Assembly: GCA_020160935.1 (NCBI GenBank)
Contig: JAIUPL010000007.1
Span: 1-64,000, forward strand
Source of the DNA: Bacteroidota bacterium
GTDB lineage: Bacteria > Bacteroidota > Bacteroidia > Chitinophagales > Saprospiraceae
Length of the DNA: 64,000 nucleotides
Direction of reading: 5' to 3'
Shown here: positions 1-64,000 of the stretch, piece by piece
Position numbering within the stretch: the stretch's first letter is position 1
Layout of the letters: each line of letters starts with the position of its first letter
Made by a program: the position numbers and the translations under genes
The notes under the pieces: generated by a model
What the model saw: only the letters and a program-made list of their open reading frames with translations
Told to the model about the DNA's origin: nothing
Databases searched by the model: none

Positions 1-489
1 GGCATTGTCGAGTTTTTGTACGAAAACATTTTGCTGCCCGACAGCAATATCAACCAGGCGGCCTCCAATGGTTTTGTCAAATTCAGCATTTACCCGAAAG
101 CCGATGCGCCGCTGGAAACGCTGATTGAAAACGACGCGGCCATTTACTTCGATTTCAACGAGCCGGTAATCACCAATACCACCCGGCATCGCCTCGGCGA
201 AAACTTCATGACTGTCGGGCTATGGCAACCCGAACGGCCGCAGTATGAGGTGCTGGTTTCGCCCAATCCGATGACGGAAACGGCGCGGCTCGAAGTGAAG
301 GGGTTGCTCGGTTCGTATCCATTACATCTGAAAGTGTTTGATTTGCAAGGAAATATTGTGCTGGATAACACCTCGTATAACTCTGTATTTATAATCCGAA
401 AAACGGACCTGGCCGCCGGGATGTACCTGTTTAAAATTGAACAACAGGGCGTGCTGGTTGGAAATGGAAAGTTGATGGTAAAGGATTAG
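1..489 (+). CDS. C-terminal part of a T9SS-exported protein (type A sorting domain)
   Basis: The window opens inside this gene; the frame is open from base 1 and stops at 487-489, leaving 162 residues. The first half carries the motif IYFDFNEPVITN, typical of a module found just before the sorting tail in large secreted Bacteroidota proteins. The last 75 or so residues form a type A type IX secretion domain: VLVSPNPM, then LKVFDLQGNIV, then AGMYLFKIEQQG. In this family the tail directs export through the outer membrane and is then removed. The function of the missing N-terminal part cannot be told. A strong terminator follows at 525-557. Confidence 0.85.
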   Translation, partial: GIVEFLYENILLPDSNINQAASNGFVKFSIYPKADAPLETLIENDAAIYFDFNEPVITNTTRHRLGENFMTVGLWQPERPQYEVLVSPNPMTETARLEVKGLLGSYPLHLKVFDLQGNIVLDNTSYNSVFIIRKTDLAAGMYLFKIEQQGVLVGNGKLMVKD

Positions 490-524
490 AACCAAGAACA
501 GTTTTGTAAAATAAGCATCGTTGA

Positions 525-557
525 AGCCGCTTGCCGTAAGGTGAGCGGCTTTTTTTA
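525..557 (+). terminator. Rho-independent terminator of the T9SS protein gene
   Basis: A 7-bp perfect stem AGCCGCT/AGCGGCT with a 12-base loop is followed directly by a run of seven T. It lies 36 bases after the stop codon and just before the promoter of the next gene. Confidence 0.8.
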
Positions 558-569
558 TTGCTGCCGCCT

Positions 570-577
570 TACATTTG
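570..577 (+). promoter_or_regulatory. Bacteroidota -7 box for the sheath gene
   Basis: TACATTTG matches the Bacteroidota -7 consensus TAnnTTTG and lies 30 bases before the ATG at 607. No convincing -33 TTTG is seen because the terminator occupies that place. Confidence 0.55.
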
Positions 578-606
578 TAGATCAACCAGTTCAAAACCAG
601 CGCAAC

Positions 607-1845
607 ATGGCCAAAAAAATGAAAACACCCGACGTTTACATCCGCGAAAAAAGCGCATTTCCCAACAGCGTCGTGCCGGTCAGCACCTCTGTGCCGGCAT
701 TTATTGGTTACACACAAACCGCTGTAAAAAACGGGCAAAATGTGATCAACACCCCTGTTCGGATTACTTCATTGTCGGAATACCAGTCCATTTTCGGTGG
801 CGCGCCGGTGTCGGGCAGCCGCTTCTTTTTATATCAGAGTATGGTAATGTATTTTACCAATGGTGGAACTGACTGTTACATCGTTTCCATTGGAAATTAC
901 AATGCCACGCCTGCTGTCGGCGATTTTTACAGCAAAGCGGCTGCCGGCGATACCCGCGCCTCGAAACCCCGGGGCATCGATGCACTGGAGAATGAAATGG
1001 AACCTACCTTATTGGTAGCGCCGGACGCCGTATTGCTCGGCGCCAACGACTGTTTTCAGGTGCAACGCCTCATGCTGGCGCAATGCGCCCGTTTGCAAAA
1101 TCGCTTTGCTATACTCGACATCCACAACGGGTTCCAGCCTATGAGCAACAATACCAGTGATGTGATTCTGGCTTTTCGAGCAGCCATGAACAACCCGGAT
1201 CAATTGAAATGGGGTGCGGCTTATTATCCATGGTTGCTGGTAAATCCCGATGCCGGATTGCCTTCCAACATGCTTCCGCCTTCCGGAGCCATCGCCGGTA
1301 TTTATTGTAATATGGACCAAAACAGAGGTGTTTTTACGGCGCCTGCCAATATACCAGTGCAAGGTGCGACCGGTCTTACCGTACCAATAAACGATACCCA
1401 GCAGGAAGACCTGAATACACCGATAGACGGGAAAGCCGTAGACGCCATTCGTTTTTTTACAGGAAAGGGAACTGTGGTCTGGGGCGCCCGCACGCTGGAT
1501 GGGAATAGCAACGATTGGCGCTATATTTCCGTGCGCCGCACAATCATTTATCTGGAGCAATCCATCAAAAACGCCTTGCAGGCATTCGTCTTCGAACCCA
1601 ATATGCAAAGCACCTGGACGGCTGCCATTTCCATGATCAGTAGTTTTCTACATAATTTTTGGATGCAGGGCGGCCTCCAGGGCAATTATCCCCAGGATGC
1701 ATTTAACGTACAGGCTGGGCTGGGATCTACCATGACGCCGGTGGATATTCTGGAAGGGTATATGGTTGTGCAGGTGACGGTGGCGACGATACGACCGGCT
1801 GAATTTATAGTAATGACGTTCAAACAGAAGATGGAAGAAGCGTAA
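607..1845 (+). CDS. Contractile tail-sheath protein, orphan (eCIS/phage type)
   Basis: The 412-residue product resembles sheath proteins of extracellular contractile injection systems and contractile phage tails. The start MKTPDVYIREKSAFPNSV corresponds to the usual TPGVYIEE...PPSV start, and SVPAFIGYT follows. Residues about 45-60 have the EYQSIFGG segment. Near the C-terminus ISVRRTIIYLEQSIKNAL and the IRPAEFIVMTFKQ ending fit the conserved sheath core domain. ATG 607 is chosen because the -7 box lies at 570 and the homology begins here; an upstream in-frame start at 541 sits in the terminator. In a complete system the sheath stacks around an inner tube and contracts. No tube, baseplate or AAA+ partner is nearby: the neighbours are a T9SS protein and a symporter, so the gene stands alone. 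Confidence 0.75.
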   Translation: MAKKMKTPDVYIREKSAFPNSVVPVSTSVPAFIGYTQTAVKNGQNVINTPVRITSLSEYQSIFGGAPVSGSRFFLYQSMVMYFTNGGTDCYIVSIGNYNATPAVGDFYSKAAAGDTRASKPRGIDALENEMEPTLLVAPDAVLLGANDCFQVQRLMLAQCARLQNRFAILDIHNGFQPMSNNTSDVILAFRAAMNNPDQLKWGAAYYPWLLVNPDAGLPSNMLPPSGAIAGIYCNMDQNRGVFTAPANIPVQGATGLTVPINDTQQEDLNTPIDGKAVDAIRFFTGKGTVVWGARTLDGNSNDWRYISVRRTIIYLEQSIKNALQAFVFEPNMQSTWTAAISMISSFLHNFWMQGGLQGNYPQDAFNVQAGLGSTMTPVDILEGYMVVQVTVATIRPAEFIVMTFKQKMEEA

Positions 1846-1906
1846 ACAAGTGAAAGGAAGTGAAAAAAAAATCGCTTCCTTTGCCTGAAATACTCGCCTT
1901 GCTCTT

Positions 1907-3127
1907 ATGCGCAAAATCGTCACCAACCTCACCACCTGGGTGTTGCTCGCCATTGTAGCGGGTATTCTGCTGGGGCATTTTGCGCCCGAAACGGCTGTTC
2001 GAATGGAGCCGCTCGGCAAATACTTCATCAACGTTGTCAAGGTATTTATCAACCCGCTCATTTTCCTGACCATCACCCTGGGCATTTCTGGCATGGGCGA
2101 CCTGCGCAAAGTGGGCACCGTAGGTGGTAAAGCATTGATTTACTTTGAAATAGTGACCACACTGGCCTTGCTCATCGGCATTGTGGTGGCGCATTTTATA
2201 CAGCCCGGATACGGCGTACAGGCCCAAACGGCGGGCGTCGACATCAGTAAATACACCAAAAGCGCTGCCAATTTTACCTGGTGGAATTTCCTGCGCGAAA
2301 ACCTGACCTTGCAGGTACTGGTTTGTTCCATTTTCCTGGGGATCGGCCTCAATCGTTATTCCGGCAAAGCAAATATCATTCGCCTGCTGGCGCGTGTGTC
2401 GAAATACGTGTTCAAGGCCTTACACGGCGTGATGTTGCTGGCGCCCATCGGTGCTTTCGGCGGTATGGCGTTTACCATCGGAAAATACGGCGTGCAAACC
2501 CTGCTGCCGCTCGCCAAACTCATGGTTTCGGTGTACAGCACCATGGCCATTTTCATTTTTGTAGTGCTCATGCTCATTCTCCGGCGCTACAAAGTCAATA
2601 TTTTTCGCTACCTGAATTTTATCAAGGAAGAACTGCTGATTGTGCTCGGCACCTCGTCCAGCGAAGCCGCACTTCCCGCCCTGATGGAAAAACTCGAGCA
2701 AATGGGCTGCCCCAAACCTGTGGTGGGCCTTGTCATTCCGGCCGGCTATTCCTTCAACCTCGATGGTACCACGATTTACCTTTCCATGGCCACGATATTT
2801 CTGGCGCAGGTGTACGGCATCGACCTGAGCCTCGGCCAGGTGCTGACCATTATCGGGGTGCTGATGGTCACGTCCAAAGGCGCGGCGGGCGTCACGGGCA
2901 GCGGGTTTGTGGTGCTGGCATCTACTTTGTCGGCCGTACAGGTCATCCCCATCGAGGGACTGGCCTTGCTGCTCGGTGTCGACCGTTTCATGTCGGAAGC
3001 GCGGGCCATTACCAATTTTATTGGAAATGGAGTGGCGACGATTTTCCTGGCCAATCTGGAAGGCGAATTTGACCGGGATAAAATGGAAGAGGCGTTTTCG
3101 ACGGAGGTGTATGAGTATGAAATGTAA
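1907..3127 (+). CDS. Sodium/proton:dicarboxylate symporter (DAACS family, DctA/GltP-like)
   Basis: The 406-residue membrane protein belongs to the glutamate/C4-dicarboxylate symporter family. It has about eight hydrophobic segments and all core motifs: the serine-rich re-entrant loop GTSSSEAALP, then PAGYSFNLDGTTIY, then TSKGAAGVTGSGF, and VDRFMSEARAITNFIGNGVA for substrate and cation binding. It probably imports succinate, fumarate, malate or acidic amino acids; the exact substrate cannot be read from sequence. ATG 1907 gives the usual short cytoplasmic start MRKIVTNLTTWVLLA. A TTCCTTTG box at 1876-1883 may be its promoter. It converges on rmlA, with a long inverted repeat between them. Confidence 0.9.
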   Translation: MRKIVTNLTTWVLLAIVAGILLGHFAPETAVRMEPLGKYFINVVKVFINPLIFLTITLGISGMGDLRKVGTVGGKALIYFEIVTTLALLIGIVVAHFIQPGYGVQAQTAGVDISKYTKSAANFTWWNFLRENLTLQVLVCSIFLGIGLNRYSGKANIIRLLARVSKYVFKALHGVMLLAPIGAFGGMAFTIGKYGVQTLLPLAKLMVSVYSTMAIFIFVVLMLILRRYKVNIFRYLNFIKEELLIVLGTSSSEAALPALMEKLEQMGCPKPVVGLVIPAGYSFNLDGTTIYLSMATIFLAQVYGIDLSLGQVLTIIGVLMVTSKGAAGVTGSGFVVLASTLSAVQVIPIEGLALLLGVDRFMSEARAITNFIGNGVATIFLANLEGEFDRDKMEEAFSTEVYEYEM

Positions 3128-3279
3128 CACGGAGACACGGATTGCGCGGATAAAAGAGACGGATTTTCACGGATAGCGTGCGTACGAATGAAGCCCTGGT
3201 AATAACGCAAAACTCATTACCACCCATGCTATCCGTGTAAATCCGTCTCTTTTATCCGTGCAATCCGTGTCTCCGGTGT
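3127..3279. repeat. Long inverted repeat between convergent dctA-like gene and rmlA
   Basis: Two arms of about 51 bases (3127-3177 and 3228-3279) are nearly perfect reverse complements, with a 50-base loop. The arms are made of repeats of the word CACGGAT (ACACGGATT, GCGCGGATAA, GACGGATTTT, CACGGATAGC). Each arm abuts or overlaps the stop codon of the neighbouring gene, which fits a two-way terminator. It is one of the word-built hairpins described in the findings. Confidence 0.85.
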
Positions 3280-4142
3280 CACAGGTGTAGCAGGCGCAAC
3301 AAATACTCCCCGTACCCGCTTTTCAGGTACTTGTGCCCCAGGCGTTCCAGTTGTTCGTCGTCGATAAAGCCCATTTCCCAGGCTATTTCCTCGATACAGC
3401 CGATTTTCAGCCCCTGGCGGTCTTCGATGGTTTCGATAAACTGGCTGGCCTGCATCAGGCTTTTGTGGGTGCCCGTATCGAGCCAGGCGTAGCCGCGACC
3501 CATGACGCGCACTTGCAGGCGGCCTTGTGTGAGGTAAATTTTGTTGACGTCGGTAATTTCGTATTCGCCGCGGGCGCTGGGTTTCAGGTTGCGGGCGATG
3601 TCGATAATGCTGTTGTCGTAGAAATAAATACCGGGCACTGCGTAATGGCTTTTCGGCTTGGCGGGTTTTTCCTCGATGCTCAGCGCCTTGAAGTTTTCGT
3701 CGAATTCCACCACACCGTAGCGCTCCGGATCGGCCACCTGATAGGCGAAAATGATGCCGCCTTCGGGCTCGGTGCAGGAACGCAACATTTCGCCCAGCCC
3801 TGCGCCGTAAAAAATATTGTCGCCCAGAATGAGCGACGCCGAATCAGCGCCTACAAACGGCGCACCCAGCACAAACGCCTGGGCCAATCCATTGGGCTCG
3901 TGCTGCTCCACGTAGGAAAAGTTCATGCCCAGTTCGTGGCCGTCGCCAAACAATTGCCGGAATTTCGGCAAATCCTGCGGTGTGGAAATAATGAGTATAT
4001 CTCGAATACCCGCCAGCATCAGCGTCGACAGCGGGTAATAGATCATCGGTTTGTCGTAAACCGGCATCAACTGCTTGCTCACGGCCAAAGTGAGCGGATA
4101 AAGCCGGGTGCCGAGTCCGCCGGCCAGGATAATTCCTTTCAT
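3279..4142 (-). CDS. rmlA: Glucose-1-phosphate thymidylyltransferase
   Basis: The enzyme joins dTTP and glucose-1-phosphate to give dTDP-glucose, the first step towards dTDP-rhamnose and related sugars of surface polysaccharide. The 287 residues match the short RmlA type. The start [18 protein letters not shown] is the nucleotidyltransferase signature; then [28 protein letters not shown] with the metal-binding Asp, and [16 protein letters not shown]. Upstream in-frame codons are ignored because the family starts at MKGIILAGG (4142). No rmlB, rmlC or rmlD is adjacent, so the rest of the pathway must lie elsewhere. Confidence 0.93.
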
Positions 4143-4220
4143 AATCTGGATAGGTTCGGTTTGGAAGCGCAAAAAAAGTGCCCTTTTGCCGGATAGCCTA
4201 TTCTTTTTTGAAAAAAGGGA

Positions 4221-4228
4221 TAATTTTG
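4221..4228 (+). promoter_or_regulatory. Bacteroidota -7 box for the patatin gene
   Basis: TAATTTTG matches TAnnTTTG and lies 19 bases before ATG 4248. A T-rich tract ending in TTTTTTG (4204-4210) is upstream but closer than the usual -33 spacing. Confidence 0.5.
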
Positions 4229-4247
4229 GAGGTAAAACGAACTTCCC

Positions 4248-5708
4248 ATGCCATTGACAACTGAAGACTTTACAAGCGCGGCAGCGCCGGTACTCGAAAA
4301 ACTACGCACCCGATTTGGTAAAAATCTCCCGCAAGTGTCCGACATCCGCGATGCGCAGGGCCACCAATACGTCAACCTCGTGCAGGAGGGCGGGGGTGTG
4401 CTGGGCGTGGCGTTGCTCGGCTACGTGTATGTGCTGGAAGAAATGGGCATCCGCTTTATGAAAATGGCGGGCACCAGCGCCGGGGCGATCAATACCATGC
4501 TGATGACCTGTGTGGGCGACAAACAAGATCCCAAGGCGCTGAAAGTGCTCGAACACGTCAACAAAAAGCCTTTGTTCGATTTTGTCGACGGCAACTCCAC
4601 GGCCCGGGCACTGGTGCGCCGCCTCATTACGTCCAAAAGTTATTTCAGCCGCCTGTTCAAACTCATCGTCGTTTCGTTGATTGCCTTTGTGGTGGCCGTT
4701 CCGGCGCTGGCATTTTCCTTTGGAAAAGGCGCCTACGACTGGCTGCTGTGGCTATCGCTGGCAGTAACGGTGCTGTCGGGTGGATTTTTGCTGTACCTCG
4801 TGGTGTGGATGCTGGTCAATCGGAAAAAATTCTACCGCTCCGAATTCGGCATCAACCCCGGCCGCAATTTTGAAGAATGGATCAGCGGTATCCTGCAACA
4901 ATACGGCATCCGCAACCTCAACGACCTGCGTGCCCACATCGCAAAAGTGCCGGAAGGCGGTTTCCAACTGATGCGGAATGAGGAAAATGCGGACATTTCA
5001 GACCTGAACCAGCCCGTAATGGAAGATTTTCTCAGCATCGTCACTTCCGACCTCACCAATCGTATGAAAGTGGAATTTCCGCGCATGTGGCAACTCTACT
5101 GGCACGATCCGGAGCAGGTGAATCCGGCGTTTTTTGTGCGGGCGTCTATGGCCGTGCCCTTTTTCTTCCGGCCTTTTGTGGTGCGCGACATCGCGCCCGA
5201 TCGGGTGTTGCCGGCCTGGGGCCAGTTTCTGGGCATCGAAGACATGGCGCGTATTCCGGCTACCACCCATTTTGTCGACGGTGGTTTGTTGTCCAATTTC
5301 CCGATCAATGTCTTTTTCAACCCGAAAGTGGCCGTACCGCGCCTGCCGACTTTCGGCATCATGCTGAGCGCCGAAAACACCGCCAGCGTTGAATACAAAA
5401 CCCTTGGCAGTTTCACCGGCGCTATGATCAGCACTTTGCGCGCCCACTATGACAAGGAATTTTTGCTGAAAAATGCCGACTTCAACCGCACCATCGGTCG
5501 CATCGACGTGGGTGGTATCAACTGGCTGAATTTCAATATTTCCGATCCTGAAAAACTGGAACTGTTCCGACGGGGCGCCGAAGCGGCCGCGCGCTTTTTT
5601 ATGGGCCCCGACCCGAAAGCAGGCGAAGAAGGCCTGGAAAGTACGGGCGGCTTCAACTGGGACTACTACAAGGTGCAGCGGGCGGAGATGAAGCGAATGT
5701 TGAGTTAG
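4248..5708 (+). CDS. Patatin-like phospholipase with two membrane segments
   Basis: The 486-residue protein has the patatin catalytic pattern: an oxyanion-hole segment [14 protein letters not shown] (residues about 45-58), the nucleophile elbow GTSAG with Ser77, and the catalytic Asp344 in [11 protein letters not shown]. The family hydrolyses acyl chains from lipids through a Ser-Asp dyad. Between the elbow and the Asp lie two strong hydrophobic stretches (about residues 137-155 and 164-188), so the enzyme is probably anchored in the inner membrane, with the dyad brought together on the cytoplasmic side (inference). No signal peptide is seen. The stop codon lies inside the left arm of the following inverted repeat. 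Confidence 0.85.
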
Positions 5709-5854
5709 TTATTGGTTATCTGTTATTGGTTATTAGGGGTGGTAGGGGGCCATTTGTACAAATGCCTGGCTACACAAAAACAGATGCCAGACATTTGTAC
5801 AGATGGCCCCCTACCACTCCTAATAACTGATAACCAATAACCGATAACTAACTC
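5702..5854. repeat. Word-built inverted repeat, copy 1 of the GGTGGTAGGGGGCCAT family
   Basis: Arms of about 68 bases flank a 15-20 base apex between two convergent genes. The outer arm is made of TTATTGGTTATC-like words; the inner arm is GGTGGTAGGGGGCCAT plus TGTACAAATG. Only a few C/T differences separate one arm from the complement of the other. Both neighbouring stop codons fall within the arms. A second copy with the same inner core is at 23056-23196. Confidence 0.9.
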
Positions 5855-6914
5855 AAAGGACCTTCAGCAGTTCTTCCTCCAGATTCATCCGCGGGTTGAT
5901 AGCCACGATTTTTCCGTCTTTGCCGATGAGGAATGTTTTCGGGATGGCGCGCACGCCGTAGGTAGCGGCCGGAGCGCTGTCCCACCATTTCAGGTCGCTC
6001 ACGTGGTTGTCCCAGATGAGGCCGTCCTGTTTGATGGCCTGAATCCATTTCTCTTTGCCGTCAGGGCGGTCGAGCGATACGCTGAACACGTCGAAGCCTT
6101 TGCTTTTGTATTTGTTGTAGGTTTCCACCACGTGGGGGTTGGCTTTGCGGCAAGGGCCGCACCAGGAAGCCCAGAAGTCGAGCAGTACCACCTTGCCTTT
6201 CAGTGAAGACAGCGAATGCACCTTGCCATCGGGGCCGGGCAGGCTGATATCGGGGGCGGGCATACCGACCTGAATGGTTTCGTCGGCGTATTGTTGGGAA
6301 GATTGTTTTTCGATGTCCGACACCATTTTGCTGAAATCAGTGGCATATTTAGAGCCGGGCATGGCAGTGTTCAGGTTAGCGGCAGCGGTGCGGAAATCAT
6401 CCATAAAAGCGCCGGCATTTTGTCCGAGTACCTGTGTGGTCAGGAAGGCTTTCATAAGCGGGTTACAGCCTTTGCCGACGACCATGCGGGCTTCATCCAC
6501 GCTTTTTACCTGATTTTTCAGCAGCCCGCCGATGATGTCGGCATAGCAGGTGAAAGTAGGCGAACCCGTAACCTGCACATCAAGGCGATCGATGGTTTTC
6601 AAGTCCCCTTTCACTTCTACCGTATTTTCGGTACCATCGAGAATGAAAAACATCTTTTTGGCGCCGATGCTCAAGCGGTACAGCCCTGCCTCAAAGGGCT
6701 TTTCCAGTTTGATTTCGAAATTGCCCGAAGCGTCGCAGGTCGAGCGACTCAGTGCCACGCTGGAGCGGTCGAAATGAGCCTGTTCGAGCAGTACCTGCAG
6801 GTTGGCAGCGCCCTCGATAGCGCCTTTCAACGCATGGCCGCCTTGTCCGTTGCAGGCATGAAGAATGGCCAGAGCGGGCAGGAGCAGCAGAATGAATGAT
6901 GATATTTTTTTCAT
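5853..6914 (-). CDS. Thioredoxin-domain lipoprotein (DUF4369 plus TlpA-like)
   Basis: The 353-residue protein starts MKKISSFILLLLPALAILHAC, a lipoprotein signal with lipidated Cys21; ATG 6914 is chosen because it gives this signal. Residues about 25-130 fit the DUF4369 N-terminal domain common in Bacteroidota. The C-terminal third is a TlpA/AhpC-TSA thioredoxin fold with WASWCGPCRK (Cys252, Cys255) and the cis-Pro loop AIPKTFLIG. Such proteins are periplasmic thiol-disulfide reductases anchored to a membrane; the partner is not evident here. Confidence 0.88.
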   Translation of the reverse strand: MKKISSFILLLLPALAILHACNGQGGHALKGAIEGAANLQVLLEQAHFDRSSVALSRSTCDASGNFEIKLEKPFEAGLYRLSIGAKKMFFILDGTENTVEVKGDLKTIDRLDVQVTGSPTFTCYADIIGGLLKNQVKSVDEARMVVGKGCNPLMKAFLTTQVLGQNAGAFMDDFRTAAANLNTAMPGSKYATDFSKMVSDIEKQSSQQYADETIQVGMPAPDISLPGPDGKVHSLSSLKGKVVLLDFWASWCGPCRKANPHVVETYNKYKSKGFDVFSVSLDRPDGKEKWIQAIKQDGLIWDNHVSDLKWWDSAPAATYGVRAIPKTFLIGKDGKIVAINPRMNLEEELLKVL

Positions 6915-6939
6915 AAAAAATTGATTTTTAACGCCTTTC

Positions 6940-6972
6940 AACGTCGACAGGGTTTTAAACCCTGCCGACGTT
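6940..6972. repeat. Short palindrome with TTTTAAA centre
   Basis: Arms AACGTCGACAGGG and CCCTGCCGACGTT (12 of 13 pairs) enclose TTTTAAA. The design resembles the AGGTTTTTAAAACCT palindromes at 40532, 40608, 41314 and 58607. It lies between purL and the thioredoxin gene on the same strand and could act as a terminator for purL. Confidence 0.7.
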
Positions 6973-6980
6973 AAAAACTT

Positions 6981-9203
6981 CTAATTCATAATATCCGACA
7001 AAACACTGGCATACGTCCGTTTCCAGTCGTTCATATTTCCCCAGTTTTCGCCATCGAAATGGATCGTGTCGCCTTTCACCACACCCAGTGCTTCGAACGG
7101 CGCTTTTTCCGACTGCAAAAAACGTTCGAAATCGGCAACTTGTTCTGTCCGCACCGAGACGATTACCCGACTTTGCGCTTCTCCGAACAGCCAGGCGTCT
7201 TTGCGAATGCTGGTATTGGAGCGCACTTCAAAGCCCAGCCCGTCGGGCATAGCGCTTTCCAGCAGTGCTGCAAACACACCACCGTCGGAAATGTCATGCG
7301 CCGATTGCAGGAGTTGCAGGCCGATGGCTTTTTTTACCACCTGCTGGATAAAATATTCTTCTTCCAGGTCGAAATGCGGGCAAGTGCTGAACTCCACCTG
7401 CTGCACCGTGCGCAGGTATTCGCTGCTGCCCAAGTCGTTGCGGCTGGTACCGATCAGGTAAATATGGTCGCCTTCCTGTTTGAAATGCAGCGTCATCATA
7501 CGCGTGTGGTCGTCGAGCAGCCCCAGCATCCCGATGGTCGGGGTAGGGTACACCGGAATGACTTCGCCGTTGCGGGTGTACTGGTTATAGAAACTCACAT
7601 TGCCACCGGTCACCGGCGTATCGAATTTGCGGCAAGCCTCGCCCATGCCCCGTATCGCTTCGGCAAACTGGTAGTACACTTCGGGGTTGTACGGATTTCC
7701 AAAATTGAGACAGTTGGTGATGGCCACCGGCTCGCCACCGGCGCAAACGATGTTGCGAGCGGCTTCTGCCACGGCGATCATGGCGCCCCGATGCGGATCG
7801 GCGTACACATAGGCTGCATTGCAGTCGGTAGTGAGCGCCAGGGCTTTTTCCGTACCTTTTACATACACCACAGCGGCGTCGCTGGGGCGATTAGTGGTCA
7901 TGGTGCCCGTGCGCACCATGCTGTCGTACTGGCGTGTGATCCAGTTTTTGGAAGCCAGATTGGGCGATTGCCACAGTTTTTGGGCTGCTTCGCGGTAGTT
8001 GGCGGGCTGAGGCACGTTTTCGGGGTTGAATGCGCGTACATGCTGCAAATACGCCGGTTCTTTTTGTTCGCGCACATACACCGGCGCACTGCCGCCCAGC
8101 ACCAGCGTTTCGGCGGGCGCGGTGGCAACGAGTTCTCCTTCGTAGAAGTATTCGAGCAGGCCGCCTTCGGTGGTGACGCCGATTTCGGCGCAAGGCAGAT
8201 CCCATTTTTCGAAAACAGCAAGGATTTCCGATTCTCGGCCCGGTTTGCACACGATGAGCATACGCTCCTGGCTTTCGGAGAGCAGAATTTCCCATGCTTT
8301 CATGTGGGCCTGGCGCGTGGGCACTTTGGAAAGATCGATGCGCATGCCGCAGCCGGCTTTGGCGCTCATTTCGGATGTAGAGCAGGTAATGCCTGCTGCT
8401 CCCATGTCCTGCATGCCCACGATGGCGCCAGTCTGGATGGCTTCGAGGCTGGCTTCGAGCAGGAGTTTTTCCTGAAACGGGTCGCCCACCTGTACCGCAG
8501 GCAGGTCTTCATGTGAATCTTCGGACAAGTCGGCACTTGCGAAGGTGGCGCCGTGGATACCGTCTTTTCCAGTGGCCGAACCGACGATAAACACCGGATT
8601 GCCCGGGCCGCCTGCGGTGGCGCTCACCGTTTCACCGGCTTTGACGATACCGGCCGACATGGCATTCACCAGAATATCGTGGTTGTAACAGGGCATGAAA
8701 TACACTTCGCCACCCACGGTAGGCACGCCGAAGCAGTTGCCATAGTCGCCGATGCCTTTCACCACGCCTGCAATGAGGCGTTTCATGCGCGGGCTGTCGG
8801 GCACACCGAAGCGCAGGGAGTTGAGCGCTGCAATAGGCCGGGCGCCCATGGTAAAAATATCGCGGTGGATGCCGCCTACGCCCGTGGCTGCGCCCTGATA
8901 CGGCTCGATGGCCGAGGGGTGGTTGTGGCTTTCAATTTTGAACGCACAACCCAGTCCGCCGCCGATGTCGACCAATCCGGCATTTTCCTCGCCGGCGCCT
9001 ACCAGCAGGCGTTTGCCGTCGCGGGGCAGGGTTTTGAGTTGCAGGATGGAATTTTTGTAGGAACAGTGTTCGCTCCACATCACGGAGTAGATACTCAGTT
9101 CAGTGAAATTGGGCACGCGGCCCAGGATTTCCTTGATTTTTTCAAATTCGTCGGGTGTAATGCCGAGGTTTTTGGCTGTTTCGACCGTTGGTAGTGCTTC
9201 CAC
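6981..9203 (-). CDS. purL: Phosphoribosylformylglycinamidine synthase, small-type PurL subunit
   Basis: PurL uses ATP to convert FGAR to FGAM in purine synthesis, with ammonia from the PurQ/PurS partners. The conserved start region is [37 protein letters not shown], with the SEHCSYK active-site motif; then [20 protein letters not shown] and [12 protein letters not shown] longer in-frame reading to 9302 is rejected: a TACCTTTG promoter box lies at 9241-9248, so upstream ATGs would not be transcribed. GTG 9203 gives 740 residues, the usual length of the small type. Confidence 0.92.
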
Positions 9204-9240
9204 TGTTTTCAGAAAAATTGAACCGGGTGAAAAGAAGCCG

Positions 9241-9248
9241 CAAAGGTA
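9241..9248 (-). promoter_or_regulatory. Bacteroidota -7 box for purL
   Basis: On the minus strand TACCTTTG matches TAnnTTTG. It lies 38 bases upstream of the GTG at 9203 and so decides the purL start. Confidence 0.6.
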
Positions 9249-9263
9249 GGAAGCCGCGGGCAT

Positions 9264-9297
9264 AAAAAAACCCCCGACAGAGACCTGTCGAGGGTTT
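9264..9297 (-). terminator. Rho-independent terminator of the cold-shock gene
   Basis: Read on the minus strand, AACCCTCGACAGG and CTGTCGGGGGTT pair around a three-base loop, then a run of T follows. It lies 35 bases after the csp stop and just before the purL promoter. Confidence 0.8.
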
Positions 9298-9331
9298 CGC
9301 ATAAATAATATGTAACGGAAGTCCGTGCCAA

Positions 9332-9523
9332 TTAGGCGAGGCGGACGTTTACTGCATTCATGCCTTTTTTACCGCGGGCAGTTTCGAACGTGACGGTGTC
9401 ACCTTCGCGGATTTCATCAACGAGGCCGGTGGCGTGTACGAAGATTTCTTCCTTGGTTGAGCTGTCAACGATGAAGCCAAAACCCTTGGTGGTGTTAAAG
9501 AATTTTACTGTTCCGGTGTGCAT
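9332..9523 (-). CDS. Cold-shock domain protein (CspA family)
   Basis: The 63-residue protein is a single cold-shock domain that binds single-stranded RNA or DNA and melts secondary structure. It has the RNP1-like motif KGFGFIV (residues 13-19) and the RNP2-like motif EIFVHAT (26-32), and the usual start TGTVKFFN. It has its own promoter (9574-9581) and terminator (9264-9297). A small hairpin lies in the roughly 45-base leader. Confidence 0.95.
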
Positions 9524-9573
9524 TTAAAAAAAATTGAAATAAAAAAATGGGCCTTTCAGCCCGAGAACTGAAA

Positions 9574-9581
9574 CAAATGTA
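9574..9581 (-). promoter_or_regulatory. Bacteroidota -7 box for the cold-shock gene
   Basis: TACATTTG on the minus strand, 50 bases upstream of ATG 9523. The leader between them holds the small palindrome GGGCTGAAAGGCCC, a possible structure in the 5' end of the messenger. Confidence 0.55.
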
Positions 9582-9694
9582 CGATTTTTTTGAACAGAAA
9601 ATTGTGTTGTTTTTATTCCCTCGTTCAACTGACAACTATTTCAGTTCGTTTATCGTTATCCTACGCTCACTGCTCTGTGCCGGTTTTTTGTCTA

Positions 9695-9730
9695 TTTTGC
9701 CGGATTTGGCAGGCAAAAATCGTACTTTTG
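9695..9730 (+). promoter_or_regulatory. Promoter of the subtilisin gene
   Basis: TACTTTTG at 9723-9730 matches the -7 box and TTTTG at 9695-9699 could be the -33 box, 23 bases apart. It divides the 280-base gap between the divergent cold-shock and protease genes; the ATG follows at 9803. Confidence 0.55.
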
Positions 9731-9802
9731 CGGTCTTTAATCGATCTGACACCAATTCATTCTTTTTGCTTAAATTTTTTCCATTCAAATTTCAATTTTA
9801 AC

Positions 9803-11518
9803 ATGGTTTTGAAAAAATGTGTTGTGGCGGCCGCTCTGTGCCTGCCATTGATTACCGTTTCGGCGCAGACAAAAGCACCGGAAAACTGGTTCACACTCGA
9901 TGCCACCAAAGATAAAGTTCAGGGCACCGGCGCCGATGAAGCGCTGCGCCGCCTGCATGAAAAAGGTAAAAAAGGCCAGACCATCATCGTGGCTGTACTG
10001 GATTCTGGTGTAGAGGTCGACCACGAAGACCTGAAAGATATTATCTGGACCAACCCGGGAGAAATTGCCGGAAACGGGATCGATGACGACAAAAACGGAT
10101 ATATCGACGATGTGCACGGCTGGAACTTCCTCAGTGGAAAAGGCGGTAATATCGACAATGAAACGCTCGAACTCACCCGCGAATATGTGCGCCTGAGCAA
10201 ACGTTTCAAAGGAACCGATCCGAAGAACCTGTATGGTGACGCCAAAAAAGAGTACGAATACTACGAAGCAGTGAAAGCCGACTTCGAAGCACAACGCAAG
10301 GACGCTCAGTCGGGCATGGAAAATGCCACCAAACAACTGAAACCGATCGAAGAGGCTTTCGACAAGGTGGAAAAAGCAACCGGTATCAAAGACATCACCG
10401 CCGAACAACTGGCTAAAGTAGATGCAGGCACTGACGCCGACCTGAAAAAATCCATCCAGATTCTGCAGGCTGTCATGGCCCAGGGTATTGCTACCCGCAA
10501 GGACCTGGAAGAGGCTAAAAACGAAGCCGGCAAATACTTCTACGACCAACTCAACTACAACCTCAATCCGGAATTCGATCCGCGCGCTTCCGTTGTTGGC
10601 GACGACCCGAACGACCTGACCAACCGCTACTACGGTACCAACGACTACGAAGGCCCTGATGCCTTCCACGGTACACACGTATCGGGTATCATTGCTGCCA
10701 ACCGCAACAACAACATCGGTATTCGCGGCGTGGCCGACAACGTGCGCATCATGACCGTACGCTGCGTGCCCAATGGCGACGAGCGCGACAAAGACGTAGC
10801 CAATGCTATCTACTACGCAGTAGACAATGGCGCCAGCGTGATCAATATGTCCTTCGGTAAAAGTTACAGCCCACAAAAATGGTATGTCGACCAGGCCATG
10901 AAATATGCTGCCGATCACGACGTGCTGCTTGTACACGCTGCCGGTAACGACTCCGAAAACAACGACACTGACCCGAACTTCCCGAACGACATGTACCAGA
11001 AGCCTGTCAAAAAAGGTTTGTTCAAAAAACAGAACAACGTTCCGTCGTGGATGGAAATCGGCGCCCTCAGTTGGAAATCAGGTGAAAACCGCGTCGCTCG
11101 TTTCTCCAACTACGGCAAGAAAAACGTCGATCTGTTCTCGCCCGGCGTATCCATCTACTCCACCGTTCCGGATGGCAAATACGGCAACGCACAGGGTACT
11201 TCCATGGCGGCTCCTGCTGCTGCCGGCGTGGCCGCCATCATTCGCTCATACTATCCCGAACTGTCGGCTGTACAAGTGAAAGACATCATGGAAAAATCCG
11301 TCACCAAACAGGAAGGCGAAGTGTACAAACCCGGCACTACCGAGAAAGTTGCCTTCACAGAACTCTGTGTGAGCGGCGGCGTTGTAAGTGCTGTTAGCGC
11401 CGTGGAAATGGCTGAAAAAACCAAAGCCAAGAAGAATAAAAAAGCCGTTTGGCGCGAAGCCGGCATGGGTAAATCCGTAGGCGGCAAGATGGGTAAAGAG
11501 AAAGTGGTCACTCCATAG
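9803..11518 (+). CDS. Secreted subtilisin-like serine protease (S8)
   Basis: ATG 9803 gives a signal peptide MVLKKCVVAAALCLPLITVSAQ; upstream in-frame codons lie before the promoter. The catalytic triad is visible: Asp67 in VAVLDSGVEVDH, His289 in FHGTHVSGI, and Ser467 in GTSMAAPAAAGVAA; VHAAGND supplies the oxyanion Asn. Asp and His are separated by about 220 residues instead of the usual 30-60. The insert is rich in Lys and Glu and predicted helical (EYEYYEAVKADFEAQRKD), as in some Bacteroidota S8 proteases. There is no T9SS tail; the last 30 residues are rich in Lys and Gly. Its natural substrate is unknown. Confidence 0.92.
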   Translation: MVLKKCVVAAALCLPLITVSAQTKAPENWFTLDATKDKVQGTGADEALRRLHEKGKKGQTIIVAVLDSGVEVDHEDLKDIIWTNPGEIAGNGIDDDKNGYIDDVHGWNFLSGKGGNIDNETLELTREYVRLSKRFKGTDPKNLYGDAKKEYEYYEAVKADFEAQRKDAQSGMENATKQLKPIEEAFDKVEKATGIKDITAEQLAKVDAGTDADLKKSIQILQAVMAQGIATRKDLEEAKNEAGKYFYDQLNYNLNPEFDPRASVVGDDPNDLTNRYYGTNDYEGPDAFHGTHVSGIIAANRNNNIGIRGVADNVRIMTVRCVPNGDERDKDVANAIYYAVDNGASVINMSFGKSYSPQKWYVDQAMKYAADHDVLLVHAAGNDSENNDTDPNFPNDMYQKPVKKGLFKKQNNVPSWMEIGALSWKSGENRVARFSNYGKKNVDLFSPGVSIYSTVPDGKYGNAQGTSMAAPAAAGVAAIIRSYYPELSAVQVKDIMEKSVTKQEGEVYKPGTTEKVAFTELCVSGGVVSAVSAVEMAEKTKAKKNKKAVWREAGMGKSVGGKMGKEKVVTP

Positions 11519-11520
11519 AG

Positions 11521-11645
11521 AAGTGAGAGGGTGAGAGGGTGAGAGAGTGAGAATACGTAGAGTAGACCGCTCCGTGCTTGGCATTTTTAGCGCGGAGCGG
11601 GCTACTCTACGTATTCTCACTCTCTCACCCTCTCACTCTCTCACT
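11521..11645. repeat. Word-built inverted repeat with GTGAGAG arms and CGTAGAGTAGACC inner part
   Basis: Left arm 11521-11574 is made of GTGAGAGG/GTGAGAGA words followed by ATACGTAGAGTAGACCGCTCCG. Right arm 11591-11645 is its complement with small differences. The apex is 16 bases. It separates the convergent protease and response-regulator genes and is a likely two-way terminator. Confidence 0.88.
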
Positions 11646-11656
11646 CTCTCACTCTC

Positions 11657-12352
11657 TTACCCTCTCACCATTCTATACCCCACTCCCTTCAGCGTCAAAA
11701 TCTGCACGCTGCTGTCTTCTTTTAAATAATCGCGCAGGCGGGTGATATATACATCCAGGTTGCGGGAGTTGAAAAACGAGTCGTTGCCCCATACCGCTTG
11801 CAAGATGTCTTTTCGGGCCACGACAGCGTTGATCTCGGCGCTGAGAATCTCCAGCAATTGGGTTTCGCGGTGCGAGAGGAGGCGCAGGTGCTGATCGAGC
11901 GCCAGTTCCTGGCGGGCCGGTGTGAAACGGTAGCGGCCGAGGCGAATGGCGCCGTCGGCAGGAGCGGGTGCCGGGGCTCCGAGGCCCCGGATGCGCAGCA
12001 GGTTCTGCATGCGTACAATGAGTTCTTCCTGACTAAAAGGTTTGCGGATATAGTCGTTGCCGCCCGATTCGAAACCTTGCAATACGTCCTGTGTCTGGTT
12101 TTTAGCGGTCAGGAAAATGATCGGAATGTGCGGGTCGAGCCTGCGGATGTCCTGCCCCAGCGAAAAACCGTCGCGGTGCGGCAGCATCACATCCAGTACA
12201 CAGATGTCGGGGCGGAATTGTTCGAAAGCGGGCAGCACCTCCCGGCCGTCGGCCACCAGTAGCACCTCAAACTGGCGACTTTCGAGGCTTTCGCTCACGA
12301 TTTTGCCTAGAAAAGGCTCGTCTTCCACGTATAGCACTTTTATGTTTTGCAT
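11657..12352 (-). CDS. OmpR-family response regulator
   Basis: The 231-residue protein has a receiver domain (residues 1-120) with acidic pocket Glu10/Asp11, phospho-acceptor Asp54 in CVLDVMLPHRDG, Thr82 and Lys104 in RKPFS, and a C-terminal winged-helix DNA-binding domain with LSHRETQLLEIL, VARKDILQAVWG and LDVYITRLRDYLKED...GVGYRM. It overlaps the kinase gene by one base (TGATG), so the two are translationally coupled and form a two-component pair. The regulon is unknown. Confidence 0.93.
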   Translation of the reverse strand: MQNIKVLYVEDEPFLGKIVSESLESRQFEVLLVADGREVLPAFEQFRPDICVLDVMLPHRDGFSLGQDIRRLDPHIPIIFLTAKNQTQDVLQGFESGGNDYIRKPFSQEELIVRMQNLLRIRGLGAPAPAPADGAIRLGRYRFTPARQELALDQHLRLLSHRETQLLEILSAEINAVVARKDILQAVWGNDSFFNSRNLDVYITRLRDYLKEDSSVQILTLKGVGYRMVRG

Positions 12353-13815
12353 CAGGCGGCCGTTTGTTCCAGGGGAAGAAAAATGGTGAACGTCGTGCCG
12401 CCCTGCTCCCGGCTTTCCACACCGATGCTGCCGCCGTGCAGGCGCACCACGCCGGCTACATAACTCAGTCCGAGGCCGTGGCCTTTCACCGTGTGCACGT
12501 CGCCGGTGGGTACGCGGAAGAATTTTTCAAAAATGCGATCCTGGTACGCTGCGGGGATGCCGATGCCGTTGTCGCGCACACGCAGCGAAAGTTGGCCTTC
12601 GTGCTGCGACAATTGTACGCTGATTTGCGGGTGTTCGGTGCTGTATTTCAGCGCATTATCGAGCAGGTTGTATACCACGCTGCTCAGGTGCAGGCGGTCG
12701 CCCGACACCTGGTATTGGCCTTGTTCGGGTTGAAACTGCACCTGTGCCCGGCATTTTTCAAATTGCAGGCGCATGGAATGCAGGATGTCCTGTACCAGCA
12801 ATTGCAGGTCGAGTGGTTCGCGGCGCAGTTCGGGTTCCTGTTTTTCAAACATGGACACGCGCAGCACCTTGTCGACGAGCAGCGACAGGCGGTTGAGTTC
12901 GATACCGGCGATGTCGAGGTATTCCTGGGTGCGTTCGGGGTTTTGCAGGGCGTCGAAATTTTGCAGCGCTTCCACGGCCACGCTCACCGTGGCGATGGGC
13001 GTTTTCAGTTCGTGGGTCATGTTGCGGATAAAATCGTTTTTTAATTCCGTCAGGCGACTTTGCCGCAGCAGGCTTTGGTAGATAAACAAAAATGCCAGCG
13101 CAACGCACAACAGCAGCAGCAGTGAAAACAATACCTGCGGCCACATCCCTTTCAATACCATTTTTTGATAGCCATCGATCACAGCGCCGTATTTTTCTCC
13201 ACTCAGAGCATCGAGGTAGGTGGCTGCCAACAGCCCACTTGTGGCGGAGTCTGGTTGCATTTGTACCAGTCGGGCCGGCACGGGATGGCCTGCGGCAGCG
13301 AGGGTTTCGGTAAATTTTTTTTCCAGCAGCGGAAATACATCTCGCCATGGATGCTTCATCCCCGGTGGGTTTCTCAAAAGTTGATTGCTCGAATCGGCCT
13401 GGATCGCCACGATCATGGAAAGGCTGCCTACGGTTCCGCTCGGCTGAAGGCGTATCTCCTTGTTTTCAGCATTGGTCTCCCAAACCTGTATGCTGTCACC
13501 TATTTGAATGCGCTTGTATTCAAAACGAGCCTTGTCTCTGAGTGGTGCGGAGCGTTCTATCAGCGAATCGCAGGCACCACTACCTTGCATATTTACCCGC
13601 ACCTGCACGCTGTCGTCGCGCACATCCAGCGTTCTCACAATCAGGTTGTCAAAGGCGTTTTGCTCGATGCTGCGCACGGCATTTACCAGTAGCAGATTGG
13701 TCTGTTGTTTCAGGTTGCCTACCTCTTCTTCCCATACTTTTTTCAAAAAAAGGTATACAAACGCCAGCAACAGCCCGAAACCGAGGGTCATGAGGAGAAG
13801 AGAGAGGCGTCGCAT
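12352..13815 (-). CDS. Membrane sensor histidine kinase
   Basis: ATG 13815 (MRRLSLLLMTLGFGLLLAFVY) gives 487 residues and an immediate first membrane segment; an upstream ATG at 13881 lies in a stretch of GTGAGAG words and is not used. A second membrane segment (LFSLLLLLCVALAFLFIY) bounds a periplasmic sensor region of about 200 residues without a domain I recognise. The kinase core follows: H-box FIRNMTHELKTPIATV, N-box VVYNLLDNALKYS, DNGIGIP, and GHGLGLSYV. It phosphorylates the coupled regulator. Confidence 0.92.
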   Translation of the reverse strand: MRRLSLLLMTLGFGLLLAFVYLFLKKVWEEEVGNLKQQTNLLLVNAVRSIEQNAFDNLIVRTLDVRDDSVQVRVNMQGSGACDSLIERSAPLRDKARFEYKRIQIGDSIQVWETNAENKEIRLQPSGTVGSLSMIVAIQADSSNQLLRNPPGMKHPWRDVFPLLEKKFTETLAAAGHPVPARLVQMQPDSATSGLLAATYLDALSGEKYGAVIDGYQKMVLKGMWPQVLFSLLLLLCVALAFLFIYQSLLRQSRLTELKNDFIRNMTHELKTPIATVSVAVEALQNFDALQNPERTQEYLDIAGIELNRLSLLVDKVLRVSMFEKQEPELRREPLDLQLLVQDILHSMRLQFEKCRAQVQFQPEQGQYQVSGDRLHLSSVVYNLLDNALKYSTEHPQISVQLSQHEGQLSLRVRDNGIGIPAAYQDRIFEKFFRVPTGDVHTVKGHGLGLSYVAGVVRLHGGSIGVESREQGGTTFTIFLPLEQTAA

Positions 13816-14000
13816 TTTTAGAGAGTGAGAGAAGTGAGAGAGTGAGAGAGTGAGAGGCGTAGAGTGGACCGCGTTGTTCATGGGCGGGTAAAATGAGTGG
13901 ATGTGCTCAACTCCTCAACTCCTCAACTTTCAACCCTCATCAACCCCATCAACCTTATCAACTCCCATCCACCCCACAAAGATACACGCCTCCATGCCTC
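13816..14000. repeat. One-armed word tracts in a divergent promoter gap
   Basis: 13816-13856 is a run of GAGAGTGAGAG words, followed by CGTAGAGTGGACC at 13858-13870. From about 13905 to 13975 a different run of CTCAACTCCT, TCAACC and CATCAAC words appears. Neither run has a facing arm, unlike most such tracts in the window. The gap separates the kinase from the GLPGLI gene, which are divergent. Confidence 0.75.
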
Positions 14001-14070
14001 ACGGCCACCCGATTAACCTTAATTAACCTTACATCAAGGTTGTTTAACCGGGTTCTGAAAAGCGGCCTTC

Positions 14071-14078
14071 TACTTTTG
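14071..14078 (+). promoter_or_regulatory. Bacteroidota -7 box for the GLPGLI gene
   Basis: TACTTTTG matches TAnnTTTG, 36 bases before ATG 14115. No -33 element at the usual spacing is clear. Confidence 0.5.
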
Positions 14079-14114
14079 CCGCATCGTTTTACAACATTCA
14101 AAATTTACAACAAC

Positions 14115-14852
14115 ATGAAATTCTTGCTATGGATACCTGTATGCCTGATGCCCTGGTTGCTGGCGGCGCAAACAACGGAAGGAGAGGTGACGTACACCGA
14201 AACCGTTCAATTGAAAATCGACGTGCCGGAAGGCGACCGGGAAATGATGAAAATGCTTCCTACTTCTCAAAGTGCGGCAACATTGCTGCTTTTTTCCGAA
14301 AAAGAGTGCCTGTATCAGGACAAAGAGGCGGGTGAAGGTACCGTAGATGTAAGCCACGAACAGGACGGGATGGACATGCAAATCAAGATCATGCGCCCGG
14401 AAAACAAGTTTTACCGCGACCTGGAGAACAACCGCACGGTGGAAAGCCGCGAATTTATGGGCCGTTATTTCCTGATCGACGAAACCGCCGTCCGCAAAAA
14501 CTGGAAACTCAGCGGCGAACAAAAAACGATCCTCGGATACCCTTGCCAGAAAGCCGTTTTGCAGGATACGAGCCGGAAAGTGGAAGCATGGTTTACGCCA
14601 CAAATACCCGTATCGATCGGCCCTGCCGAATTTGCCGACCTGCCCGGCCTCATCCTCGAACTTTCGTATGGCGAGCGGAGCATCGTGGCCAGCAAGGTAG
14701 ATTTGAAAGAATTGCCCAAAAAAGCCATTGAAAAACCCTCGAAAGGCAAGTCGGTCACACGGGCCGAATTCCAGAAAATTATGGACGACAAACTCAAGGA
14801 AATGGGCGCCGAAGGCGGTCGCGGTGGCGTGCGGATGATTATTCGGAATTGA
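14115..14852 (+). CDS. GLPGLI family protein
   Basis: The 245-residue secreted protein begins with the signal peptide MKFLLWIPVCLMPWLLAAQ. The family is named after a motif seen here as DLPGLILEL (about residues 175-183), preceded by YPCQKAV and WFTPQIPVSIGP, also typical. Its function is unknown; members are often encoded next to TonB-linked outer-membrane barrels, as here (15160). The C-terminal 40 residues are rich in Lys, Glu and Gly. Confidence 0.88.
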   Translation: MKFLLWIPVCLMPWLLAAQTTEGEVTYTETVQLKIDVPEGDREMMKMLPTSQSAATLLLFSEKECLYQDKEAGEGTVDVSHEQDGMDMQIKIMRPENKFYRDLENNRTVESREFMGRYFLIDETAVRKNWKLSGEQKTILGYPCQKAVLQDTSRKVEAWFTPQIPVSIGPAEFADLPGLILELSYGERSIVASKVDLKELPKKAIEKPSKGKSVTRAEFQKIMDDKLKEMGAEGGRGGVRMIIRN

Positions 14853-14917
14853 TGGGAGGCCTCACCACAGGCGCCCTTTCCAAGGGAGAAGGGCTGTTAC
14901 TGCCGGCAAAAACTACT

Positions 14918-15089
14918 TTTTTTATCAACCACGAAGGACACGAGGGACACAAAGCGTAGAGTGGACCATACCTACACATGGATGATTGACTTGCGTTCTC
15001 ATTCTGTCTTCCTGTAAATAAATCTTACACGTAAATTGGTGTACGCTACACTTTGTGTCCCTTGTGTCCTTCGTGGTTTATAAAAAAAT
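14918..15089. repeat. Inverted repeat with GAAGGACACGAGGGACACAAAG arms
   Basis: Left arm 14918-14967 and right arm 15041-15089 are near complements: AACCACGAAGGACAC, RAGGGACACAAAG, then a CGTAGAGTGGACC-like word (14955-14967; complement TGTAGCGTAC at 15041-15050). The 73-base loop shows no gene. It lies between two genes on the same strand, so it could end the GLPGLI transcript. Confidence 0.85.
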
Positions 15090-15159
15090 GGTTTTTCCAA
15101 GCAGTAACAGCCACTGTGAGATCCGCTCGCCCTCTAAAACGCACTCTAACAATCAGGCT

Positions 15160-17958
15160 ATGAAACAACTCCTCCTTTACATTTTTCTCTTTCTCTCCCT
15201 CAGCGCTTTTGCTCAAAACAAAAGCATCCTGGTAGAAGGCGCCGTGGCCGATTCGAGCGGGATCGGCCTGCCTTCCGCCAGTGTGGCGCTGCTGCAACCC
15301 AAAGATTCGGTGCTGCACGCCTTCGGTTTGTCGGACAAAGACGGCCGATTTACCATCAAACGCGTGGCGCCCGGCGAATACCTGCTGCAAATTACCTACC
15401 TCGGCTATCGGACGCATTACCAGTCCGTGTCGGTGCCGGCCGACCAGCCCAAAATATCGCTGCCACGCATCCTCATGGCGCCGTCCAGCACCCTGCTCGA
15501 CGCCGTGGATATTACGGCGCAGCAGATGCCGCTGCGCATCCGGAAAGATACCATTGAGTACAATGCAGGCGCATTTCAGACGCAACCCGGCTCCGTTGTG
15601 GAAGACCTGCTGCGCAAACTCCCGGGCGTGGAAGTGCAGCAGGACGGCAGTATCAAGGCGCAAGGTGAAACGGTGCAGAACGTACTGGTGGAAGGCAAGG
15701 AGTTTTTTGGAAATGACCCGAAAATCGCCACCAAAAACCTGCCTGCCGACGCGGTGGACAAAGTGCAGGTGTTCGACAAAAAATCGGAGATGGCCGAATT
15801 TACAGGCATCGAGGACGGCCGCGACCAGAAAACGATCAACCTGAAACTCAAGGAAGATAAAAAGCAGGGCTACTTCGGAAATGTCAGCGCCGGATACGGC
15901 ACAGAAGAGCGTTATCAGGGCAAGTTCAGTGTCAACCGTTTCAGCAAAAAAATGCAACTCTCGGCTATCGGCGCTGCAAATAATATCAACGAACAGGCAT
16001 TTTCCTTTGAAGACTATATCAATGTGATGGGCGGGCTGTCCAACTTCATGACGGGCGGCGGTAGCGGCCGGGTTCGCATTGAAATCAATGAAGATTCGGG
16101 TATTCCCTTGCCCGGAAATGTCAATCGCGGATTCACCGATAACCAGGCCGTGGGTCTGAACCTCAACTACGAGTTTTCACCCAAAACGGAACTCAACGGC
16201 CACTACTTTTTCAATCGCATCCAGAACGACCTCGACCGGCTCGCTACGCGCCAGAACCTGCTGGATATGGGCAATTTTGGTTCCAGCGACCACGAATTGC
16301 GCAACAGCGAAAACATGAACCACCGCCTGAACCTGACCTTGCGCCATAAAATCGACTCGTTTCAGAATATCATCGCTCGCACCAACCTGTCGTTCAACGA
16401 TGCGGGGCTGCTCAGCGACCTCAACGCCCGCACCTACGACGCCTTGAATATTTTGCAAAACAACAGCACCCGCCTGTTCGACTCCGATGGCAACAACCTG
16501 CGTGGCGATGCAGCCTTCACCTACCGCCGCCGATTCGGGCGAAAAGGACGTGCGCTGGTGGCCGATCTGACTTACCGTACCGGCAACGATACCCGTCTGG
16601 CACGCCTCTCGGCTGCCAATACATTTTACACTGGTGGACAGGATAGCACCGGATACGTTCGTCAGCGTCAGCAGTATGCAAATGAGACGGAAAACTATGG
16701 CGCATCCCTTTCATACACCGAGCCGCTGGGGAAACAGCAGTACCTCGAATTGCGCGCCGCCCGGCAGCAGTACACCAACAATACCGACAAGGACTTTTAC
16801 GACCTGGTGGAAGTGCCCACGCCGGGAGAGGTGTTCAACCCATTGCTTAGCAATCAGTTTCGCAGAGGTTATCGCTACGACCGGGCGGGCCTGAACTACA
16901 TGCGCAACCGGAAAAAATACAACCTGACAGCCGGCGCTGCCCTGCAAAACTCGGTACTGGACGGTACCCTGGCGGGCTCTGAGGAAACGTTGAGCAGGCA
17001 TTTTACCCGCGTCATGCCTTCGCTGTTTTACAATTACGAACCGCAGATGGGCCGAAATTTTGCCGTAGAATACACCACTGACCTGCGCGAGCCCTCGCTC
17101 GAACAGTTGCAGCCCGTGGTCGACAACAGCGACCCGCTCAACATTTACATCGGCAATCCCGACCTGCAACCGGAGTATGCACACAACCTGGAATTGCGCA
17201 TGATGCGTTTCGACCAGTTTAGCATGACCAGTTTTTTTGCCACCCTGGCGGCCAACTATGTCACCAATCGGATCACCAATGCCTCCACGGTCGACGAATT
17301 GTTCCGCCGAACCATCCGCCCGGTCAACGTAGCGCGGGATATTACCCTGAATGGCTATTTCAATTTTGGAAAACCTATCCGACCCATTCGCTCCAACCTC
17401 AACCTGGGTCTGAGCAGCACCTACAACCGCGGTATTCTGTTTGTAAACGATGTGGAAAACAACACCGACCGCTGGCAGCATACCTTCAACCTGGAACTCG
17501 ACAACCGCAAAAAAGAACGCCTCGATGTGAGCGCCGGCGCCCGCTTTCTGCTCAATAGCACGCGTTATTCGGTGAGCGAAGCGCTCAATCAGCAGTTTCT
17601 GAACCAGCAATACCATGCTGATGTAACGGTTTTTCCCGGGAAAGGAAAAAAATGGGCCATCGGAACGGGCCTGGACTACTCCATTTACTCCGCCGAGGCC
17701 TTCGGGCAGGAAACGTCCATTCCGCTCTGGCGCGCCAGCATCGTACACTATATGCTAAAAAACAAACGTGGACAACTCAAACTCTCGGCCGCCGATCTGC
17801 TTAAACGGAACCTGGGCATCTCGCGCAGCAGCCAGTTCAACTACCTGGAGGAAGAGCGCATCGTATCGCTGAGCCGCTACTTCATGCTGAGTTTTGCCTA
17901 CTCGTTGTCGGGATTTGGTAATGAGCGGGGCGGGTTTGAGATGAGGGTCATAAGATAG
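15160..17958 (+). CDS. Outer-membrane beta-barrel receptor-like protein (CarboxypepD_reg, plug, OMP_b-brl_3 type)
   Basis: The 932-residue protein starts with a signal peptide MKQLLLYIFLFLSLSAFAQ (ATG 15160). Residues about 22-110 form a carboxypeptidase-regulatory-like beta domain (VADSSGIGLPSASVALLQ...GRFTIKRVAPGEYLLQITYLGY). Residues about 120-230 resemble the plug of TonB-dependent receptors (DTIEYNAGAFQTQPGSVVEDLLRKLPGVEVQQDGSIKAQGE). The rest is a long beta-barrel of alternating hydrophobic strands. The family is related to TonB receptors but usually lacks a clear TonB box. With the GLPGLI protein it may form an envelope unit of unknown substrate. Confidence 0.88.
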   Translation: MKQLLLYIFLFLSLSAFAQNKSILVEGAVADSSGIGLPSASVALLQPKDSVLHAFGLSDKDGRFTIKRVAPGEYLLQITYLGYRTHYQSVSVPADQPKISLPRILMAPSSTLLDAVDITAQQMPLRIRKDTIEYNAGAFQTQPGSVVEDLLRKLPGVEVQQDGSIKAQGETVQNVLVEGKEFFGNDPKIATKNLPADAVDKVQVFDKKSEMAEFTGIEDGRDQKTINLKLKEDKKQGYFGNVSAGYGTEERYQGKFSVNRFSKKMQLSAIGAANNINEQAFSFEDYINVMGGLSNFMTGGGSGRVRIEINEDSGIPLPGNVNRGFTDNQAVGLNLNYEFSPKTELNGHYFFNRIQNDLDRLATRQNLLDMGNFGSSDHELRNSENMNHRLNLTLRHKIDSFQNIIARTNLSFNDAGLLSDLNARTYDALNILQNNSTRLFDSDGNNLRGDAAFTYRRRFGRKGRALVADLTYRTGNDTRLARLSAANTFYTGGQDSTGYVRQRQQYANETENYGASLSYTEPLGKQQYLELRAARQQYTNNTDKDFYDLVEVPTPGEVFNPLLSNQFRRGYRYDRAGLNYMRNRKKYNLTAGAALQNSVLDGTLAGSEETLSRHFTRVMPSLFYNYEPQMGRNFAVEYTTDLREPSLEQLQPVVDNSDPLNIYIGNPDLQPEYAHNLELRMMRFDQFSMTSFFATLAANYVTNRITNASTVDELFRRTIRPVNVARDITLNGYFNFGKPIRPIRSNLNLGLSSTYNRGILFVNDVENNTDRWQHTFNLELDNRKKERLDVSAGARFLLNSTRYSVSEALNQQFLNQQYHADVTVFPGKGKKWAIGTGLDYSIYSAEAFGQETSIPLWRASIVHYMLKNKRGQLKLSAADLLKRNLGISRSSQFNYLEEERIVSLSRYFMLSFAYSLSGFGNERGGFEMRVIR

Positions 17959-18062
17959 AGGTGAGAGTGTGAGAGATGTGAGAGGGTGAGAGGTGAGAGG
18001 TGAGAGAGTGAGAGGGTGAAAAAGCGAGAGATGTGAGAAAATGAGAGGGGCGGGAGTGAGAG
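17959..18062. repeat. One-armed tract of GTGAGAG words
   Basis: Directly after the barrel stop, about 100 bases consist of GTGAGAG, GATGTGAGAGG and GGTGAGAGAG words without a facing arm. No gene is visible from 17959 to 18299. Confidence 0.75.
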
Positions 18063-18091
18063 AGTGGGATGAAGGTTATGTGTAAATGATA

Positions 18092-18212
18092 GCCCTGAAA
18101 GGGCGTATTCAATAGCCCGGGGCAACGCCCTGGGAAACCAATCGCGAAACCAAATGAAACCAAATGAAACCAAACGAAACCAAACGCGAAACCAAAACGG
18201 CATCGCCCCGGG
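18092..18212. repeat. Composite repeat: two GC hairpins plus tandem AAACCAAAYG units
   Basis: GCCCTGAAAGGGC (18092-18104) and CCCGGGGCAACGCCCTGGG (18116-18134) are small hairpins. They are followed by at least five tandem copies of a 10-base unit GAAACCAAAT/C (about 18143-18197) and another CGCCCCGGG. I recall similar GCCCTGAAAGGGC / GGCAACGCCC elements as common dispersed intergenic repeats in environmental Bacteroidota genomes, but I cannot check this here. Confidence 0.65.
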
Positions 18213-18299
18213 AAAACATACCGTAAATTAATTGTGCAAAATGGTTTTCGATTTCTCAAAAAGCCCCATCTTAGCGGCCTACTAAAACAACCTTTTATT

Positions 18300-18638
18300 A
18301 TGGCAACATTTGCTGAAACCTTAGACAAGTACAAAGCCGAAATGGACAGCCTTGGCATTTCCTATGATGAAGCACTGCTCAGCGCAGTAGCCAAAGGTCT
18401 GGGGCCTGCTATTTACAACGACGATTCTTCCCGTGTGTCTTCTTCCGACCCGGACGAACTGGCGCGTGTAAAATCCAGTTTCCTCATCGGCAAACTCGGC
18501 CTGTCCGACGGCCCCGCACTCGACGATGCTATCCAGGCCGTGGTCGACCAGTTGGGTTCTTCCAACCGCAACAAGTACCGCGCTATTTTCTACTACCTGC
18601 TGGTGGTGAAACTCGGCAAGCAGTCCGTGTACGCTTAA
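18300..18638 (+). CDS. DUF2853 family protein
   Basis: The 112-residue protein matches the small DUF2853 family in length and in segments such as MDSLGISYDEALLSAVAKGLGP, SSFLIGKLGLSD and RNKYRAIFYYLLVVKLGK. It has no signal peptide and is probably cytoplasmic. The function is unknown. ATG 18300 is the family start; the longer in-frame reading upstream has no homology. A terminator follows at 18730-18767. Confidence 0.75.
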   Translation: MATFAETLDKYKAEMDSLGISYDEALLSAVAKGLGPAIYNDDSSRVSSSDPDELARVKSSFLIGKLGLSDGPALDDAIQAVVDQLGSSNRNKYRAIFYYLLVVKLGKQSVYA

Positions 18639-18729
18639 ACAGAGGTGAGAGGTGAGAAGTGAGAGGTGAGATGTTTGGCATCCAGCCTTCCTTTTTGCCA
18701 GAACACCTGAATGAAACAATACTTCCGCT

Positions 18730-18767
18730 CCCGCATATTGCCTTGTGCAGTATGCGGGAATTTTTTT
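18730..18767 (+). terminator. Rho-independent terminator after the DUF2853 gene
   Basis: Perfect stem CCCGCATA/TATGCGGG with a 13-base loop, then AA and seven T. It lies 91 bases after the stop codon, after a tract of GTGAGAGG words (18640-18671). Confidence 0.8.
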
Positions 18768-18769
18768 GG

Positions 18770-18873
18770 GTGAGTGGTGAGTAGTGAGTGGTGAATAGTC
18801 AGTAGTGAATAGTCAGTAGTGAGTAGTGAATGGGGAGAAACTCACCACTCACTACTCACTACTGACTATCCAC
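18770..18873. repeat. GTGAGTAGTGAGT word tract with facing arm
   Basis: About 65 bases of GTGAGTGGTGAGTAGT, GAATAGTCAGTAGT words face a complement at 18841-18873 (CTCACCACTCACTACTCAC...). The inner 33-base arms (18805-18837 and 18841-18873) pair with few mismatches around a three-base apex. It follows directly on the terminator at 18730. Confidence 0.8.
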
Positions 18874-18955
18874 CACATAAAACGTTAAATCTGAAACCAT
18901 TAAAAATATGTAATCGTTTTGTTCCGTATTCTACCCGCAAACAAAACCTTCCTCA

Positions 18956-19873
18956 ATGGCAAACAACCCCTTCCGGTTATCCGCTTTGATTTGCCTTTTT
19001 TACCTGCTTTCGGTCGCTTCCACCTCGGCTCAAGACCTGCGGAAGGACAAAAGTTTTTTTCAGAAAAAAAAGGGAGAATTCGGGCTGTGGCTCAAACAAA
19101 ATAAACTCGACAGAATTTTCATCGCCGACAGCGTGTCCGTTTCCACGCAGAAAGTGACCTTGTTTCTACGCCCTCAGTACAAGGGCGCGCACGTGTGCGA
19201 CTCCATTCAGCGCGCCTGGGACAAACTGGAACAGGACAACCGCAAGGTCAACGGGCAATATTTCCACGAACGACTGCTGCACAAATGGGCCTTCCTCACA
19301 GAAGTGCGCGAAGACCAGGTAGAAGTGGTGGTGCGTTGCCACGATCCGGCCCATTTTATGGCCAAAGTGTATTCCAAAAACGGAAAAGTACCGGTAGAAC
19401 AACGCAGCATCCGCTCGGCCGCTGTGGCCGAAGTAAGCACCCCCGTTTCCCTGCAGGATGTGAACATTGGCGACAACAAAGCGTTGGTACGTGGTAAAAA
19501 TGTGACGGCTGTATGCAATACGGCACGCAGGTTTTTGGTTAACACGTATAAAGGCAAGGGAACACCCGTTTTGTGGAAGGCCCGTGTGGACAGTTCTTAT
19601 ACCGCCTACGACGAATTTATTTTGGAAGTAACCCACTTAAGTTACGAAATTTGTCCGGACGGATACTTCGAATACCACCGAATTTACGTCAAGGGTCTTC
19701 AAAAGGGTGAAGATGTCGAACTCTCCTGGGAATTTCAGGGCAAATACGGTTCCGGCATTGTTTTCCCGCCCCGAAAGAATGACTACAAGGACATGGATCT
19801 GAAATACAAGAGCAATCTGGAGGAATACCAAAGGCGGCTCTTTAAAAAATTAACGGATTACCTTCGCCAATGA
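18956..19873 (+). CDS. Secreted protein of unknown function
   Basis: The 305-residue product begins with a signal peptide (MANNPFRLSALICLFYLLSVASTSAQ) and is therefore exported. The mature part is basic at both ends and rich in beta strands; I recognise no domain. It overlaps the next gene by four bases (ATGA), so the two are co-translated and probably work together, perhaps as a periplasmic part and an inner-membrane part (inference). Confidence 0.65.
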   Translation: MANNPFRLSALICLFYLLSVASTSAQDLRKDKSFFQKKKGEFGLWLKQNKLDRIFIADSVSVSTQKVTLFLRPQYKGAHVCDSIQRAWDKLEQDNRKVNGQYFHERLLHKWAFLTEVREDQVEVVVRCHDPAHFMAKVYSKNGKVPVEQRSIRSAAVAEVSTPVSLQDVNIGDNKALVRGKNVTAVCNTARRFLVNTYKGKGTPVLWKARVDSSYTAYDEFILEVTHLSYEICPDGYFEYHRIYVKGLQKGEDVELSWEFQGKYGSGIVFPPRKNDYKDMDLKYKSNLEEYQRRLFKKLTDYLRQ

Positions 19874-20370
19874 CAACTTCAGAAACATCCACTATCGCCA
19901 GGTCAATGGCAGATACTGACGCAACAACCAACACAGCCCCGGCGGCGCCGCTGTCGCCCCGTACGCGTATCGCGCGGCTTATCCTCATTTATCACTTCAT
20001 CCTGATTGGCGTTTCCTGCGTGTTCTATATTCTGCGCGGGTTCGACTTCGAAGAGTTTACGTCCCTCATGGGCGTATTGGCGCCGATCACAGCCTTATAT
20101 GGCGGTGCAGTGTTCCGTTTTCTCGGTCGCAGCATCACCGAACCCAACCTGACGGCACAGAACGGGTTTCCGATCAACAGCCTGGTCAAATGGCTGGTGC
20201 ATGGCCACTTTATTGTAGTACTCACCCTGATTACCATCAAAGCGCTGGCGCCCAATGTGCTCAATTTTCAGGATATGACCATGTTCCTCACACTGGTCGA
20301 GTCGGCACTCGGTGTGTACATGGGCAATATTATTCTGGCCTTGTTTGAAGGAAAAAGCACTGAAAAGTAG
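19870..20370 (+). CDS. Inner-membrane protein of unknown function
   Basis: The 166-residue protein has about four hydrophobic segments (LILIYHFILIGVSCVFYIL, TSLMGVLAPITALYGGAVF, GHFIVVLTLITIKALAP, LTLVESALGVYMGNIILALF) after a Thr/Ala-rich N-terminal tail of about 35 residues. Its start overlaps the stop of the secreted-protein gene by four bases. No family recognised. Confidence 0.65.
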   Translation: MTTSETSTIARSMADTDATTNTAPAAPLSPRTRIARLILIYHFILIGVSCVFYILRGFDFEEFTSLMGVLAPITALYGGAVFRFLGRSITEPNLTAQNGFPINSLVKWLVHGHFIVVLTLITIKALAPNVLNFQDMTMFLTLVESALGVYMGNIILALFEGKSTEK

Positions 20371-20422
20371 GAGGCTTAGAGGTATTCCCGCAGAGGTGTT
20401 TTCCTTCGTAGAGTAATTTTCT

Positions 20423-20574
20423 GTAGAGTAATTTCCCGCAGATGGCGCAGATTTACCCGCAGATTTACGCAGATCGTAGAGTACACTTATTTCTTCCAAA
20501 CGATAGTAAGGTGTACTCTACGATCTGCGTAAATCTGCGGGTAAATCTGCGCCATCTGCGGGAAATTACTCTAC
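20423..20574. repeat. Perfect 64-bp inverted repeat built of CGCAGATTTA words
   Basis: Arms 20423-20486 and 20511-20574 are exact reverse complements over 64 bases with a 24-base loop. Words are CCGCAGATGGCGCAGA, TTTACCCGCAGA, TTTACGCAGAT, with CGTAGAGTAAT and CGTAGAGTACAC at the two ends of the arm. It lies between convergent genes (membrane protein and helicase). Confidence 0.92.
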
Positions 20575-20601
20575 GAGGGAAAAAAACTCTGCAGAAACCC
20601 C

Positions 20602-22920
20602 TCACTCCACCACCTGCAATTTCGCAAACTTCAGCACGATCCGCCGCTCCTCCATATCGTCGTTTTTGAACTGGATGGTGGCTACCTTATTGTCTTTGGG
20701 CCCTTCTACGTGGCTCACTTTTCCCTCCCCGAATTTGAGGTGCAGTACTGTAACGCCTGGAACGATGACTTCCGGTGGCGAGGCTTTGAAATCGGCCGGC
20801 GCTACTGCTGGCGCAGCACTTTTGGCCTGTCGCAGGCGTGGCGTCGCGAAATTCCCGCTGACGCTGGCACGGGCCGGCGCCGACTCGCGCACCATCGACT
20901 GCGATTGCCCCCGAGCCTGACCGATGCCGCCCAGAAATTCAAAATGCTCCAGTCCGATTTCTTCCAGAAAACGAGACGGTTCGCTCACCCGGATTTGCCC
21001 GAAACGATAACGGTTTTGTGCAAATGAAATGGTGAGAAATTCCTTGGCCCGCGTGATCGCCACATAAAAAAGGCGGCGTTCCTCATCCAGTCCGTTCATA
21101 TCTTCCATCGACATAAAAGAGGGAAACAGGTTTTCCTCCATACCCGTCACAAAAATGCTGCGGTATTCGAGGCCTTTCGCTGCGTGAACGCTCATCAGCG
21201 TAATGTGGTCGCCAGTGTCATTTTTTTCATCGGCATCGGTCAGCAGTGTGATGGTTTGCAGGTAAGCCGCCAGCGTGTGGCCCATATCCACGCCATCCGA
21301 TTCGGGCAGTACGATTTCCGTGTTGGAGGCCGGCGCATTGTCCGTAAATTCGGAAATGGCGTCGAGCACGGCATTCACGTTTTCGAGGCGGCCGATACCT
21401 TCCGGGCTGGTGTCGCCTTTCAGCATTTCAAACAGGCCCGATTTGCGCAGGATGTCCGATGCCAGGCGAAAGGCCGATTCGGTGTCGGCCCGGCGTTGCC
21501 AGTCTTCCACCATATGGCGGAAATTGGCCAGCGATTTCCGGGCGCGGTCGGTCACATCCAGGTCGGGCAGCATCATGGCCTCCCACATGGTGAGGTTGTA
21601 CTGTCCGGCGAGCGCGCTGAGTTTGTCCACCGTCGCGTCGCTGATACCGCGGGTGGGAAAATTGATGATACGCCGCAGGGCTTCCTCGTCGCGCGGGTTG
21701 ACGGCCAGGCGCAAGTAGGCCACAAAATCCTTTACCTCCTTGCGCTGGTAGAACGACATGCCGCCGAATACCCGATAAGTGAGGTTCAGGCGGCGGAGGT
21801 GTTCCTCAAATTTGCGGCTTTGCGAGTTGGTGCGGTACAGGATGGCAATTTCTGAATTAGCCAGGTGGTAGCGGTGTTTGTGTTCGAGAATGAGGTCGGC
21901 CACGCGGCGGCCCTCCTCGTCGTCGGTCACACATTTCAGCAATTTGATTTTGTGGCGGTCTTCCTTGTCGGTCCAGATCGTTTTGGGCAGTTGCCGGCGG
22001 TTGTGGGAAATGACCTCGTTGGCGGCCGATACGATGTGGTGGGTACTGCGATAGTTTTGTTCGAGTTTGAACGTTTGCAGGGTAGGGTAGTCCTTTTCAA
22101 AATCGAGGATATTGTCAATGGTAGCGCCACGGAATGCGTAGATACTTTGCGCATCGTCGCCCACCACGAATACATTTTCTGTGCTACCCGGGTATTTCAG
22201 CAGGCGGCGCAGGATGGCGTATTGCAGGAAGTTGGTGTCCTGAAACTCGTCGACGTGGATATACTTGAATTTACGCTGGTATTTCTCGAGTACCCCGTCG
22301 GGGTTGTCGCGAAACAGCCGATAGAGTTGAAACAGCAGGTCGTCGAAATCCATCGCGCCGGAGCGCTGGCAGCGCAATACATACTTTTCATATATATCTA
22401 CGATGTAAGGGCGTTTGGCAGCGCGGTCCTGCTGCATCATATCGGCGTTTTCCCGATAGGCTTTTGGCGTAATCAGGTTGCTTTTCGACAGGGAAATACG
22501 CGAGCGAATGGCCGAGGCATTATAAGTATTCGGATCGAGGTTCATTTCCTTGATGATCGCCCGCAATACGCTGGTTGTGTCGTCGGTATCGTAAATGGAA
22601 AACGAAGCCGGGTACCCGATGCGCGTGGCTTCCGAGCGCAGGATGCGTGCAAACACCGAGTGGAAAGTACCCGCCCACACCTGTTGCGCTTTGGGGCCTA
22701 CCACTTTTTCGATGCGGTCTTTCATTTCGCGCGCCGATTTGTTGGTAAACGTCAGCGTCAGGATTTCCCAGGGCGCAATGCCTTTTTCGAGCAGGTGCGC
22801 GATGCGATAGGTCAACACCCGTGTTTTGCCCGAGCCAGGCCCCGCTATCACCAGCACCGGGCCTTCCGTTGTGGTAACGGCTGCGCGTTGTACAGGATTG
22901 AGTTCGTCGAGATAGGTCAT
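20602..22920 (-). CDS. pcrA: UvrD/Rep/PcrA-type ATP-dependent 3'-5' DNA helicase
   Basis: The 772-residue superfamily 1 helicase unwinds DNA in repair and in clearing replication obstacles. ATG 22920 gives MTYLDELNPVQRAAV, the usual Q-motif start. Motif I is AGPGSGKTRVLTYRIAHLL; motif II VDEFQDTN; motif III VVGDDAQSIYAFRGA; motif IV QNYRSTHHIVSAANEVI; motif V/VI VHAAKGLEYRSIFV and EERRLFYVAITRAKEFL. The C-terminal about 50 residues form the small Tudor-like tail (VLHLKFGEGKVSHVEG) of the PcrA group. Confidence 0.93.
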   Translation of the reverse strand: MTYLDELNPVQRAAVTTTEGPVLVIAGPGSGKTRVLTYRIAHLLEKGIAPWEILTLTFTNKSAREMKDRIEKVVGPKAQQVWAGTFHSVFARILRSEATRIGYPASFSIYDTDDTTSVLRAIIKEMNLDPNTYNASAIRSRISLSKSNLITPKAYRENADMMQQDRAAKRPYIVDIYEKYVLRCQRSGAMDFDDLLFQLYRLFRDNPDGVLEKYQRKFKYIHVDEFQDTNFLQYAILRRLLKYPGSTENVFVVGDDAQSIYAFRGATIDNILDFEKDYPTLQTFKLEQNYRSTHHIVSAANEVISHNRRQLPKTIWTDKEDRHKIKLLKCVTDDEEGRRVADLILEHKHRYHLANSEIAILYRTNSQSRKFEEHLRRLNLTYRVFGGMSFYQRKEVKDFVAYLRLAVNPRDEEALRRIINFPTRGISDATVDKLSALAGQYNLTMWEAMMLPDLDVTDRARKSLANFRHMVEDWQRRADTESAFRLASDILRKSGLFEMLKGDTSPEGIGRLENVNAVLDAISEFTDNAPASNTEIVLPESDGVDMGHTLAAYLQTITLLTDADEKNDTGDHITLMSVHAAKGLEYRSIFVTGMEENLFPSFMSMEDMNGLDEERRLFYVAITRAKEFLTISFAQNRYRFGQIRVSEPSRFLEEIGLEHFEFLGGIGQARGQSQSMVRESAPARASVSGNFATPRLRQAKSAAPAVAPADFKASPPEVIVPGVTVLHLKFGEGKVSHVEGPKDNKVATIQFKNDDMEERRIVLKFAKLQVVE

Positions 22921-22985
22921 GTCGGGAATTAGAAGTGAGAATTGAGAAGCGAGAGGTGAGACTGCGTAGATTACACCTGTCAAAT
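22921..22985. repeat. One-armed GAGAAG/GTGAGA tract with CGTAGATTACACC
   Basis: Just upstream of the helicase start are GAAGTGAGAATTGAGAAGCGAGAGGTGAGA words followed by CGTAGATTACACC (22965-22977), the shared apex word. No facing arm is seen; the tract would be in the helicase leader. Confidence 0.65.
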
Positions 22986-22996
22986 TAAACCCCTCG

Positions 22997-23004
22997 CGAA
23001 GGTA
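22997..23004 (-). promoter_or_regulatory. Possible -7 box for the helicase gene
   Basis: TACCTTCG on the minus strand differs from TAnnTTTG by one base and lies 76 bases upstream of ATG 22920. Confidence 0.35.
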
Positions 23005-23055
23005 CGCGGCCGGAGGGAGGGAGAAAAGGAATTTTAAATAAAATGTTTCAATTTG

Positions 23056-23196
23056 GTTATCCGTTATCGGTTATTAGTTATTAGGGGTGGTAGGGGGCCA
23101 TCTGTACAACTATTTGGCTACCCCGAAAGGGACGTCAGACAGTTGTATAGATGGCCCCCTACCACCCCTAATAACTAATAACCGATAACGGATAAC
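23056..23196. repeat. Word-built inverted repeat, copy 2 of the GGTGGTAGGGGGCCAT family
   Basis: The outer arm is made of GTTATCCGTTATCGGTTATT words; the inner arm is GGTGGTAGGGGGCCAT and TGTACAACT. The right arm is the complement with few changes. Relative to copy 1 (5702-5854) the apex half differs on both sides in a paired way. It lies between the divergent helicase and rpsJ genes, so here it is not at a gene end. Confidence 0.9.
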
Positions 23197-23222
23197 TTTT
23201 TTCAAGAAAATTTTCAACTCTA

Positions 23223-23255
23223 TTTGGTTTTTCAAATCCCTTGTGCTTACCTTTG
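23223..23255 (+). promoter_or_regulatory. Promoter of the ribosomal superoperon
   Basis: -33 TTTG (23223-23226) and -7 TACCTTTG (23248-23255) are 21 bases apart, a full match to the Bacteroidota consensus. The leader to rpsJ is about 85 bases. Confidence 0.75.
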
Positions 23256-23346
23256 CGGGCGCTTTTGAAGCAAGGGGTACAAAATTCAATTTTGTTTCGC
23301 CTCCTTCGAAGTGTTGAAATTGAAATTTTAAATTCTTTTCAGGGTA

Positions 23347-23655
23347 ATGAATCAGAAAATTCGCATCAAACTCCGGTCTTACGACTACAACTTGGTAGAC
23401 AAGTCTACCGAGAAAATCGTGAAGACTGTACGTGCGAGTGGAGCCGTCGTAACTGGCCCGATTCCGCTGCCGACCGAGAAAGAAATATTCACCGTGCTGC
23501 GTTCTCCGCACGTGAATAAGAAGGCTCGTGAGCAGTTCCAGTTGCGCACCCACAAGCGCTTGATTGAAATTTATACACCGACGCAAAAAACGGTGGACGC
23601 TCTCTCCAAGTTGGAACTGCCGAGCGGTGTTGACATTCAAGTCAAACTCACCTAA
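23347..23655 (+). CDS. rpsJ: 30S ribosomal protein S10
   Basis: The 102-residue protein is a full-length S10 of the small-subunit head, also a partner of NusB in antitermination. It has the start [20 protein letters not shown] and the loop [27 protein letters not shown]. It is the first gene of the superoperon. The str genes (rpsL, rpsG, fusA), which precede rpsJ in many bacteria, are not here; a helicase on the other strand is upstream. Confidence 0.97.
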
Positions 23656-23846
23656 TTCGCATCATTCTTAAGGAGTCAAGTCTGTTGTTTCCGAAGGTAT
23701 TCAAAGTGGTGGCGTTTACGTACTAACTGAATACATTCGAAAGCGGTTCCGATTCACGGAAGATCGCTTTTCGTATGTCGGCACTTTTCGAAGCACTGCT
23801 TGAAAGAAATTCATACATATCGTTCAATTCCATAAACGACAAAACA

Positions 23847-24470
23847 GTGAACGGTCTGATTGGCAAAAAAATCGGCATGACCAGCATCTACGACAACAAC
23901 GGTAAGAACGTTGCGGTCACGATCATAGAGGCAGGCCCCTGCGTGGTAACGCAAGTTCGCACGGAAGAAACGGACGGCTATTCTGCCCTCCAACTTGCTT
24001 TCGGCGATCGCAAGGCAAAAAATACACCGAAAGCCCTCATGGGTCACTTCAAAAAAGCAGGTGTAGAAGAGCCTTTGCACAAAGTACAGGAGTTTCGCAA
24101 CTCCAGCCTTTCCAAAAATCTCGGCGACGAAGTAACAGTGTCCGATGTATTTGCAGAAGGCGACAAAGTAGTAGTAACCGGCACCTCCAAAGGTAAAGGT
24201 TTCCAGGGCGTTGTTCGTCGCCACGGCTTCGGCGGTGTGATGCAGCAAACCCACGGTCAGCACAACCGTCTGCGCGCTCCGGGTTCGCTCGGTAACTCGT
24301 CTTTCGCTGCCAAGGTAATGAAAGGCATGCGCATGGCAGGTCACATGGGCGCCGCTCAGGTGAAAGTGCGTAAACTGCAGATTATCAAAGTGTTCCCAGA
24401 CCAGAATATCATCCTGATCAAGGGTGCTATCCCCGGCCACAAGGGCGCTTATGTAACGATTGAAAAATAA
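23847..24470 (+). CDS. rplC: 50S ribosomal protein L3
   Basis: L3 binds near the 3' end of 23S rRNA and starts large-subunit assembly. The GTG at 23847 gives [20 protein letters not shown], the family start, and 207 residues. An upstream in-frame ATG at 23775 would add 24 residues without homology. [27 protein letters not shown] is the conserved central loop. Confidence 0.95.
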
Positions 24471-24499
24471 TTTTTTGACCAATACTAATTTCTTCGGAA

Positions 24500-25126
24500 A
24501 TGCAAATTTCGGTCTATAACATCAAAGGCGAATCCACGGGCCGTTCAGTGAACCTCCCGGATGAGATTTTCGGCATCGAACCACACGAACACAGCGTATG
24601 GCTCGACGTGAAACGCTACCTCGCGGCACAACGCCAGGGTACGCATAAATCCAAAGAACGCAGCGAGATCAGCGGCTCTACCCGCAAACTCCATAAGCAG
24701 AAAGGTACCGGTGGCTCCCGTAAGGGCGACATCAACAACCCGCTGTACCGTGGTGGTGGCCGTGTATTCGGCCCGCGCCCGCGCAACTACGATATTCAGG
24801 TGAACGCCAAAGTGCGCCGCCTGGCTCGTCGCAGCGCTCTGTCGGCCAAAGCGAAAGCAGGTAACCTCTTCATCGTGGAAGATTTCTCGTTCGACGCTCC
24901 CAAAACCAGCCAGTTCCTGGCTATTCTGAAAGCGCTGAACGTGGCTGATAAAAAACCGCTGACCGTTACAGGCGCTTACGACCAAACGCTGTACCTGTCG
25001 TGCCGCAACATCGCCAAGGCATCTATCGCTCCTGCCACCGACCTGAATACTTATCAGATCGTACAGGCCGGTGCCATCGTGATCGCTGAAAGCGCCATTG
25101 AAAAAATTAAAGAAAATTGCGCGTAA
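24500..25126 (+). CDS. rplD: 50S ribosomal protein L4
   Basis: The 208-residue L4 lines the exit tunnel. Its extended loop is seen as KQKGTGGSRKGDINNPLYRGGGRVFGPRPRNY. It lies 29 bases after rplC. In some bacteria L4 represses its own operon; nothing here shows whether that holds. Confidence 0.96.
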   Translation: MQISVYNIKGESTGRSVNLPDEIFGIEPHEHSVWLDVKRYLAAQRQGTHKSKERSEISGSTRKLHKQKGTGGSRKGDINNPLYRGGGRVFGPRPRNYDIQVNAKVRRLARRSALSAKAKAGNLFIVEDFSFDAPKTSQFLAILKALNVADKKPLTVTGAYDQTLYLSCRNIAKASIAPATDLNTYQIVQAGAIVIAESAIEKIKENCA

Positions 25127-25206
25127 GGTTATTAGTTATTAGTTATTAAGTTATTGGTAATCAACCACTCAGTAACAAATAACGAATAACAAATAACCAA
25201 TAACAA
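25127..25206. repeat. Inverted TTATTAGTTATT/AATAACNAATAAC words between rplD and rplW
   Basis: TTATTAGTTATTAGTTATT AAGTTATTGG words face AACAAATAACGAATAAC and AAATAACCAATAAC words, so a loose hairpin can form inside the operon spacer. Confidence 0.75.
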
Positions 25207-25213
25207 AACTGTT

Positions 25214-25516
25214 ATGGCTAAGCAAATTCTCATCCGGCCGGTCATCACCGAGAAATCGACGAAACTCGCCGACAAGCGCAACACCTACTCTTTTGTGGTG
25301 GACAAAGGCGTGAATAAAATCGAAATCAAAAACGCCGTCGAAAAACAATTCAATGTGTCGGTCGACAGCGTAAATACGGCAGTGATGCCAGGCAAACCAA
25401 AATCTCGCAGCACGAAGACGGCTGTGGTGCGCGGTACGAAATCCTCCTATAAAAAGGCCTTCGTTACCCTCACTCCAGGTGAAACCATCGACATCTTCGG
25501 CAGCACAGAAGAATAA
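25214..25516 (+). CDS. rplW: 50S ribosomal protein L23
   Basis: The 100-residue L23 sits at the tunnel exit and is a docking site for trigger factor and SRP. Recognised by LIRPVITEKSTKLADKRNTYSFVVDKGVNK and the order of genes. It is bounded on both sides by word-repeat spacers. Confidence 0.95.
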   Translation: MAKQILIRPVITEKSTKLADKRNTYSFVVDKGVNKIEIKNAVEKQFNVSVDSVNTAVMPGKPKSRSTKTAVVRGTKSSYKKAFVTLTPGETIDIFGSTEE

Positions 25517-25518
25517 AA

Positions 25519-25616
25519 AGTTAATAGTTATTAAGTTATTAGTTATAAGGGTATTGCCCAGGCTCTCCAGCCAAGAGCAATCTCCACCAATAACCAATAA
25601 CCAATAACCAATAACA
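25519..25616. repeat. Inverted AGTTATTAAGTTATT/CCAATAACCAATAAC words between rplW and rplB
   Basis: The left side is TTAATAGTTATTAAGTTATTAGTTAT; the right side is four tandem CCAATAA units just before the rplB start. The middle (25548-25585) is unrelated sequence. Confidence 0.75.
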
Positions 25617-25624
25617 TAAAAACA

Positions 25625-26455
25625 ATGGCAGTTAAGAAATTCAATCCGCTGACGCCGGGACAACGTTTCCGGGTAGCCATTACGAAAGAGGAACTGACAA
25701 AAGGCGCGAAACCTGAAAAGTCGCTCCTGGTCACGATTGGCAGCACCGGCGGTCGCAACAGCGACGGTCACCGCACTATGCGCAATCGTGGTGGTGGTCA
25801 CAAACGCCGCTATCGCTTTATCGACTTCCGTCGTGATAAAGAAGGCGCCGCTACCGTTCAGTCCATCCAGTATGACCCGAATCGCAGCGCCCACATCGCT
25901 CTGCTTCAGTACGAAGACGGCGAAAAGAGTTACATCATTGCTCCGAAAGGCCTCACCGCCGGCCAGGTAATCTTCTCCGGCCGCGGCGTCGCCCCCGAAA
26001 CGGGCAACTGCCTCTACCTCTCGGAAGTGCCTCTGGGTGCTTTCATCCACAATATCGAAATGCAGCCTGGCCAGGGTGGCGTACTCGTGCGCAGCGCCGG
26101 TAACAGCGCCCAGATGATGGGCCGTGAAGACCGCTACGCCGTAGTAAAACTCCCTTCTGGCGAAACCCGCCGCATCCTGCTGACCTGCCGCGCTACCATC
26201 GGTATCGTAGGCAACGTCGACCACAGCCTCGAAGTGCTCGGTAAAGCAGGTCGTATGCGCTGGAAAGGCTGGCGCCCACGTACGCGTCCGGTGGTGATGA
26301 ACCCCGTCGACCACCCGATGGGTGGTGGTGAAGGCCGCGCTTCTGGTGGTCACCCACGTACACGCAAAGGTCTGAAAGCAAAAGGCGCTAAAACGCGCAG
26401 CCGCACCAAGGCTTCCAATGCACTGATTATCAGCCGTCGCAAAACGGGTAAGTAA
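25625..26455 (+). CDS. rplB: 50S ribosomal protein L2
   Basis: The 276-residue L2 is needed for subunit joining and peptidyl transfer. The C-terminal conserved segment [15 protein letters not shown] is present as [19 protein letters not shown], with the essential His. Length is normal. Confidence 0.97.
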
Positions 26456-26491
26456 TAAAATTTAACCGGAACTCAAACTCGTAACCGAGAT

Positions 26492-26758
26492 ATGCCGCGT
26501 TCACTTAAAAAAGGCCCTTACATCCACCATACATTGCTGGAAAAAGTGGCCAAATCCAAACAAAGCAACCGCAAACAGGTCATCAAAACCTGGAGCCGTG
26601 CATCCATGATCATTCCCGATATGGTCGGTGAAACAATCGCAGTGCACAATGGTAAAACGTTTGTACCTGTATTCGTAACGGAAAACATGGTAGGCCACAA
26701 ACTCGGAGAATTCTCTCCGACGCGTAACTTCCGTGGTCACGCCGGTAATAAAAAGTAA
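26492..26758 (+). CDS. rpsS: 30S ribosomal protein S19
   Basis: The 88-residue S19 of the small-subunit head begins [19 protein letters not shown] and carries [23 protein letters not shown] and the [16 protein letters not shown] signature. Confidence 0.97.
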
Positions 26759-26775
26759 TTAGGGACGTCGGGGAA

Positions 26776-26818
26776 AAGAAAAGGGCAAAAGGCAACTTGC
26801 AAACTGCAAATGACAAAT
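26776..26818 (+). repeat. GGCAAAAGGCAA word tract between rpsS and rplV
   Basis: The spacer holds AAAAGGGCAAAAGGCAAC, TTGCAAACTGCAAATGAC words. The same GGCAAA word family is found at 28166, 32710 and 33556 in other spacers of this operon. Confidence 0.55.
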
Positions 26819-26858
26819 ATGTCCTGATCTCTTACTCGATCTCAAATTTAAATAAACA

Positions 26859-27230
26859 ATGGAAGCAGTAGCTAAACTGAGAAATTGTCCGATGTCGCCG
26901 CGCAAAATGCGTCTCGTGGTAGACAACATCCGCGGTAAAAAGGTGGTTGATGCCCTCGGCATTCTGAAATACACCAATAAAGAAGCAGCTGTATGGCTCG
27001 AAAAACTCGTCCTGTCCGCTGTCAACAATTGGGAGCAGAAATCCGAACAGGCCGGCACTGCTGACGACTACGAGCTCTACATCAAAACGGCCTTCGTGGA
27101 TCCGGGCGGTATTATCTACCGCTTCCTGCCGGCTCCGCAAGGACGTGCATACCGGGTACGCAAACGCCGCAACCACGTAACCATCGTGGTCGCCAACCGT
27201 GTAGCGCTCGATAGCGAACAAAACTCATAG
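26859..27230 (+). CDS. rplV: 50S ribosomal protein L22
   Basis: The 123-residue L22 lines the tunnel. It has [21 protein letters not shown] at the start and the beta-hairpin part [31 protein letters not shown]. Macrolide-related loop residues cannot be judged by eye. Confidence 0.96.
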
Positions 27231-27262
27231 ACTTCACTCATTCGCACATCCTCATTCAGAAT

Positions 27263-28162
27263 ATGGGTCAGAAAGCAAATCCGATTGGTAACCGCCTGGG
27301 CATTATCCGCGGTTGGGATTCTAACTGGTATGCCGATAAAGACTACGGTCTTAAAGTAGTAGAAGACGAAAAAATTCGCAACTACTTGCGTGCACGCCGC
27401 CCGAAAACGGCTACGGCCGACCCGCGCGATCGCAACAAACCGATGCAAAACGGTATCAGCCGTGTTGTGATCGAACGTACCATGAAGCGCGTTACCGTCA
27501 CCATCCACACCAGCCGTCCCGGTATCATCATCGGTAAAGGTGGTAAGGAAGTTGACCTTATTAAAGAAGAACTCAAAGTGCTCACGGGCAAAGATGTTCA
27601 AATCAACATCTTCGAAATCCGTAAGCCCGAACTCGATGCGAACATCGTTGGCGAACAAATCGCCAAACAAATCGAAGCCCGTATCAACTACCGTCGTGCT
27701 ATCAAAGGCGCAATCCAGGGCACCATGCGTGCCGGCGCCGAAGGTATCAAAGTACGTATCAGCGGTCGTGTAGGTGGCGCCGAGATCGCTCGCAGCGAGG
27801 AATACAAAGAGGGCCGTACGCCCCTGCACACCTTCCGTGCCGATATCGACTACGCCTGGGTAGAAGCCCATACCGTATACGGTAAAATCGGTATCAAAGT
27901 GTGGCTGTTCAAAGGCGAAGTCCTCACCAAACGCGAACTGACTCCATTCGCAGCAGCAGAAGGTACCGGCGGTGATCGTCGGGATGGCGATCGCGGCGGA
28001 GATCATCGTGGCGGAGACCGTCGCGGTGGAGATCGCGGAGATCGTCGCGGCGGAGATCGTGGCGAGCGCGGTGAACGCGGCGAACGCCGGGAAGGCGGCG
28101 ATCGCAGAGGCGGTGGCAACCGTGGCGGTGGTAACAACCGTGGCGGCGGCGGACGCAGATAA
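27263..28162 (+). CDS. rpsC: 30S ribosomal protein S3 with an Arg/Gly/Asp-rich C-terminal tail
   Basis: The 299-residue product is a normal S3 up to about residue 225: [28 protein letters not shown], the KH domain with [14 protein letters not shown], and [23 protein letters not shown]. The remaining about 65 residues are almost only Gly, Arg, Asp, Glu and Asn ([36 protein letters not shown]). The tail is encoded by a GGCGGNGATCG-like repeat and resembles RGG RNA-binding tails. The usual length is 210-250 residues. Confidence 0.95.
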
Positions 28163-28165
28163 AAA

Positions 28166-28200
28166 AGGCAACAGGCAAAAAGCAAGGGGCAAAATAGAAA
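28166..28200 (+). repeat. GGCAACAGGCAAAAAGCAA word tract after rpsC
   Basis: About 35 bases of GGCAA-type words directly after the stop codon; no clear facing arm except a short TTGCCTC at 28214. Confidence 0.5.
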
Positions 28201-28240
28201 TGCCCACTCCTAATTGCCTCTTATTAACAAGTGCCAACCA

Positions 28241-28270
28241 TTGATAATCTTGTATTGTGTCGTACCTTTG
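28241..28270 (+). promoter_or_regulatory. Internal promoter upstream of rplP
   Basis: -33 TTG (28241-28243) and -7 TACCTTTG (28263-28270) are 19 bases apart. The 180-base gap between rpsC and rplP is one of the longest in the operon, which supports a real internal start. The ATG follows at 28343. Confidence 0.6.
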
Positions 28271-28342
28271 CAGCCCGTTTTCGGGAAATGAAGAAGGTGA
28301 CAATATAAAACATTGATTGACAGGCTTTTAAATTGACCTACG

Positions 28343-28762
28343 ATGTTACAGCCAAAACGTCAAAAATATCGCAAGCAACACAAAGGCCGCAACCGCGGGC
28401 TTGCTCATAAAGGAAGTTCCATCTCTTTCGGCTCTTTCGGCCTGAAATCGCTGGAATTCAGCCGGATCACCAGCCGTCAGATCGAGTCCGCTCGTATCGC
28501 CCTGACGCGTAACATGAAAAGGGAAGGAAAGGTGTGGATCCGTATTTTCCCGGACAAGCCGCTGACCTCCAAACCAGCCGAGGTGCGTATGGGTAAAGGT
28601 AAAGGCGCCGTCGACCACTACGTGTGCGAAGTACAACCAGGTCGCGTACTGTTCGAAGTGGAAGGTGTAAGCCAGGAACTGGCCTACGAATCGCTCCGCC
28701 TCGCAGCACAAAAACTGCCGGTGTTGTGCAAAGCAGTCACCCGCTACGATTTTGAAGGATAA
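28343..28762 (+). CDS. rplP: 50S ribosomal protein L16
   Basis: The 139-residue L16 lies near the A-site tRNA elbow. Start [25 protein letters not shown] and [33 protein letters not shown] are the family marks. An internal promoter precedes it. Confidence 0.96.
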
Positions 28763-28767
28763 TTAAA

Positions 28768-28839
28768 TAGTTTAGAGTTGAGAAGTTTGACGTTGAGATA
28801 CTCAACCCTCAGCACCTCAACCCATCAACTGATAAACTA
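28768..28839. repeat. Inverted GTTGAGA/CTCAACC words between rplP and rpmC
   Basis: TAGTTTAGAGTTGAGAAG and GACGTTGAG (28768-28797) face CTCAACCCTCAGCACCTCAA and CAACTGATAAACTA (28801-28839); the outer TAGTTTA/TAAACTA ends also pair. Confidence 0.8.
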
Positions 28840-28854
28840 CACAAACATAAAACA

Positions 28855-29115
28855 ATGGCAAAGGAGAAATTAGAACTTGCTGACATGACTGTCGCCGACC
28901 TGCAAGCCGAACTGGCAAGCCTGGAAAACGAATATCAGCAAATGAAATTCGACCATGCGGTCAGAGGCATCGCCAACCCGATGGAACTGCGCGATGTTCG
29001 CCGCAATATCGCCCGCATCCTGACGGAAAGCCGCAAACGCGAATTAGCCGTGATGACCCCCGAACAACTGGAACTGCGTTCCAAACTGCGGGCTCGTCGC
29101 CGTCGCCAGAAATAA
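28855..29115 (+). CDS. rpmC: 50S ribosomal protein L29
   Basis: The 86-residue L29 is a helical hairpin near the tunnel exit. The core is ADMTVADLQAELASLENEYQQMKF and NPMELRDVRRNIARILTE. It is about 20 residues longer than the common 63-70, with a basic C-terminal helix ending RARRRRQK. Confidence 0.9.
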   Translation: MAKEKLELADMTVADLQAELASLENEYQQMKFDHAVRGIANPMELRDVRRNIARILTESRKRELAVMTPEQLELRSKLRARRRRQK

Positions 29116-29144
29116 AAGCGTTCAACTCAATTACATCTCAATAG

Positions 29145-29408
29145 ATGGAAGCAGTAGTAAGAAATCTTCGCAAGCAGAAAACCGGTGTGGTGGTTTCCAA
29201 TAAAATGGACAAAACCATCGCCGTCAAGGTGGAGCGCCGCCTGATGCACCCGCTGTACGGAAAATTCGTAAAGCGTTCCAAGAAATTCTTCGCACACGAC
29301 GAAGAAAACACTTGTAACATTGGCGACACCGTGCGCATCATGGAAACGCGCCCGCTCAGCAAAATGAAACGCTGGCGCCTGGTCGAAATCATCGAAAGAG
29401 CGAAATGA
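29145..29408 (+). CDS. rpsQ: 30S ribosomal protein S17
   Basis: The 87-residue OB-fold S17 is a primary 16S rRNA binder. Marks are [32 protein letters not shown] and [23 protein letters not shown]. Confidence 0.96.
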
Positions 29409-29412
29409 TTTT

Positions 29413-29513
29413 TAGTTATGAATGATGAATGTGAAGGAAGAATAAGGAGATGCAATGCTCACTACTCACCACTCACTACTCACCAGACATAACTCATAAC
29501 TCATAACTAATAA
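29413..29513. repeat. Mixed word tract between rpsQ and rplN
   Basis: TTAGTTATGAATGATGAATG on the left faces ATAACTCATAACTCATAACTAA on the right. Between them are CTCACTACTCACCACTCACTACTCACC words, the family also seen at 18841. Confidence 0.75.
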
Positions 29514-29518
29514 AGATT

Positions 29519-29884
29519 ATGATTCAGCAAGAATCTCGTTTGAATGTGGCAGATAACTCCGGTGCCAAAGAGGTGCTCTGCATCCGCGTACTGGGCCACA
29601 CCCGCCAGCGTTACGCCGGCGTGGGCGACAAGATTGTCGTAACGGTGAAAGACGCTTCTCCAGGCGGCGTGAAAAAAGGTACGGTGTCCAAAGCCGTTAT
29701 CGTGCGCACCCGCAAGGAAATTCGTCGCAAAGACGGCTCTTACATCCGTTTTGACGACAATGCAGTCGTGCTTCTGAACGCTTCCGACGAGCCACGCGGC
29801 ACGCGTATCTTCGGACCAGTTGCCCGCGAACTGCGCGATAAGGACTACATGCGTATTATCTCATTGGCTCCTGAAGTACTCTAA
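29519..29884 (+). CDS. rplN: 50S ribosomal protein L14
   Basis: The 121-residue L14 starts [26 protein letters not shown], has the [21 protein letters not shown] segment, and ends [18 protein letters not shown]. It contacts L19 and the 16S rRNA bridge. Confidence 0.97.
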
Positions 29885-29914
29885 TCAGCAATTTCAAATT
29901 AGCGCATTTTCAAA

Positions 29915-30262
29915 ATGGCTACGAAAAATAATGTAAAGCGTTTCGCACCCAAACTGCACGTCCGCAAAGGCGATACAGTGATGGTAATTGCCGGCGACGA
30001 CAAAGGCAAAACGGGCCAGGTGCTCCAGGTTTTTCCCGATAAAAACCGCGCCATCGTTGAAGGCATTAACATGGTGACCAAACACGTAAAGGCTTCTCAA
30101 ACCGAGGAAGGTGGTATCCAGCAAATGGAAGCAAGCATCCACCTGTCCAACCTCGCACACGTGGACCCCAAATCCGGGGAAGCCACGCGTATCGGACGCC
30201 GCGTTGAATCTAACGGCGAAAAGGTTCGCTTTTCTAAAAAATCCGGAAACATCATCAAGTGA
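29915..30262 (+). CDS. rplX: 50S ribosomal protein L24
   Basis: The 115-residue L24 is an assembly starter at the tunnel exit. The KOW motif is [35 protein letters not shown], followed by NMVTKHVKA. Its stop overlaps the rplE start by one base. Confidence 0.95.
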
Positions 30263-30813
30263 TGAAATACGTACCTCGTCTTAAAACAAAATATCAGAAT
30301 GAAGTTGTACCTGCGCTGATGAAGCAGTTCAACTACTCTTCTGTCATGCAGGCGCCACGCCTCTTGAAGATCTGTATCAACCAGGGCATCGGCGATGCTA
30401 CGGGCGATAAAAAAATGATCGAAACGGCTGCCAACGAACTGACTACTATCGTCGGCCAGAAAGCAGTACCTACCAAGGCTCGTACCTCGGTGTCGAACTT
30501 CAAACTTCGCGAAGGTATGCCGATCGGTGTACGCGTTACCCTGCGCGGCGAGCGTATGTACGAATTCCTCGATCGCTTTATCTCGATCGCAATGCCCCGC
30601 GTGCGCGACTTCCGTGGTATCAACGACAAATCGTTCGACGGCCGTGGCAACTTCACGATGGGTATCACCGAACAGATCATCTTCCCGGAAATCGACATCG
30701 ATAAAGTGTCGAAAATCATGGGTATGGACGTCTCTTTCGTTACCTCGGCCAACACCGATGCAGAAGCATACGCCCTGCTGAAAGAAATTGGTCTTCCATT
30801 TGTAAAGAAATAA
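30262..30813 (+). CDS. rplE: 50S ribosomal protein L5
   Basis: The 183-residue L5 binds 5S rRNA. ATG 30262 (TGATG overlap with rplX) gives [20 protein letters not shown]; a GTG one codon earlier is possible. Family marks include [11 protein letters not shown]-like [14 protein letters not shown], and [25 protein letters not shown]. Confidence 0.96.
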
Positions 30814-30840
30814 CTCACACTCAATCAGATATAGCGCAAA

Positions 30841-31110
30841 ATGGCTAAGAAATCTATCATTGCCCGTGAGAAAAAACGCGAACGCCTGGTGGCTAAATAT
30901 GCTACCCTGCGCAAGAAGTTGAAAGAAGCCGGCGACTACGATGCACTGGATAAACTCCCGCGCAACGCAAACCCGATTCGTTTGCACAACCGCTGCCTGC
31001 TCACTGGCCGTCCGAAAGGATACATGCGCAAGTTCGGTATCTGCCGTGTGAAGTTCCGCGAAATGGCTCTGTACGGCAAAATTCCAGGCGTAACCAAAGC
31101 ATCCTGGTAA
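30841..31110 (+). CDS. rpsN: 30S ribosomal protein S14 (long form, no zinc motif)
   Basis: The 89-residue S14 has the C-minus form: [40 protein letters not shown] without paired CxxC zinc ligands. This is the common form in Bacteroidota. Confidence 0.96.
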
Positions 31111-31115
31111 AATCT

Positions 31116-31195
31116 AAGTGTTCGGGTGTTTTGGTGTTTAGTGTCTTTCCGTGTCATTCACGAAAACACGAAAACACTAAAAAACGAAAACACTT
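31116..31195. repeat. Inverted GTGTTTTGGTGTTT/AAAACACGAAAACAC words between rpsN and rpsH
   Basis: AAGTGTTCGGGTGTTTTGGT and TTAGTGTCTTTCCGTGT face ACGAAAACACGAAAACACTA and AAAACGAAAACACTT. The apex is CATTC. The arms pair with some mismatches. Confidence 0.8.
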
Positions 31196-31238
31196 AAAAC
31201 ACAACTCTTTTCAGATTACAATCAATCGAGAATATACA

Positions 31239-31649
31239 ATGCACGTCACTGACCCGATAGCAGACTATTTGACCCGCATCCGCAACGCGCAGATGGCAGG
31301 CCATCGCATCGTAGAGATTCCGGCTTCCCGCATGAAGAAGTCGATCACTGAAATCTTGTACGATCAGGGTTACATTCTCAAATACACATTCGAGGACAAA
31401 ACTCCTGAAAATAAACAGGGCATCATCAAAATTGCACTGAAATACGACGCGGCTACCAAACTGCCCGTTATTCGCGAACTCGTGCGCGTAAGCCGCCCGG
31501 GTCTGCGTAAATTCTCCGGTGCAACCGATATTCCCCGCATCATCAACGGACTGGGCGTGATGATCGTGTCGACCTCTAAAGGCGTCATGACCGACAAAAA
31601 AGCCCGTGAAATGAACGTTGGCGGCGAATTGCTTTGCTATGTTTCCTAA
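31239..31649 (+). CDS. rpsH: 30S ribosomal protein S8
   Basis: ATG 31239 gives 136 residues starting [22 protein letters not shown], the family start; an in-frame ATG at 31131 lies inside the word repeat. The C-terminal signature is [26 protein letters not shown]-like ([15 protein letters not shown]). Confidence 0.96.
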
Positions 31650-31693
31650 TCAACTAAGCGTCAAACACTTAGAAATAAGAACTTATTTGCGAT

Positions 31694-32254
31694 ATGTCAC
31701 GCATTGGTAAAATGCCGATTCCAATTCCGGCAAAAGTGGAAGTTTCGGTCGCATCCGACAACACGGTTACCGTTAAAGGCCCGAAAGGCAGCCTTTCTCA
31801 AAAAGTAGACCCCGATATCAAAGTCGAGGTAGAAGACGGTACCCTCACGGTGACGCGCCCTACTGATCAGAAGCGGCACAAAGCCATGCACGGCTTGTAT
31901 CGCGCCCTCCTCAATAACCTCGTTACCGGCGTAAGTGAAGGTTATACCCGCGAGATGGAAGTGATCGGTGTAGGTTACCGCGTAGAGAATCAGGGCAACC
32001 TCCTGACCCTCACCATCGGTTACTCCCACCCGGTTATGTTCGCTATCCCGTCGGAAATCAAGGTGACCACAGCCATGGAAAAAGGCTCGGCACCGCTGAT
32101 CCGCCTGGAAGGTTCCGATAAGGAACTGCTCGGACAGGTATGCGCTAAAATCCGCTCCTTCCGCAAACCTGAGCCCTACAAAGGAAAGGGTATCATGTTC
32201 AAAGGTGAAACAATCCGTCGCAAGGCTGGTAAAACCGCCGGCGGCAAGAAGTAA
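31694..32254 (+). CDS. rplF: 50S ribosomal protein L6
   Basis: The 186-residue L6 near the factor-binding centre starts MSRIGKMPIPIPAKVEVSV and has the KGPKGSLSQ repeat and the PEPYKGKGIMFKGETIRRKAGKT end. A short GC hairpin GACGGGC/GCCCGTC follows at 32264-32294 in the gap to rplR. Confidence 0.97.
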   Translation: MSRIGKMPIPIPAKVEVSVASDNTVTVKGPKGSLSQKVDPDIKVEVEDGTLTVTRPTDQKRHKAMHGLYRALLNNLVTGVSEGYTREMEVIGVGYRVENQGNLLTLTIGYSHPVMFAIPSEIKVTTAMEKGSAPLIRLEGSDKELLGQVCAKIRSFRKPEPYKGKGIMFKGETIRRKAGKTAGGKK

Positions 32255-32361
32255 TAACAACCCGACGGGCCGGTTGATCTGTCTTCCGCCCGTCCTTGTG
32301 TTCCTGCAATTATCATTGTTTTCCCGGTCGGTAATCGGGAGAGCGTAAATGAATAAAAATA

Positions 32362-32703
32362 ATGAAACGCACTAAAAAGCAAAGTCGCCAGCGCATTCAC
32401 CTGCGTATCCGCAAGAAAGTGAACGGCACTGCAGAGCGTCCGCGCCTGAGCGTGTTCCGCTCCAACAAATCCATCTACTGCCAGGTTATCAACGACCTGA
32501 CAGGGCATACAGTGGCTTCGGCTTCTTCTGCCGGTTTGACTGGAACGAAACAGGAACAGGCAGTAGCAGTGGGCAAACTCATCGCCGAGCGCACCAAAGC
32601 AGCAGGTATCGAGTCCGTGGTTTTCGACCGCGGCGGTTACCTCTACCACGGCCGCGTTAAATCCCTGGCTGATGGCGCTCGCGAAGGTGGCCTGCAGTTC
32701 TAA
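32362..32703 (+). CDS. rplR: 50S ribosomal protein L18
   Basis: The 113-residue L18 binds 5S rRNA with L5. Marks are [31 protein letters not shown] and [24 protein letters not shown]. Confidence 0.96.
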
Positions 32704-32704
32704 A

Positions 32705-32745
32705 TGAAATAAAAGGCAAAGGGCAGGAGGCAATGCCAAATACCC
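32705..32745 (+). repeat. GGCAAAGGGCAGGAGGCAA words between rplR and rpsE
   Basis: A short tract of GGCAA-type words directly after the stop, as in other spacers of the operon. No clear facing arm. Confidence 0.45.
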
Positions 32746-32795
32746 GGCCCTCTGAATAAAAATTACATCAACATCTCAACCATAGCTCGTCAAAA

Positions 32796-33323
32796 ATGGC
32801 ACGGCAAGAAAGAGAAAGAGATAATTCCCGCACTTCCGAAGATTCGGGTCTCAAAGAAAAACTCGTTGCGCTCAACCGCGTAGCCAAAGTAACCAAAGGT
32901 GGTCGTACGTTCAGCTTCGCCGCTGTAGTAGTGGTAGGCGACGGTAAAGGCCGCGTAGGTCAGGGCCTGGGCAAAGCGCGCGAGGTATCCGAAGCAATCG
33001 CCAAAGCGGTGAAAGATGCGGAAAAGAACCTCGTGAAAGTGCCCGTGCTCAACGGCACCATCCCGCACGAAGCACACGGCAAATTCGACGCAGGTCGCGT
33101 ACTGATCAAGCCGGCCGCTCACGGTACGGGTGTAATCGCCGGCGGCGCCATGCGTGCCGTACTCGAAATGGCAGGCATCCACGACGTGTTGGCTAAATCG
33201 CAAGGTTCTTCCAACCCGCACAACGTGGTGAAAGCCACCATCGCGGCCCTGTCGAGCCTGCGTAGCCCGGTCGAAATCGCCCGTCAGCGCGGTATCTCCA
33301 TGGAAAAACTGTTCAATGGTTAA
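32796..33323 (+). CDS. rpsE: 30S ribosomal protein S5
   Basis: The 175-residue S5 starts with an acidic stretch, then [42 protein letters not shown], the S5 signature, and the [20 protein letters not shown]-like segment ([13 protein letters not shown]). It takes part in decoding accuracy. Confidence 0.97.
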
Positions 33324-33328
33324 TCAAT

Positions 33329-33371
33329 ATCAGCACAACTGATAACAGATAACCGATAACTGATAACAAGA
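33329..33371 (+). repeat. GATAACAGATAACCGATAAC words between rpsE and rpmD
   Basis: A 40-base tract of GATAAC words. The same family forms the outer arms of the hairpins at 5702 and 23056, but here only one arm is present. Confidence 0.65.
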
Positions 33372-33372
33372 C

Positions 33373-33552
33373 ATGAGCAAGGTAAAAATCACCCTCGTCA
33401 AAAGCCCGATTGACAAAACAAAACGGCAAAAAGACACGCTGATCGCGCTGGGTTTCCGCAAAGTGAACCAAACCGTCGAGCATGAAAACAATGCTCAGAT
33501 CAACGGAATGATCCGGGTAGTACACCACCTGGTTCAGGTAGAAAATGCCTGA
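33373..33552 (+). CDS. rpmD: 50S ribosomal protein L30
   Basis: The 59-residue L30 was read directly: MSKVKITLVKSPIDKTKRQK, then DTLIALGFRKVNQTVEHENN, then AQINGMIRVVHHLVQVENA. The order rpsE-rpmD-rplO is the usual one. Confidence 0.95.
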   Translation: MSKVKITLVKSPIDKTKRQKDTLIALGFRKVNQTVEHENNAQINGMIRVVHHLVQVENA

Positions 33553-33555
33553 AAT

Positions 33556-33617
33556 CAAAAAAGGCAATAGACAAATTGCAAAAAGCAAAATAGTTTTCTC
33601 GCTTTTGAGAAACTATT
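33556..33617 (+). repeat. GGCAATAGACAAATTGCAAA words and an AATAGTTTTCTC hairpin
   Basis: GGCAA-type words (33562-33585) are followed by a stem AATAGTTTTCTC/GAGAAACTATT (33589-33600 and 33607-33617) with a 6-base loop. It lies in the 135-base spacer between rpmD and rplO and could act as an attenuator. Confidence 0.6.
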
Positions 33618-33687
33618 CAAACAAAACATCAAAAACCTGTTGAGGGTCTTACCCCCACCGGGTTTTCATATCGAATAAAACACAGCA

Positions 33688-34134
33688 ATGGAACTCAATA
33701 ATCTTCGTCCGGCACAGGGTTCTGTGAAAAAGTCGAAACGTATTGGTCGCGGAACGGGCTCCGGCCGCGGCGGTACTTCCACACGCGGTCACAAAGGTGA
33801 TAAAGCCCGTAGCGGCTCGAAAGAGAAACGCCACTTCGAAGGCGGCCAGACGCCTATGCAACGCCGTCTGCCAAAACGCGGCTTTAAAAACATCAACCGC
33901 GAAGAATACACACCGCTCAATCTGAGCGCCATCGAAGGATATGTGCAAAAATCCGGCAACTCCAGCCTCGACATCGCTGCCCTCATCGCAGCAGGCCTGG
34001 CAAAAGCCAGCCACAAGGTGAAAGTACTCGGACACGGCACCCTGACTTCCAAGGTAAATATCAAAGCGCACGCAGTTTCTGCAGCGGCCAAAGCCGCCAT
34101 CGAAGCGGCTGGCGGAAGTGTTGAACTGGTTTAA
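33688..34134 (+). CDS. rplO: 50S ribosomal protein L15
   Basis: The 148-residue L15 starts MELNNLRPAQGSVKKSKRIGRGTGSGRGGTSTRGHKGDKARSG and has FEGGQTPMQRRLPKRGF, both family marks. It ends 17 bases before secY. Confidence 0.96.
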   Translation: MELNNLRPAQGSVKKSKRIGRGTGSGRGGTSTRGHKGDKARSGSKEKRHFEGGQTPMQRRLPKRGFKNINREEYTPLNLSAIEGYVQKSGNSSLDIAALIAAGLAKASHKVKVLGHGTLTSKVNIKAHAVSAAAKAAIEAAGGSVELV

Positions 34135-34151
34135 ATCCATCCTTCTCGGCA

Positions 34152-35516
34152 ATGAAACTATTTACGGTTCTCAAAAATATCTGGAGTATCAAAGAACTCC
34201 GCCAGCGCATCCTCTTTACGCTGGGTTTATTGTTGGTATACCGTGTGGGCACTTTTGTGGTATTGCCGGGGGTTGTTCCGGCAGCGCTCGACAAAGCAGC
34301 ACAAAACCGCGGTTCCAATGACCTGCTCGGTCTGATCAACGTATTCACAGGTGGCGCTTTCGATAATGCCGCTATTTTTGCACTCGGTGTAATGCCTTAT
34401 ATCACGGCTTCCATCATTGTGCAGTTGCTCGGCTTCGCAGTGCCCTACTTCCAGCGCCTTCAAACCAAGGAAGGGGAAAGTGGCCGCAAACAGATCAACC
34501 AGATTACCCGCTTGCTCACTGTTGCCATTACACTGGTGCAGGGTGGCGGTTACCTCCAGTTGATCCGCAGCACGCCAGGCGCCGTTACACCGGAAATTTC
34601 CGATGGCCTGTTCTGGTTTACCAATATCATCATCCTGACTGCCGGTACTATCTTCTGTATGTGGCTCGGCGAACGGATTACTGATAAAGGCATTGGCAAC
34701 GGTACTTCCCTGATCATTCAGGCCGGTATCATCGCCCGCCTCCCGCAGGCTTTCGTGTTTGAGTTCCAGAAACTCTTCGGCGACAACAAACTGCTGCTGT
34801 TCTTCATCGAAATGGCGTTCTTCTTCCTGATCGTACTGGCTACTATCCTGGTTATCCAGGGCGTACGCCGCATTCCGATTCAGTTTGCCAAACGCATGGT
34901 GGGCCGCTCCGGTGGTTCGATGCCCGCAGCCAGCGCCCGCGATTACCTGCCCCTGAAAGTAAACTCTGCCGGTGTAATGCCGATCATCTTCGCCCAGGCG
35001 CTGATGTTCCTGCCTGCTACCGCCTACCAGTATCTGGCAGGCACCCAGGCCAATACCGGTCGCATACACATGTTCAGCGACATCTATTCATTGGGGTACA
35101 ATGTTGCATTTTTCCTGCTGATTGTCATTTGCACCTATGTTTACACGGCGCTGATGATCAACCCGCAGAACTACGCTGAATACCTGAAACGCAACAATGC
35201 TTTCGTTCCGGGTGTTAAACCGGGTGAAGCAACCTCCGATTATATCGACAATATCATGACCCGCATCACACTGCCGGGCGCTGTGTTCCTCGGTATCCTC
35301 GGTATCATGCCGTCTATCGCTGCTACCTTCGGTATCAACCAGCAATTCGCCCTGTTCTTCGGTGGTACTACACTGCTGATCATGGTGGGTGTTGCACTCG
35401 ATACCCTGCAAGTCATCGAAAGTTACCTGCTGACGCAGAAATACGACGGTCTTATCAAATCGGGCCGCATCCAGGGTCGTGCTACGCAAGGCCTTCAGGT
35501 AGGGCAGCCGCAGTAA
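34152..35516 (+). CDS. secY: Protein translocase subunit SecY
   Basis: The 454-residue SecY forms the inner-membrane protein-conducting channel with SecE and SecG. It has ten hydrophobic segments, the start RQRILFTLGLLLVYRVGTFVVLPG, the plug/TM2 region GVMPYITASIIVQLL, and the cytoplasmic loop RRIPIQFAKRMVGR. It follows rplO as usual. No adk gene stands between secY and map. Confidence 0.97.
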   Translation: MKLFTVLKNIWSIKELRQRILFTLGLLLVYRVGTFVVLPGVVPAALDKAAQNRGSNDLLGLINVFTGGAFDNAAIFALGVMPYITASIIVQLLGFAVPYFQRLQTKEGESGRKQINQITRLLTVAITLVQGGGYLQLIRSTPGAVTPEISDGLFWFTNIIILTAGTIFCMWLGERITDKGIGNGTSLIIQAGIIARLPQAFVFEFQKLFGDNKLLLFFIEMAFFFLIVLATILVIQGVRRIPIQFAKRMVGRSGGSMPAASARDYLPLKVNSAGVMPIIFAQALMFLPATAYQYLAGTQANTGRIHMFSDIYSLGYNVAFFLLIVICTYVYTALMINPQNYAEYLKRNNAFVPGVKPGEATSDYIDNIMTRITLPGAVFLGILGIMPSIAATFGINQQFALFFGGTTLLIMVGVALDTLQVIESYLLTQKYDGLIKSGRIQGRATQGLQVGQPQ

Positions 35517-35523
35517 CAACTAC

Positions 35524-36378
35524 ATGGGACTTTTCGGTTCTGGTAAAGAAGGCAAAAGAGTCTTCTATAAAACCAAAGAAGAAATTGAATTGATGCGCAA
35601 CGCCAACATGCTGGTGTCTAAAACACTGGGATACATGGGTACGTTGCTCAAACCGGGAATCACCGGCAAGGAACTGGATAGAGCCGCTGAGGAGTTTATC
35701 CGCGACCACAAAGCCCGGCCTGCTTTTAAAGGCTATGGCTCGCCGCACAATCCCTTCCCGGGATCGCTTTGTATCTCGTACAACGACATCGTCGTACACG
35801 GGATCCCTGGCAACCGCGCTTTCGGTGAAAACGACATCGCTTCCATCGACTGCGGGGTAGAACTGGAGGGCTTCTACGGAGATGCTGCGTTTACCTTCGC
35901 TTTTGCAGGGGTCGATGAAGCCACGATGGAACTCCTTCGCGTTACCTACGGCTCTCTTTACAAAGGCATCGAGCAGGCCGTGCATGGTAAAAGAGTAGGC
36001 GACATTTCCTTCGCCGTTCAGGATTTCTGCGAACGCCAACATAAATACGGCGTGGTGCGCGACCTGGTCGGACACGGAGTCGGACGTTCCTTACACGAAG
36101 AACCCGAAGTGCCGAACTTCGGAAAACGCGGAAAAGGCCCCGTCCTGATGGAAGGTCTCGTGATCGCCATCGAACCGATGGTCAATATGGGGGTCAAAGA
36201 TGTGTATCAGGACAACGACGGATGGACCATCCATACGAGAGACAGAAAGCCGAGCGCGCACTACGAACACTCGGTAGCCGTGCAGAAAGGAAAGGCCGAT
36301 ATTCTCTCGACACATGAATTTATTTTGGATGCTGTAAAAAATAACAATTCATTGAGGGAAATATCCCCAAAAAGTTAG
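35524..36378 (+). CDS. map: Methionine aminopeptidase type I
   Basis: The enzyme removes the N-terminal Met from new proteins with a two-metal centre. Metal ligands are seen in [19 protein letters not shown] (two Asp), [18 protein letters not shown] (His), [17 protein letters not shown] (Glu) and HYEHSVAV (Glu). The 284 residues include about 25 extra at the N-terminus ([24 protein letters not shown]). The end of the gene contains GACCTTTGCAG just after its stop, a weak promoter-like box for infA. Confidence 0.95.
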
Positions 36379-36410
36379 ACCTTTGCAGCCCAAAATTGAA
36401 AAGGCATTCT

Positions 36411-36629
36411 ATGTCAAAAGAGGACATCATAAAACAAGACGGAGAAGTAGCGGAAGCACTCTCCAACGCCAATTTTAAAGTGCGCCTGGAGAATGGTCAC
36501 GTCATTCTGGCTACCATCTCCGGAAAAATGCGCATGAACTACATTCGGATTTTGCCTGGTGACAAAGTCTCGGTTGAAATGTCGCCCTACGATTTGACGC
36601 GGGGCCGCATTATTTACCGATACAAATAG
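36411..36629 (+). CDS. infA: Translation initiation factor IF-1
   Basis: The 72-residue OB-fold protein blocks the A site during initiation. ATG 36411 gives [30 protein letters not shown], the family start; the in-frame ATG at 36396 adds only five residues. Marks are [16 protein letters not shown] and [13 protein letters not shown]. Confidence 0.96.
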
Positions 36630-36674
36630 TCAAGGTGAGAAATATAATTGTTGCAAACTGAAAATACGCCCGAC

Positions 36675-36791
36675 ATGAAGGTTAAACCGTCTATCAAAAA
36701 GCGTTCGGTTGATTGCAAAATTGTTCGCCGGAAAGGCAAACTGTACGTAATCAACAAGAAAAACCCGAAATTCAAACAGCGTCAAGGCTAA
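36675..36791 (+). CDS. rpmJ: 50S ribosomal protein L36, zinc ligands reduced
   Basis: Read directly as 38 residues: [20 protein letters not shown] then [18 protein letters not shown]. The usual L36 has a C-x2-C-x12-C-x4-H zinc site. Here only one Cys (Cys14) remains and His is replaced by Phe, so it is a C-minus form that should not bind zinc. Confidence 0.94.
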
Positions 36792-36865
36792 AACCCGGCG
36801 CCCGGCTTGTGCCCGTTGGCACGTGTCGGCACCTTATCAAGGATACAACAAATCAACAATAGAAT

Positions 36866-37243
36866 ATGGCACGTATTGCTGGTGTGGATTTGCCCCGGAA
36901 TAAAAGAGGGCTCATCGGTCTGACCTATATCTACGGAATCGGCGTTGCTTCGGCAAAAGACATTCTGGAGAAAGCAGGTATTGACGAAAACACAAAAGTG
37001 GATCAATGGACCGACGAGAACATCAAGTCCATTACCCGCATCATTGCCGACGACTACCGTACGGAAGGTCAGCTGCGCTCTGAGGTGCAATTGAGTATCA
37101 AACGCCTCATGGACATCGGCTGCTACCGTGGTCTTCGTCACCGTAAAGGCCTGCCGCTGCGTGGCCAACGCACCCGTACCAACGCACGTACCCGTAAGGG
37201 CAAACGTAAAACGGTGGCCAACAAGAAAAAAGCAACCAAGTAA
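36866..37243 (+). CDS. rpsM: 30S ribosomal protein S13
   Basis: The 125-residue S13 starts [26 protein letters not shown] and has [28 protein letters not shown], which contacts the anticodon-loop side of P-site tRNA and the subunit bridge. Confidence 0.97.
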
Positions 37244-37315
37244 TCAGCCTGTACGGATTCCTGTTCCGTTACTACTGGTTTCTTCCATAAGTTTTAAAGC
37301 ACACTACCATATACG

Positions 37316-37708
37316 ATGGCAAAAGGAGCTGCAAAAAAAGTTGTTAAGCGCAAAGTGAAAATTTCCCCCGAAGGAATCGTCTTCATTCGGGCCAGCTTCA
37401 ACAATATCATTATTTCTATCACCAACAAGCAAGGTGAAGTCGTGTCTTGGGCATCTGCCGGTAAAGCAGGTTTCCGTGGTTCCAAGAAAAACACCCCTTA
37501 CGCTGCACAAGTAGCTGCCAACGATGCCGCCAAAACGGCTTTCGAAGCAGGTATGCGCACTGCCGAGGTGTTTGTAAAGGGCCCTGGCTCCGGTCGTGAA
37601 GCGGCTATCCGCGCAATCGACCAATCCGGTATCAAAGTGACCGTCATCAACGACGTAACGCCGATGCCGCACAACGGTTGCCGCCCTCCAAAACGCCGCC
37701 GCGTTTAA
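37316..37708 (+). CDS. rpsK: 30S ribosomal protein S11
   Basis: The 130-residue S11 of the platform has [45 protein letters not shown] and the basic end [18 protein letters not shown]. Confidence 0.97.
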
Positions 37709-37761
37709 TATTTGCCGCTCACTTCACTCTATTGTCGAATTCTAACACATTCCTGTAAAGA

Positions 37762-38376
37762 ATGGCTCGTTATACTGGACCTACTACTAAAAAAGCCCGC
37801 TCGTTCGGCGACCCGATTTTCGGGTTTGACAAAGCCTTTGAACGTCGTAAATATCCCCCAGGCCAACATGGTCTGTCGCGGAAGAAAAAACAGGCTTCCA
37901 ACTACTCTCTCCAGCTGTCGGAGAAGCAGAAAGCCAAGTACACCTACGGCGTACTGGAGCGTCAGTTCCGCAAAACATTTGTCAACGCTACCCGTCGCCA
38001 CGGTGTAACCGGTGAGGTATTGCTCCAACTGCTGGAAGCGCGCCTCGACAACACGGTATACCGCCTGGGTATTTCCCCTACCCGCCGCGGCGCACGCCAA
38101 CTTGTTGGCCACCGCCACGTAACGGTAAACGGCAATGTGGTGAACATCCCTTCCTACTCGCTCAAACCGGGCGACGTAGTAGCGGTGCGCGGCAAATCGA
38201 AAGGCCTCGAAGTGGTAACTACCCACGTGGGCGCCAAAACCAGCAATGTACGCCAGTTCGGATGGCTCGAATGGAACCCCGATAAAATGCAGGGTACTTT
38301 CCTCGCTTATCCGCAGCGCGACCAGATACCGGAAAAGATCAACGAACAGTTGATCGTAGAGTTGTACTCGAAATAA
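37762..38376 (+). CDS. rpsD: 30S ribosomal protein S4
   Basis: The 204-residue S4 has the S4 RNA-binding domain [34 protein letters not shown] and starts [21 protein letters not shown] without the zinc cysteines. It is a primary 16S binder and often an autoregulator of this part of the operon. Confidence 0.97.
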
Positions 38377-38394
38377 CAACAACAACGAGGAAAC

Positions 38395-38426
38395 GGTTGG
38401 CGCACGGTTACGGCGCCAACCATTTT
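38395..38426 (+). terminator. GC-rich hairpin with T run between rpsD and rpoA
   Basis: GGTTGGCGC (38395-38403) and GCGCCAACC (38413-38421) pair perfectly, then ATTTT. It sits 18 bases after the rpsD stop and 84 before rpoA. It could reduce transcription into rpoA. Confidence 0.6.
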
Positions 38427-38509
38427 CGCGTTTGTGCTTTCCAATCCTGCCAGCCCCGCCCGATAACCAAATTTTGTTTTCCCACCCTTTTTAAGGAGAC
38501 TTCCACAAT

Positions 38510-39508
38510 ATGAGTATTCTCAATTTCCAAAAGCCTGATAAAATCCTGCTTCAAAAAGCAACCGATTTTGAAGGCACCTTCGAGTTCAAACCGCTGGAGC
38601 CGGGTTTCGGCCAAACGGTGGGCAACTCGCTCCGTCGCGTCCTCCTGTCTTCCCTGGAAGGCTATGCCATCAGCGCTGTCCGTATCGGCGGCGTCGATCA
38701 CGAGTTCGCAACCATCCGTGGCGTAGTTGAAGATGTGGTGGATATTGTACTCAATCTGAAACAAGTACGCCTGAAACAAGTCATTCAGGATGATAAAAAC
38801 CCCCAGGAGAAAATCTACCTGACCATCAGCGGCCGTGAGGAATTCCGCGCAGGTATGATCGAAGAGTTCAACAACGTGTTCAAAGTGATGAATCCGGACC
38901 TGCTCATCTGCCGCATGGAACCGACCATCAACCTCGAAATGGAACTGACCATCAGCAAAGGCCGCGGCTACCAGCCCGCCGATGATGGTGCACCGAAAGA
39001 CCTCGCCATCGGCGTTATTCCGATCGACGCGATCTACACTCCGATCAAAAACGTGTCCTACAAAGTGGAAAACACCCGCGTAGGCCAACGTACCGACTAC
39101 GAAAAACTGACGATCGATATTAAAACCGACGGCACGATCCACCCGGAAGACGCTATCCGCGAAGCCAGCCGGATCATGATCCAGCACCTGATGCTGATCA
39201 CCGACGACAATATCACGTTCGATACGCCAACCAGCCGCGAGGAAAATGTAGTGGACGAACACATCCTCCACATGCGCAAACTGCTGAAAACGTCGCTCGA
39301 AGACCTCGACCTCAGCGTTCGCGCCTACAACTGCCTCAAAGCCGCCAAGATCAATACCCTGGCCGAAATGGTGCGCTACGATACCCACGAACTGCTCAAA
39401 TTCCGCAATTTCGGTAAAAAGTCGCTCGTGGAAATCGAAGAACTCCTGCAAGACAAGGGCCTGACTTTTGGCATGGACCTGGCAAAATACAAACTGGACG
39501 AAGAATAA
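38510..39508 (+). CDS. rpoA: RNA polymerase alpha subunit
   Basis: The 332-residue subunit starts the assembly of core polymerase. The N-terminal domain has EPGFGQTVGNSLRRVLLSSLEGYAI; the C-terminal domain (about 250-332) has LDLSVRAYNCLKAAKINTLAEMVRYDTHELLKFRNFGKKSLVEIEE, which contacts UP elements and activators. Confidence 0.98.
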   Translation: MSILNFQKPDKILLQKATDFEGTFEFKPLEPGFGQTVGNSLRRVLLSSLEGYAISAVRIGGVDHEFATIRGVVEDVVDIVLNLKQVRLKQVIQDDKNPQEKIYLTISGREEFRAGMIEEFNNVFKVMNPDLLICRMEPTINLEMELTISKGRGYQPADDGAPKDLAIGVIPIDAIYTPIKNVSYKVENTRVGQRTDYEKLTIDIKTDGTIHPEDAIREASRIMIQHLMLITDDNITFDTPTSREENVVDEHILHMRKLLKTSLEDLDLSVRAYNCLKAAKINTLAEMVRYDTHELLKFRNFGKKSLVEIEELLQDKGLTFGMDLAKYKLDEE

Positions 39509-39513
39509 AAAAC

Positions 39514-39597
39514 GAGTTATGAGTTATAAGTTATGAGTTATGAGTGCACACGTAGCGTACTCACCATTCATAACTCATAACTCATAACTCATAACTC
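39514..39597. repeat. Inverted GAGTTATGAGTTAT/ATAACTCATAACTC words between rpoA and rplQ
   Basis: Left arm 39514-39546 and right arm 39560-39597 pair closely. The apex holds CACGTAGCGTACTC, a form of the CGTAGAGTGGACC word shared with other hairpins. Confidence 0.85.
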
Positions 39598-39672
39598 TAA
39601 CAAAGTGTGGTAACCGCATGAGCGCCCAACTGCTGCTCCGGTGCCGCCACCTACAAAAAAGGTACCCGTACC

Positions 39673-40353
39673 ATGAGACACGGAGATAAAGTAAACAACC
39701 TCGGACGCACCGCGTCGCACCGCCGCGCACTGCTGGCCAACCTGGCGATCTCGCTGATCGAACACAAACGTATCACCACTACGCTGGCAAAAGCCAAAGC
39801 ACTGCGTCAGTACGCCGAGCCGCTGATTACGAAATCCAAAGACAACTCTACACACTCCCGTCGTGTAGTGTTCAGTTACCTGCAAAACAAAGACGCCGTA
39901 ACCGAACTGTTCGGCCCGATCGCTTCCAAAATTGGCGACCGCCCGGGTGGTTACCTCCGCGTGATCAAACTCGGCTTCCGCCGTGGTGATGGCGCTGAAA
40001 CGGCTATGATCGAATTCGTCGACTTCAACGAAGTGTACAACCCGAACGCCGGCAAAACCCGCGCTGCGAAGAAAACACGTCGTGGTGGCGCCCGCAAAGC
40101 CGCTGCAGTAGTCGCTCCCGCTGTAGAAGAGGCTCCTGCCGTAGTGGAAGAAGTAGAAGAAGTAGTCGCAGCACCGGAAGTGGAAGAAGCCGCTCCTGTA
40201 GTAGAAGCCGCTGCTGAAGAAGTAGCGCCTGCTGTAGAAGCCGTTGCTGAAACAGCCGAAGAAGCCGCACCGGAAGTAGTAGCAGAAGCCACCGAAGAAG
40301 CACCTGCTGCTGACGAAACACCGGCTACCGACGAAGAAGAGAAAAAAGATTAA
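39673..40353 (+). CDS. rplQ: 50S ribosomal protein L17 with a long Ala/Glu-rich C-terminal tail
   Basis: Residues 1-125 are a normal L17: [56 protein letters not shown]. The rest (about 90 residues) is Ala, Glu, Val and Pro-rich and acidic ([30 protein letters not shown]), after a basic linker [16 protein letters not shown]. Such tails occur on L17 in some Bacteroidota; the role is not known. It is the last gene of the superoperon. Confidence 0.95.
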
Positions 40354-40359
40354 TTCAGA

Positions 40360-40390
40360 TTTGGTGGAGGTGCAAAGGTTCTTACATTTG
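40360..40390 (+). promoter_or_regulatory. Promoter of tRNA-Ala
   Basis: -33 TTTG (40360-40363) and -7 TACATTTG (40383-40390) are 19 bases apart; the tRNA begins 15 bases later at 40406. Confidence 0.7.
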
Positions 40391-40398
40391 CACCTCCA
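40365..40398 (+). terminator. Terminator hairpin of the superoperon, overlapping the tRNA promoter
   Basis: TGGAGGTGCAAA (40365-40376) and TTTGCACCTCCA (40387-40398) pair perfectly over 12 bases with a 10-base loop. A short ATTTG follows. The right arm starts with the TTTG of the tRNA promoter -7 box. Confidence 0.7.
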
Positions 40399-40405
40399 TT
40401 TGAAA

Positions 40406-40479
<74 letters not shown>

Positions 40480-40490
40480 CTACAGAAATA

Positions 40491-40523
40491 AAAGGCATTG
40501 CGCGGTATCGCGTGATGCCTTTT
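40491..40523 (+). terminator. Terminator after tRNA-Ala
   Basis: AAAGGCATTGCGCG and CGCGTGATGCCTTT pair around GTAT with one mismatch, ending in TTTTGT. It begins 12 bases after the tRNA. Confidence 0.75.
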
Positions 40524-40531
40524 GTCGTTGG

Positions 40532-40659
40532 GACCTATAAGGTTTTTGAAACCTTACAGGTCTGAAGTATCGTACCCAAGTATAGAAGGCAGTGCATGGT
40601 AACGTGAGACCTATAAGGTTTTTAAAACCTTATAGGTCTTAAGTATCATACCCAAGTAT
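40532..40659. repeat. Two direct copies of a 52-bp palindrome-bearing repeat downstream of the RAYT gene
   Basis: Copies at 40532-40583 and 40608-40659 share GACCTATAAGGTTTTT, RAAACCTTAYAGGTCT and AAGTATCRTACCCAAGTAT, separated by 24 bases. The first 33 bases of each form a palindrome with TTTTT centre. The second copy ends at the RAYT stop codon. Differences (G/A, C/T) are mostly in paired arms. Confidence 0.88.
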
Positions 40660-41273
40660 CAAAAATCGAGTTCTTCATCAAACCGCCAATCATAACCCTG
40701 GTGCCGGGCAATAAAAGCCGCTCGACCACCAAAGCGGTTCATAACAATTTCGCGTTCGATGATACTTTCCTGATTGCTTAAAAATGCAGGGTAGGAACTA
40801 AAGCGATAATCGAGCGGGGTGTTACAGAAACCGTGTCGGACAGCATTGAAATGATGATACAATACAACTCGCTCGAAGTAAACAGCGTTTTCTATCGGCT
40901 TTCGGCGCAAGTAATCAATAAAAAGCGCACCACGGCGATTGTAGCGTTTGTTGAATGCTTTTGCATACGCATTAAATAGGTTGCTGAATTGTTGCATCAC
41001 AAACTCCGCATATACCTCGGGATATGTTGCCGGCCGATTTTGTGGCATGGTAAAAATAAGTTCAGCCGGGCTTCGCACCTGAACGGTAAGGTGAAAATGA
41101 TTAGGTAGCAGCGCATACGAAAAGGTCCGACAAACCGGGGATATGTATTTCCGGTATTTTTCCAGAAAGTACAGGTAATTGGCATCTTCCCTAAAAAGGT
41201 TTTCAGTACCCACTGCATGGTTGAAAAGGTGGTATACTTTTCCAGGGAAAAGAGGAGGGTGTAGATTATTCAT
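40659..41273 (-). CDS. REP-associated tyrosine transposase-like protein (Y1/HUH, RAYT)
   Basis: The 204-residue protein has the HUH single-strand nuclease motif HFH (His59, His61 in YALLPNHFHLTVQV) and a helix FSNLFNAYAKAFNKRYNRRGALF with a candidate catalytic Tyr103. The segment YNRRGALFIDYLRRKPIENAVYFERVVLYHHFNAVRHGF is the RAYT form rather than that of IS200/IS605 TnpA. RAYTs nick single-stranded palindromes and are thought to spread REP sequences. Palindromes stand on both sides (40532-40659 and 41314-41346). No terminal repeats of an ordinary IS are seen. Confidence 0.85.
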   Translation of the reverse strand: MNNLHPPLFPGKVYHLFNHAVGTENLFREDANYLYFLEKYRKYISPVCRTFSYALLPNHFHLTVQVRSPAELIFTMPQNRPATYPEVYAEFVMQQFSNLFNAYAKAFNKRYNRRGALFIDYLRRKPIENAVYFERVVLYHHFNAVRHGFCNTPLDYRFSSYPAFLSNQESIIEREIVMNRFGGRAAFIARHQGYDWRFDEELDF

Positions 41274-41313
41274 AATGAAGGTGTTGCAGACAAAATTAGT
41301 CGTTTTGATAAAA

Positions 41314-41346
41314 AAACCTATGAGGTTTTTAAAACCTCATAGGTTT
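41314..41346. repeat. Perfect 33-bp palindrome (REP-like), copy A
   Basis: Arms of 16 bases (AAACCTATGAGGTTTT and its complement) around a single T. The same 33 bases occur unchanged at 58607-58639. It lies between the WYL gene stop (overlap of two bases) and the RAYT start, and can serve as a terminator for the WYL gene. Confidence 0.92.
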
Positions 41347-42355
41347 AGTTGTTATCTGCACCAAAATACTGCGTCAGCGCATTGCGTAAATACGCTCTTA
41401 ATTCCTCCACCAAACGATCCGGCGCCAATACTTTGATTCCAGCCCCCAGAGAAGCCAGTTTTTGTACCAGTTCTACATTTATCATTAGATCAAAGGCAAT
41501 AATTGTCTGTTCCGACCCGGATTCCAACACCTCAAAAGGTTCCACGAATGGGCTACTCAGAAAATATTTGCCCTGCAAAGGCGTGAATGCAATTACAATG
41601 CGCTCCACGCGCCGATCCGACGGCACAGTAATTCCGTATATATGACGCCAGTAAGTAGATGCATCATAATCGGGCGGTTTGTCGTGGAAGTACCCAATGA
41701 TACGAGGTACTCCCTCGATTCTCTCCAGGGGGAAAACCCGTACAAACTGTTCGGAAGGGTCGTGTGAAAAACCGCCTACATACCAGCGCCGGTCGTAATG
41801 CCTTAAAAACCAGGGGTCGAATACATGCTTTTTAGGAGTGCTGGCGTGAAATGCCAGGTAGTCGAACTCCACACGCCGCGATTGATCAATGGCCTCCAGA
41901 AAAAAGGGCAGGTGGCGCCCACCATCGTAGCGGGGCAATGGATCGAAATACACCGATTTGCCAACAGCACCCTGCTCATGCCCCAGCCATTTTTTTGCAG
42001 CCCGGTGAATCTTACCAAAAACCGCAGGCAACTGCTCGAAGCCTTGCAGGTGGTTCACCTTGGCCAACGTTTCCACCGCAATGCGCAGACAGGCCAGGTC
42101 TTCTCCGGTAAGCGGAATATTGTCGACCATTGTAAAATATTCCCCCGGCCTGTAACGCCAGCCTTTGAGTACTGCATCGTACTCCAATGGCGCGCCTTTC
42201 TCCTTTAGTACATCCATATCGGTGCGTAACTGCCGAAGGCTGATGCCCAGTTCTTCTGCCAGCGCCTCCGCTTTCACGACAGCACGTGCAGAGGTGCGGG
42301 CATGGAAAATGTTGTTGATGTGTTGGAGACGGGCAAGTGGTGTGCTTTTAGGCAT
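41345..42355 (-). CDS. WYL-domain transcriptional regulator
   Basis: The 336-residue protein has an N-terminal winged helix (residues about 5-65, EALAEELGISLRQLRTDMDVLKEKGAPLEYD) and a WYL domain (about 150-230: RRVEFDYLAFHASTPKKHVFDPWFLRHYDRRWYVGGF), then the WCX tail. WYL regulators bind ligands, perhaps nucleic acids, and often stand next to CRISPR-Cas and other defence genes, where some repress the locus. It is divergent from the zinc-ribbon and cas genes, so it may control them (inference). Confidence 0.88.
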   Translation of the reverse strand: MPKSTPLARLQHINNIFHARTSARAVVKAEALAEELGISLRQLRTDMDVLKEKGAPLEYDAVLKGWRYRPGEYFTMVDNIPLTGEDLACLRIAVETLAKVNHLQGFEQLPAVFGKIHRAAKKWLGHEQGAVGKSVYFDPLPRYDGGRHLPFFLEAIDQSRRVEFDYLAFHASTPKKHVFDPWFLRHYDRRWYVGGFSHDPSEQFVRVFPLERIEGVPRIIGYFHDKPPDYDASTYWRHIYGITVPSDRRVERIVIAFTPLQGKYFLSSPFVEPFEVLESGSEQTIIAFDLMINVELVQKLASLGAGIKVLAPDRLVEELRAYLRNALTQYFGADNN

Positions 42356-42868
42356 GTTTTGCGTTGTTAATGCATATTACTGAGGGACCGTCAAAGGGGA
42401 AAATACGAACAGAAATGGAAATACAGGTAAGAAGAAACAAAGGAGGGTGAACATTTTAATGTTCAGAGCCTCCTTTTCATGATGGCCACCCTTAAGCAGC
42501 CTGTTTTTATAAAAATACCAGATTTCGATTGGTAAAAGTACTTGACTTAGAGGCCTTATCTGGGATGTTTTTCAACATTTGAAGATAACTCTTGCATTCT
42601 TCATAAGGAGTATTTACTTTCGCAGAACAAAATATGAAAAAATGCTAAATAATACAGAAGTATTCTTGTAAAAATCTAATTGAACAAAGGTTGAAACCAA
42701 GATTACTATTGTATCATTTCCACTGCCTCTTCCATAAAAACAAGGGTTGTAGAAGCGAAAAAAGTAAAACCGACCCAGCCTGGTAAGCGATAGGGCCGGT
42801 TTGTACTCACATTATTTTCTAACCGTGCTTGCGATATTGTATCGAAGGCACACAAACTTGTATTAATA
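42356..42868. other. 513-base AT-rich gap between the WYL gene and the cas region
   Basis: No credible gene is seen. A strong hairpin lies at 42439-42476 (AAAGGAGG...CCTCCTTT with inner TGAACAT/ATGTTCA), followed by TTTTC on the plus strand; it could end a short RNA or be a regulatory structure. The rest is AT-rich. A possible -7 box TACTTTCG is near 42615. Confidence 0.5.
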
Positions 42869-43030
42869 ATGCTTGGTAAAAGTAAAGTTTCTTTAGACAA
42901 CAAGCGAAAAAAAGTAGAACTTCGCGAATATTATTTCCCGCCACATTGCCCTTCTTGCGGGGTTGTAGATTATGACTATTTGACGTATTGTGAGGTGTGC
43001 GGATACCGAAAGTGGTTTCATGAAGAATAA
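42869..43030 (+). CDS. 53-residue zinc-ribbon protein upstream of the cas operon
   Basis: Read directly: MLGKSKVSLDNKRKKVELRE then YYFPPHCPSCGVVDYDYLTY then CEVCGYRKWFHEE. Two CxxC pairs (CPSC and CEVC) spaced by 14 residues form a short zinc ribbon after a basic helix-like start. It is 73 bases upstream of cas8b on the same strand. The AT-rich start and codon use are like the cas genes. Function unknown; a nucleic-acid or protein-binding role is possible. Confidence 0.6.
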   Translation: MLGKSKVSLDNKRKKVELREYYFPPHCPSCGVVDYDYLTYCEVCGYRKWFHEE

Positions 43031-43045
43031 TTTTATTAATTATAC

Positions 43046-43070
43046 TGGTGTGCACAAAAATTGCACACCA
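43046..43070. promoter_or_regulatory. Perfect inverted repeat before cas8b, possible operator
   Basis: TGGTGTGCA and TGCACACCA (9-bp arms) with a 7-base spacer lie 34 bases before the cas8b ATG. A CAAATTTG box (43078-43085), close to TAnnTTTG, follows. The repeat would cover the -33 region, so it may be an operator, perhaps for the WYL protein; a terminator of the zinc-ribbon gene is less likely because no T run follows. Confidence 0.5.
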
Positions 43071-43103
43071 ACACCTTCAAATTTGTATTAAAATTATCTA
43101 TGC

Positions 43104-45071
43104 ATGCTCAATACACTATACGAGTTCGGCCGTCAACTATCGCAAAACGCCGACCGGGAAGAATTTGATGATATAATTTCTGTCCCGCCTATCGATGTAA
43201 AGGATATTGCCCGAAACATAGCATTCCACGTAGTGGAGGTCATTTTTGATTTGGACAATGGCACTTTTCGCTTGGGAGAAAGGCCGATGCCGTTTAGTGC
43301 GGAGGATAAAGGTTATTCACATTCACCGTATGCTCTTCGTTGCATCAAGATTCAGGGGGGCAATAATAAAAGTGTGTATCCTACAGTTGATCCGCGCAAA
43401 TCATTCGAAGCCTGGAAGAAAACCCTTTTTGGCAAAGAGGATAAAAATGGCAATCAGCCCAAACTCCCTGAATTTGTTGAGGCTATCCAAAAGGATTATG
43501 TTGATCTGGCAGATAGTTTATTAGCCAAAGCCGTTTCCTTCGTTTTTCCAATGCGAAAGGCATTCGAAGAAATGTATCCGGACTTAAAAACGATTTCCAC
43601 AGCATGTGGTATGGACGAATCCAATCGCATTGCCATGCTGTATGCTTCTGTCGTTTCGACAGGATTGGGTATTTCAGAACCAACCCCAATAGCCCATCTG
43701 GATGGCTTTGATACCTTTTTAAGAAGGAAGTTACAAAAAGGCGGCTCTCAATCAGGAGATAGCGAAGATTCAGTTTCAGTATCCAAACTATGTTATGTGA
43801 CAGGCGAGGTGCACGAGGACGTAGGCGAACCGAACTTTAATAATCGTTACAGCCTGAATAAAATGTTTGTCACTACCACAAAAAACTATGCCGTCGGATT
43901 TGAAGATTCGGGTTTCTCTAAAAACTATCAGGTAAGCGCCGAGGCACAGATATATATGGAGCGAGCGTCTGCGCACGTATTAAAACACTATAAAGTCCAA
44001 ATTGCCGGAATAGATCATTGTATCCTTCCTCAGTTTCGGGCAGGGCAGGACTTAGACCTGGATATGATGACTACCAGGCTGAAAAAGAATTCAGACTTAC
44101 TTTTCCAGATCAGTAGTAAAGAAGCAAGTGGGTTGATTAAGGATTTAGAAACCATATCTAATTACGATATGTACTGGCTCAGTTTTCTTGGGTTTGAATC
44201 GGACGGTAATTTTTTCAAAAGTATCAATCAGATTCAGGACATCAGCAAAACCCACTTTGAACAGATACTCAAAACCCTGGGATGGGTAGACGAGGAAATG
44301 GGTAGCATCGAAGGCGTCAACTGGCACAAAGTAATGGCTTATGGTAAAGAACAGGCTCCAGTCAGTTTCAATTTTTATACGATTTATGGCCTTATCCCGG
44401 TTCGAAAAGAAAAGGAAAAACGAAATGAAGCACTCATTCTATTTAAGGCCATACTGGAACGACGACCTGTATTTCGAGACAAATTATTCGACCATTTCTC
44501 AGAGTTGATACAGTGCCACCGATTCGGAAGGTATCCGGGAAATAACATCACTCCAAATCCCATTTTTGACTTTGCAGTCCGCGATGCTGTCTTTCAGTAC
44601 CACGCTTTTTTTCTATTTCTTAAAAAATTAAAACTCATAGATATGGCAGATACTACTCCAACCTCGGGTACGCTAGAAGAAAAAAATGCCGCCATCACCT
44701 CATTTTTTGAACGCATGGAATACAGAGACGAACATCGCGCCCTCTTTTTCCTGGGAAGGGTGCTCAGTAACGTGGCAAGAGCGCAATGGGAAAAAGGACA
44801 TGAATCCAAACCAGTTTTAGGCAAGGTCAACTATAATGGGATGGACGCAGCAGCACTCAAACGCCTGCAAATTGACCTTTTTGAAAAATGCAGGCAATAT
44901 GATATTCTTAAATACAATGAGGTGAACTTTGCCAAGTTCACTGATCTGTTTAACGTTTCTTCAAATGAAAACTGGGATCGACGAATGAAGCCGAATGAAT
45001 CACTTTTTTTCTTGTTGTCAGGTTACTCTTTTCGCAATCCCTCTGATACTGCAGAAAATTCAGATGTCTAA
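43104..45071 (+). CDS. cas8b: Type I-B Cascade large subunit Cas8b (TM1802/Csh1 family)
   Basis: The 655-residue protein is the first gene of the cas operon, where the Cas8 subunit stands. It fits the variable TM1802/Csh1 family: N-terminal LYEFGRQLSQNADREEFDD, a central CYVTGEVHED segment corresponding to the family zinc-loop position (only one Cys kept), and the AQIYMERASAHVLKHYKVQIAGIDHCILPQ region. In type I-B it recognises the PAM and starts target opening. Assignment rests on position and length as well as weak motifs. Confidence 0.82.
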   Translation: MLNTLYEFGRQLSQNADREEFDDIISVPPIDVKDIARNIAFHVVEVIFDLDNGTFRLGERPMPFSAEDKGYSHSPYALRCIKIQGGNNKSVYPTVDPRKSFEAWKKTLFGKEDKNGNQPKLPEFVEAIQKDYVDLADSLLAKAVSFVFPMRKAFEEMYPDLKTISTACGMDESNRIAMLYASVVSTGLGISEPTPIAHLDGFDTFLRRKLQKGGSQSGDSEDSVSVSKLCYVTGEVHEDVGEPNFNNRYSLNKMFVTTTKNYAVGFEDSGFSKNYQVSAEAQIYMERASAHVLKHYKVQIAGIDHCILPQFRAGQDLDLDMMTTRLKKNSDLLFQISSKEASGLIKDLETISNYDMYWLSFLGFESDGNFFKSINQIQDISKTHFEQILKTLGWVDEEMGSIEGVNWHKVMAYGKEQAPVSFNFYTIYGLIPVRKEKEKRNEALILFKAILERRPVFRDKLFDHFSELIQCHRFGRYPGNNITPNPIFDFAVRDAVFQYHAFFLFLKKLKLIDMADTTPTSGTLEEKNAAITSFFERMEYRDEHRALFFLGRVLSNVARAQWEKGHESKPVLGKVNYNGMDAAALKRLQIDLFEKCRQYDILKYNEVNFAKFTDLFNVSSNENWDRRMKPNESLFFLLSGYSFRNPSDTAENSDV

Positions 45072-45119
45072 CAGGGCGAATCCACCAAAATATTCTCACT
45101 TAAAAATCACATATAGATT

Positions 45120-46145
45120 ATGTCAAAGGATGCTATCATTTCGCACAATTCTGACTTCCTTTTCCTGTACGAAGCCATTCAATGCAACCCCAATGGCGAC
45201 ATCGATCAGGAAAACAAGCCTCGCATGGATTACGATACCCAAACCAACCTCGTGACCGACGTGCGTGTAAAGCGCTATATTCGAGATTTTCTGAAAACCC
45301 AGAATCACGATATTTTCGTTGACATGGAAGGGGAAAACAAGGTGAGCCCTGACAGCAAACTCAAAGCGGTACTTCAACGCCTGCTTGCTGAACCGGGTGA
45401 AGCAAAATCCGTCTTTGAGGGCCGTGATGATTTGGCTGCTAAATTTGATGAAATTCAGAAAAAATCACCGGAAAAGTCGCCGGAAGGTCTCATTAAGTTT
45501 CTCCAGGATAAGAAAAACAAGGAACTGTGCTCGGAAGTCAACCGTGGTCTGCTGGCCTATCTGGTCAGGCAAAAATTCATTGATATACGCTTCTTCGGGT
45601 CGGCTTTCGCTATTGAAGGTTTTACAAAATCTTATGTAGGACCTATTCAACTCAACTGGGGATATTCACTTCACAAGGTCCAGTTGATGGAGTCTAACTC
45701 CATCGTTACAATCATGAACGACGGGAGCAGCACCATTGGCAAAGACTATCGTGTACATTATAGCCTGTTAGCATTTTCAGGAGCCATTAATAAGTATGCC
45801 GCTGTGGGTACCGGGCTGACAGATTCTGACCTGACTATCTTTAGAAAAGCAATTTGGGAGAGTATTCCAGCCCTGCCAACGCGTTCAAAACTCAATCAGT
45901 ATCCCAAGTTATATGTAGAAGTAGTATACAACAATGGTTTTCATAATGGGCATTTTGGTGATCTCCGCCAACATATTTCAGTAAAACCCAAGGCTGGTTT
46001 GGATGAAAAGCAGATCAGAAAATTTGATGACCTTGATCTGGAATTGTCAGCATTGAGAAATGTATTGAAAGATCAAATAGGAGCAGACAAGCCTGTAAAA
46101 CAGGTTATTGTCAACAGTGCAAATGGCGTTCAATTTTCCCTGTAA
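45120..46145 (+). CDS. cas7: Type I-B Cascade backbone Cas7 (Csh2)
   Basis: The 341-residue protein has the Csh2/DevR-type start FLFLYEAIQCNPNGDIDQENKPRMDYDT and the glycine-containing RFFGSAFAIEGFTKSYVGPIQLNWGYS region. Cas7 copies wrap the crRNA spacer. It follows cas8b by 48 bases. Confidence 0.93.
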   Translation: MSKDAIISHNSDFLFLYEAIQCNPNGDIDQENKPRMDYDTQTNLVTDVRVKRYIRDFLKTQNHDIFVDMEGENKVSPDSKLKAVLQRLLAEPGEAKSVFEGRDDLAAKFDEIQKKSPEKSPEGLIKFLQDKKNKELCSEVNRGLLAYLVRQKFIDIRFFGSAFAIEGFTKSYVGPIQLNWGYSLHKVQLMESNSIVTIMNDGSSTIGKDYRVHYSLLAFSGAINKYAAVGTGLTDSDLTIFRKAIWESIPALPTRSKLNQYPKLYVEVVYNNGFHNGHFGDLRQHISVKPKAGLDEKQIRKFDDLDLELSALRNVLKDQIGADKPVKQVIVNSANGVQFSL

Positions 46146-46187
46146 CCGGCTTTGGACAACACTTCCGAAGCATAAAACCAGTACATC

Positions 46188-47003
46188 ATGGAAATCATAT
46201 CCTTTGATGTCTGTGGGAAATTGGCGCACTTTCGAAAATACTACGCCAACAACACAGCCTTTACCTATTCTATACCGCCTAGAACGACGATTATGGGTAT
46301 GCTGGCGGCTTTGGCTGGTTATGAACGCGATTCATATTACGAGCGCCTTGTAACTACCTGCCTTCGCGTAGGAGTTCGGGTGGTGCACCCGGTAAAAAAG
46401 ACCTTCCACAGGCTGAATTTATTGAGTATCAAGTCACGAGGTAATGCTATTGAAGGCAGCGGCGATTTTACAGGAGCCGGAGGGCGCATACAAACACCCT
46501 TCGAAGTGGTAAGCGGAATAGACCTGGGACGTGACTATGTAACGTATCGTATTTTCCTAGCCTCTGGTAAGGACGATAATGGCGAGTTTGATAGGCTTAA
46601 AACTGTATTAGGCCTATCGACCGGTACACCTGTATCCGATAATACGAGGTTTAATCTGTCACTCGGGATTGCCAGTTTTTCTGCCTGGATCGAACGAGCA
46701 CAATTGCACGTCGATATTTCAGCGCATACTCAAAACGATTTCATCAGAATACATTCCGCCATACCATCTGATAGGGTGATCAGCCTCGACTTTCAGAAGG
46801 ATACTCCCGAAGAAGGTTACAATTACCTCGAAGAAGAACTGATGCCTGCCGATTTTGTGGCCGATGGAAATCGAGAATTGTCAAAACTGATACGAGTGCT
46901 GTTTAGTACACAAGGCAAGCCGTTTGTTGCAAAAGTGAATGCTCCTTTTTACATGGTGCCGGATATTAAGGGCAACCTACAAAACATACTATTCCTCGAA
47001 TGA
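46188..47003 (+). CDS. cas5: Type I-B Cas5
   Basis: The 271-residue RAMP protein caps the 5' handle of the crRNA. The start EIISFDVCGKLAHFRKYYANNTAFTYSIPPRTTIMGMLAALAGY is the Cas5 signature. It overlaps cas3 by four bases (ATGA). Confidence 0.92.
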   Translation: MEIISFDVCGKLAHFRKYYANNTAFTYSIPPRTTIMGMLAALAGYERDSYYERLVTTCLRVGVRVVHPVKKTFHRLNLLSIKSRGNAIEGSGDFTGAGGRIQTPFEVVSGIDLGRDYVTYRIFLASGKDDNGEFDRLKTVLGLSTGTPVSDNTRFNLSLGIASFSAWIERAQLHVDISAHTQNDFIRIHSAIPSDRVISLDFQKDTPEEGYNYLEEELMPADFVADGNRELSKLIRVLFSTQGKPFVAKVNAPFYMVPDIKGNLQNILFLE

Positions 47004-49429
47004 AAGAGTTCTTCTCTCATGCCGGGGAGTTCAAAGGGCGCATCATTAAACCTAAACTCCTGCGCGACCATATTGCCGGGGTCACCAGTAAGGCGCTGGG
47101 TCAGATTTCCCCAATCGTAGATTTTGGTGCTGGAGCATCACTAGTATATGAGCAGATGCAACAAATAGGCTTGTACCATGATCTTGGCAAGTACACCCCT
47201 TTTTTTCAGAATTATCTTCTAAAAAAGCCGGGTTGGCAATCGGGGGAAAACCTGAAACTAAAACAGCATGCCAAGTTTGGGGCATTTGTGCTGTTTGAAA
47301 AAATACGCCAAACAGGTACCATTCCGGAAGAAGCATTGGTAGCCTTTTTCGTTATCCTGCACCATCACCTTGATCTTTCGAACTTTGACGATATTAAATT
47401 ATTCGGCCAGGAAGAAGATGAGCCGGATGCACGCATCTTCAAAAAACAATTGGCAAGCCTGCTCACAGACATCCAGCAAATTGCAGAGGAAATAAATGAT
47501 CCGCTGATTCGACAATGGCTTCAGTTCCCAAATCAGCGCGATTTTAGCAGTGTTTTTAGGAAATTTTATCCAAAAGAGGCACATATACGGCATTATTTCC
47601 AGATCAACTACCTCTTCTCATTGCTCATCGAAGCCGACAAAATTGATGCGTCAGAAACAAAAGTTTATGCTCGAAAAAAGTTGGATGCCAGAGCCGTAGA
47701 CCAACGCGTGTACGCTTTTCAACAAAAACCGGGCTTCAAACCACAGCCCTTGCGAGATAGAGTAAGAACCGATGTCGTGGCACGATTGACAGAGCCTGGC
47801 TTCGTAGACAAACGCCTTTTTACCCTTACCGCTCCAACTGGCGTAGGCAAAACCCTGACAGCACTTGATTTTGCCTTGAAACTTCGTGCTCAGGTGCCTT
47901 CCTCGCAACGAGGGCAAATCATTTACGCTCTGCCATTCATCAATATTATTGAGCAAAGTTTTGCAGAGTATGAACAGGTTTTTAAAGAACATGGATGCAA
48001 AGTGTTAGCACATTACCAGTATGCAGATGTGTTCAATCAGGAAAAACATAGAACTGATTGGGATGGCTCGGAGTCAGACTACCATCAAAAAGCCATGTCA
48101 CTCGATACCTGGCAGGCAGATGTAGTTATTACCTCCTTTGTGCAATTGCTCCACACCCTTATTGGAAGTCGCAATAAGTTGCTAAAAAAATTCAACCACT
48201 TTGCAGACAGCATTCTCATACTGGATGAAGTACAAACACTGCGCCTTGACCTGCTTCCAGTTGTTGGTGCTGCCTTGTTTTACCTGACTCGCTTTTTGAA
48301 TACTCGTGTTTTATTGATGACTGCAACAAAACCAGAAATAATGCCCCTGGCTTTCAATAAACTTTTAAAAAAAGAGGGCTTTAACGAAGACGACTGTAGG
48401 GCAGAGGAATTGCTGACTGACTTCGAACACATATTTGCAGATTACAGGCGTACAAAAATCATCCCTCTACTAAATGTCGAATATGGAAAGGACGATGTAG
48501 AGATCGCCTTTGTTGAAAAAGTGTTTTCTGAATACTGGAATCCCAACCAGTCATGTCTGATTGTAGTGAATAAAGTAAACAGAAGCATCCATTTTTTTGA
48601 CACTATCAAAACTTTTCTGGAAGAAAAAGAACTTCAAAATCCGGTTTATTGCCTTTCTACCAACATTGTACCGTTGCATCGGCAGATACGTATTGGACAA
48701 ATCAAGCGTGATATAGAACAAGGCTTTAAACCAATACTCATCGCAACACAGGTTGTTGAGGCAGGCGTAGATATTGATTTTGATATGGGATTTCGGGATT
48801 TGGGGCCCATTGATAGTATTGTGCAGGTGGCCGGCAGGATTAATCGCCAAAGCGACCCCATTTGCCCGGATATACCACATAAACCCCTTTACGTTGTGGA
48901 CTTCGGAGATTGTTCTAAAATTTACGGGAAGACAACCTATGATTCGGTACGCTCAGCATTAAAAGGGAAGGTTGAAATCCCGGAAGGGGATTACCTCTCC
49001 TTGGTATCTGATTATTTTACTGACATCAGTAATCAGGGATACGATAGGTCTATCAAGGTTTTTGAGTGTATGAAAAAACTCAGATATGAAGATTTGGACG
49101 AAGAATTTCAGGTTATTGAAGATCGCCCGGATGCCGTATCAGTATATGTCATTTGTGATCCGGTGGAGGCATCAGAAGAAGTATTGGATGCATTCCGTAG
49201 GTGGCAGGATCGCAATGACTCAACAATGAACAAGGAGAAATTTGAAGAAGAGTATAAAAAAGCGTTTCACCAACGGATTATCGCAGTCCCTAAATATTAC
49301 ACGGAACATTTGGGAGAACTTTCAAAAGACATCAAACTTGCATTGTCAGTTCATTATAATTTTGAAACTGGCTTCCTTCGTCTAGGCTCAAATGCTCCTG
49401 ACCATAAAATAACAAGCCTCTCTTTATGA
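47000..49429 (+). CDS. cas3: CRISPR nuclease-helicase Cas3 (HD fused to helicase)
   Basis: The 809-residue protein unites an N-terminal HD nuclease and an SF2 helicase. HD residues are His24, His60-Asp61 (GLYHDLGKY), His90, His121-123 and Asp213. Helicase motifs are Walker A APTGVGKT (278-285), DEVQ (409-412), TAT (441-443) and the late IATQVVEAGVDIDFD and QVAGRINRQ motifs. It is recruited by Cascade and degrades target DNA. All key residues are present. Both ends overlap neighbours by four bases. Confidence 0.95.
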   Translation: MKEFFSHAGEFKGRIIKPKLLRDHIAGVTSKALGQISPIVDFGAGASLVYEQMQQIGLYHDLGKYTPFFQNYLLKKPGWQSGENLKLKQHAKFGAFVLFEKIRQTGTIPEEALVAFFVILHHHLDLSNFDDIKLFGQEEDEPDARIFKKQLASLLTDIQQIAEEINDPLIRQWLQFPNQRDFSSVFRKFYPKEAHIRHYFQINYLFSLLIEADKIDASETKVYARKKLDARAVDQRVYAFQQKPGFKPQPLRDRVRTDVVARLTEPGFVDKRLFTLTAPTGVGKTLTALDFALKLRAQVPSSQRGQIIYALPFINIIEQSFAEYEQVFKEHGCKVLAHYQYADVFNQEKHRTDWDGSESDYHQKAMSLDTWQADVVITSFVQLLHTLIGSRNKLLKKFNHFADSILILDEVQTLRLDLLPVVGAALFYLTRFLNTRVLLMTATKPEIMPLAFNKLLKKEGFNEDDCRAEELLTDFEHIFADYRRTKIIPLLNVEYGKDDVEIAFVEKVFSEYWNPNQSCLIVVNKVNRSIHFFDTIKTFLEEKELQNPVYCLSTNIVPLHRQIRIGQIKRDIEQGFKPILIATQVVEAGVDIDFDMGFRDLGPIDSIVQVAGRINRQSDPICPDIPHKPLYVVDFGDCSKIYGKTTYDSVRSALKGKVEIPEGDYLSLVSDYFTDISNQGYDRSIKVFECMKKLRYEDLDEEFQVIEDRPDAVSVYVICDPVEASEEVLDAFRRWQDRNDSTMNKEKFEEEYKKAFHQRIIAVPKYYTEHLGELSKDIKLALSVHYNFETGFLRLGSNAPDHKITSLSL

Positions 49430-50100
49430 CCCACACCCTCCCCCTCGCCACCATCACATTCCCCGAAATACGCCTGCCACAGCGTGCAGCAGCGCAGTTG
49501 CGCGGGTATTTCGGTACCATTTTCAGGCAGCACAGTCCATTGTTGCACAACCATTACGACGATGGGCGCACGCGGTATGCTTACCCGCTGGTGCAGTACA
49601 AAGTCATAGCAGGAATGCCCATGCTGGTAGGATTGATGGACGGGGCCAAATTGCTCACCGATCTGTTTTTTCAAATGAAAACCTTGCAGATCAGCGACCG
49701 GGAGTACCCGGTTATGGAGCGGGATATTGCTTTTAAAAATGCTACTGTTGGAGTAGGAGAGGGGCTGTACGACTATCAATTCCGAACCCTCTGGATGCCA
49801 CTGAACCAGCAAAACTATCCGGAATACTTGCAAAAAGATGCAGAAGCACGTCGCGCCATGCTGGGACGCATCCTGACAGGCAATATCCTAAGTTTCTTCA
49901 AAGGAATCGGCCTGTTTCTGCCGGAAGGCGTGCGCATACTGAGCAGTGTGCGACCACAGGAAGAACGCCTCACAGGATTTAAAGACCAACTGATGACCGG
50001 TATCGCCGGAGGCTTTACTACCAATGCTTTGTTGCCCGATTTCATCGGCCTGGGCAAAAGCGTGGCAAGGGGCTATGGTGCCCTCGACAAAAGTGCATAG
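49426..50100 (+). CDS. cas6: CRISPR pre-crRNA endonuclease Cas6 (Cas6b-type)
   Basis: The 224-residue protein has the Bacteroidota Cas6b pattern: LRGYFGTIFRQHSPLLHNHYDDGRTRYAYPLVQYKV, with His36, His41 and His43 as candidate active-site residues, and a glycine-rich C-terminal segment LPDFIGLGKSVARGYGAL. It cuts the repeat RNA to leave an 8-base 5' handle. It lies between cas3 and cas1, not at the operon head. Confidence 0.85.
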   Translation: MTHTLPLATITFPEIRLPQRAAAQLRGYFGTIFRQHSPLLHNHYDDGRTRYAYPLVQYKVIAGMPMLVGLMDGAKLLTDLFFQMKTLQISDREYPVMERDIAFKNATVGVGEGLYDYQFRTLWMPLNQQNYPEYLQKDAEARRAMLGRILTGNILSFFKGIGLFLPEGVRILSSVRPQEERLTGFKDQLMTGIAGGFTTNALLPDFIGLGKSVARGYGALDKSA

Positions 50101-50127
50101 CCATACATCATTACCAAAACAAACAGC

Positions 50128-51162
50128 ATGCAACTCCACTTGAACACATACGGCGCTTATTTGCATGTGAAAGATGCCATGTTCGACATCCGGCGCAAGC
50201 AGCCCGACGGAGCCTGGGCATCTGCCTCGGCTGTGGCAGCGCACAAGGTGAAAAGTATTTGGCTGGCGCCTGGTACCGCGCTATCCAGCGATGCCGTCGG
50301 ACTGGCTTTGCGACACAACATCGACATCGTTTTTCTCGAAAACAACGGGCATCCGTTGGGGCGCGTTTGGCATTCGCGACTGGGAAGTACTACCCGCATT
50401 CGAAAATGTCAGTTGGAGGCCTCCCTCGATCAAAGGGCCATGCAATGGACGTGTACCTGGCTGGCACAAAAACTGGAAAATCAGGCCGGCTTTATTCGCG
50501 ATTTGAAAAAACACCGGGCACAATACCACAACTACCTGACAGAAAAAATCGATAAAATAGATGCACTACGGCAAGCCATATTAGCCATGCAAACGGGCAT
50601 GCTCGACGAAACCGCTATTGGTACCGTACACGGACTGGAAGGAACCGCCGGTCGGCTCTACTTCGAAACCCTGAGTTATGTATTGCCGCCAGCCTGGCAA
50701 TTCAATGGTCGTAGCAGCCGCCCGGCCCAGGATGTGTTCAATGCCTTTCTCAATTATGCATATGGCGTGTTATATGCAAGGGTAGAAAAATCGCTCATGC
50801 TGGCAGGCCTCGATCCATATGTTGGCTTTTTGCACCGCGACGATTACAATTACAAGAGTCTTGTGTACGATTTTATCGAACCCTACAGACAATGGGCAGA
50901 CAAGGTTGTGTTCACCTTGTTTTCAGGGAAAAAAGTAAACCAATCTCACACGACCGCTATTACGGGCGGTTGTACGATGAATCCGGAAGGGAAAAAACTG
51001 CTCATGGAATCCTACAATGAATACCTGGAAAATGATCCGATCCGGTACAAAGGGCGCAACAGAACCCGGGCCACCATTCTGCTGCTCGATGCACACAGAT
51101 TTGCACAGGAACTACTTGGTAAAAACGCCGGTGAAACGGAATTGGACATCACCACAATCTGA
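50128..51162 (+). CDS. cas1: CRISPR integrase Cas1
   Basis: The 344-residue Cas1 inserts new spacers with Cas2. The metal-binding residues are Glu171 (GLEGTAGRLYF), His236 (GFLHRDDYN) and Glu251 (YDFIEPYR). Length and order fit type I-B. Confidence 0.96.
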   Translation: MQLHLNTYGAYLHVKDAMFDIRRKQPDGAWASASAVAAHKVKSIWLAPGTALSSDAVGLALRHNIDIVFLENNGHPLGRVWHSRLGSTTRIRKCQLEASLDQRAMQWTCTWLAQKLENQAGFIRDLKKHRAQYHNYLTEKIDKIDALRQAILAMQTGMLDETAIGTVHGLEGTAGRLYFETLSYVLPPAWQFNGRSSRPAQDVFNAFLNYAYGVLYARVEKSLMLAGLDPYVGFLHRDDYNYKSLVYDFIEPYRQWADKVVFTLFSGKKVNQSHTTAITGGCTMNPEGKKLLMESYNEYLENDPIRYKGRNRTRATILLLDAHRFAQELLGKNAGETELDITTI

Positions 51163-51192
51163 TCTACTCTAACCCTGAAAAAATGTAATTAA

Positions 51193-51483
51193 ATGATTGT
51201 CTGGGTTTTATATGATATTCAAAATGATCGCTCCCGAGACCGCGTAGCAAAAACCTGTAAAAAGGCGGGGTTGTATCGAGTGCAGTACAGTTGTTTTTTG
51301 GGCACCCTGGATGAGCACGAACTCGATACGCTCGAACTGCAAATAACCCCTCAAATTAATCCTGACATAGACAAGGTTTATATTTTTCCCATGAGCCGTT
51401 CGGAATTGAAAAATACCACCCTTTTAGGCCAGGCTTTCGATAAAAAAATGGTGACCGACGCTGTACGAGCCCTTTTCTTTTGA
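51193..51483 (+). CDS. cas2: CRISPR adaptation protein Cas2
   Basis: The 96-residue ferredoxin-fold protein starts MIVWVLYDIQNDRSRDRVAK with the conserved Asp8 and has GLYRVQYSCFLGTL. It is the dimeric bridge of the Cas1-Cas2 complex. Confidence 0.95.
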   Translation: MIVWVLYDIQNDRSRDRVAKTCKKAGLYRVQYSCFLGTLDEHELDTLELQITPQINPDIDKVYIFPMSRSELKNTTLLGQAFDKKMVTDAVRALFF

Positions 51484-51502
51484 GTCGACTTTATTTTCTG
51501 AT

Positions 51503-52078
51503 ATGTTCAGTATTACGCCCTCACATATTATCGAGTACCTGTATTGTCCGCGCTTCACATATTTCGAATACGTGTTGCGCATTCCTCAGTATGAAGAAAA
51601 AAATTTCAAAGTGATGCAGGGCCGCTCCATGCACGAGTTGAAATCACTCCAAAACAAGGAATACCTGCGGCGGCGGATCGGCGTTGTGGAAAAACGATTA
51701 AATGTTTACCTTGCTAACGGAATCCTGCGCGGCGAGGTAGACGAAGTACTTCTGTTGGCCGATGGAACAGCCGCAGCCCTGGATTATAAATTTGCCAAAT
51801 GGGAAGGGCGGCTTTATGAAACCTATCGAACCCAACTAGCCTGTTATGCGTGGCTGATAGAGTCCAATTTCAATATTGTGGTAAACCGCGGTTATCTGGT
51901 ATATGTGAGAAGTAAAAATCATGTGGAAGAGGTACCTCTCAGCCCAGCCGATATGGCTGCTGTGCGTACCGCTGCTCGGGAAATTCAGTTGATACTTGAA
52001 AAAAATAATTATCCCCAAGGCACCAAAGTTCGAAAGCGATGCGATCACTGTACATATCGAAATATTTGTACTCAGTAA
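51503..52078 (+). CDS. cas4: CRISPR adaptation nuclease Cas4
   Basis: The 191-residue PD-(D/E)XK nuclease trims prespacers and selects PAM. Active-site residues are His44, Asp80 (GEVDEVLL), Asp94 and Lys96 (LDYKFAK). The iron-sulfur Cys are Cys15, Cys180, Cys183 and Cys189 (RCDHCTYRNIC). It lies after cas2, next to the leader, although in most type I-B loci cas4 precedes cas1. Confidence 0.94.
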   Translation: MFSITPSHIIEYLYCPRFTYFEYVLRIPQYEEKNFKVMQGRSMHELKSLQNKEYLRRRIGVVEKRLNVYLANGILRGEVDEVLLLADGTAAALDYKFAKWEGRLYETYRTQLACYAWLIESNFNIVVNRGYLVYVRSKNHVEEVPLSPADMAAVRTAAREIQLILEKNNYPQGTKVRKRCDHCTYRNICTQ

Positions 52079-52274
52079 AAAATTTTCCGGGTGGCCATTT
52101 ATCGGGAAGGGTGTATTTTTCCGGTATAAATGCTTCGATACCAATGATTTGTGTTTCCGGAAAAAATATGTGCCAACCCCAAAATATGTTCTTTGATAGA
52201 CCGTATTCGGGTGAAAAGTACCCAAAAAACAGGTTCTTTATGCTTGAAAATCAAAATGTTATGATAAAAGACGA
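52079..52274 (+). promoter_or_regulatory. CRISPR leader
   Basis: The 196 bases between the cas4 stop and the first repeat are AT-rich (with CAAAATGTTATGATAAAAGACGA directly before the repeat) and have no gene. The position next to the perfect repeats, while the degenerate repeat is at the other end, marks it as the leader. No exact TAnnTTTG box is visible. Confidence 0.75.
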
Positions 52275-53858
52275 GTTGGCGGGCAAATTCCAGAAGAAGA
52301 AGGATTGAAACGTGTCAAATATGGATTGGCGTTCGTGGCAGCACGAAAAGTTGGCGGGCAAATTCCAGAAGAAGAAGGATTGAAACGGCTCTTCAATTAC
52401 ACCACCGTTCGGCAGGTCTACGTTGGCGGGCAAATTCCAGAAGAAGAAGGATTGAAACCCTATTACCTGAACATTCCTGACTCCAAAATTTTGCGTTGGC
52501 GGGCAAATTCCAGAAGAAGAAGGATTGAAACCATCCGTTTACCAGGCGGACGGCCCCTTTGGGCATGACGTTGGCGGGCAAATTCCAGAAGAAGAAGGAT
52601 TGAAACTTCACCTGTCAGTTTTTTGGATAGTTCGGATTCGTAAGTTGGCGGGCAAATTCCAGAAGAAGAAGGATTGAAACAAAAGAGACAGTATTAAAAG
52701 AAATTGTGCCGCCTGTGTTGGCGGGCAAATTCCAGAAGAAGAAGGATTGAAACACCAGGAATCATACCCATAATGAGCATAACCAAAAAGGTTGGCGGGC
52801 AAATTCCAGAAGAAGAAGGATTGAAACAATCCAATAGGCATTCGCCAAAGTTGTCTGGTATTCGTTGGCGGGCAAATTCCAGAAGAAGAAGGATTGAAAC
52901 GAACAGATCATCGCAGAGCATTCAGGGCCGCCGTACAAGTTGGCGGGCAAATTCCAGAAGAAGAAGGATTGAAACCAACCAAATAAAGTAGGTCGGATTG
53001 CATGTACTTAAAGTTGGCGGGCAAATTCCAGAAGAAGAAGGATTGAAACATCTTAATGATATTGTCCTGGTACTGCTGTTCCGCTTCGTTGGCGGGCAAA
53101 TTCCAGAAGAAGAAGGATTGAAACCTCCACAACAGACAGCAAACTGTCGTACAAAGACCCGTTGGCGGGCAAATTCCAGAAGAAGAAGGATTGAAACATT
53201 CTTTCCTTACACACGATACAATCATTCCCGTCAGTTGGCGGGCAAATTCCAGAAGAAGAAGGATTGAAACCCACTCTTCTAAAAAAGATCACCTGCTAAT
53301 TTGACAGTTGGCGGGCAAATTCCAGAAGAAGAAGGATTGAAACAGACATTAGTAGGTATAACAAATAGAGACGTTTGCGAGTTGGCGGGCAAATTCCAGA
53401 AGAAGAAGGATTGAAACTATAGTTCTGAAAGGTGTGAATTTGCAGTACACCACAAGTTGGCGGGCAAATTCCAGAAGAAGAAGGATTGAAACAACATCCT
53501 GATAATGTATTGCAGGTAGACCCTGAAAGGTTGGCGGGCAAATTCCAGAAGAAGAAGGATTGAAACCCTTCCGTCGAATCTTCGCCCGCTGGTGAGCGAT
53601 TTGTTGGCGGGCAAATTCCAGAAGAAGAAGGATTGAAACCGCCTGACTTCATTATCGACATCCCCCCCCCCATGAGTTGGCGGGCAAATTCCAGAAGAAG
53701 AAGGATTGAAACATAATGGGGGTTTTGCACGCGAATAAAGGCGACGGAGTTGGCGGGCAAATTCCAGAAGAAGAAGGATTGAAACATGAACGAATCGCAG
53801 AGGGTTACCAACTCGCTGGATGTTGGCGGGCAAATTCCAGAATAACAAGGATTCCCCC
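52275..53858 (+). CRISPR. Type I-B CRISPR array, 22 repeats and 21 spacers
   Basis: The 37-base repeat begins GTTGGCGGGCAAATTCC and ends GAAGGATTGAAAC. Repeats start at 52275, 52350, 52422, 52495, 52570, 52644, 52717, 52791, 52864, 52939, 53013, 53088, 53161, 53234, 53307, 53381, 53456, 53530, 53603, 53676, 53749 and 53822. The first 21 look identical; the last is altered after base 21. Spacers are 35-38 bases and all different. ATTGAAAC at the repeat end fits the type I-B 5' handle, so transcription runs on the plus strand away from cas4. One spacer (53640-53675) holds a run of ten C. Confidence 0.98.
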
Positions 53859-54268
53859 CATCCGCATGCCCCAGATTCGAACACCCGCAGAATCACCCCC
53901 TCCCACACCCCTTCCACGCTCTCCCACACCCCTTCCATCCTGTCCGCTTACCCGGTTTTGCTTGGCTCCACACCGATCACGCGCTCTGATACCCCGTAGC
54001 CGCGTTCCGGCACTCCGCTGACACCCTTTCACACTCCGTCAACCCGTTACCAAACGCCGTCGTTGAGGTCTCCCAACCTAAATGCCGGCCTTTCCAACCC
54101 CAACGTTGGTCTCCTGAACGTCGGCATTTGTCCAAAATACCCGGCTATTCGGGGTTAAATACCTAAAATTTACTCATCAAAACCCCAGTACACCTGTTGA
54201 AAAACCCTATACTGCTTTTGCCAACCGAAAGGTTGCTCCATGTACCACTTCAAAACCCATATGCTCCT
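53859..54268. other. Pyrimidine-rich gap after the CRISPR array
   Basis: About 300 bases are rich in C and T on the plus strand, with a 16-base direct repeat CTCCCACACCCCTTCC (53900-53915 and 53921-53936) and many ACACCC/CTCCG words. AAATGCCG (54080-54087) and CGGCATTT (54122-54129) with AACGTTGG inside form a hairpin. No gene is credible. The following gene might start upstream at 54197. Confidence 0.55.
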
Positions 54269-54754
54269 ATGCCATTTCATGATTTATCCCGAGACCACCT
54301 GCTCCCCGAAGAAGAAACCGCTATCGACGCAGCCATCATGGCCCTTGAAAAAGCGCTGGCCAACAAAAAACGCAACCTTACCCCCCAGGAACGCCAGCGA
54401 TTCGGGAGTGTAAATGAATCTAACAAGTTGTTTGTCAACAAAGTATTCGATTTTAGCCAGACCCAGCAGGAAATGTGTAGCCCCGATGTCGACTGGTCGG
54501 AATTTGCTGCCGACTACCGCGATCGCATGTTTTTGGAAACGCGCCTGTCTCGCTTGCGTGCCTTGCTCGAAATCATGGAAAACAACAAGATTCTGCACGA
54601 CTTCGACAATTTCCAGAATGCATTGATGGATTACGCCTACACCCAATACAAAAAAGAGACGGATGCGCCCGGTTTTGTAAACAAGTACGAGGCCTTGCGG
54701 CAGTTTTTTTCGCGCAGCGGCGGCAGCAGGAAAGCGAATGAAAAGGGTGGATGA
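54269..54754 (+). CDS. Helical protein of unknown function
   Basis: The 161-residue protein (from MPFHDLSRDHLLPEEETAIDAAIMALEKALANKK) is highly charged and predicted helical throughout, without signal peptide or membrane segment. Notable segments: LTPQERQRFGSVNESNKLFVNKVFDFS and EFAADYRDRMFLETRLSRLRALLEIMENNKI. I recall short proteins starting with a similar ...DLSRPL...EEE pattern in Saprospiria, but cannot name a family. A longer reading from 54197 lacks support. Confidence 0.6.
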   Translation: MPFHDLSRDHLLPEEETAIDAAIMALEKALANKKRNLTPQERQRFGSVNESNKLFVNKVFDFSQTQQEMCSPDVDWSEFAADYRDRMFLETRLSRLRALLEIMENNKILHDFDNFQNALMDYAYTQYKKETDAPGFVNKYEALRQFFSRSGGSRKANEKGG

Positions 54755-54807
54755 AGCGCTTCCGGGGGGGGCTTAAAAACACAAGCCATCCGGAATTTTG
54801 GGCAAAA

Positions 54808-54993
54808 ACATGAGTCATCCCTCCGATTTTTTCGCACCATAATGACGCCAAACGCCCCTTGTTCTCCTGACGGGAACCGTCCACGCTACGAGGGAAAATG
54901 CGTGGTTACGCGCCGTAGAGTGGACAGTTCCCGTCAGGAAAACAAGGGGCGTTTGGCGTCATTATGGTGCGAAAAATTCGGGATGACTCATGT
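54808..54993. repeat. 186-base inverted repeat with apex word CGTAGAGTGGAC
   Basis: Arms of about 80 bases: ACATGAGTCATCC, TTTTTCGCACCATAATGACG, CCAAACGCCCCTTGTT and CCTGACGGGAAC on the left, their complement on the right, with only a few small differences. The inner ends carry GTCCACGCTACG (54879-54890) and CGTAGAGTGGAC (54914-54925). Unlike other hairpins the arms are not made of tandem words. The apex is about 24 bases. Confidence 0.9.
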
Positions 54994-55000
54994 TTAGCGC

Positions 55001-55257
55001 TCACGCCACCAGTCCCAGTTTTTCCTGGGCTTTGGTTAGCATCAGTGGCCTTGCGTCTTTCATTTTTTGACCTCCAGATAGGGCAAATGGATAACGATAT
55101 ACCGGAAACCATCCTCTACCCAGTCATCTTCCTCGCCACCCTCGCGGGTACATATATAAATAAGGCTGACATTTTTAATACTGAACAAATAATCTTCAAT
55201 GTACTGAGTGTCGACTTTATCGGCGATGTCCTGGTCTACTACTTTAACGACGTTCAT
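55001..55257 (-). pseudogene. Frameshifted downstream copy of a duplicated small gene
   Basis: From ATG 55257 the frame reads MNVVKVVDQDIADKVDTQYI and stops at 55060 after LPYLEVKK. The intact copy upstream (55274-55534) continues with about 20 more residues. The same ending, RPLMLTKAQEKLGLVA, is present here in the -1 frame up to 55001. The break is in an A6 run followed at once by TGA; one extra A would restore an 85-residue protein against 86 in the intact copy. It may be a real mutation, a homopolymer error or a slip site. Confidence 0.75.
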
Positions 55258-55273
55258 GTTTAAAAATCTTAGG

Positions 55274-55534
55274 CTATGCCACCAGCCCCAGTTTTTCTTG
55301 GGCTTTGGTAAGCATCAATGGCCTGATATCCACCGCCTTTTTTACCTCTTGATAAGGCAAATGAATAACAATCTGACGGATACCGTCTTCATCCACCCAG
55401 TCATCTTCTTCGCCGCCTTCACGGGTACAGATGAAAATGATGTCGATGTTTTTTACATGGGCAAATTGGTCGGAAATGTATTTCGTGTCGACTTTGTCGG
55501 AAACATCCTGATCGACTACTTTGACTACTACCAT
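55274..55534 (-). CDS. Small protein of unknown function, intact copy of a tandem pair
   Basis: The 86-residue protein (MVVVKVVDQDVSDKVDTKYI... ending RPLMLTKAQEKLGLVA) is acidic in the middle (TREGGEEDDWVDEDG) with beta-like segments IDIIFICT and IRQIVIHLPY. It is about 60-70% identical by eye to the downstream copy; the gap between them is 16 bases. No signal peptide. Not recognised. Confidence 0.65.
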   Translation of the reverse strand: MVVVKVVDQDVSDKVDTKYISDQFAHVKNIDIIFICTREGGEEDDWVDEDGIRQIVIHLPYQEVKKAVDIRPLMLTKAQEKLGLVA

Positions 55535-55581
55535 AATGAAACATTTTTACAAAGTTACATACGCCTTATTATGATTGCAAG

Positions 55582-56100
55582 TTATCGCATTATCGCATTA
55601 TAAGGCGGTCTTGCTAATCTGAATTCAGGCAATCGAGTCAAGTTTTCTGGTAAGTAAGGGTAGTTGAACAATTTAACCTGTTCCTCCTTGAGGCACTCTG
55701 CCAAATTACCCCGGAATTGTGTGACATATGATACCTTGTTATTTCTCAAAAACTTACCTGCATATCGCCCAAACTGCCCCTTACTTGTGACCCCATATTT
55801 CCATATTTCGCCAGCATGTAAATAGTATGTTGACCATCCGCTATGCAAACATGCATAATACCCGTCTTCCGTCGCCACCAACGCATACTGTTCCGAATCA
55901 TCAATTTCCTTCAGCCGTTTTTGCAACTTCGATTCTTCCTTCGGACTGAGTTGGGAATGCCCCAGGGCAGCGTTCATGTCTGCATGCCTGTACAATGCTA
56001 CGATGAACAGGAGTATCGCCATTCCGATTGCAAATGGCATAAAAGCCGGCATGGACGGCGCCTGCTTCTTCTTATCTTTTTCAGGATTATCTGCTCCCAT
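55582..56100 (-). CDS. Membrane-anchored protein, possibly with a GIY-YIG-like domain
   Basis: The 172-residue protein has a Lys-rich N-terminal tail, one membrane segment (MPFAIGMAILLFIVALY, residues about 21-37), a helical linker SPKEESKLQKRLKEID, and a C-terminal domain with YACLHSGWSTYYLHAGEIWKYGVTSKGQFGRYA...ARPPYN. The pattern EIWKYGVTS...GRY...EQVKLFNY resembles GIY-YIG-like domains I know from Bacteroidota proteins, but the catalytic set is not certain. It is divergent from the XRE gene. Confidence 0.5.
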   Translation of the reverse strand: MGADNPEKDKKKQAPSMPAFMPFAIGMAILLFIVALYRHADMNAALGHSQLSPKEESKLQKRLKEIDDSEQYALVATEDGYYACLHSGWSTYYLHAGEIWKYGVTSKGQFGRYAGKFLRNNKVSYVTQFRGNLAECLKEEQVKLFNYPYLPENLTRLPEFRLARPPYNAIMR

Positions 56101-56187
56101 AAATGACTGGTTTCTGGTGCGCGTTAAATGGCCGTGTTTGAGCGATTCTCTGTTTTTTGGTAACTTTCAAGCAAGAATACATCTTTT

Positions 56188-56224
56188 GGTTATATTTTTC
56201 CGATATGCACAAAAAAATATAACC
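56188..56224. promoter_or_regulatory. Perfect inverted repeat between divergent genes, likely XRE operator
   Basis: GGTTATATTTTT (56188-56199) and AAAAATATAACC (56213-56224) are exact 12-base complements with a 13-base spacer, 18 bases before the XRE ATG at 56242. The gap is shared with the divergent membrane-protein gene, so both could be controlled from here. Confidence 0.6.
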
Positions 56225-56241
56225 ATTGTATAGTAAATGCA

Positions 56242-56610
56242 ATGGATCAAACCCAAATAGAGCAAGGATTTCGACTGAGAACCCTCATAAAGTCCCTGCA
56301 CCTCAATCAGACGGAATTTGCCAAAAGCCTTGGCACCACGCAGCCGAACATCAACCGCATGGTGATCGGCCGAAACCGCATTTCCATGGAAGTGCTCAAC
56401 GGCCTGGCGAGTGTGTATCCGCAGGTCAACCTCCACTGGCTCCTCACGGGCCGGGGCGATATGCTGCTGGAAGGGGTGGAAGGCGGTATCGGGATGGTGC
56501 GGGAGGAGGCAGTGCCGTACCGGGTAAAAGAAAAATTGCAGGAAGCCGAGCAACTGGCGGAGGAAATGGAGGGTACGCTCCGAAAACTGGTAAAAACGCT
56601 GAAAGGCTGA
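56242..56610 (+). CDS. XRE-family helix-turn-helix regulator
   Basis: The 122-residue protein has a Cro/CI HTH (residues about 8-68: RLRTLIKSLHLNQTEFAKSLGTTQPNINRMVIGRNRISMEVLNGLASVYPQVNLHWLLTGRG) and a C-terminal coiled-coil segment (EKLQEAEQLAEEMEGTLRKLVKTLKG) for self-association. It probably binds the palindrome at 56188-56224. Confidence 0.85.
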   Translation: MDQTQIEQGFRLRTLIKSLHLNQTEFAKSLGTTQPNINRMVIGRNRISMEVLNGLASVYPQVNLHWLLTGRGDMLLEGVEGGIGMVREEAVPYRVKEKLQEAEQLAEEMEGTLRKLVKTLKG

Positions 56611-56628
56611 TCTTCTTAAAACACGCTC

Positions 56629-57756
56629 TTACTCCTCCAGCCATTCGTCATAATTCTCTGGTGTCACTATGCGGGTTTCCGTTACCTCATATTTTTCCAG
56701 AAATAATGCGGGGAATCGAACCTTGCCTTGTGCCGACCATTTGAACTCAAAAGCGCGGAACCGGCCGTCTAATTCTTCCACGTAGTCTATTTCCTGCTGG
56801 TTGACGGTACGCCAGAAATAGGCGCGGGTAAACGTGCGGGCGTATTCGATTTGCTTGCGGCGTTCGCTCACCAGGTAGTTTTCCCAAAGCGGCCCTGTAT
56901 CGGTACGGCTTTCTATGGGCGAAAAATTGCCAATGACGGCATTGCGCACTCCGTTATCAAAAAAATAGATTTTTCGGCTTTTGCGAATTTCGTTTCGCTC
57001 GTTTCGGCTGAGCGCCGAAAGCCTGAAAACGATGTAGACTTTTTCCAGCAGGTCGATGTACTTTTCCACAGTTTGCGGGGAAGCACTCACCAATTGTCCC
57101 AGTTCATGGTACGACACTTCGCTGCCTACCTGAAATGCCAGTGCTCGTACGATGTTTTCGAGCAAAGCGGGCTTTTTTAGTTGTTCAAGTCGAAAAAGGT
57201 CTTTGTACAGGTAGGAGTTGGCCAGCAGGTTCAGGGGTTCACGTTCATTTCCGGGCTGGTTGATAATTTCGGGGTATGCCCCAAATACGAGGCGGTGGCG
57301 CAAGGCGCCGCGTTCATGGATGAGTCCCTGGTGCGCGCTTAGTTCCCGGAAAGAAAGGGGGAGCATCAGGTATTCCCATTTACGCCCGGTAAGTGGTTCG
57401 CTGGTTTGCTCGTTCAAATCGAGTGCCGAAGAGCCTGTAGCCAATACTTGTACTTGCGGCAGGTTGTCGTGCAGCAATTTTAAGGTGATACCAATGCCCG
57501 GGATACGTTGGGCTTCATCAATAACTACAAATATTTTGGCGCCGATCAGTGCCTGCAATCGGGCGAGCGAGGCATTGCTTAACACCTGAACGGTGGCAGG
57601 ATCGTCGCCGCTGAGCCACAGGTGCTGCTCCGCGAACGAATTGGCTAAGCGGCGCGCAAGGGTGGTTTTTCCTACCTGGCGAGGGCCAAGTAAAAGAATG
57701 GTTTTGCCGCTGAACAGCCGACTACGGACGATTTCTTCGAGCGTTCTTTGAATCAT
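56629..57756 (-). CDS. AAA+ ATPase with C-terminal DUF4143 nuclease-like domain
   Basis: ATG 57756 gives 375 residues starting MIQRTLEEIVRSRLFSGKTILLLGPRQVGKTTLARR, with Walker A GPRQVGKTT and Walker B FVVIDEAQRI. The C-terminal half is DUF4143: LLANSYLYKDLFRLEQLKKPALLENIVRALAFQVGSEVSYHELGQLV and WENYLVSERRKQIEY...YFWRTVNQQEIDYVEE...AFEFKW, the last part keeping the E/K pattern of PD-(D/E)XK folds. The role of this widespread family is unclear. Convergent with the XRE gene (18 bases between). Confidence 0.88.
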   Translation of the reverse strand: MIQRTLEEIVRSRLFSGKTILLLGPRQVGKTTLARRLANSFAEQHLWLSGDDPATVQVLSNASLARLQALIGAKIFVVIDEAQRIPGIGITLKLLHDNLPQVQVLATGSSALDLNEQTSEPLTGRKWEYLMLPLSFRELSAHQGLIHERGALRHRLVFGAYPEIINQPGNEREPLNLLANSYLYKDLFRLEQLKKPALLENIVRALAFQVGSEVSYHELGQLVSASPQTVEKYIDLLEKVYIVFRLSALSRNERNEIRKSRKIYFFDNGVRNAVIGNFSPIESRTDTGPLWENYLVSERRKQIEYARTFTRAYFWRTVNQQEIDYVEELDGRFRAFEFKWSAQGKVRFPALFLEKYEVTETRIVTPENYDEWLEE

Positions 57757-57922
57757 TGCCGTGTTGTTGTGTACAAAAATACCCGTTTTTTTAAAATTGA
57801 TTTTAAAAAAATGCACAATAATTTTAAAAAACACCTCTTTTGCACATGCTCGACCAGTAAGTGCTAATATTGGAGCCCTAAACCTGCCAACATCGTCCAC
57901 TCATCCAAACCCTCCGCTCACC

Positions 57923-58489
57923 ATGGGATTTCTTTCCTACCTCGGCCCCAGGGCCCACATGCCCGATGTCATTTTGCGCACCAGAAGCCGCTACAAACAC
58001 ATGGACGCGTTTACGCAACACGTGCTGCGCGGCCCTTCTGAACTCAGCCCGAAAGAACGTGAAATCATGGCCACCTTCGTGTCGGCACTCAACGCCTGCC
58101 AGTACTGTACCGGCGTACACCGCGAAGTGTCGCTGCTGTTTGGCATGGATGAAGGCCTGGTACAGGCATTGCTCGACAACATCGATACGGCGCCGGTGGC
58201 AGACAAACTCAAACCCGTTTTGCACTACGTAAAAAAGGTGACCCTCACGCCTTCCAAAGCCGTGCAGGCCGACGTGGATGCCATTTTGAAAGCCGGCTGG
58301 TCGGAACAAACGGTGGAAGATACCGTAGCCGTCGCGGCCCTGTTCAACTACTACAACCGCCTGATGGATGGATTGGGTATCAAAGGCGAAATGGATCTGT
58401 ACCAGAAAGGCGCAGGCTTTTTGCACAAGCGCGGGTATGTTTTTCCGGCGATTGTGGCCTGGTATTTCAGGAAGTTTGGGTTTAAGTAG
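57923..58489 (+). CDS. AhpD-like carboxymuconolactone decarboxylase family protein
   Basis: The 188-residue protein has the AhpD-type redox motif NACQYCTGVH (Cys-x2-Cys near residue 54-57) in a helical fold with REIMATFVSALNACQYCTGVHREV and AVAALFNYYNRLMDGLGI. Such proteins act as alkylhydroperoxidase-like thiol enzymes; the substrate is unknown. ATG 57923 gives the family start MGFLSYLGPRAHMPDVI. Confidence 0.85.
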   Translation: MGFLSYLGPRAHMPDVILRTRSRYKHMDAFTQHVLRGPSELSPKEREIMATFVSALNACQYCTGVHREVSLLFGMDEGLVQALLDNIDTAPVADKLKPVLHYVKKVTLTPSKAVQADVDAILKAGWSEQTVEDTVAVAALFNYYNRLMDGLGIKGEMDLYQKGAGFLHKRGYVFPAIVAWYFRKFGFK

Positions 58490-58737
58490 GAGACCACAGT
58501 GCTTGACAAAAAGTAGGAGGGAAGCGCCAAATTTAACAAGACGAGGCGGTCTCATAAGTACCGCACATGGAATCAGATTAAGTTTTTATTTTGTTTTTCA
58601 TACTGAAAACCTATGAGGTTTTTAAAACCTCATAGGTTTAACGCTCGATAAAAATAAAATATCGCCATCTGTGTAAATTAGAAACTTGTAATACAGCCTC
58701 GTCTAAATATGCTGAATTACACCAGTTCTCTTCTAAC
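58490..58737. other. Gap between convergent genes, contains palindrome copy B
   Basis: Apart from the 33-bp palindrome at 58607-58639, no gene or word tract is seen. Confidence 0.6.
58607..58639. repeat. Perfect 33-bp palindrome (REP-like), copy B
   Basis: Identical over all 33 bases to the palindrome at 41314-41346 (arms AAACCTATGAGGTTTT around one T). It lies 17 kb from that copy and from the RAYT gene, between convergent genes. Confidence 0.92.
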
Positions 58738-59433
58738 TTACTGAGCCGGAATAATGCTTTTCGAAACAGCAGAACTGGCCTTCAGAGGAGTTGTTTGCTT
58801 CGCCTCGTCTTCACACACCTCGCAACAGTGGTTGCACTGCACTTTTCGCGCCACCATAGTGGTCACCTCACGCTTGCGTATGGTGCGGGCAGGGCTTGCT
58901 TCGAACCTGCAATTGCCTTCGCGCAGAAAATCAATGATTTGCAGATCGTAACCCGTAGGCAAATCCAGCCGGAAATGAAAGGTGAAAAATTCCCCTGGTG
59001 CGAGCCGCACTTTTTCCGGCGCTGTTTCAATCGGGATACTCGGCGCCGTGTTGATGCGCAGCCAGCCTCTGGTGGAAAAAGTAGCGGTATCCATCGAAGC
59101 ATTCTGGAACCGAACGCTTTGCAACACGTAGGAGCATTGCTCGGTATATTCCTTTTGAGTGGCGTCGTACCACAATTTTTCGATGTTGTCAAGGATAGTT
59201 TCTGCTTGTTTAGGTCTTTTGCCGACCTGAATATCCGAACTGAAGATTTCATCGATGCGGTAGGCCGCCGGGGCCCAGATCGTATCGAATACAGTGCTGG
59301 TTTGAGGTTCGAAGCGCACGACCGGTCCGTAACAGGATGGATGGAAAAACCATAGCCATGCAGCAAAAACGCCTGTAAACAACACCAGAATCAAGGCTAT
59401 TAGGGGTGACTTAAAAACAGAATCCTGACTCAT
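58738..59433 (-). CDS. Membrane-anchored protein of unknown function
   Basis: ATG 59433 gives 231 residues: a short cytoplasmic start, one membrane segment (LIALILVLFTGVFAAWLWFF), and a large beta-rich outer part. The C-terminal part carries a Cys/His cluster QCNHCCEVCEDE that may bind a metal. It is the last gene of a minus-strand cluster. Not recognised. Confidence 0.6.
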   Translation of the reverse strand: MSQDSVFKSPLIALILVLFTGVFAAWLWFFHPSCYGPVVRFEPQTSTVFDTIWAPAAYRIDEIFSSDIQVGKRPKQAETILDNIEKLWYDATQKEYTEQCSYVLQSVRFQNASMDTATFSTRGWLRINTAPSIPIETAPEKVRLAPGEFFTFHFRLDLPTGYDLQIIDFLREGNCRFEASPARTIRKREVTTMVARKVQCNHCCEVCEDEAKQTTPLKASSAVSKSIIPAQ

Positions 59434-59536
59434 AGCAATATATTTTGTGCAGATCCCGCTGTTTTTTTCGTGTAGGTAAGATTGTTTCGGCACCTGCAGG
59501 TTATTAAAAAACGGTTTTTGGGGTTTGTTTCCACCA

Positions 59537-60667
59537 TCAGAAACCAATCGGGCGCTTGGTTTCAATGACCAGTGTGGTAGCGGTGCCATTGGGGAAATAG
59601 CCGTCGAATTGTTCGCCGTTGACCAGAATAGACTTCAGGGCTTCGGCGTCCATGTAGTTGAGCAGGGCCGCTCCGTTGATGTCGGTGACTGCGCCCTGGG
59701 TAGGCGTTTCCGACTCGGTGATGCCGATAATTTTGACATCGGAAACGGCCTTGCCTTGTTTGTCGCGCACAAACACATGGTTTTTACCCGTTTTTATCAG
59801 TTTGGTATATTCCTCATCGCTGCTGTTGCGGTGGGTAAAGCGCAGCATGGCAATCTGGATTTCATTGTCGGATTTCCAGTCGAAATTCATTTTATCCAGT
59901 TCGAACACAGCCGCGGCCACCTGGTGTGTTTCTTCGCGGCATATGTTGCGCAAACGTTCGGAGCGGCGTTGGAGGCGCCAGATGGAAAAAACCAGGCTTT
60001 GTCTTTTCAGGAAGAAGAAAAAGAAAATACCCAGCAGGCTTTCCAGGACGAGGAACAGCGCTGGCGACGTGTCGAGGGCCGTGAACGGAATGTCTTTATT
60101 GGCTACTTTGCCCTCCCACACAACGCGCAAGTGGCTGAACCATATCAGCAGCACACAGCATACAATGAGGGCAAAAATGCCCAGGATATGCTGAATTTGA
60201 CGCACCTTTCCCACCTGACGTTCGAGCGCAGTCTCGGGCAAATCAGGGTGTTCTTCTTTTGCCAGGTGCAGTTCATAGGCTGCGATATGCTTGTTGAAGA
60301 GCGTGCGCAGCGAGTGAGAAATCAGCACGCCGGCCAGCACCACTGCGGCAGCACCAAAAAATGCGTGCGGTATTTGAACGAACCCCAGGTCCAGACGGCC
60401 TTTCAGTAAGATTTTGTAAAACTCCCAGGAGGCGATCATTTCACAAAAGGCCACTACAAAAAAAGCGACTGTGAAAAATATGACCTGTTGAGACGGCAGG
60501 TGGTGATCCAGTTCTGCGAGTTGCTGTTCCTTCTGTTCAATCTCCTGAACAAGCAGGTTGTCCTCTCCGGCACATTTGTTGGCTTTTACGGCCGACTGGT
60601 GAGCAGCATCGAACGCCGGGCCGGGGCGGCGTTCCTGATCTTTGCGGAATGAATGATTGAGTTTCAT
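59537..60667 (-). CDS. Four-segment membrane protein with a carboxypeptidase-regulatory-like end
   Basis: The 376-residue protein has a charged N-terminal helix, four hydrophobic segments (VIFFTVAFFVVAFCEMIA, AFFGAAAVVLAGVLIS, ILGIFALIVCCVLLIWF, LFLVLESLLGIFFFFFL), then a soluble part. The last about 75 residues (GKAVSDVKIIGITESETPTQGAVTDINGAALLNY) look like a CarboxypepD_reg-type beta sandwich. It lies 22 bases downstream of the vWA-like gene, in the same operon. Function unknown. Confidence 0.62.
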   Translation of the reverse strand: MKLNHSFRKDQERRPGPAFDAAHQSAVKANKCAGEDNLLVQEIEQKEQQLAELDHHLPSQQVIFFTVAFFVVAFCEMIASWEFYKILLKGRLDLGFVQIPHAFFGAAAVVLAGVLISHSLRTLFNKHIAAYELHLAKEEHPDLPETALERQVGKVRQIQHILGIFALIVCCVLLIWFSHLRVVWEGKVANKDIPFTALDTSPALFLVLESLLGIFFFFFLKRQSLVFSIWRLQRRSERLRNICREETHQVAAAVFELDKMNFDWKSDNEIQIAMLRFTHRNSSDEEYTKLIKTGKNHVFVRDKQGKAVSDVKIIGITESETPTQGAVTDINGAALLNYMDAEALKSILVNGEQFDGYFPNGTATTLVIETKRPIGF

Positions 60668-60689
60668 AGTTACAGATTATTTAGTGCAG

Positions 60690-61475
60690 TTAGATTTTGT
60701 TTTGCCGGATAAATTCCTGAATGCAACGCTGGGCATCCGGCAGGCTCTCTGTGCGTTGCAGTGGTACGGTTGCATGTTCAAAAATGCTGATATCGGAGTT
60801 TTCCCAGGAATTGAGGACAATCTGTAGCGAGGCGTCGTCGGAGTCTTTCGTAAATTTTTGGGCAAAAGGGATAGCGTCACCAAAAGCATTCTCGTTGATG
60901 CCATCGGACAGGACGACGAGCAGTTTGGGGCGTTGCGAATGAATAGGGGAGTCGATGATATTGCGGACGCGCAGGAGGGCCTCGTCGAGCAGTGTCACAT
61001 CGGCGCCGTCGGGTTGATACTGGAAAATGTGCCGATCGATTCGGGCAATGAATGCCTGCTGACGCTGGTTGCGGGCTGTTACTATGGAATCGTTGCTGAG
61101 CCGTGCGTAGTAACGTTCTTCCAGGTTGGCGTCGTCGCCGGGTGTGAAGATGCGGAAGGTATCGGCGTCGAATCTAAAACTGCTCTTGGCAGCAGGTTGC
61201 GGATTTCCACACAGTACGACGGCCAGGATACTACCGGGACAAAACGTTTGCAGGCTGCCGGCCACTTCATTGTAGAAGAACGCATCGGCTTTGACAATAC
61301 CCTGCTGGTCGATGGTGCCAGAACGGTCATCCAGCACAATGATCAGCGGTGCGCGTTCCGGATGAATGGCTGCGGGCGCTTGCTTACGGGCGCAGGCAAA
61401 CAACAGACAAGCCGGCAGCAGCAGGCGAAAGATCGTAGATGAAAGAGAGAGCGGGTGTAAACGAAATGTTGCCAT
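60690..61475 (-). CDS. vWA-like lipoprotein
   Basis: ATG 61475 gives 261 residues with a lipoprotein signal MATFRLHPLSLSSTIFRLLL then PACLLFAC (Cys28). The rest resembles a von Willebrand A domain: IIVLDDRSGT (Asp50-x-Ser52-x-Thr54, close to the MIDAS DxSxS), a central DEALLRVRNIID helix, and LLVVLSDGINENAFG as the later Asp strand. MIDAS domains bind protein partners through a metal. It may be a sensor or adaptor in the cluster. Confidence 0.6.
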   Translation of the reverse strand: MATFRLHPLSLSSTIFRLLLPACLLFACARKQAPAAIHPERAPLIIVLDDRSGTIDQQGIVKADAFFYNEVAGSLQTFCPGSILAVVLCGNPQPAAKSSFRFDADTFRIFTPGDDANLEERYYARLSNDSIVTARNQRQQAFIARIDRHIFQYQPDGADVTLLDEALLRVRNIIDSPIHSQRPKLLVVLSDGINENAFGDAIPFAQKFTKDSDDASLQIVLNSWENSDISIFEHATVPLQRTESLPDAQRCIQEFIRQNKI

Positions 61476-61535
61476 GATATACACTGTTTGTGTGAAACAT
61501 GGCACAACATTAATCTTGCAGGGGTTTTCCCGGGT

Positions 61536-63503
61536 TTAGGTCTTGGCAGCCTGCTGTATGTCCTGTCGAATTTTTTCGGCGCGATCCAGGATGCTTTCCG
61601 AGGCTTTCAGATCGCGTAAATGCTGCTGAAAAACATCCCATTCCTGAAGGAAATTGTTCAGGTTGGCTACTCTTAAGTCCTTTATTTTGAACAACTTCTG
61701 AAAACGGCTGGCTGTTTTCACAGCATTGTTGGTCAGCAAGTTTTTGAGTTTTTGCAAACCCTGTTCGAGGACATTGTAAGTGGCTGGTTTCTCTTCGCTG
61801 AGTAGTTGCGAGAGCAGTAATTCCGGCTGAACAGCAGCCAGCCATTTTTCTTCTTCGGGGAAAAGATTGGTTTCCGAGATTTCCTGATAAAGCCGCGACC
61901 CTACGGCTTTGTTCCAGTTGCCGTTGAACCCCAGTTTGCTCAGGAAATACCCTTTGGCGTTATCGCCGAGGCGCGGCGAGAATTTGTCGCAATATCCATT
62001 ATTGAGGCCTTTAAACACGGCTTTTCCTGCTTTGTCTACCTCTTTTGTATCGAATTCGCCGTAAAATATTTTCCCGTTCTCTTTGTTATGCAGCAAGGCA
62101 ATGGCCCGGTGCAGGAGAATCAGTTCCAGGATGTCCACATTCTCTTCCCGCCCAAGGTTTTCCAGGCGGCCAAAGTCGCAGTTGATGTCTAAAGCATCCA
62201 GTTCGCCGCTGAAAAAGGCTTCTGCTTTGCGCTGGATGGCCTGCATCATTTTTTGATGCTTGTCGGGCGACTCCAGTTTAATCTTGTAGTAGAGATTTTT
62301 GAGCGCTTTGGGTTTGCCGGTTTTTTGGTCTTCTCCGAAAGGTCCGTTCAGTGGGCCGGAACGGTTGCTGTGTTTTTTGTTTTTCTCTATTTCCTTTTTC
62401 AGGGATTTAAACATGGGAGTCAGGTTGTCGCTGGCGCTGAGAGAACCCGATTTGTTTTTGGGTAATATGTGGCTGTGGTGTTTGTTCAGGAGCGTTCTGA
62501 GCGCACGGCGGGGCAGCGCACTGATCACCCTGGTAGCGATTTCGGGGGCGTAGGTTTCGCAAAACTCCAGTAAATCGACGCCCATAACTGGCTGGTCAAA
62601 GCCGTCTTCCAGCAACTCCATATCGACGAAAAGGGCCTGATAAGCGTTGGTTTCTCCGTTTTTTCCCAGGATAGAGAGGGCTTCTTCGCCATTGGTAAAC
62701 AGGTCGACTTCTGAAAAATACCTGCCAATAATCTCTTTTAATCTTTCGCCTTGCTCAGGATGGTCTTCCACGAGCATGGCGCGGTAGGGGAGTTGGATAA
62801 TATCATTCTCCTGTTTTTCATCCCGTTTCTTTTCAAGATATCGGATCAGGGTGATTAGTTTGCCCAGCAGAATTTCCGCGAGGTCATGCGGATGCGGGGA
62901 TTTCAGAATTTCAGCAATATCGAGGGCCGTTTCATGTGCATTGGGTCCTGTCAGAAATGCTCCCATAACAATGACGTGCCTGATTTCTTCTTCGAGGCGC
63001 GGGATATCAGGATTTTCAACGTATTTCTGGAGGTCGTGCAGGAGTTGATCGAGTTGACCCGTTGTAGTAAGGCAGTAATTGCGCAGGTAATTGTAACGCT
63101 GGCGGGAAAAATAGAACGGCGCCAGTTGTTGTGGCGGCCATTGCAGATGGATAAAGGACTTGACGTAGGGCAGGTGTTTGACCGAAGCGATTGAGCGGAG
63201 TTCGCGTCTCGATTTGAGAGAAATGAAACGCAGGTGGGCAATGCTGGATTCGGGTACTTTAAAATAAATCAGTTCATCAGCAATGTCGTATCCTTCCCGG
63301 ACTTTCCCGCTCCAGGCTAATTCTACCTGGATAAAAATCTGATCAAACCCTTTGTCTGTGAATTGGAATGCCGACCATTCCCGGCTGTTTTTGATCGTCA
63401 CGCATTCCCATGCTCCCGGTGTATGATTGGCAAACAGCGCAAGCAAGCCGGTGGAAAAAGTATCGGCTACTACTTCATTGCATATGAGCAATATGCGTTT
63501 CAT
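61536..63503 (-). CDS. Large receiver-like regulator of unknown function
   Basis: The 655-residue protein starts MKRILLICNEVVADTFS and has a receiver-like domain at about 240-345: YRAMLVEDHPEQGERLKEII (Glu246, Asp247), FVDMELLEDGF (Asp294 at the phospho-acceptor place) and RVISALPRRA (Ser328). The typical Lys is not clear, so phosphorylation is uncertain. The N-terminal 130 residues may be a second, degenerate receiver. The C-terminal half is helical and unrecognised (YFLSKLGFNGNWNKAVGSRLYQEI). It is downstream of the partial gene at the window edge. Confidence 0.55.
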   Translation of the reverse strand: MKRILLICNEVVADTFSTGLLALFANHTPGAWECVTIKNSREWSAFQFTDKGFDQIFIQVELAWSGKVREGYDIADELIYFKVPESSIAHLRFISLKSRRELRSIASVKHLPYVKSFIHLQWPPQQLAPFYFSRQRYNYLRNYCLTTTGQLDQLLHDLQKYVENPDIPRLEEEIRHVIVMGAFLTGPNAHETALDIAEILKSPHPHDLAEILLGKLITLIRYLEKKRDEKQENDIIQLPYRAMLVEDHPEQGERLKEIIGRYFSEVDLFTNGEEALSILGKNGETNAYQALFVDMELLEDGFDQPVMGVDLLEFCETYAPEIATRVISALPRRALRTLLNKHHSHILPKNKSGSLSASDNLTPMFKSLKKEIEKNKKHSNRSGPLNGPFGEDQKTGKPKALKNLYYKIKLESPDKHQKMMQAIQRKAEAFFSGELDALDINCDFGRLENLGREENVDILELILLHRAIALLHNKENGKIFYGEFDTKEVDKAGKAVFKGLNNGYCDKFSPRLGDNAKGYFLSKLGFNGNWNKAVGSRLYQEISETNLFPEEEKWLAAVQPELLLSQLLSEEKPATYNVLEQGLQKLKNLLTNNAVKTASRFQKLFKIKDLRVANLNNFLQEWDVFQQHLRDLKASESILDRAEKIRQDIQQAAKT

Positions 63504-63589
63504 GGCAACTGGGTGTTGATTAAAAAATCAGCCTGGCAACAATCTGGGAGGCCAGTTGCTTTCGGGGAGTTTAATTGCGAAAATGGGAC

Positions 63590-64000
63590 TCAGGCTTGAA
63601 TCTGAATATTGTTGAATCGAATTCTCAAATCTAGTATATCACCCATGATGGATGCAGGTAAATCGTCAATAGTCATGCCATCTGAGAGGCGCAGTATATC
63701 TTTTTCAAAACTGATGTGCGAGGGTCTCTGATTTTTGATCTTGTAATTGTCGACAAGTTCGGCTGTTCTTTCAATCAATGGTTTATAAAACCGGGTAGCA
63801 TACACATAATGCAAAATATCGTCGTAGTTTTCTCCCAGGGATGCCCTGGTGGCAAGTTCTTCGACCTTTTTATAATCGTCGGGCTCCTGGCTGGTAAAAT
63901 TTTCCAGCCAGTAGAGGCCCTGGTTCTTGATGGCTTTGTTGGTATCGTAGCCATGGATCAATAGATAGGATTCACGCTTCAGAAGCCCGTGTTCCTGCAT
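63590..64000 (-). CDS. Partial gene at the right edge, unknown function
   Basis: At least 136 residues, reading in from the window edge and stopping at 63590. A Met stands exactly at the edge (63998-64000); it could be internal or the start. Segments: RESYLLIHGYDTNKAIKNQGLYWLENF and ILHYVYATRFYKPLIERTAELV. It is helical and has no recognised domain. It is the most upstream visible member of the minus-strand cluster. Confidence 0.5.
   Translation of the reverse strand: MQEHGLLKRESYLLIHGYDTNKAIKNQGLYWLENFTSQEPDDYKKVEELATRASLGENYDDILHYVYATRFYKPLIERTAELVDNYKIKNQRPSHISFEKDILRLSDGMTIDDLPASIMGDILDLRIRFNNIQIQA

What the first reader, a model, noticed from the sequence alone, without database searches (positions are those of the whole stretch)
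3127..54993. Genome-wide style of intergenic hairpins made of short varied words
At least eleven gaps hold inverted repeats or one-armed tracts built from one short word repeated with small changes: CACGGAT (3127), GGTTATTGG (5702, 23056, 25127, 25519, 33329), GTGAGAG (11521, 13816, 17959), GAAGGACACRAGG (14918), GTGAGTAGT (18770, 29440), CGCAGATTTA (20423), GTTGAGA (28768), GTGTTTTGG (31116), GTTATGAGTTAT (39514). Each gap has its own word. Arms of 20-80 bp often fit exactly against the stop codons. This is not a single transposable repeat; it looks like the same structural plan filled with different words. Two-way termination is a simple role, but copies also occur in divergent gaps and inside the ribosomal operon.
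Basis: partly seen in the sequence, partly recalled or inferred. Interest (0 to 1): 0.75.

Follow-up and report, generated by a model that had tools for sequence, protein, structure and literature searches.

The report
Swappable hairpin repeats at gene ends
In this uncultured Bacteroidota bacterium many gaps after genes hold long, nearly perfect hairpins, and a sister species usually has a hairpin in the same gap but often spelled with different DNA on both arms, so the fold at a gene end can outlast its sequence.

Summary
Of 17 gaps folded (the finding's 16, plus 54823), 13 fold far better than shuffles (z < -3, none of 100 as low); 4 one-armed tracts do not. In 556 kb, 116 gap hairpins with arms >=20 nt were found: 37 of 52 convergent, 62 of 180 tandem, 12 of 66 divergent gaps carry one; in the 464 kb controlled, shuffled gaps gave 0-1 per contig and round, coding sequence 0-1 per contig. 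"Each gap has its own word" fails genome-wide: 99 of 116 hairpins cluster into 14 interspersed families, some nested. New part: in sister genome G008, 21 of 24 self-complementary gaps are self-complementary too, against 1 of 43 others. Yet 2 of those 21 gaps have no detectable sequence similarity and 6 only short local matches, and cross-species arm pairing is below both self-pairings in 15 of 21. U-tracts are not enriched (9 of 104), so ordinary intrinsic termination is unsupported. Best reading: REP-like non-autonomous palindromic repeats just after stop codons, overwritten by copies of one another, arms kept matched by template switching, perhaps acting as RNA 3'-end barriers. Mechanism and role are inferred. 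New variant of a known kind.

The parts
3130..3275 (.). Hairpin, CACGGAT words, convergent gap; G008 has the same family with a longer left array and a different inner part (by eye)
   Evidence: z -17.4
5700..5856 (.). Hairpin, outer GTTATTGG words, inner shell AGGGGTGGTA, own core; G008 has the outer word and shell but a different core of about 190 bp
11522..11645 (.). Hairpin, GTGAGAG words around a CGTAGAGTAGACC core; G008 has AGTCCTGAGTCC words on both arms
13816..13870 (.). One-armed GTGAGAG tract with CGTAGAGTGGACC; no hairpin (gap z -0.2)
14917..15088 (.). Hairpin, CCACGAAGGACAC words with CGTAG inner part; G008 has an unrelated self-complementary sequence in this gap
17957..18066 (.). 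One-armed GTGAGAG tract; also one-armed in G008 by eye
18770..18876 (.). Hairpin, GTGAGTAGT words; G008 has a GGATTGAAAGGATTAG hairpin instead
20423..20574 (.). Hairpin, CGCAGATTTA words plus CGTAGAGT shells, 64-nt arms 100% complementary; G008 has the same family with other unit order, arms again matching (92%)
23056..23196 (.). Hairpin in a divergent gap, GTTATTGG words, AGGGGTGGTA shell; 84% similar over 141 bp to the 5709 hairpin; G008 has a GGTTGATGAGG hairpin plus a lone GTTATC-type right arm
25127..25207 (+). Hairpin in the ribosomal operon (L4-L23 gap), GTTATTA words
   Evidence: z -5.5; relatives
25519..25620 (+). Hairpin in the L23-L2 gap, GTTATTA words
   Evidence: z -6.9
28768..28830 (+). 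Hairpin in the L16-L29 gap, GTTGAGA words
   Evidence: z -5.0
29415..29513 (+). One-armed CTCACTACTCACCA / CATAACT tract before L14; no significant fold here; in L009-L011 the gap holds GTTATGA-type words on both sides
31116..31210 (+). Hairpin in the S14-S8 gap, GTGTTTTGG words
   Evidence: z -4.7
33329..33368 (+). One-armed AACTGATAAC tract just before the L30 start (the published TAACTGA word)
39514..39597 (+). Hairpin in the RpoA-L17 gap, GAGTTAT words; GATGAAT in L009-L012, TTGGTGA in L013, GGTTTCAA in L014, GGCAGCA in L029
40532..40638 (.). Inverted repeat made of two ACCTATAAGGTTT-type palindromes
54823..54981 (.). Hairpin with 68-nt arms (94%) and CGTAGAGTGGAC in the inner part; the folded gap 54755-54963 cuts its right arm short
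   Evidence: z -11.1

Best explanation
The hairpins are members of about 14 families of interspersed, non-autonomous palindromic repeats (REP-like in position, not in sequence). Typically an outer tandem array of mostly 7-nt words and an inner family core are mirrored on the other arm, and the hairpin sits just after a stop codon. Shown: many copies, preference for gene 3' ends, and, between sister species, different families or cores on both arms in the same gap. Inferred: (1) copies move between gaps by overwriting or nesting in existing hairpins (ectopic conversion or insertion at the hairpin tip); (2) word arrays expand by slippage and the second arm is recopied from the first by replication template switching, so arms stay matched while sequence drifts; (3) selection tolerates or keeps a strong RNA hairpin at gene 3' ends as a barrier to 3' exonucleases after Rho-type termination (recalled from other bacteria), or between operon genes, because any word that pairs will serve.
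For: Interspersed: 99 of 116 hairpins in 14 families by single linkage on shared 8-mers; over 40 of 84 match rows in the own genome belong to one GTGAGAG array of G008; matches at 74-92% for the nine gaps searched, most in other gaps. Position: conv 37/52, tandem 62/180, div 12/66; tandem hairpins nearer the upstream stop 53 of 65, p 2.8e-7. Same gaps in G008: 21 of 24 against 1 of 43, Fisher p 3e-13; 3 of 670 shuffled gaps reach the score; tandem gaps alone 11 of 14 against 0 of 34, p 1.6e-8; with the stricter arm test 14 of 18 against 5 of 54, p 8e-8. Arms differ together: cross-species pairing below the weaker self-pairing in 15 of 21 gaps, Wilcoxon p 0.007; joining left and right halves from different species lowers stability, e.g. 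-0.286 to -0.149, -0.371 to -0.203, -0.415 to -0.218 kcal/mol/nt. Core exchange: G008 gaps 5709 and 18639 carry the same insert, 90% identical over 192 columns, where the window has two other hairpins. Nesting: GTTGAG arrays inside GTTATC hairpins at C51:6950, C51:192506, C24:211378. Arms resemble their partner more than family mates in most of the ten families compared (0.93 v 0.32, 0.95 v 0.71). Template switching as maker and keeper of hairpins: abstract of PMC8794818.
Against: No mobilising enzyme was found: the two Y1 transposases detected are flanked by other palindromes; other transposase families were not searched. No target-site duplication or clean empty site was seen in the five of nine presence/absence gaps that I aligned. 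In 6 of 21 gaps cross-species pairing was not lower than the weaker self-pairing. Only 2 of the 21 gaps lack any similarity (scores 8 and 9.5, null median 8.5-9); most keep some word or shell. Families 7 and 8 show little partner-over-mate excess (0.95 v 0.94, 0.91 v 0.84), and hairpins were chosen for matched arms, which inflates the partner score. G015 and G028, same genus, have few such hairpins (11 and 10 of arms >=20 nt in 240 and 220 kb), so they are not essential. T-rich tracts are commoner before the hairpin (26 of 104) than after it (9 of 104), unexplained. The RNA role rests on position and structure only. Words at one gap in distant genomes are no more alike than words of different gaps in one genome (0.035 v 0.039, p 0.24).
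Confidence: 0.55

Rival explanations
1. True transposition: each family is a MITE-like element moved by an unidentified transposase that targets intergenic hairpin tips, as some insertion sequences target REP palindromes.
For: Same insert of about 190 bp in two G008 gaps; nested hairpins; word tracts in the loop of the conserved L17 leader in L024, L026 and L038, by eye; REP palindromes are known IS targets (abstract of PMC1525189).
Against: No target-site duplication or clean empty site in five of nine presence/absence gaps aligned; only two Y1 transposases found, tied to other palindromes; other transposase families were not surveyed.
Confidence: 0.25
2. Purely mutational: slippage plus template switching make such hairpins wherever coding constraint is absent; there is no function and no movement between loci.
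For: Arm matching and tandem 7-nt units are what slippage and template switching give (PMC8794818 abstract; heptamer slippage discussed in the introduction of PMC4679880); one-armed and half-converted gaps exist.
Against: The same core and loop recur at several loci, which local mutation would not do; strong bias to gene 3' ends rather than all gaps.
Confidence: 0.12
3. Bidirectional intrinsic transcription terminators whose sequence is free to drift as long as the stem forms.
For: Convergent gaps richest (37 of 52), often with one hairpin close to both stop codons.
Against: U-rich tract after the hairpin in 9 of 104 readings, against 13.6% of random gap 12-mers; hairpins inside the ribosomal operon and in 12 of 66 divergent gaps. 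Factor-assisted or U-tract-independent termination is not excluded.
Confidence: 0.15
4. Translation-level elements: the right arms just before start codons act as leaders or protein-binding sites, as proposed for TAACTGA repeats in Beggiatoaceae.
For: One-armed AACTGATAAC tract directly before L30 and the published pattern (PMC4679880, sections read).
Against: Tandem-gap hairpins lie nearer the upstream stop in 53 of 65; most words here are not TAACTGA; the census counts two-armed structures.
Confidence: 0.08

Closest known systems
Repetitive extragenic palindromes (REP) and their dimers (PMC3733652, abstract and section 15 read)
   Same: Interspersed intergenic palindromes in many copies, mostly in convergent and unidirectional gaps, close to 3' ends (under 20 bp for most convergent REPs in two species shown there); several types can share a genome
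   Different: Here arms have a median of 46.5 nt and reach 130 nt, built of tandem words, with exchangeable word and core; the two Y1 transposases found are linked to other palindromes; family 7 (GTAGAGACAAGGC) alone looks REP-sized
TAACTGA heptamer direct repeats of Beggiatoaceae, Cyanobacteria and some Bacteroidetes (PMC4679880; abstract, sections 3, 10, 16, 24 and search passages read)
   Same: The GTTATCA array is its reverse complement; intergenic, also in ribosomal operons, 7-nt unit, no known spreading mechanism
   Different: In the genome studied most closely there, mostly direct arrays before start codons, one inverted case and no predicted RNA structure; here mirrored arrays in long hairpins mostly after stop codons, many different words, differing on both arms between sister species
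Template-switch-made and maintained RNA hairpins (PMC8794818, abstract and start of introduction read)
   Same: Perfect stems created in one event and paired changes on both sides
   Different: Described there for RNA genes; here whole arm words differ and the same core recurs at many loci
Coding palindromes of Nematomorpha mitochondria (PMC6649704, abstract read)
   Same: Numerous perfect inverted repeats of up to 284 bp in one genome
   Different: Inside genes; here in gaps, with repeated words and families
Insertion sequences that target REP palindromes (PMC1525189, abstract read)
   Same: Palindromes as preferred sites for new DNA, comparable to nesting here
   Different: The nested pieces seen here are themselves palindromic repeats; none seen carries a gene

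Membership tests
REP (repetitive extragenic palindromes) | High-copy intergenic palindromes near gene 3' ends | tested here: met
   99 of 116 in families; 66 of 143 distances <=10 nt
REP (repetitive extragenic palindromes) | Unit of 20-40 bp with GTAG or CGTC tag at one end | tested here: not met
   arm length quartiles 33, 46.5, 57 nt; words differ; only family 7 is of that size and begins GTAG
REP (repetitive extragenic palindromes) | Association with a RAYT (Y1) transposase flanked by the repeat | tested here: not met
   2 Y1 genes found in the genome, flanked by GCCCTGAAAGGGC-type and GTTGGCGAGGACGCCAAC palindromes; word-family hairpins lie further off
Intrinsic transcription terminator | GC-rich hairpin followed by a U-tract | tested here: not met
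   9 of 104 readings with >=5 T in 8 nt, random 13.6%
MITE | Terminal inverted repeats with target-site duplication | tested here: inconclusive
   five of nine presence/absence gaps aligned, none gives a clean empty site
MITE | Parent autonomous transposon | not tested
   only PF01797 was searched
Heptamer (TAACTGA / long simple sequence) repeats | Tandem 7-nt units in gaps | tested here: met
   many arrays of period 7; GTTATYRG arrays in 24 of 395 Bacteroidota genomes
Heptamer (TAACTGA) repeats | Located directly before start codons as direct arrays | tested here: not met
   53 of 65 tandem-gap hairpins nearer the stop; the tract at 33329 is an exception
Template-switch hairpins | Second arm copied from the first, leaving clusters of paired changes | tested here: inconclusive
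   fit it, but no single event was caught between strains

The most novel reading that the evidence does not exclude
Gene ends in this lineage are structural 'slots': a hairpin is kept at the slot while its sequence is overwritten, on both arms at once, by other palindromic cassettes from the same genome. The overwriting starts at the hairpin tip through an unknown process (tip cleavage plus repair from another hairpin, or a tip-targeting enzyme), so a structure is inherited without its sequence.
Probability: 0.3. Interest if true: 0.8.

Novelty: new variant of a known kind. Interest (0 to 1): 0.6.

Why it matters
If right, it is a natural case in which DNA hairpins persist at fixed sites while their sequence is replaced, which makes the question of how perfect stems arise and are maintained directly testable by comparing strains. 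It also shows that covariation between species can come from cassette replacement rather than base-by-base compensation, a caution for RNA structure discovery. These repeats may also break assemblies: contig C22 of this genome ends inside such an array.

Tried and rejected
Single interspersed element: rejected, 14 families and 17 singletons. RAYT/REP system as the driver: not supported for the word families. Intrinsic terminators: not supported. Loss of SbcCD as the cause of long palindromes: SbcD is over the family cut-off in only 5 of 42 genus genomes (one of the five, G018, only by summing pieces), and the four with a strong match (G004, G013, G029, G039) had no arm >=35 nt in the 40, 20, 80 and 19 kb sampled. 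But G015 and G028 are below the cut-off and also poor (0 and 3 arms >=35 nt in 240 and 220 kb), as are several genomes sampled at only 10-20 kb. The apparent absence of an Mre11-like gene in G000 is uninformative, because contig C22 ends just where it is expected. So this was dropped. Close pair G015/G028 for watching fresh events: too few hairpins. Word dialect per genome: not supported. A class of stop codons in all frames was considered for the 7-nt unit but not tested.

Literature: the searches listed no title or abstract beginning that describes hairpin words differing on both arms at the same gap; apart from the five papers named in this report I saw listings, not the papers, and long result lists were capped. 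One search (palindromic + intergenic + Saprospir + repeat) found no paper. Subscription papers are not held, so this is a weak negative.

On the report check I added one control; it showed that only 2 of the 8 low-similarity gaps are at the level of unrelated sequence, and the wording was softened.
Full report
What was checked. The window is bases 1-64000 of contig C24 of a 5.84-Mb, 51-contig genome. The closest named SecY relatives are metagenome-assembled Saprospiraceae and other Bacteroidota, 97% identical at best (records very near the window's own may be left out there), and 42 genomes of the genus, this one included, were searched. The listed words are at the listed places. Of 17 gaps folded, 13 have z < -3 with none of 100 shuffles as low; 4 are one-armed and do not pass.

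Genome census. With a simple codon-based gene caller of my own (no published annotation), C24:1-144000 and C51:1-320000 hold 27 and 65 gap inverted repeats with arms >=20 nt at >=85%. Shuffled gaps gave 0 in all five rounds and 1,1,0,0,0; called genes of 300 nt or more gave 0 and 1. With all of C24 added (555,740 bases, under a tenth of the genome) there are 116 hairpins: 37 of 52 convergent, 62 of 180 tandem and 12 of 66 divergent gaps of 60 nt or more carry one. Median arm length is 46.5 nt, the longest 130. In tandem gaps 53 of 65 lie nearer the upstream stop than the downstream start (median 23 against 108 nt), and 66 of 143 hairpin-to-stop distances are 10 nt or less.

What the hairpins are made of. 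Single-linkage clustering of arms by shared 8-mers gives 14 families of 2 to 27 members (99 hairpins) and 17 singletons. The largest cluster chains sub-families (GTGAGAG, AGTCCTGAGTCC, CGCAGATT) that differ in outer word but share a core of the form CGTAGAGTRNACC; apical TTGGC occurs in several families, by eye. Some hairpins are nested: a GTTGAG array lies inside a GTTATC hairpin at C51:6950 (130-nt arms), C51:192506 and C24:211378. Words recur: 77 overlapping exact matches of GTGAGTAGTGAGTAGTGAG in the genome, none for the reversed control. A GAGTTAT array (up to 2 mismatches) gives 307 overlapping matches here, 235 in G008, 281 in G024, 197 in G041, 25-81 in five others and 0-11 in the remaining genus genomes. 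So the statement that each gap has its own word fails, while the statement that it is not one repeat holds.

Same gaps in a sister species. G008 has an identical RpoA protein and aligned stretches of 82-95% DNA identity. Of 148 gaps of C24, 72 could be mapped; 67 of at least 40 nt were scored (5 shorter ones dropped). Self-complementarity (score >=18; reached by 3 of 670 shuffled gaps) was present in both species in 21, only here in 3, only in G008 in 1, and in neither in 42 (Fisher p 3e-13). Tandem gaps alone give 11 of 14 against 0 of 34; the stricter arm test gives 14 in both, 4 only here, 5 only in G008, 49 in neither. Of the 21, gaps 11519 and 14853 have forward similarity at the level of unrelated sequence (8 and 9.5; null median 8.5-9) and six more only short local matches (15.5-29: 85791, 3128, 6915, 25127, 112839, 5709). 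Cross-species complementarity was below the weaker self value in 15 of 21 (Wilcoxon p 0.007); in 6 it was not (22921, 31111, 39509, 71401, 84549, 101295). Read by eye, without knowing which state is older: gap 11519 has GTGAGAG here and AGTCCTGAGTCC in G008, on both arms; 18639 GTGAGTAGT against GGATTGAAAGGATTAG; 85791 ATTTCCGATTTCC against CGGATAAAGCGG; 5709 shares its outer GTTAT word and AGGGGTGGTA shell but not its core; 22921 has a GTTATC hairpin here, a GGTTGATGAGG hairpin and a lone GTTATC-type right arm in G008. The cores of G008 gaps 5709 and 18639 are 90% identical over 192 columns, in the same orientation, loop included, which points to copying between loci.

The ribosomal operon across more distant relatives. 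Of 329 gap sequences (window plus up to 30 loci, 55-260 nt) 108 have z < -3 with 20 shuffles each. Left half of one species joined to right half of another was on average less stable than native in the 18 gaps with at least two strong members; for S3-L16 the two were practically equal (-0.236 and -0.234), and gaps with conserved leaders changed little. In the RpoA-L17 gap the word is GAGTTAT here, GATGAAT in L009-L012, TTGGTGA in L013, GGTTTCAA in L014, AGTGATA in L017 and GGCAGCA in L029, while some relatives have no hairpin there. Beyond the close group, words at the same gap are no more alike than words of different gaps in one genome (0.035 against 0.039, p 0.24; 61 strong gap sequences).

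Mechanism. Shown: interspersed copies, gene-end position, different sequence on both arms at shared gaps. Inferred: copying between loci, by conversion or insertion at the tip, and arm matching by template switching. Arms resemble their partner more than family mates in most of the ten families compared (0.93 against 0.32; 0.95 against 0.71), but hardly in family 7 (0.95 against 0.94), and the selection of hairpins for matched arms inflates the partner score. Gap 92818 looks like an intermediate: GATGAAT words on both sides with a GAGTTAT-type core on the right only, by eye. No target-site duplication was seen in five of the nine presence/absence gaps. The two Y1 transposases found are flanked by other palindromes.

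Function. U-rich tracts follow only 9 of 104 gene-end readings (random gap 12-mers 13.6%), and T-rich tracts are commoner before the hairpin (26 of 104), so intrinsic termination in its usual form is not supported. A structure-dependent RNA 3'-end barrier fits the position, the indifference to sequence and the presence within operons, but no transcript data were available, and G015 and G028 of the same genus have few such hairpins.

Known relatives. REP elements share the gene-end distribution (PMC3733652, section 15) but differ in size, tag and transposase link. TAACTGA heptamers (PMC4679880) are the same word as GTTATCA arrays but are described mostly as direct arrays before start codons. 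GTTATYRG arrays occur in 24 of 395 Bacteroidota genomes sampled, with 155 overlapping matches here (5 for the reversed control) and at most 20 in any other. Hence: new variant of a known kind.

Noticed in passing
window 39598-39672 and the same gap in L009-L038: A conserved structured leader just before rplQ (L17), GUGGUAACYGU..GAGCG..GCYCCGGUGCYRCCACC; in 12 sequences 5 of 14 predicted pairs have changes on both sides with the pair kept. No Rfam match at E <= 1 covered it. In L024, L026 and L038 word tracts sit in its apical loop, by eye.
   Followed up: partly
window 52274-52458 and 52642-53567: CRISPR-like arrays with the repeat GTTGGCGGGCAAATTCCAGAAGAAGAAGGATTGAAAC, downstream of ORFs at 43104-52078 that were not examined.
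   Followed up: no
L195 (G000:C42:24793-25246) and L196 (G000:C29:2332-2577): Two Y1 transposases, each near its own palindrome (GCCCTGAAAGGGC.., GTTGGCGAGGACGCCAAC); the first palindrome type also occurs in the window near 18090-18140.
   Followed up: partly
G000:C22:31065 and L225:9903-13432: This genome's contig ends in a GTGAGAG array just where G008 has an Mre11-like and Rad50-like gene pair; SbcD is over the family cut-off in 5 of 42 genus genomes.
   Followed up: partly
gaps A77562 and A78237 of the joined G015:C3 stretch and their G028 counterparts: One-armed arrays before start codons differ greatly in length between genomes about 96-97% identical (114 v 287 nt; 248 v 130 nt), so one arm can expand alone.
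   Followed up: no
window 55005-55522: A direct duplication of about 277 bp.
   Followed up: no
C51:156417, 159071, 264868, 265388; C24:232150: GTAGAGACAAGGC..GCCTTGTCTC palindromes, REP-sized and beginning GTAG, possibly a true REP family; similar repeats in cyanobacteria are recalled, not tested.
   Followed up: no
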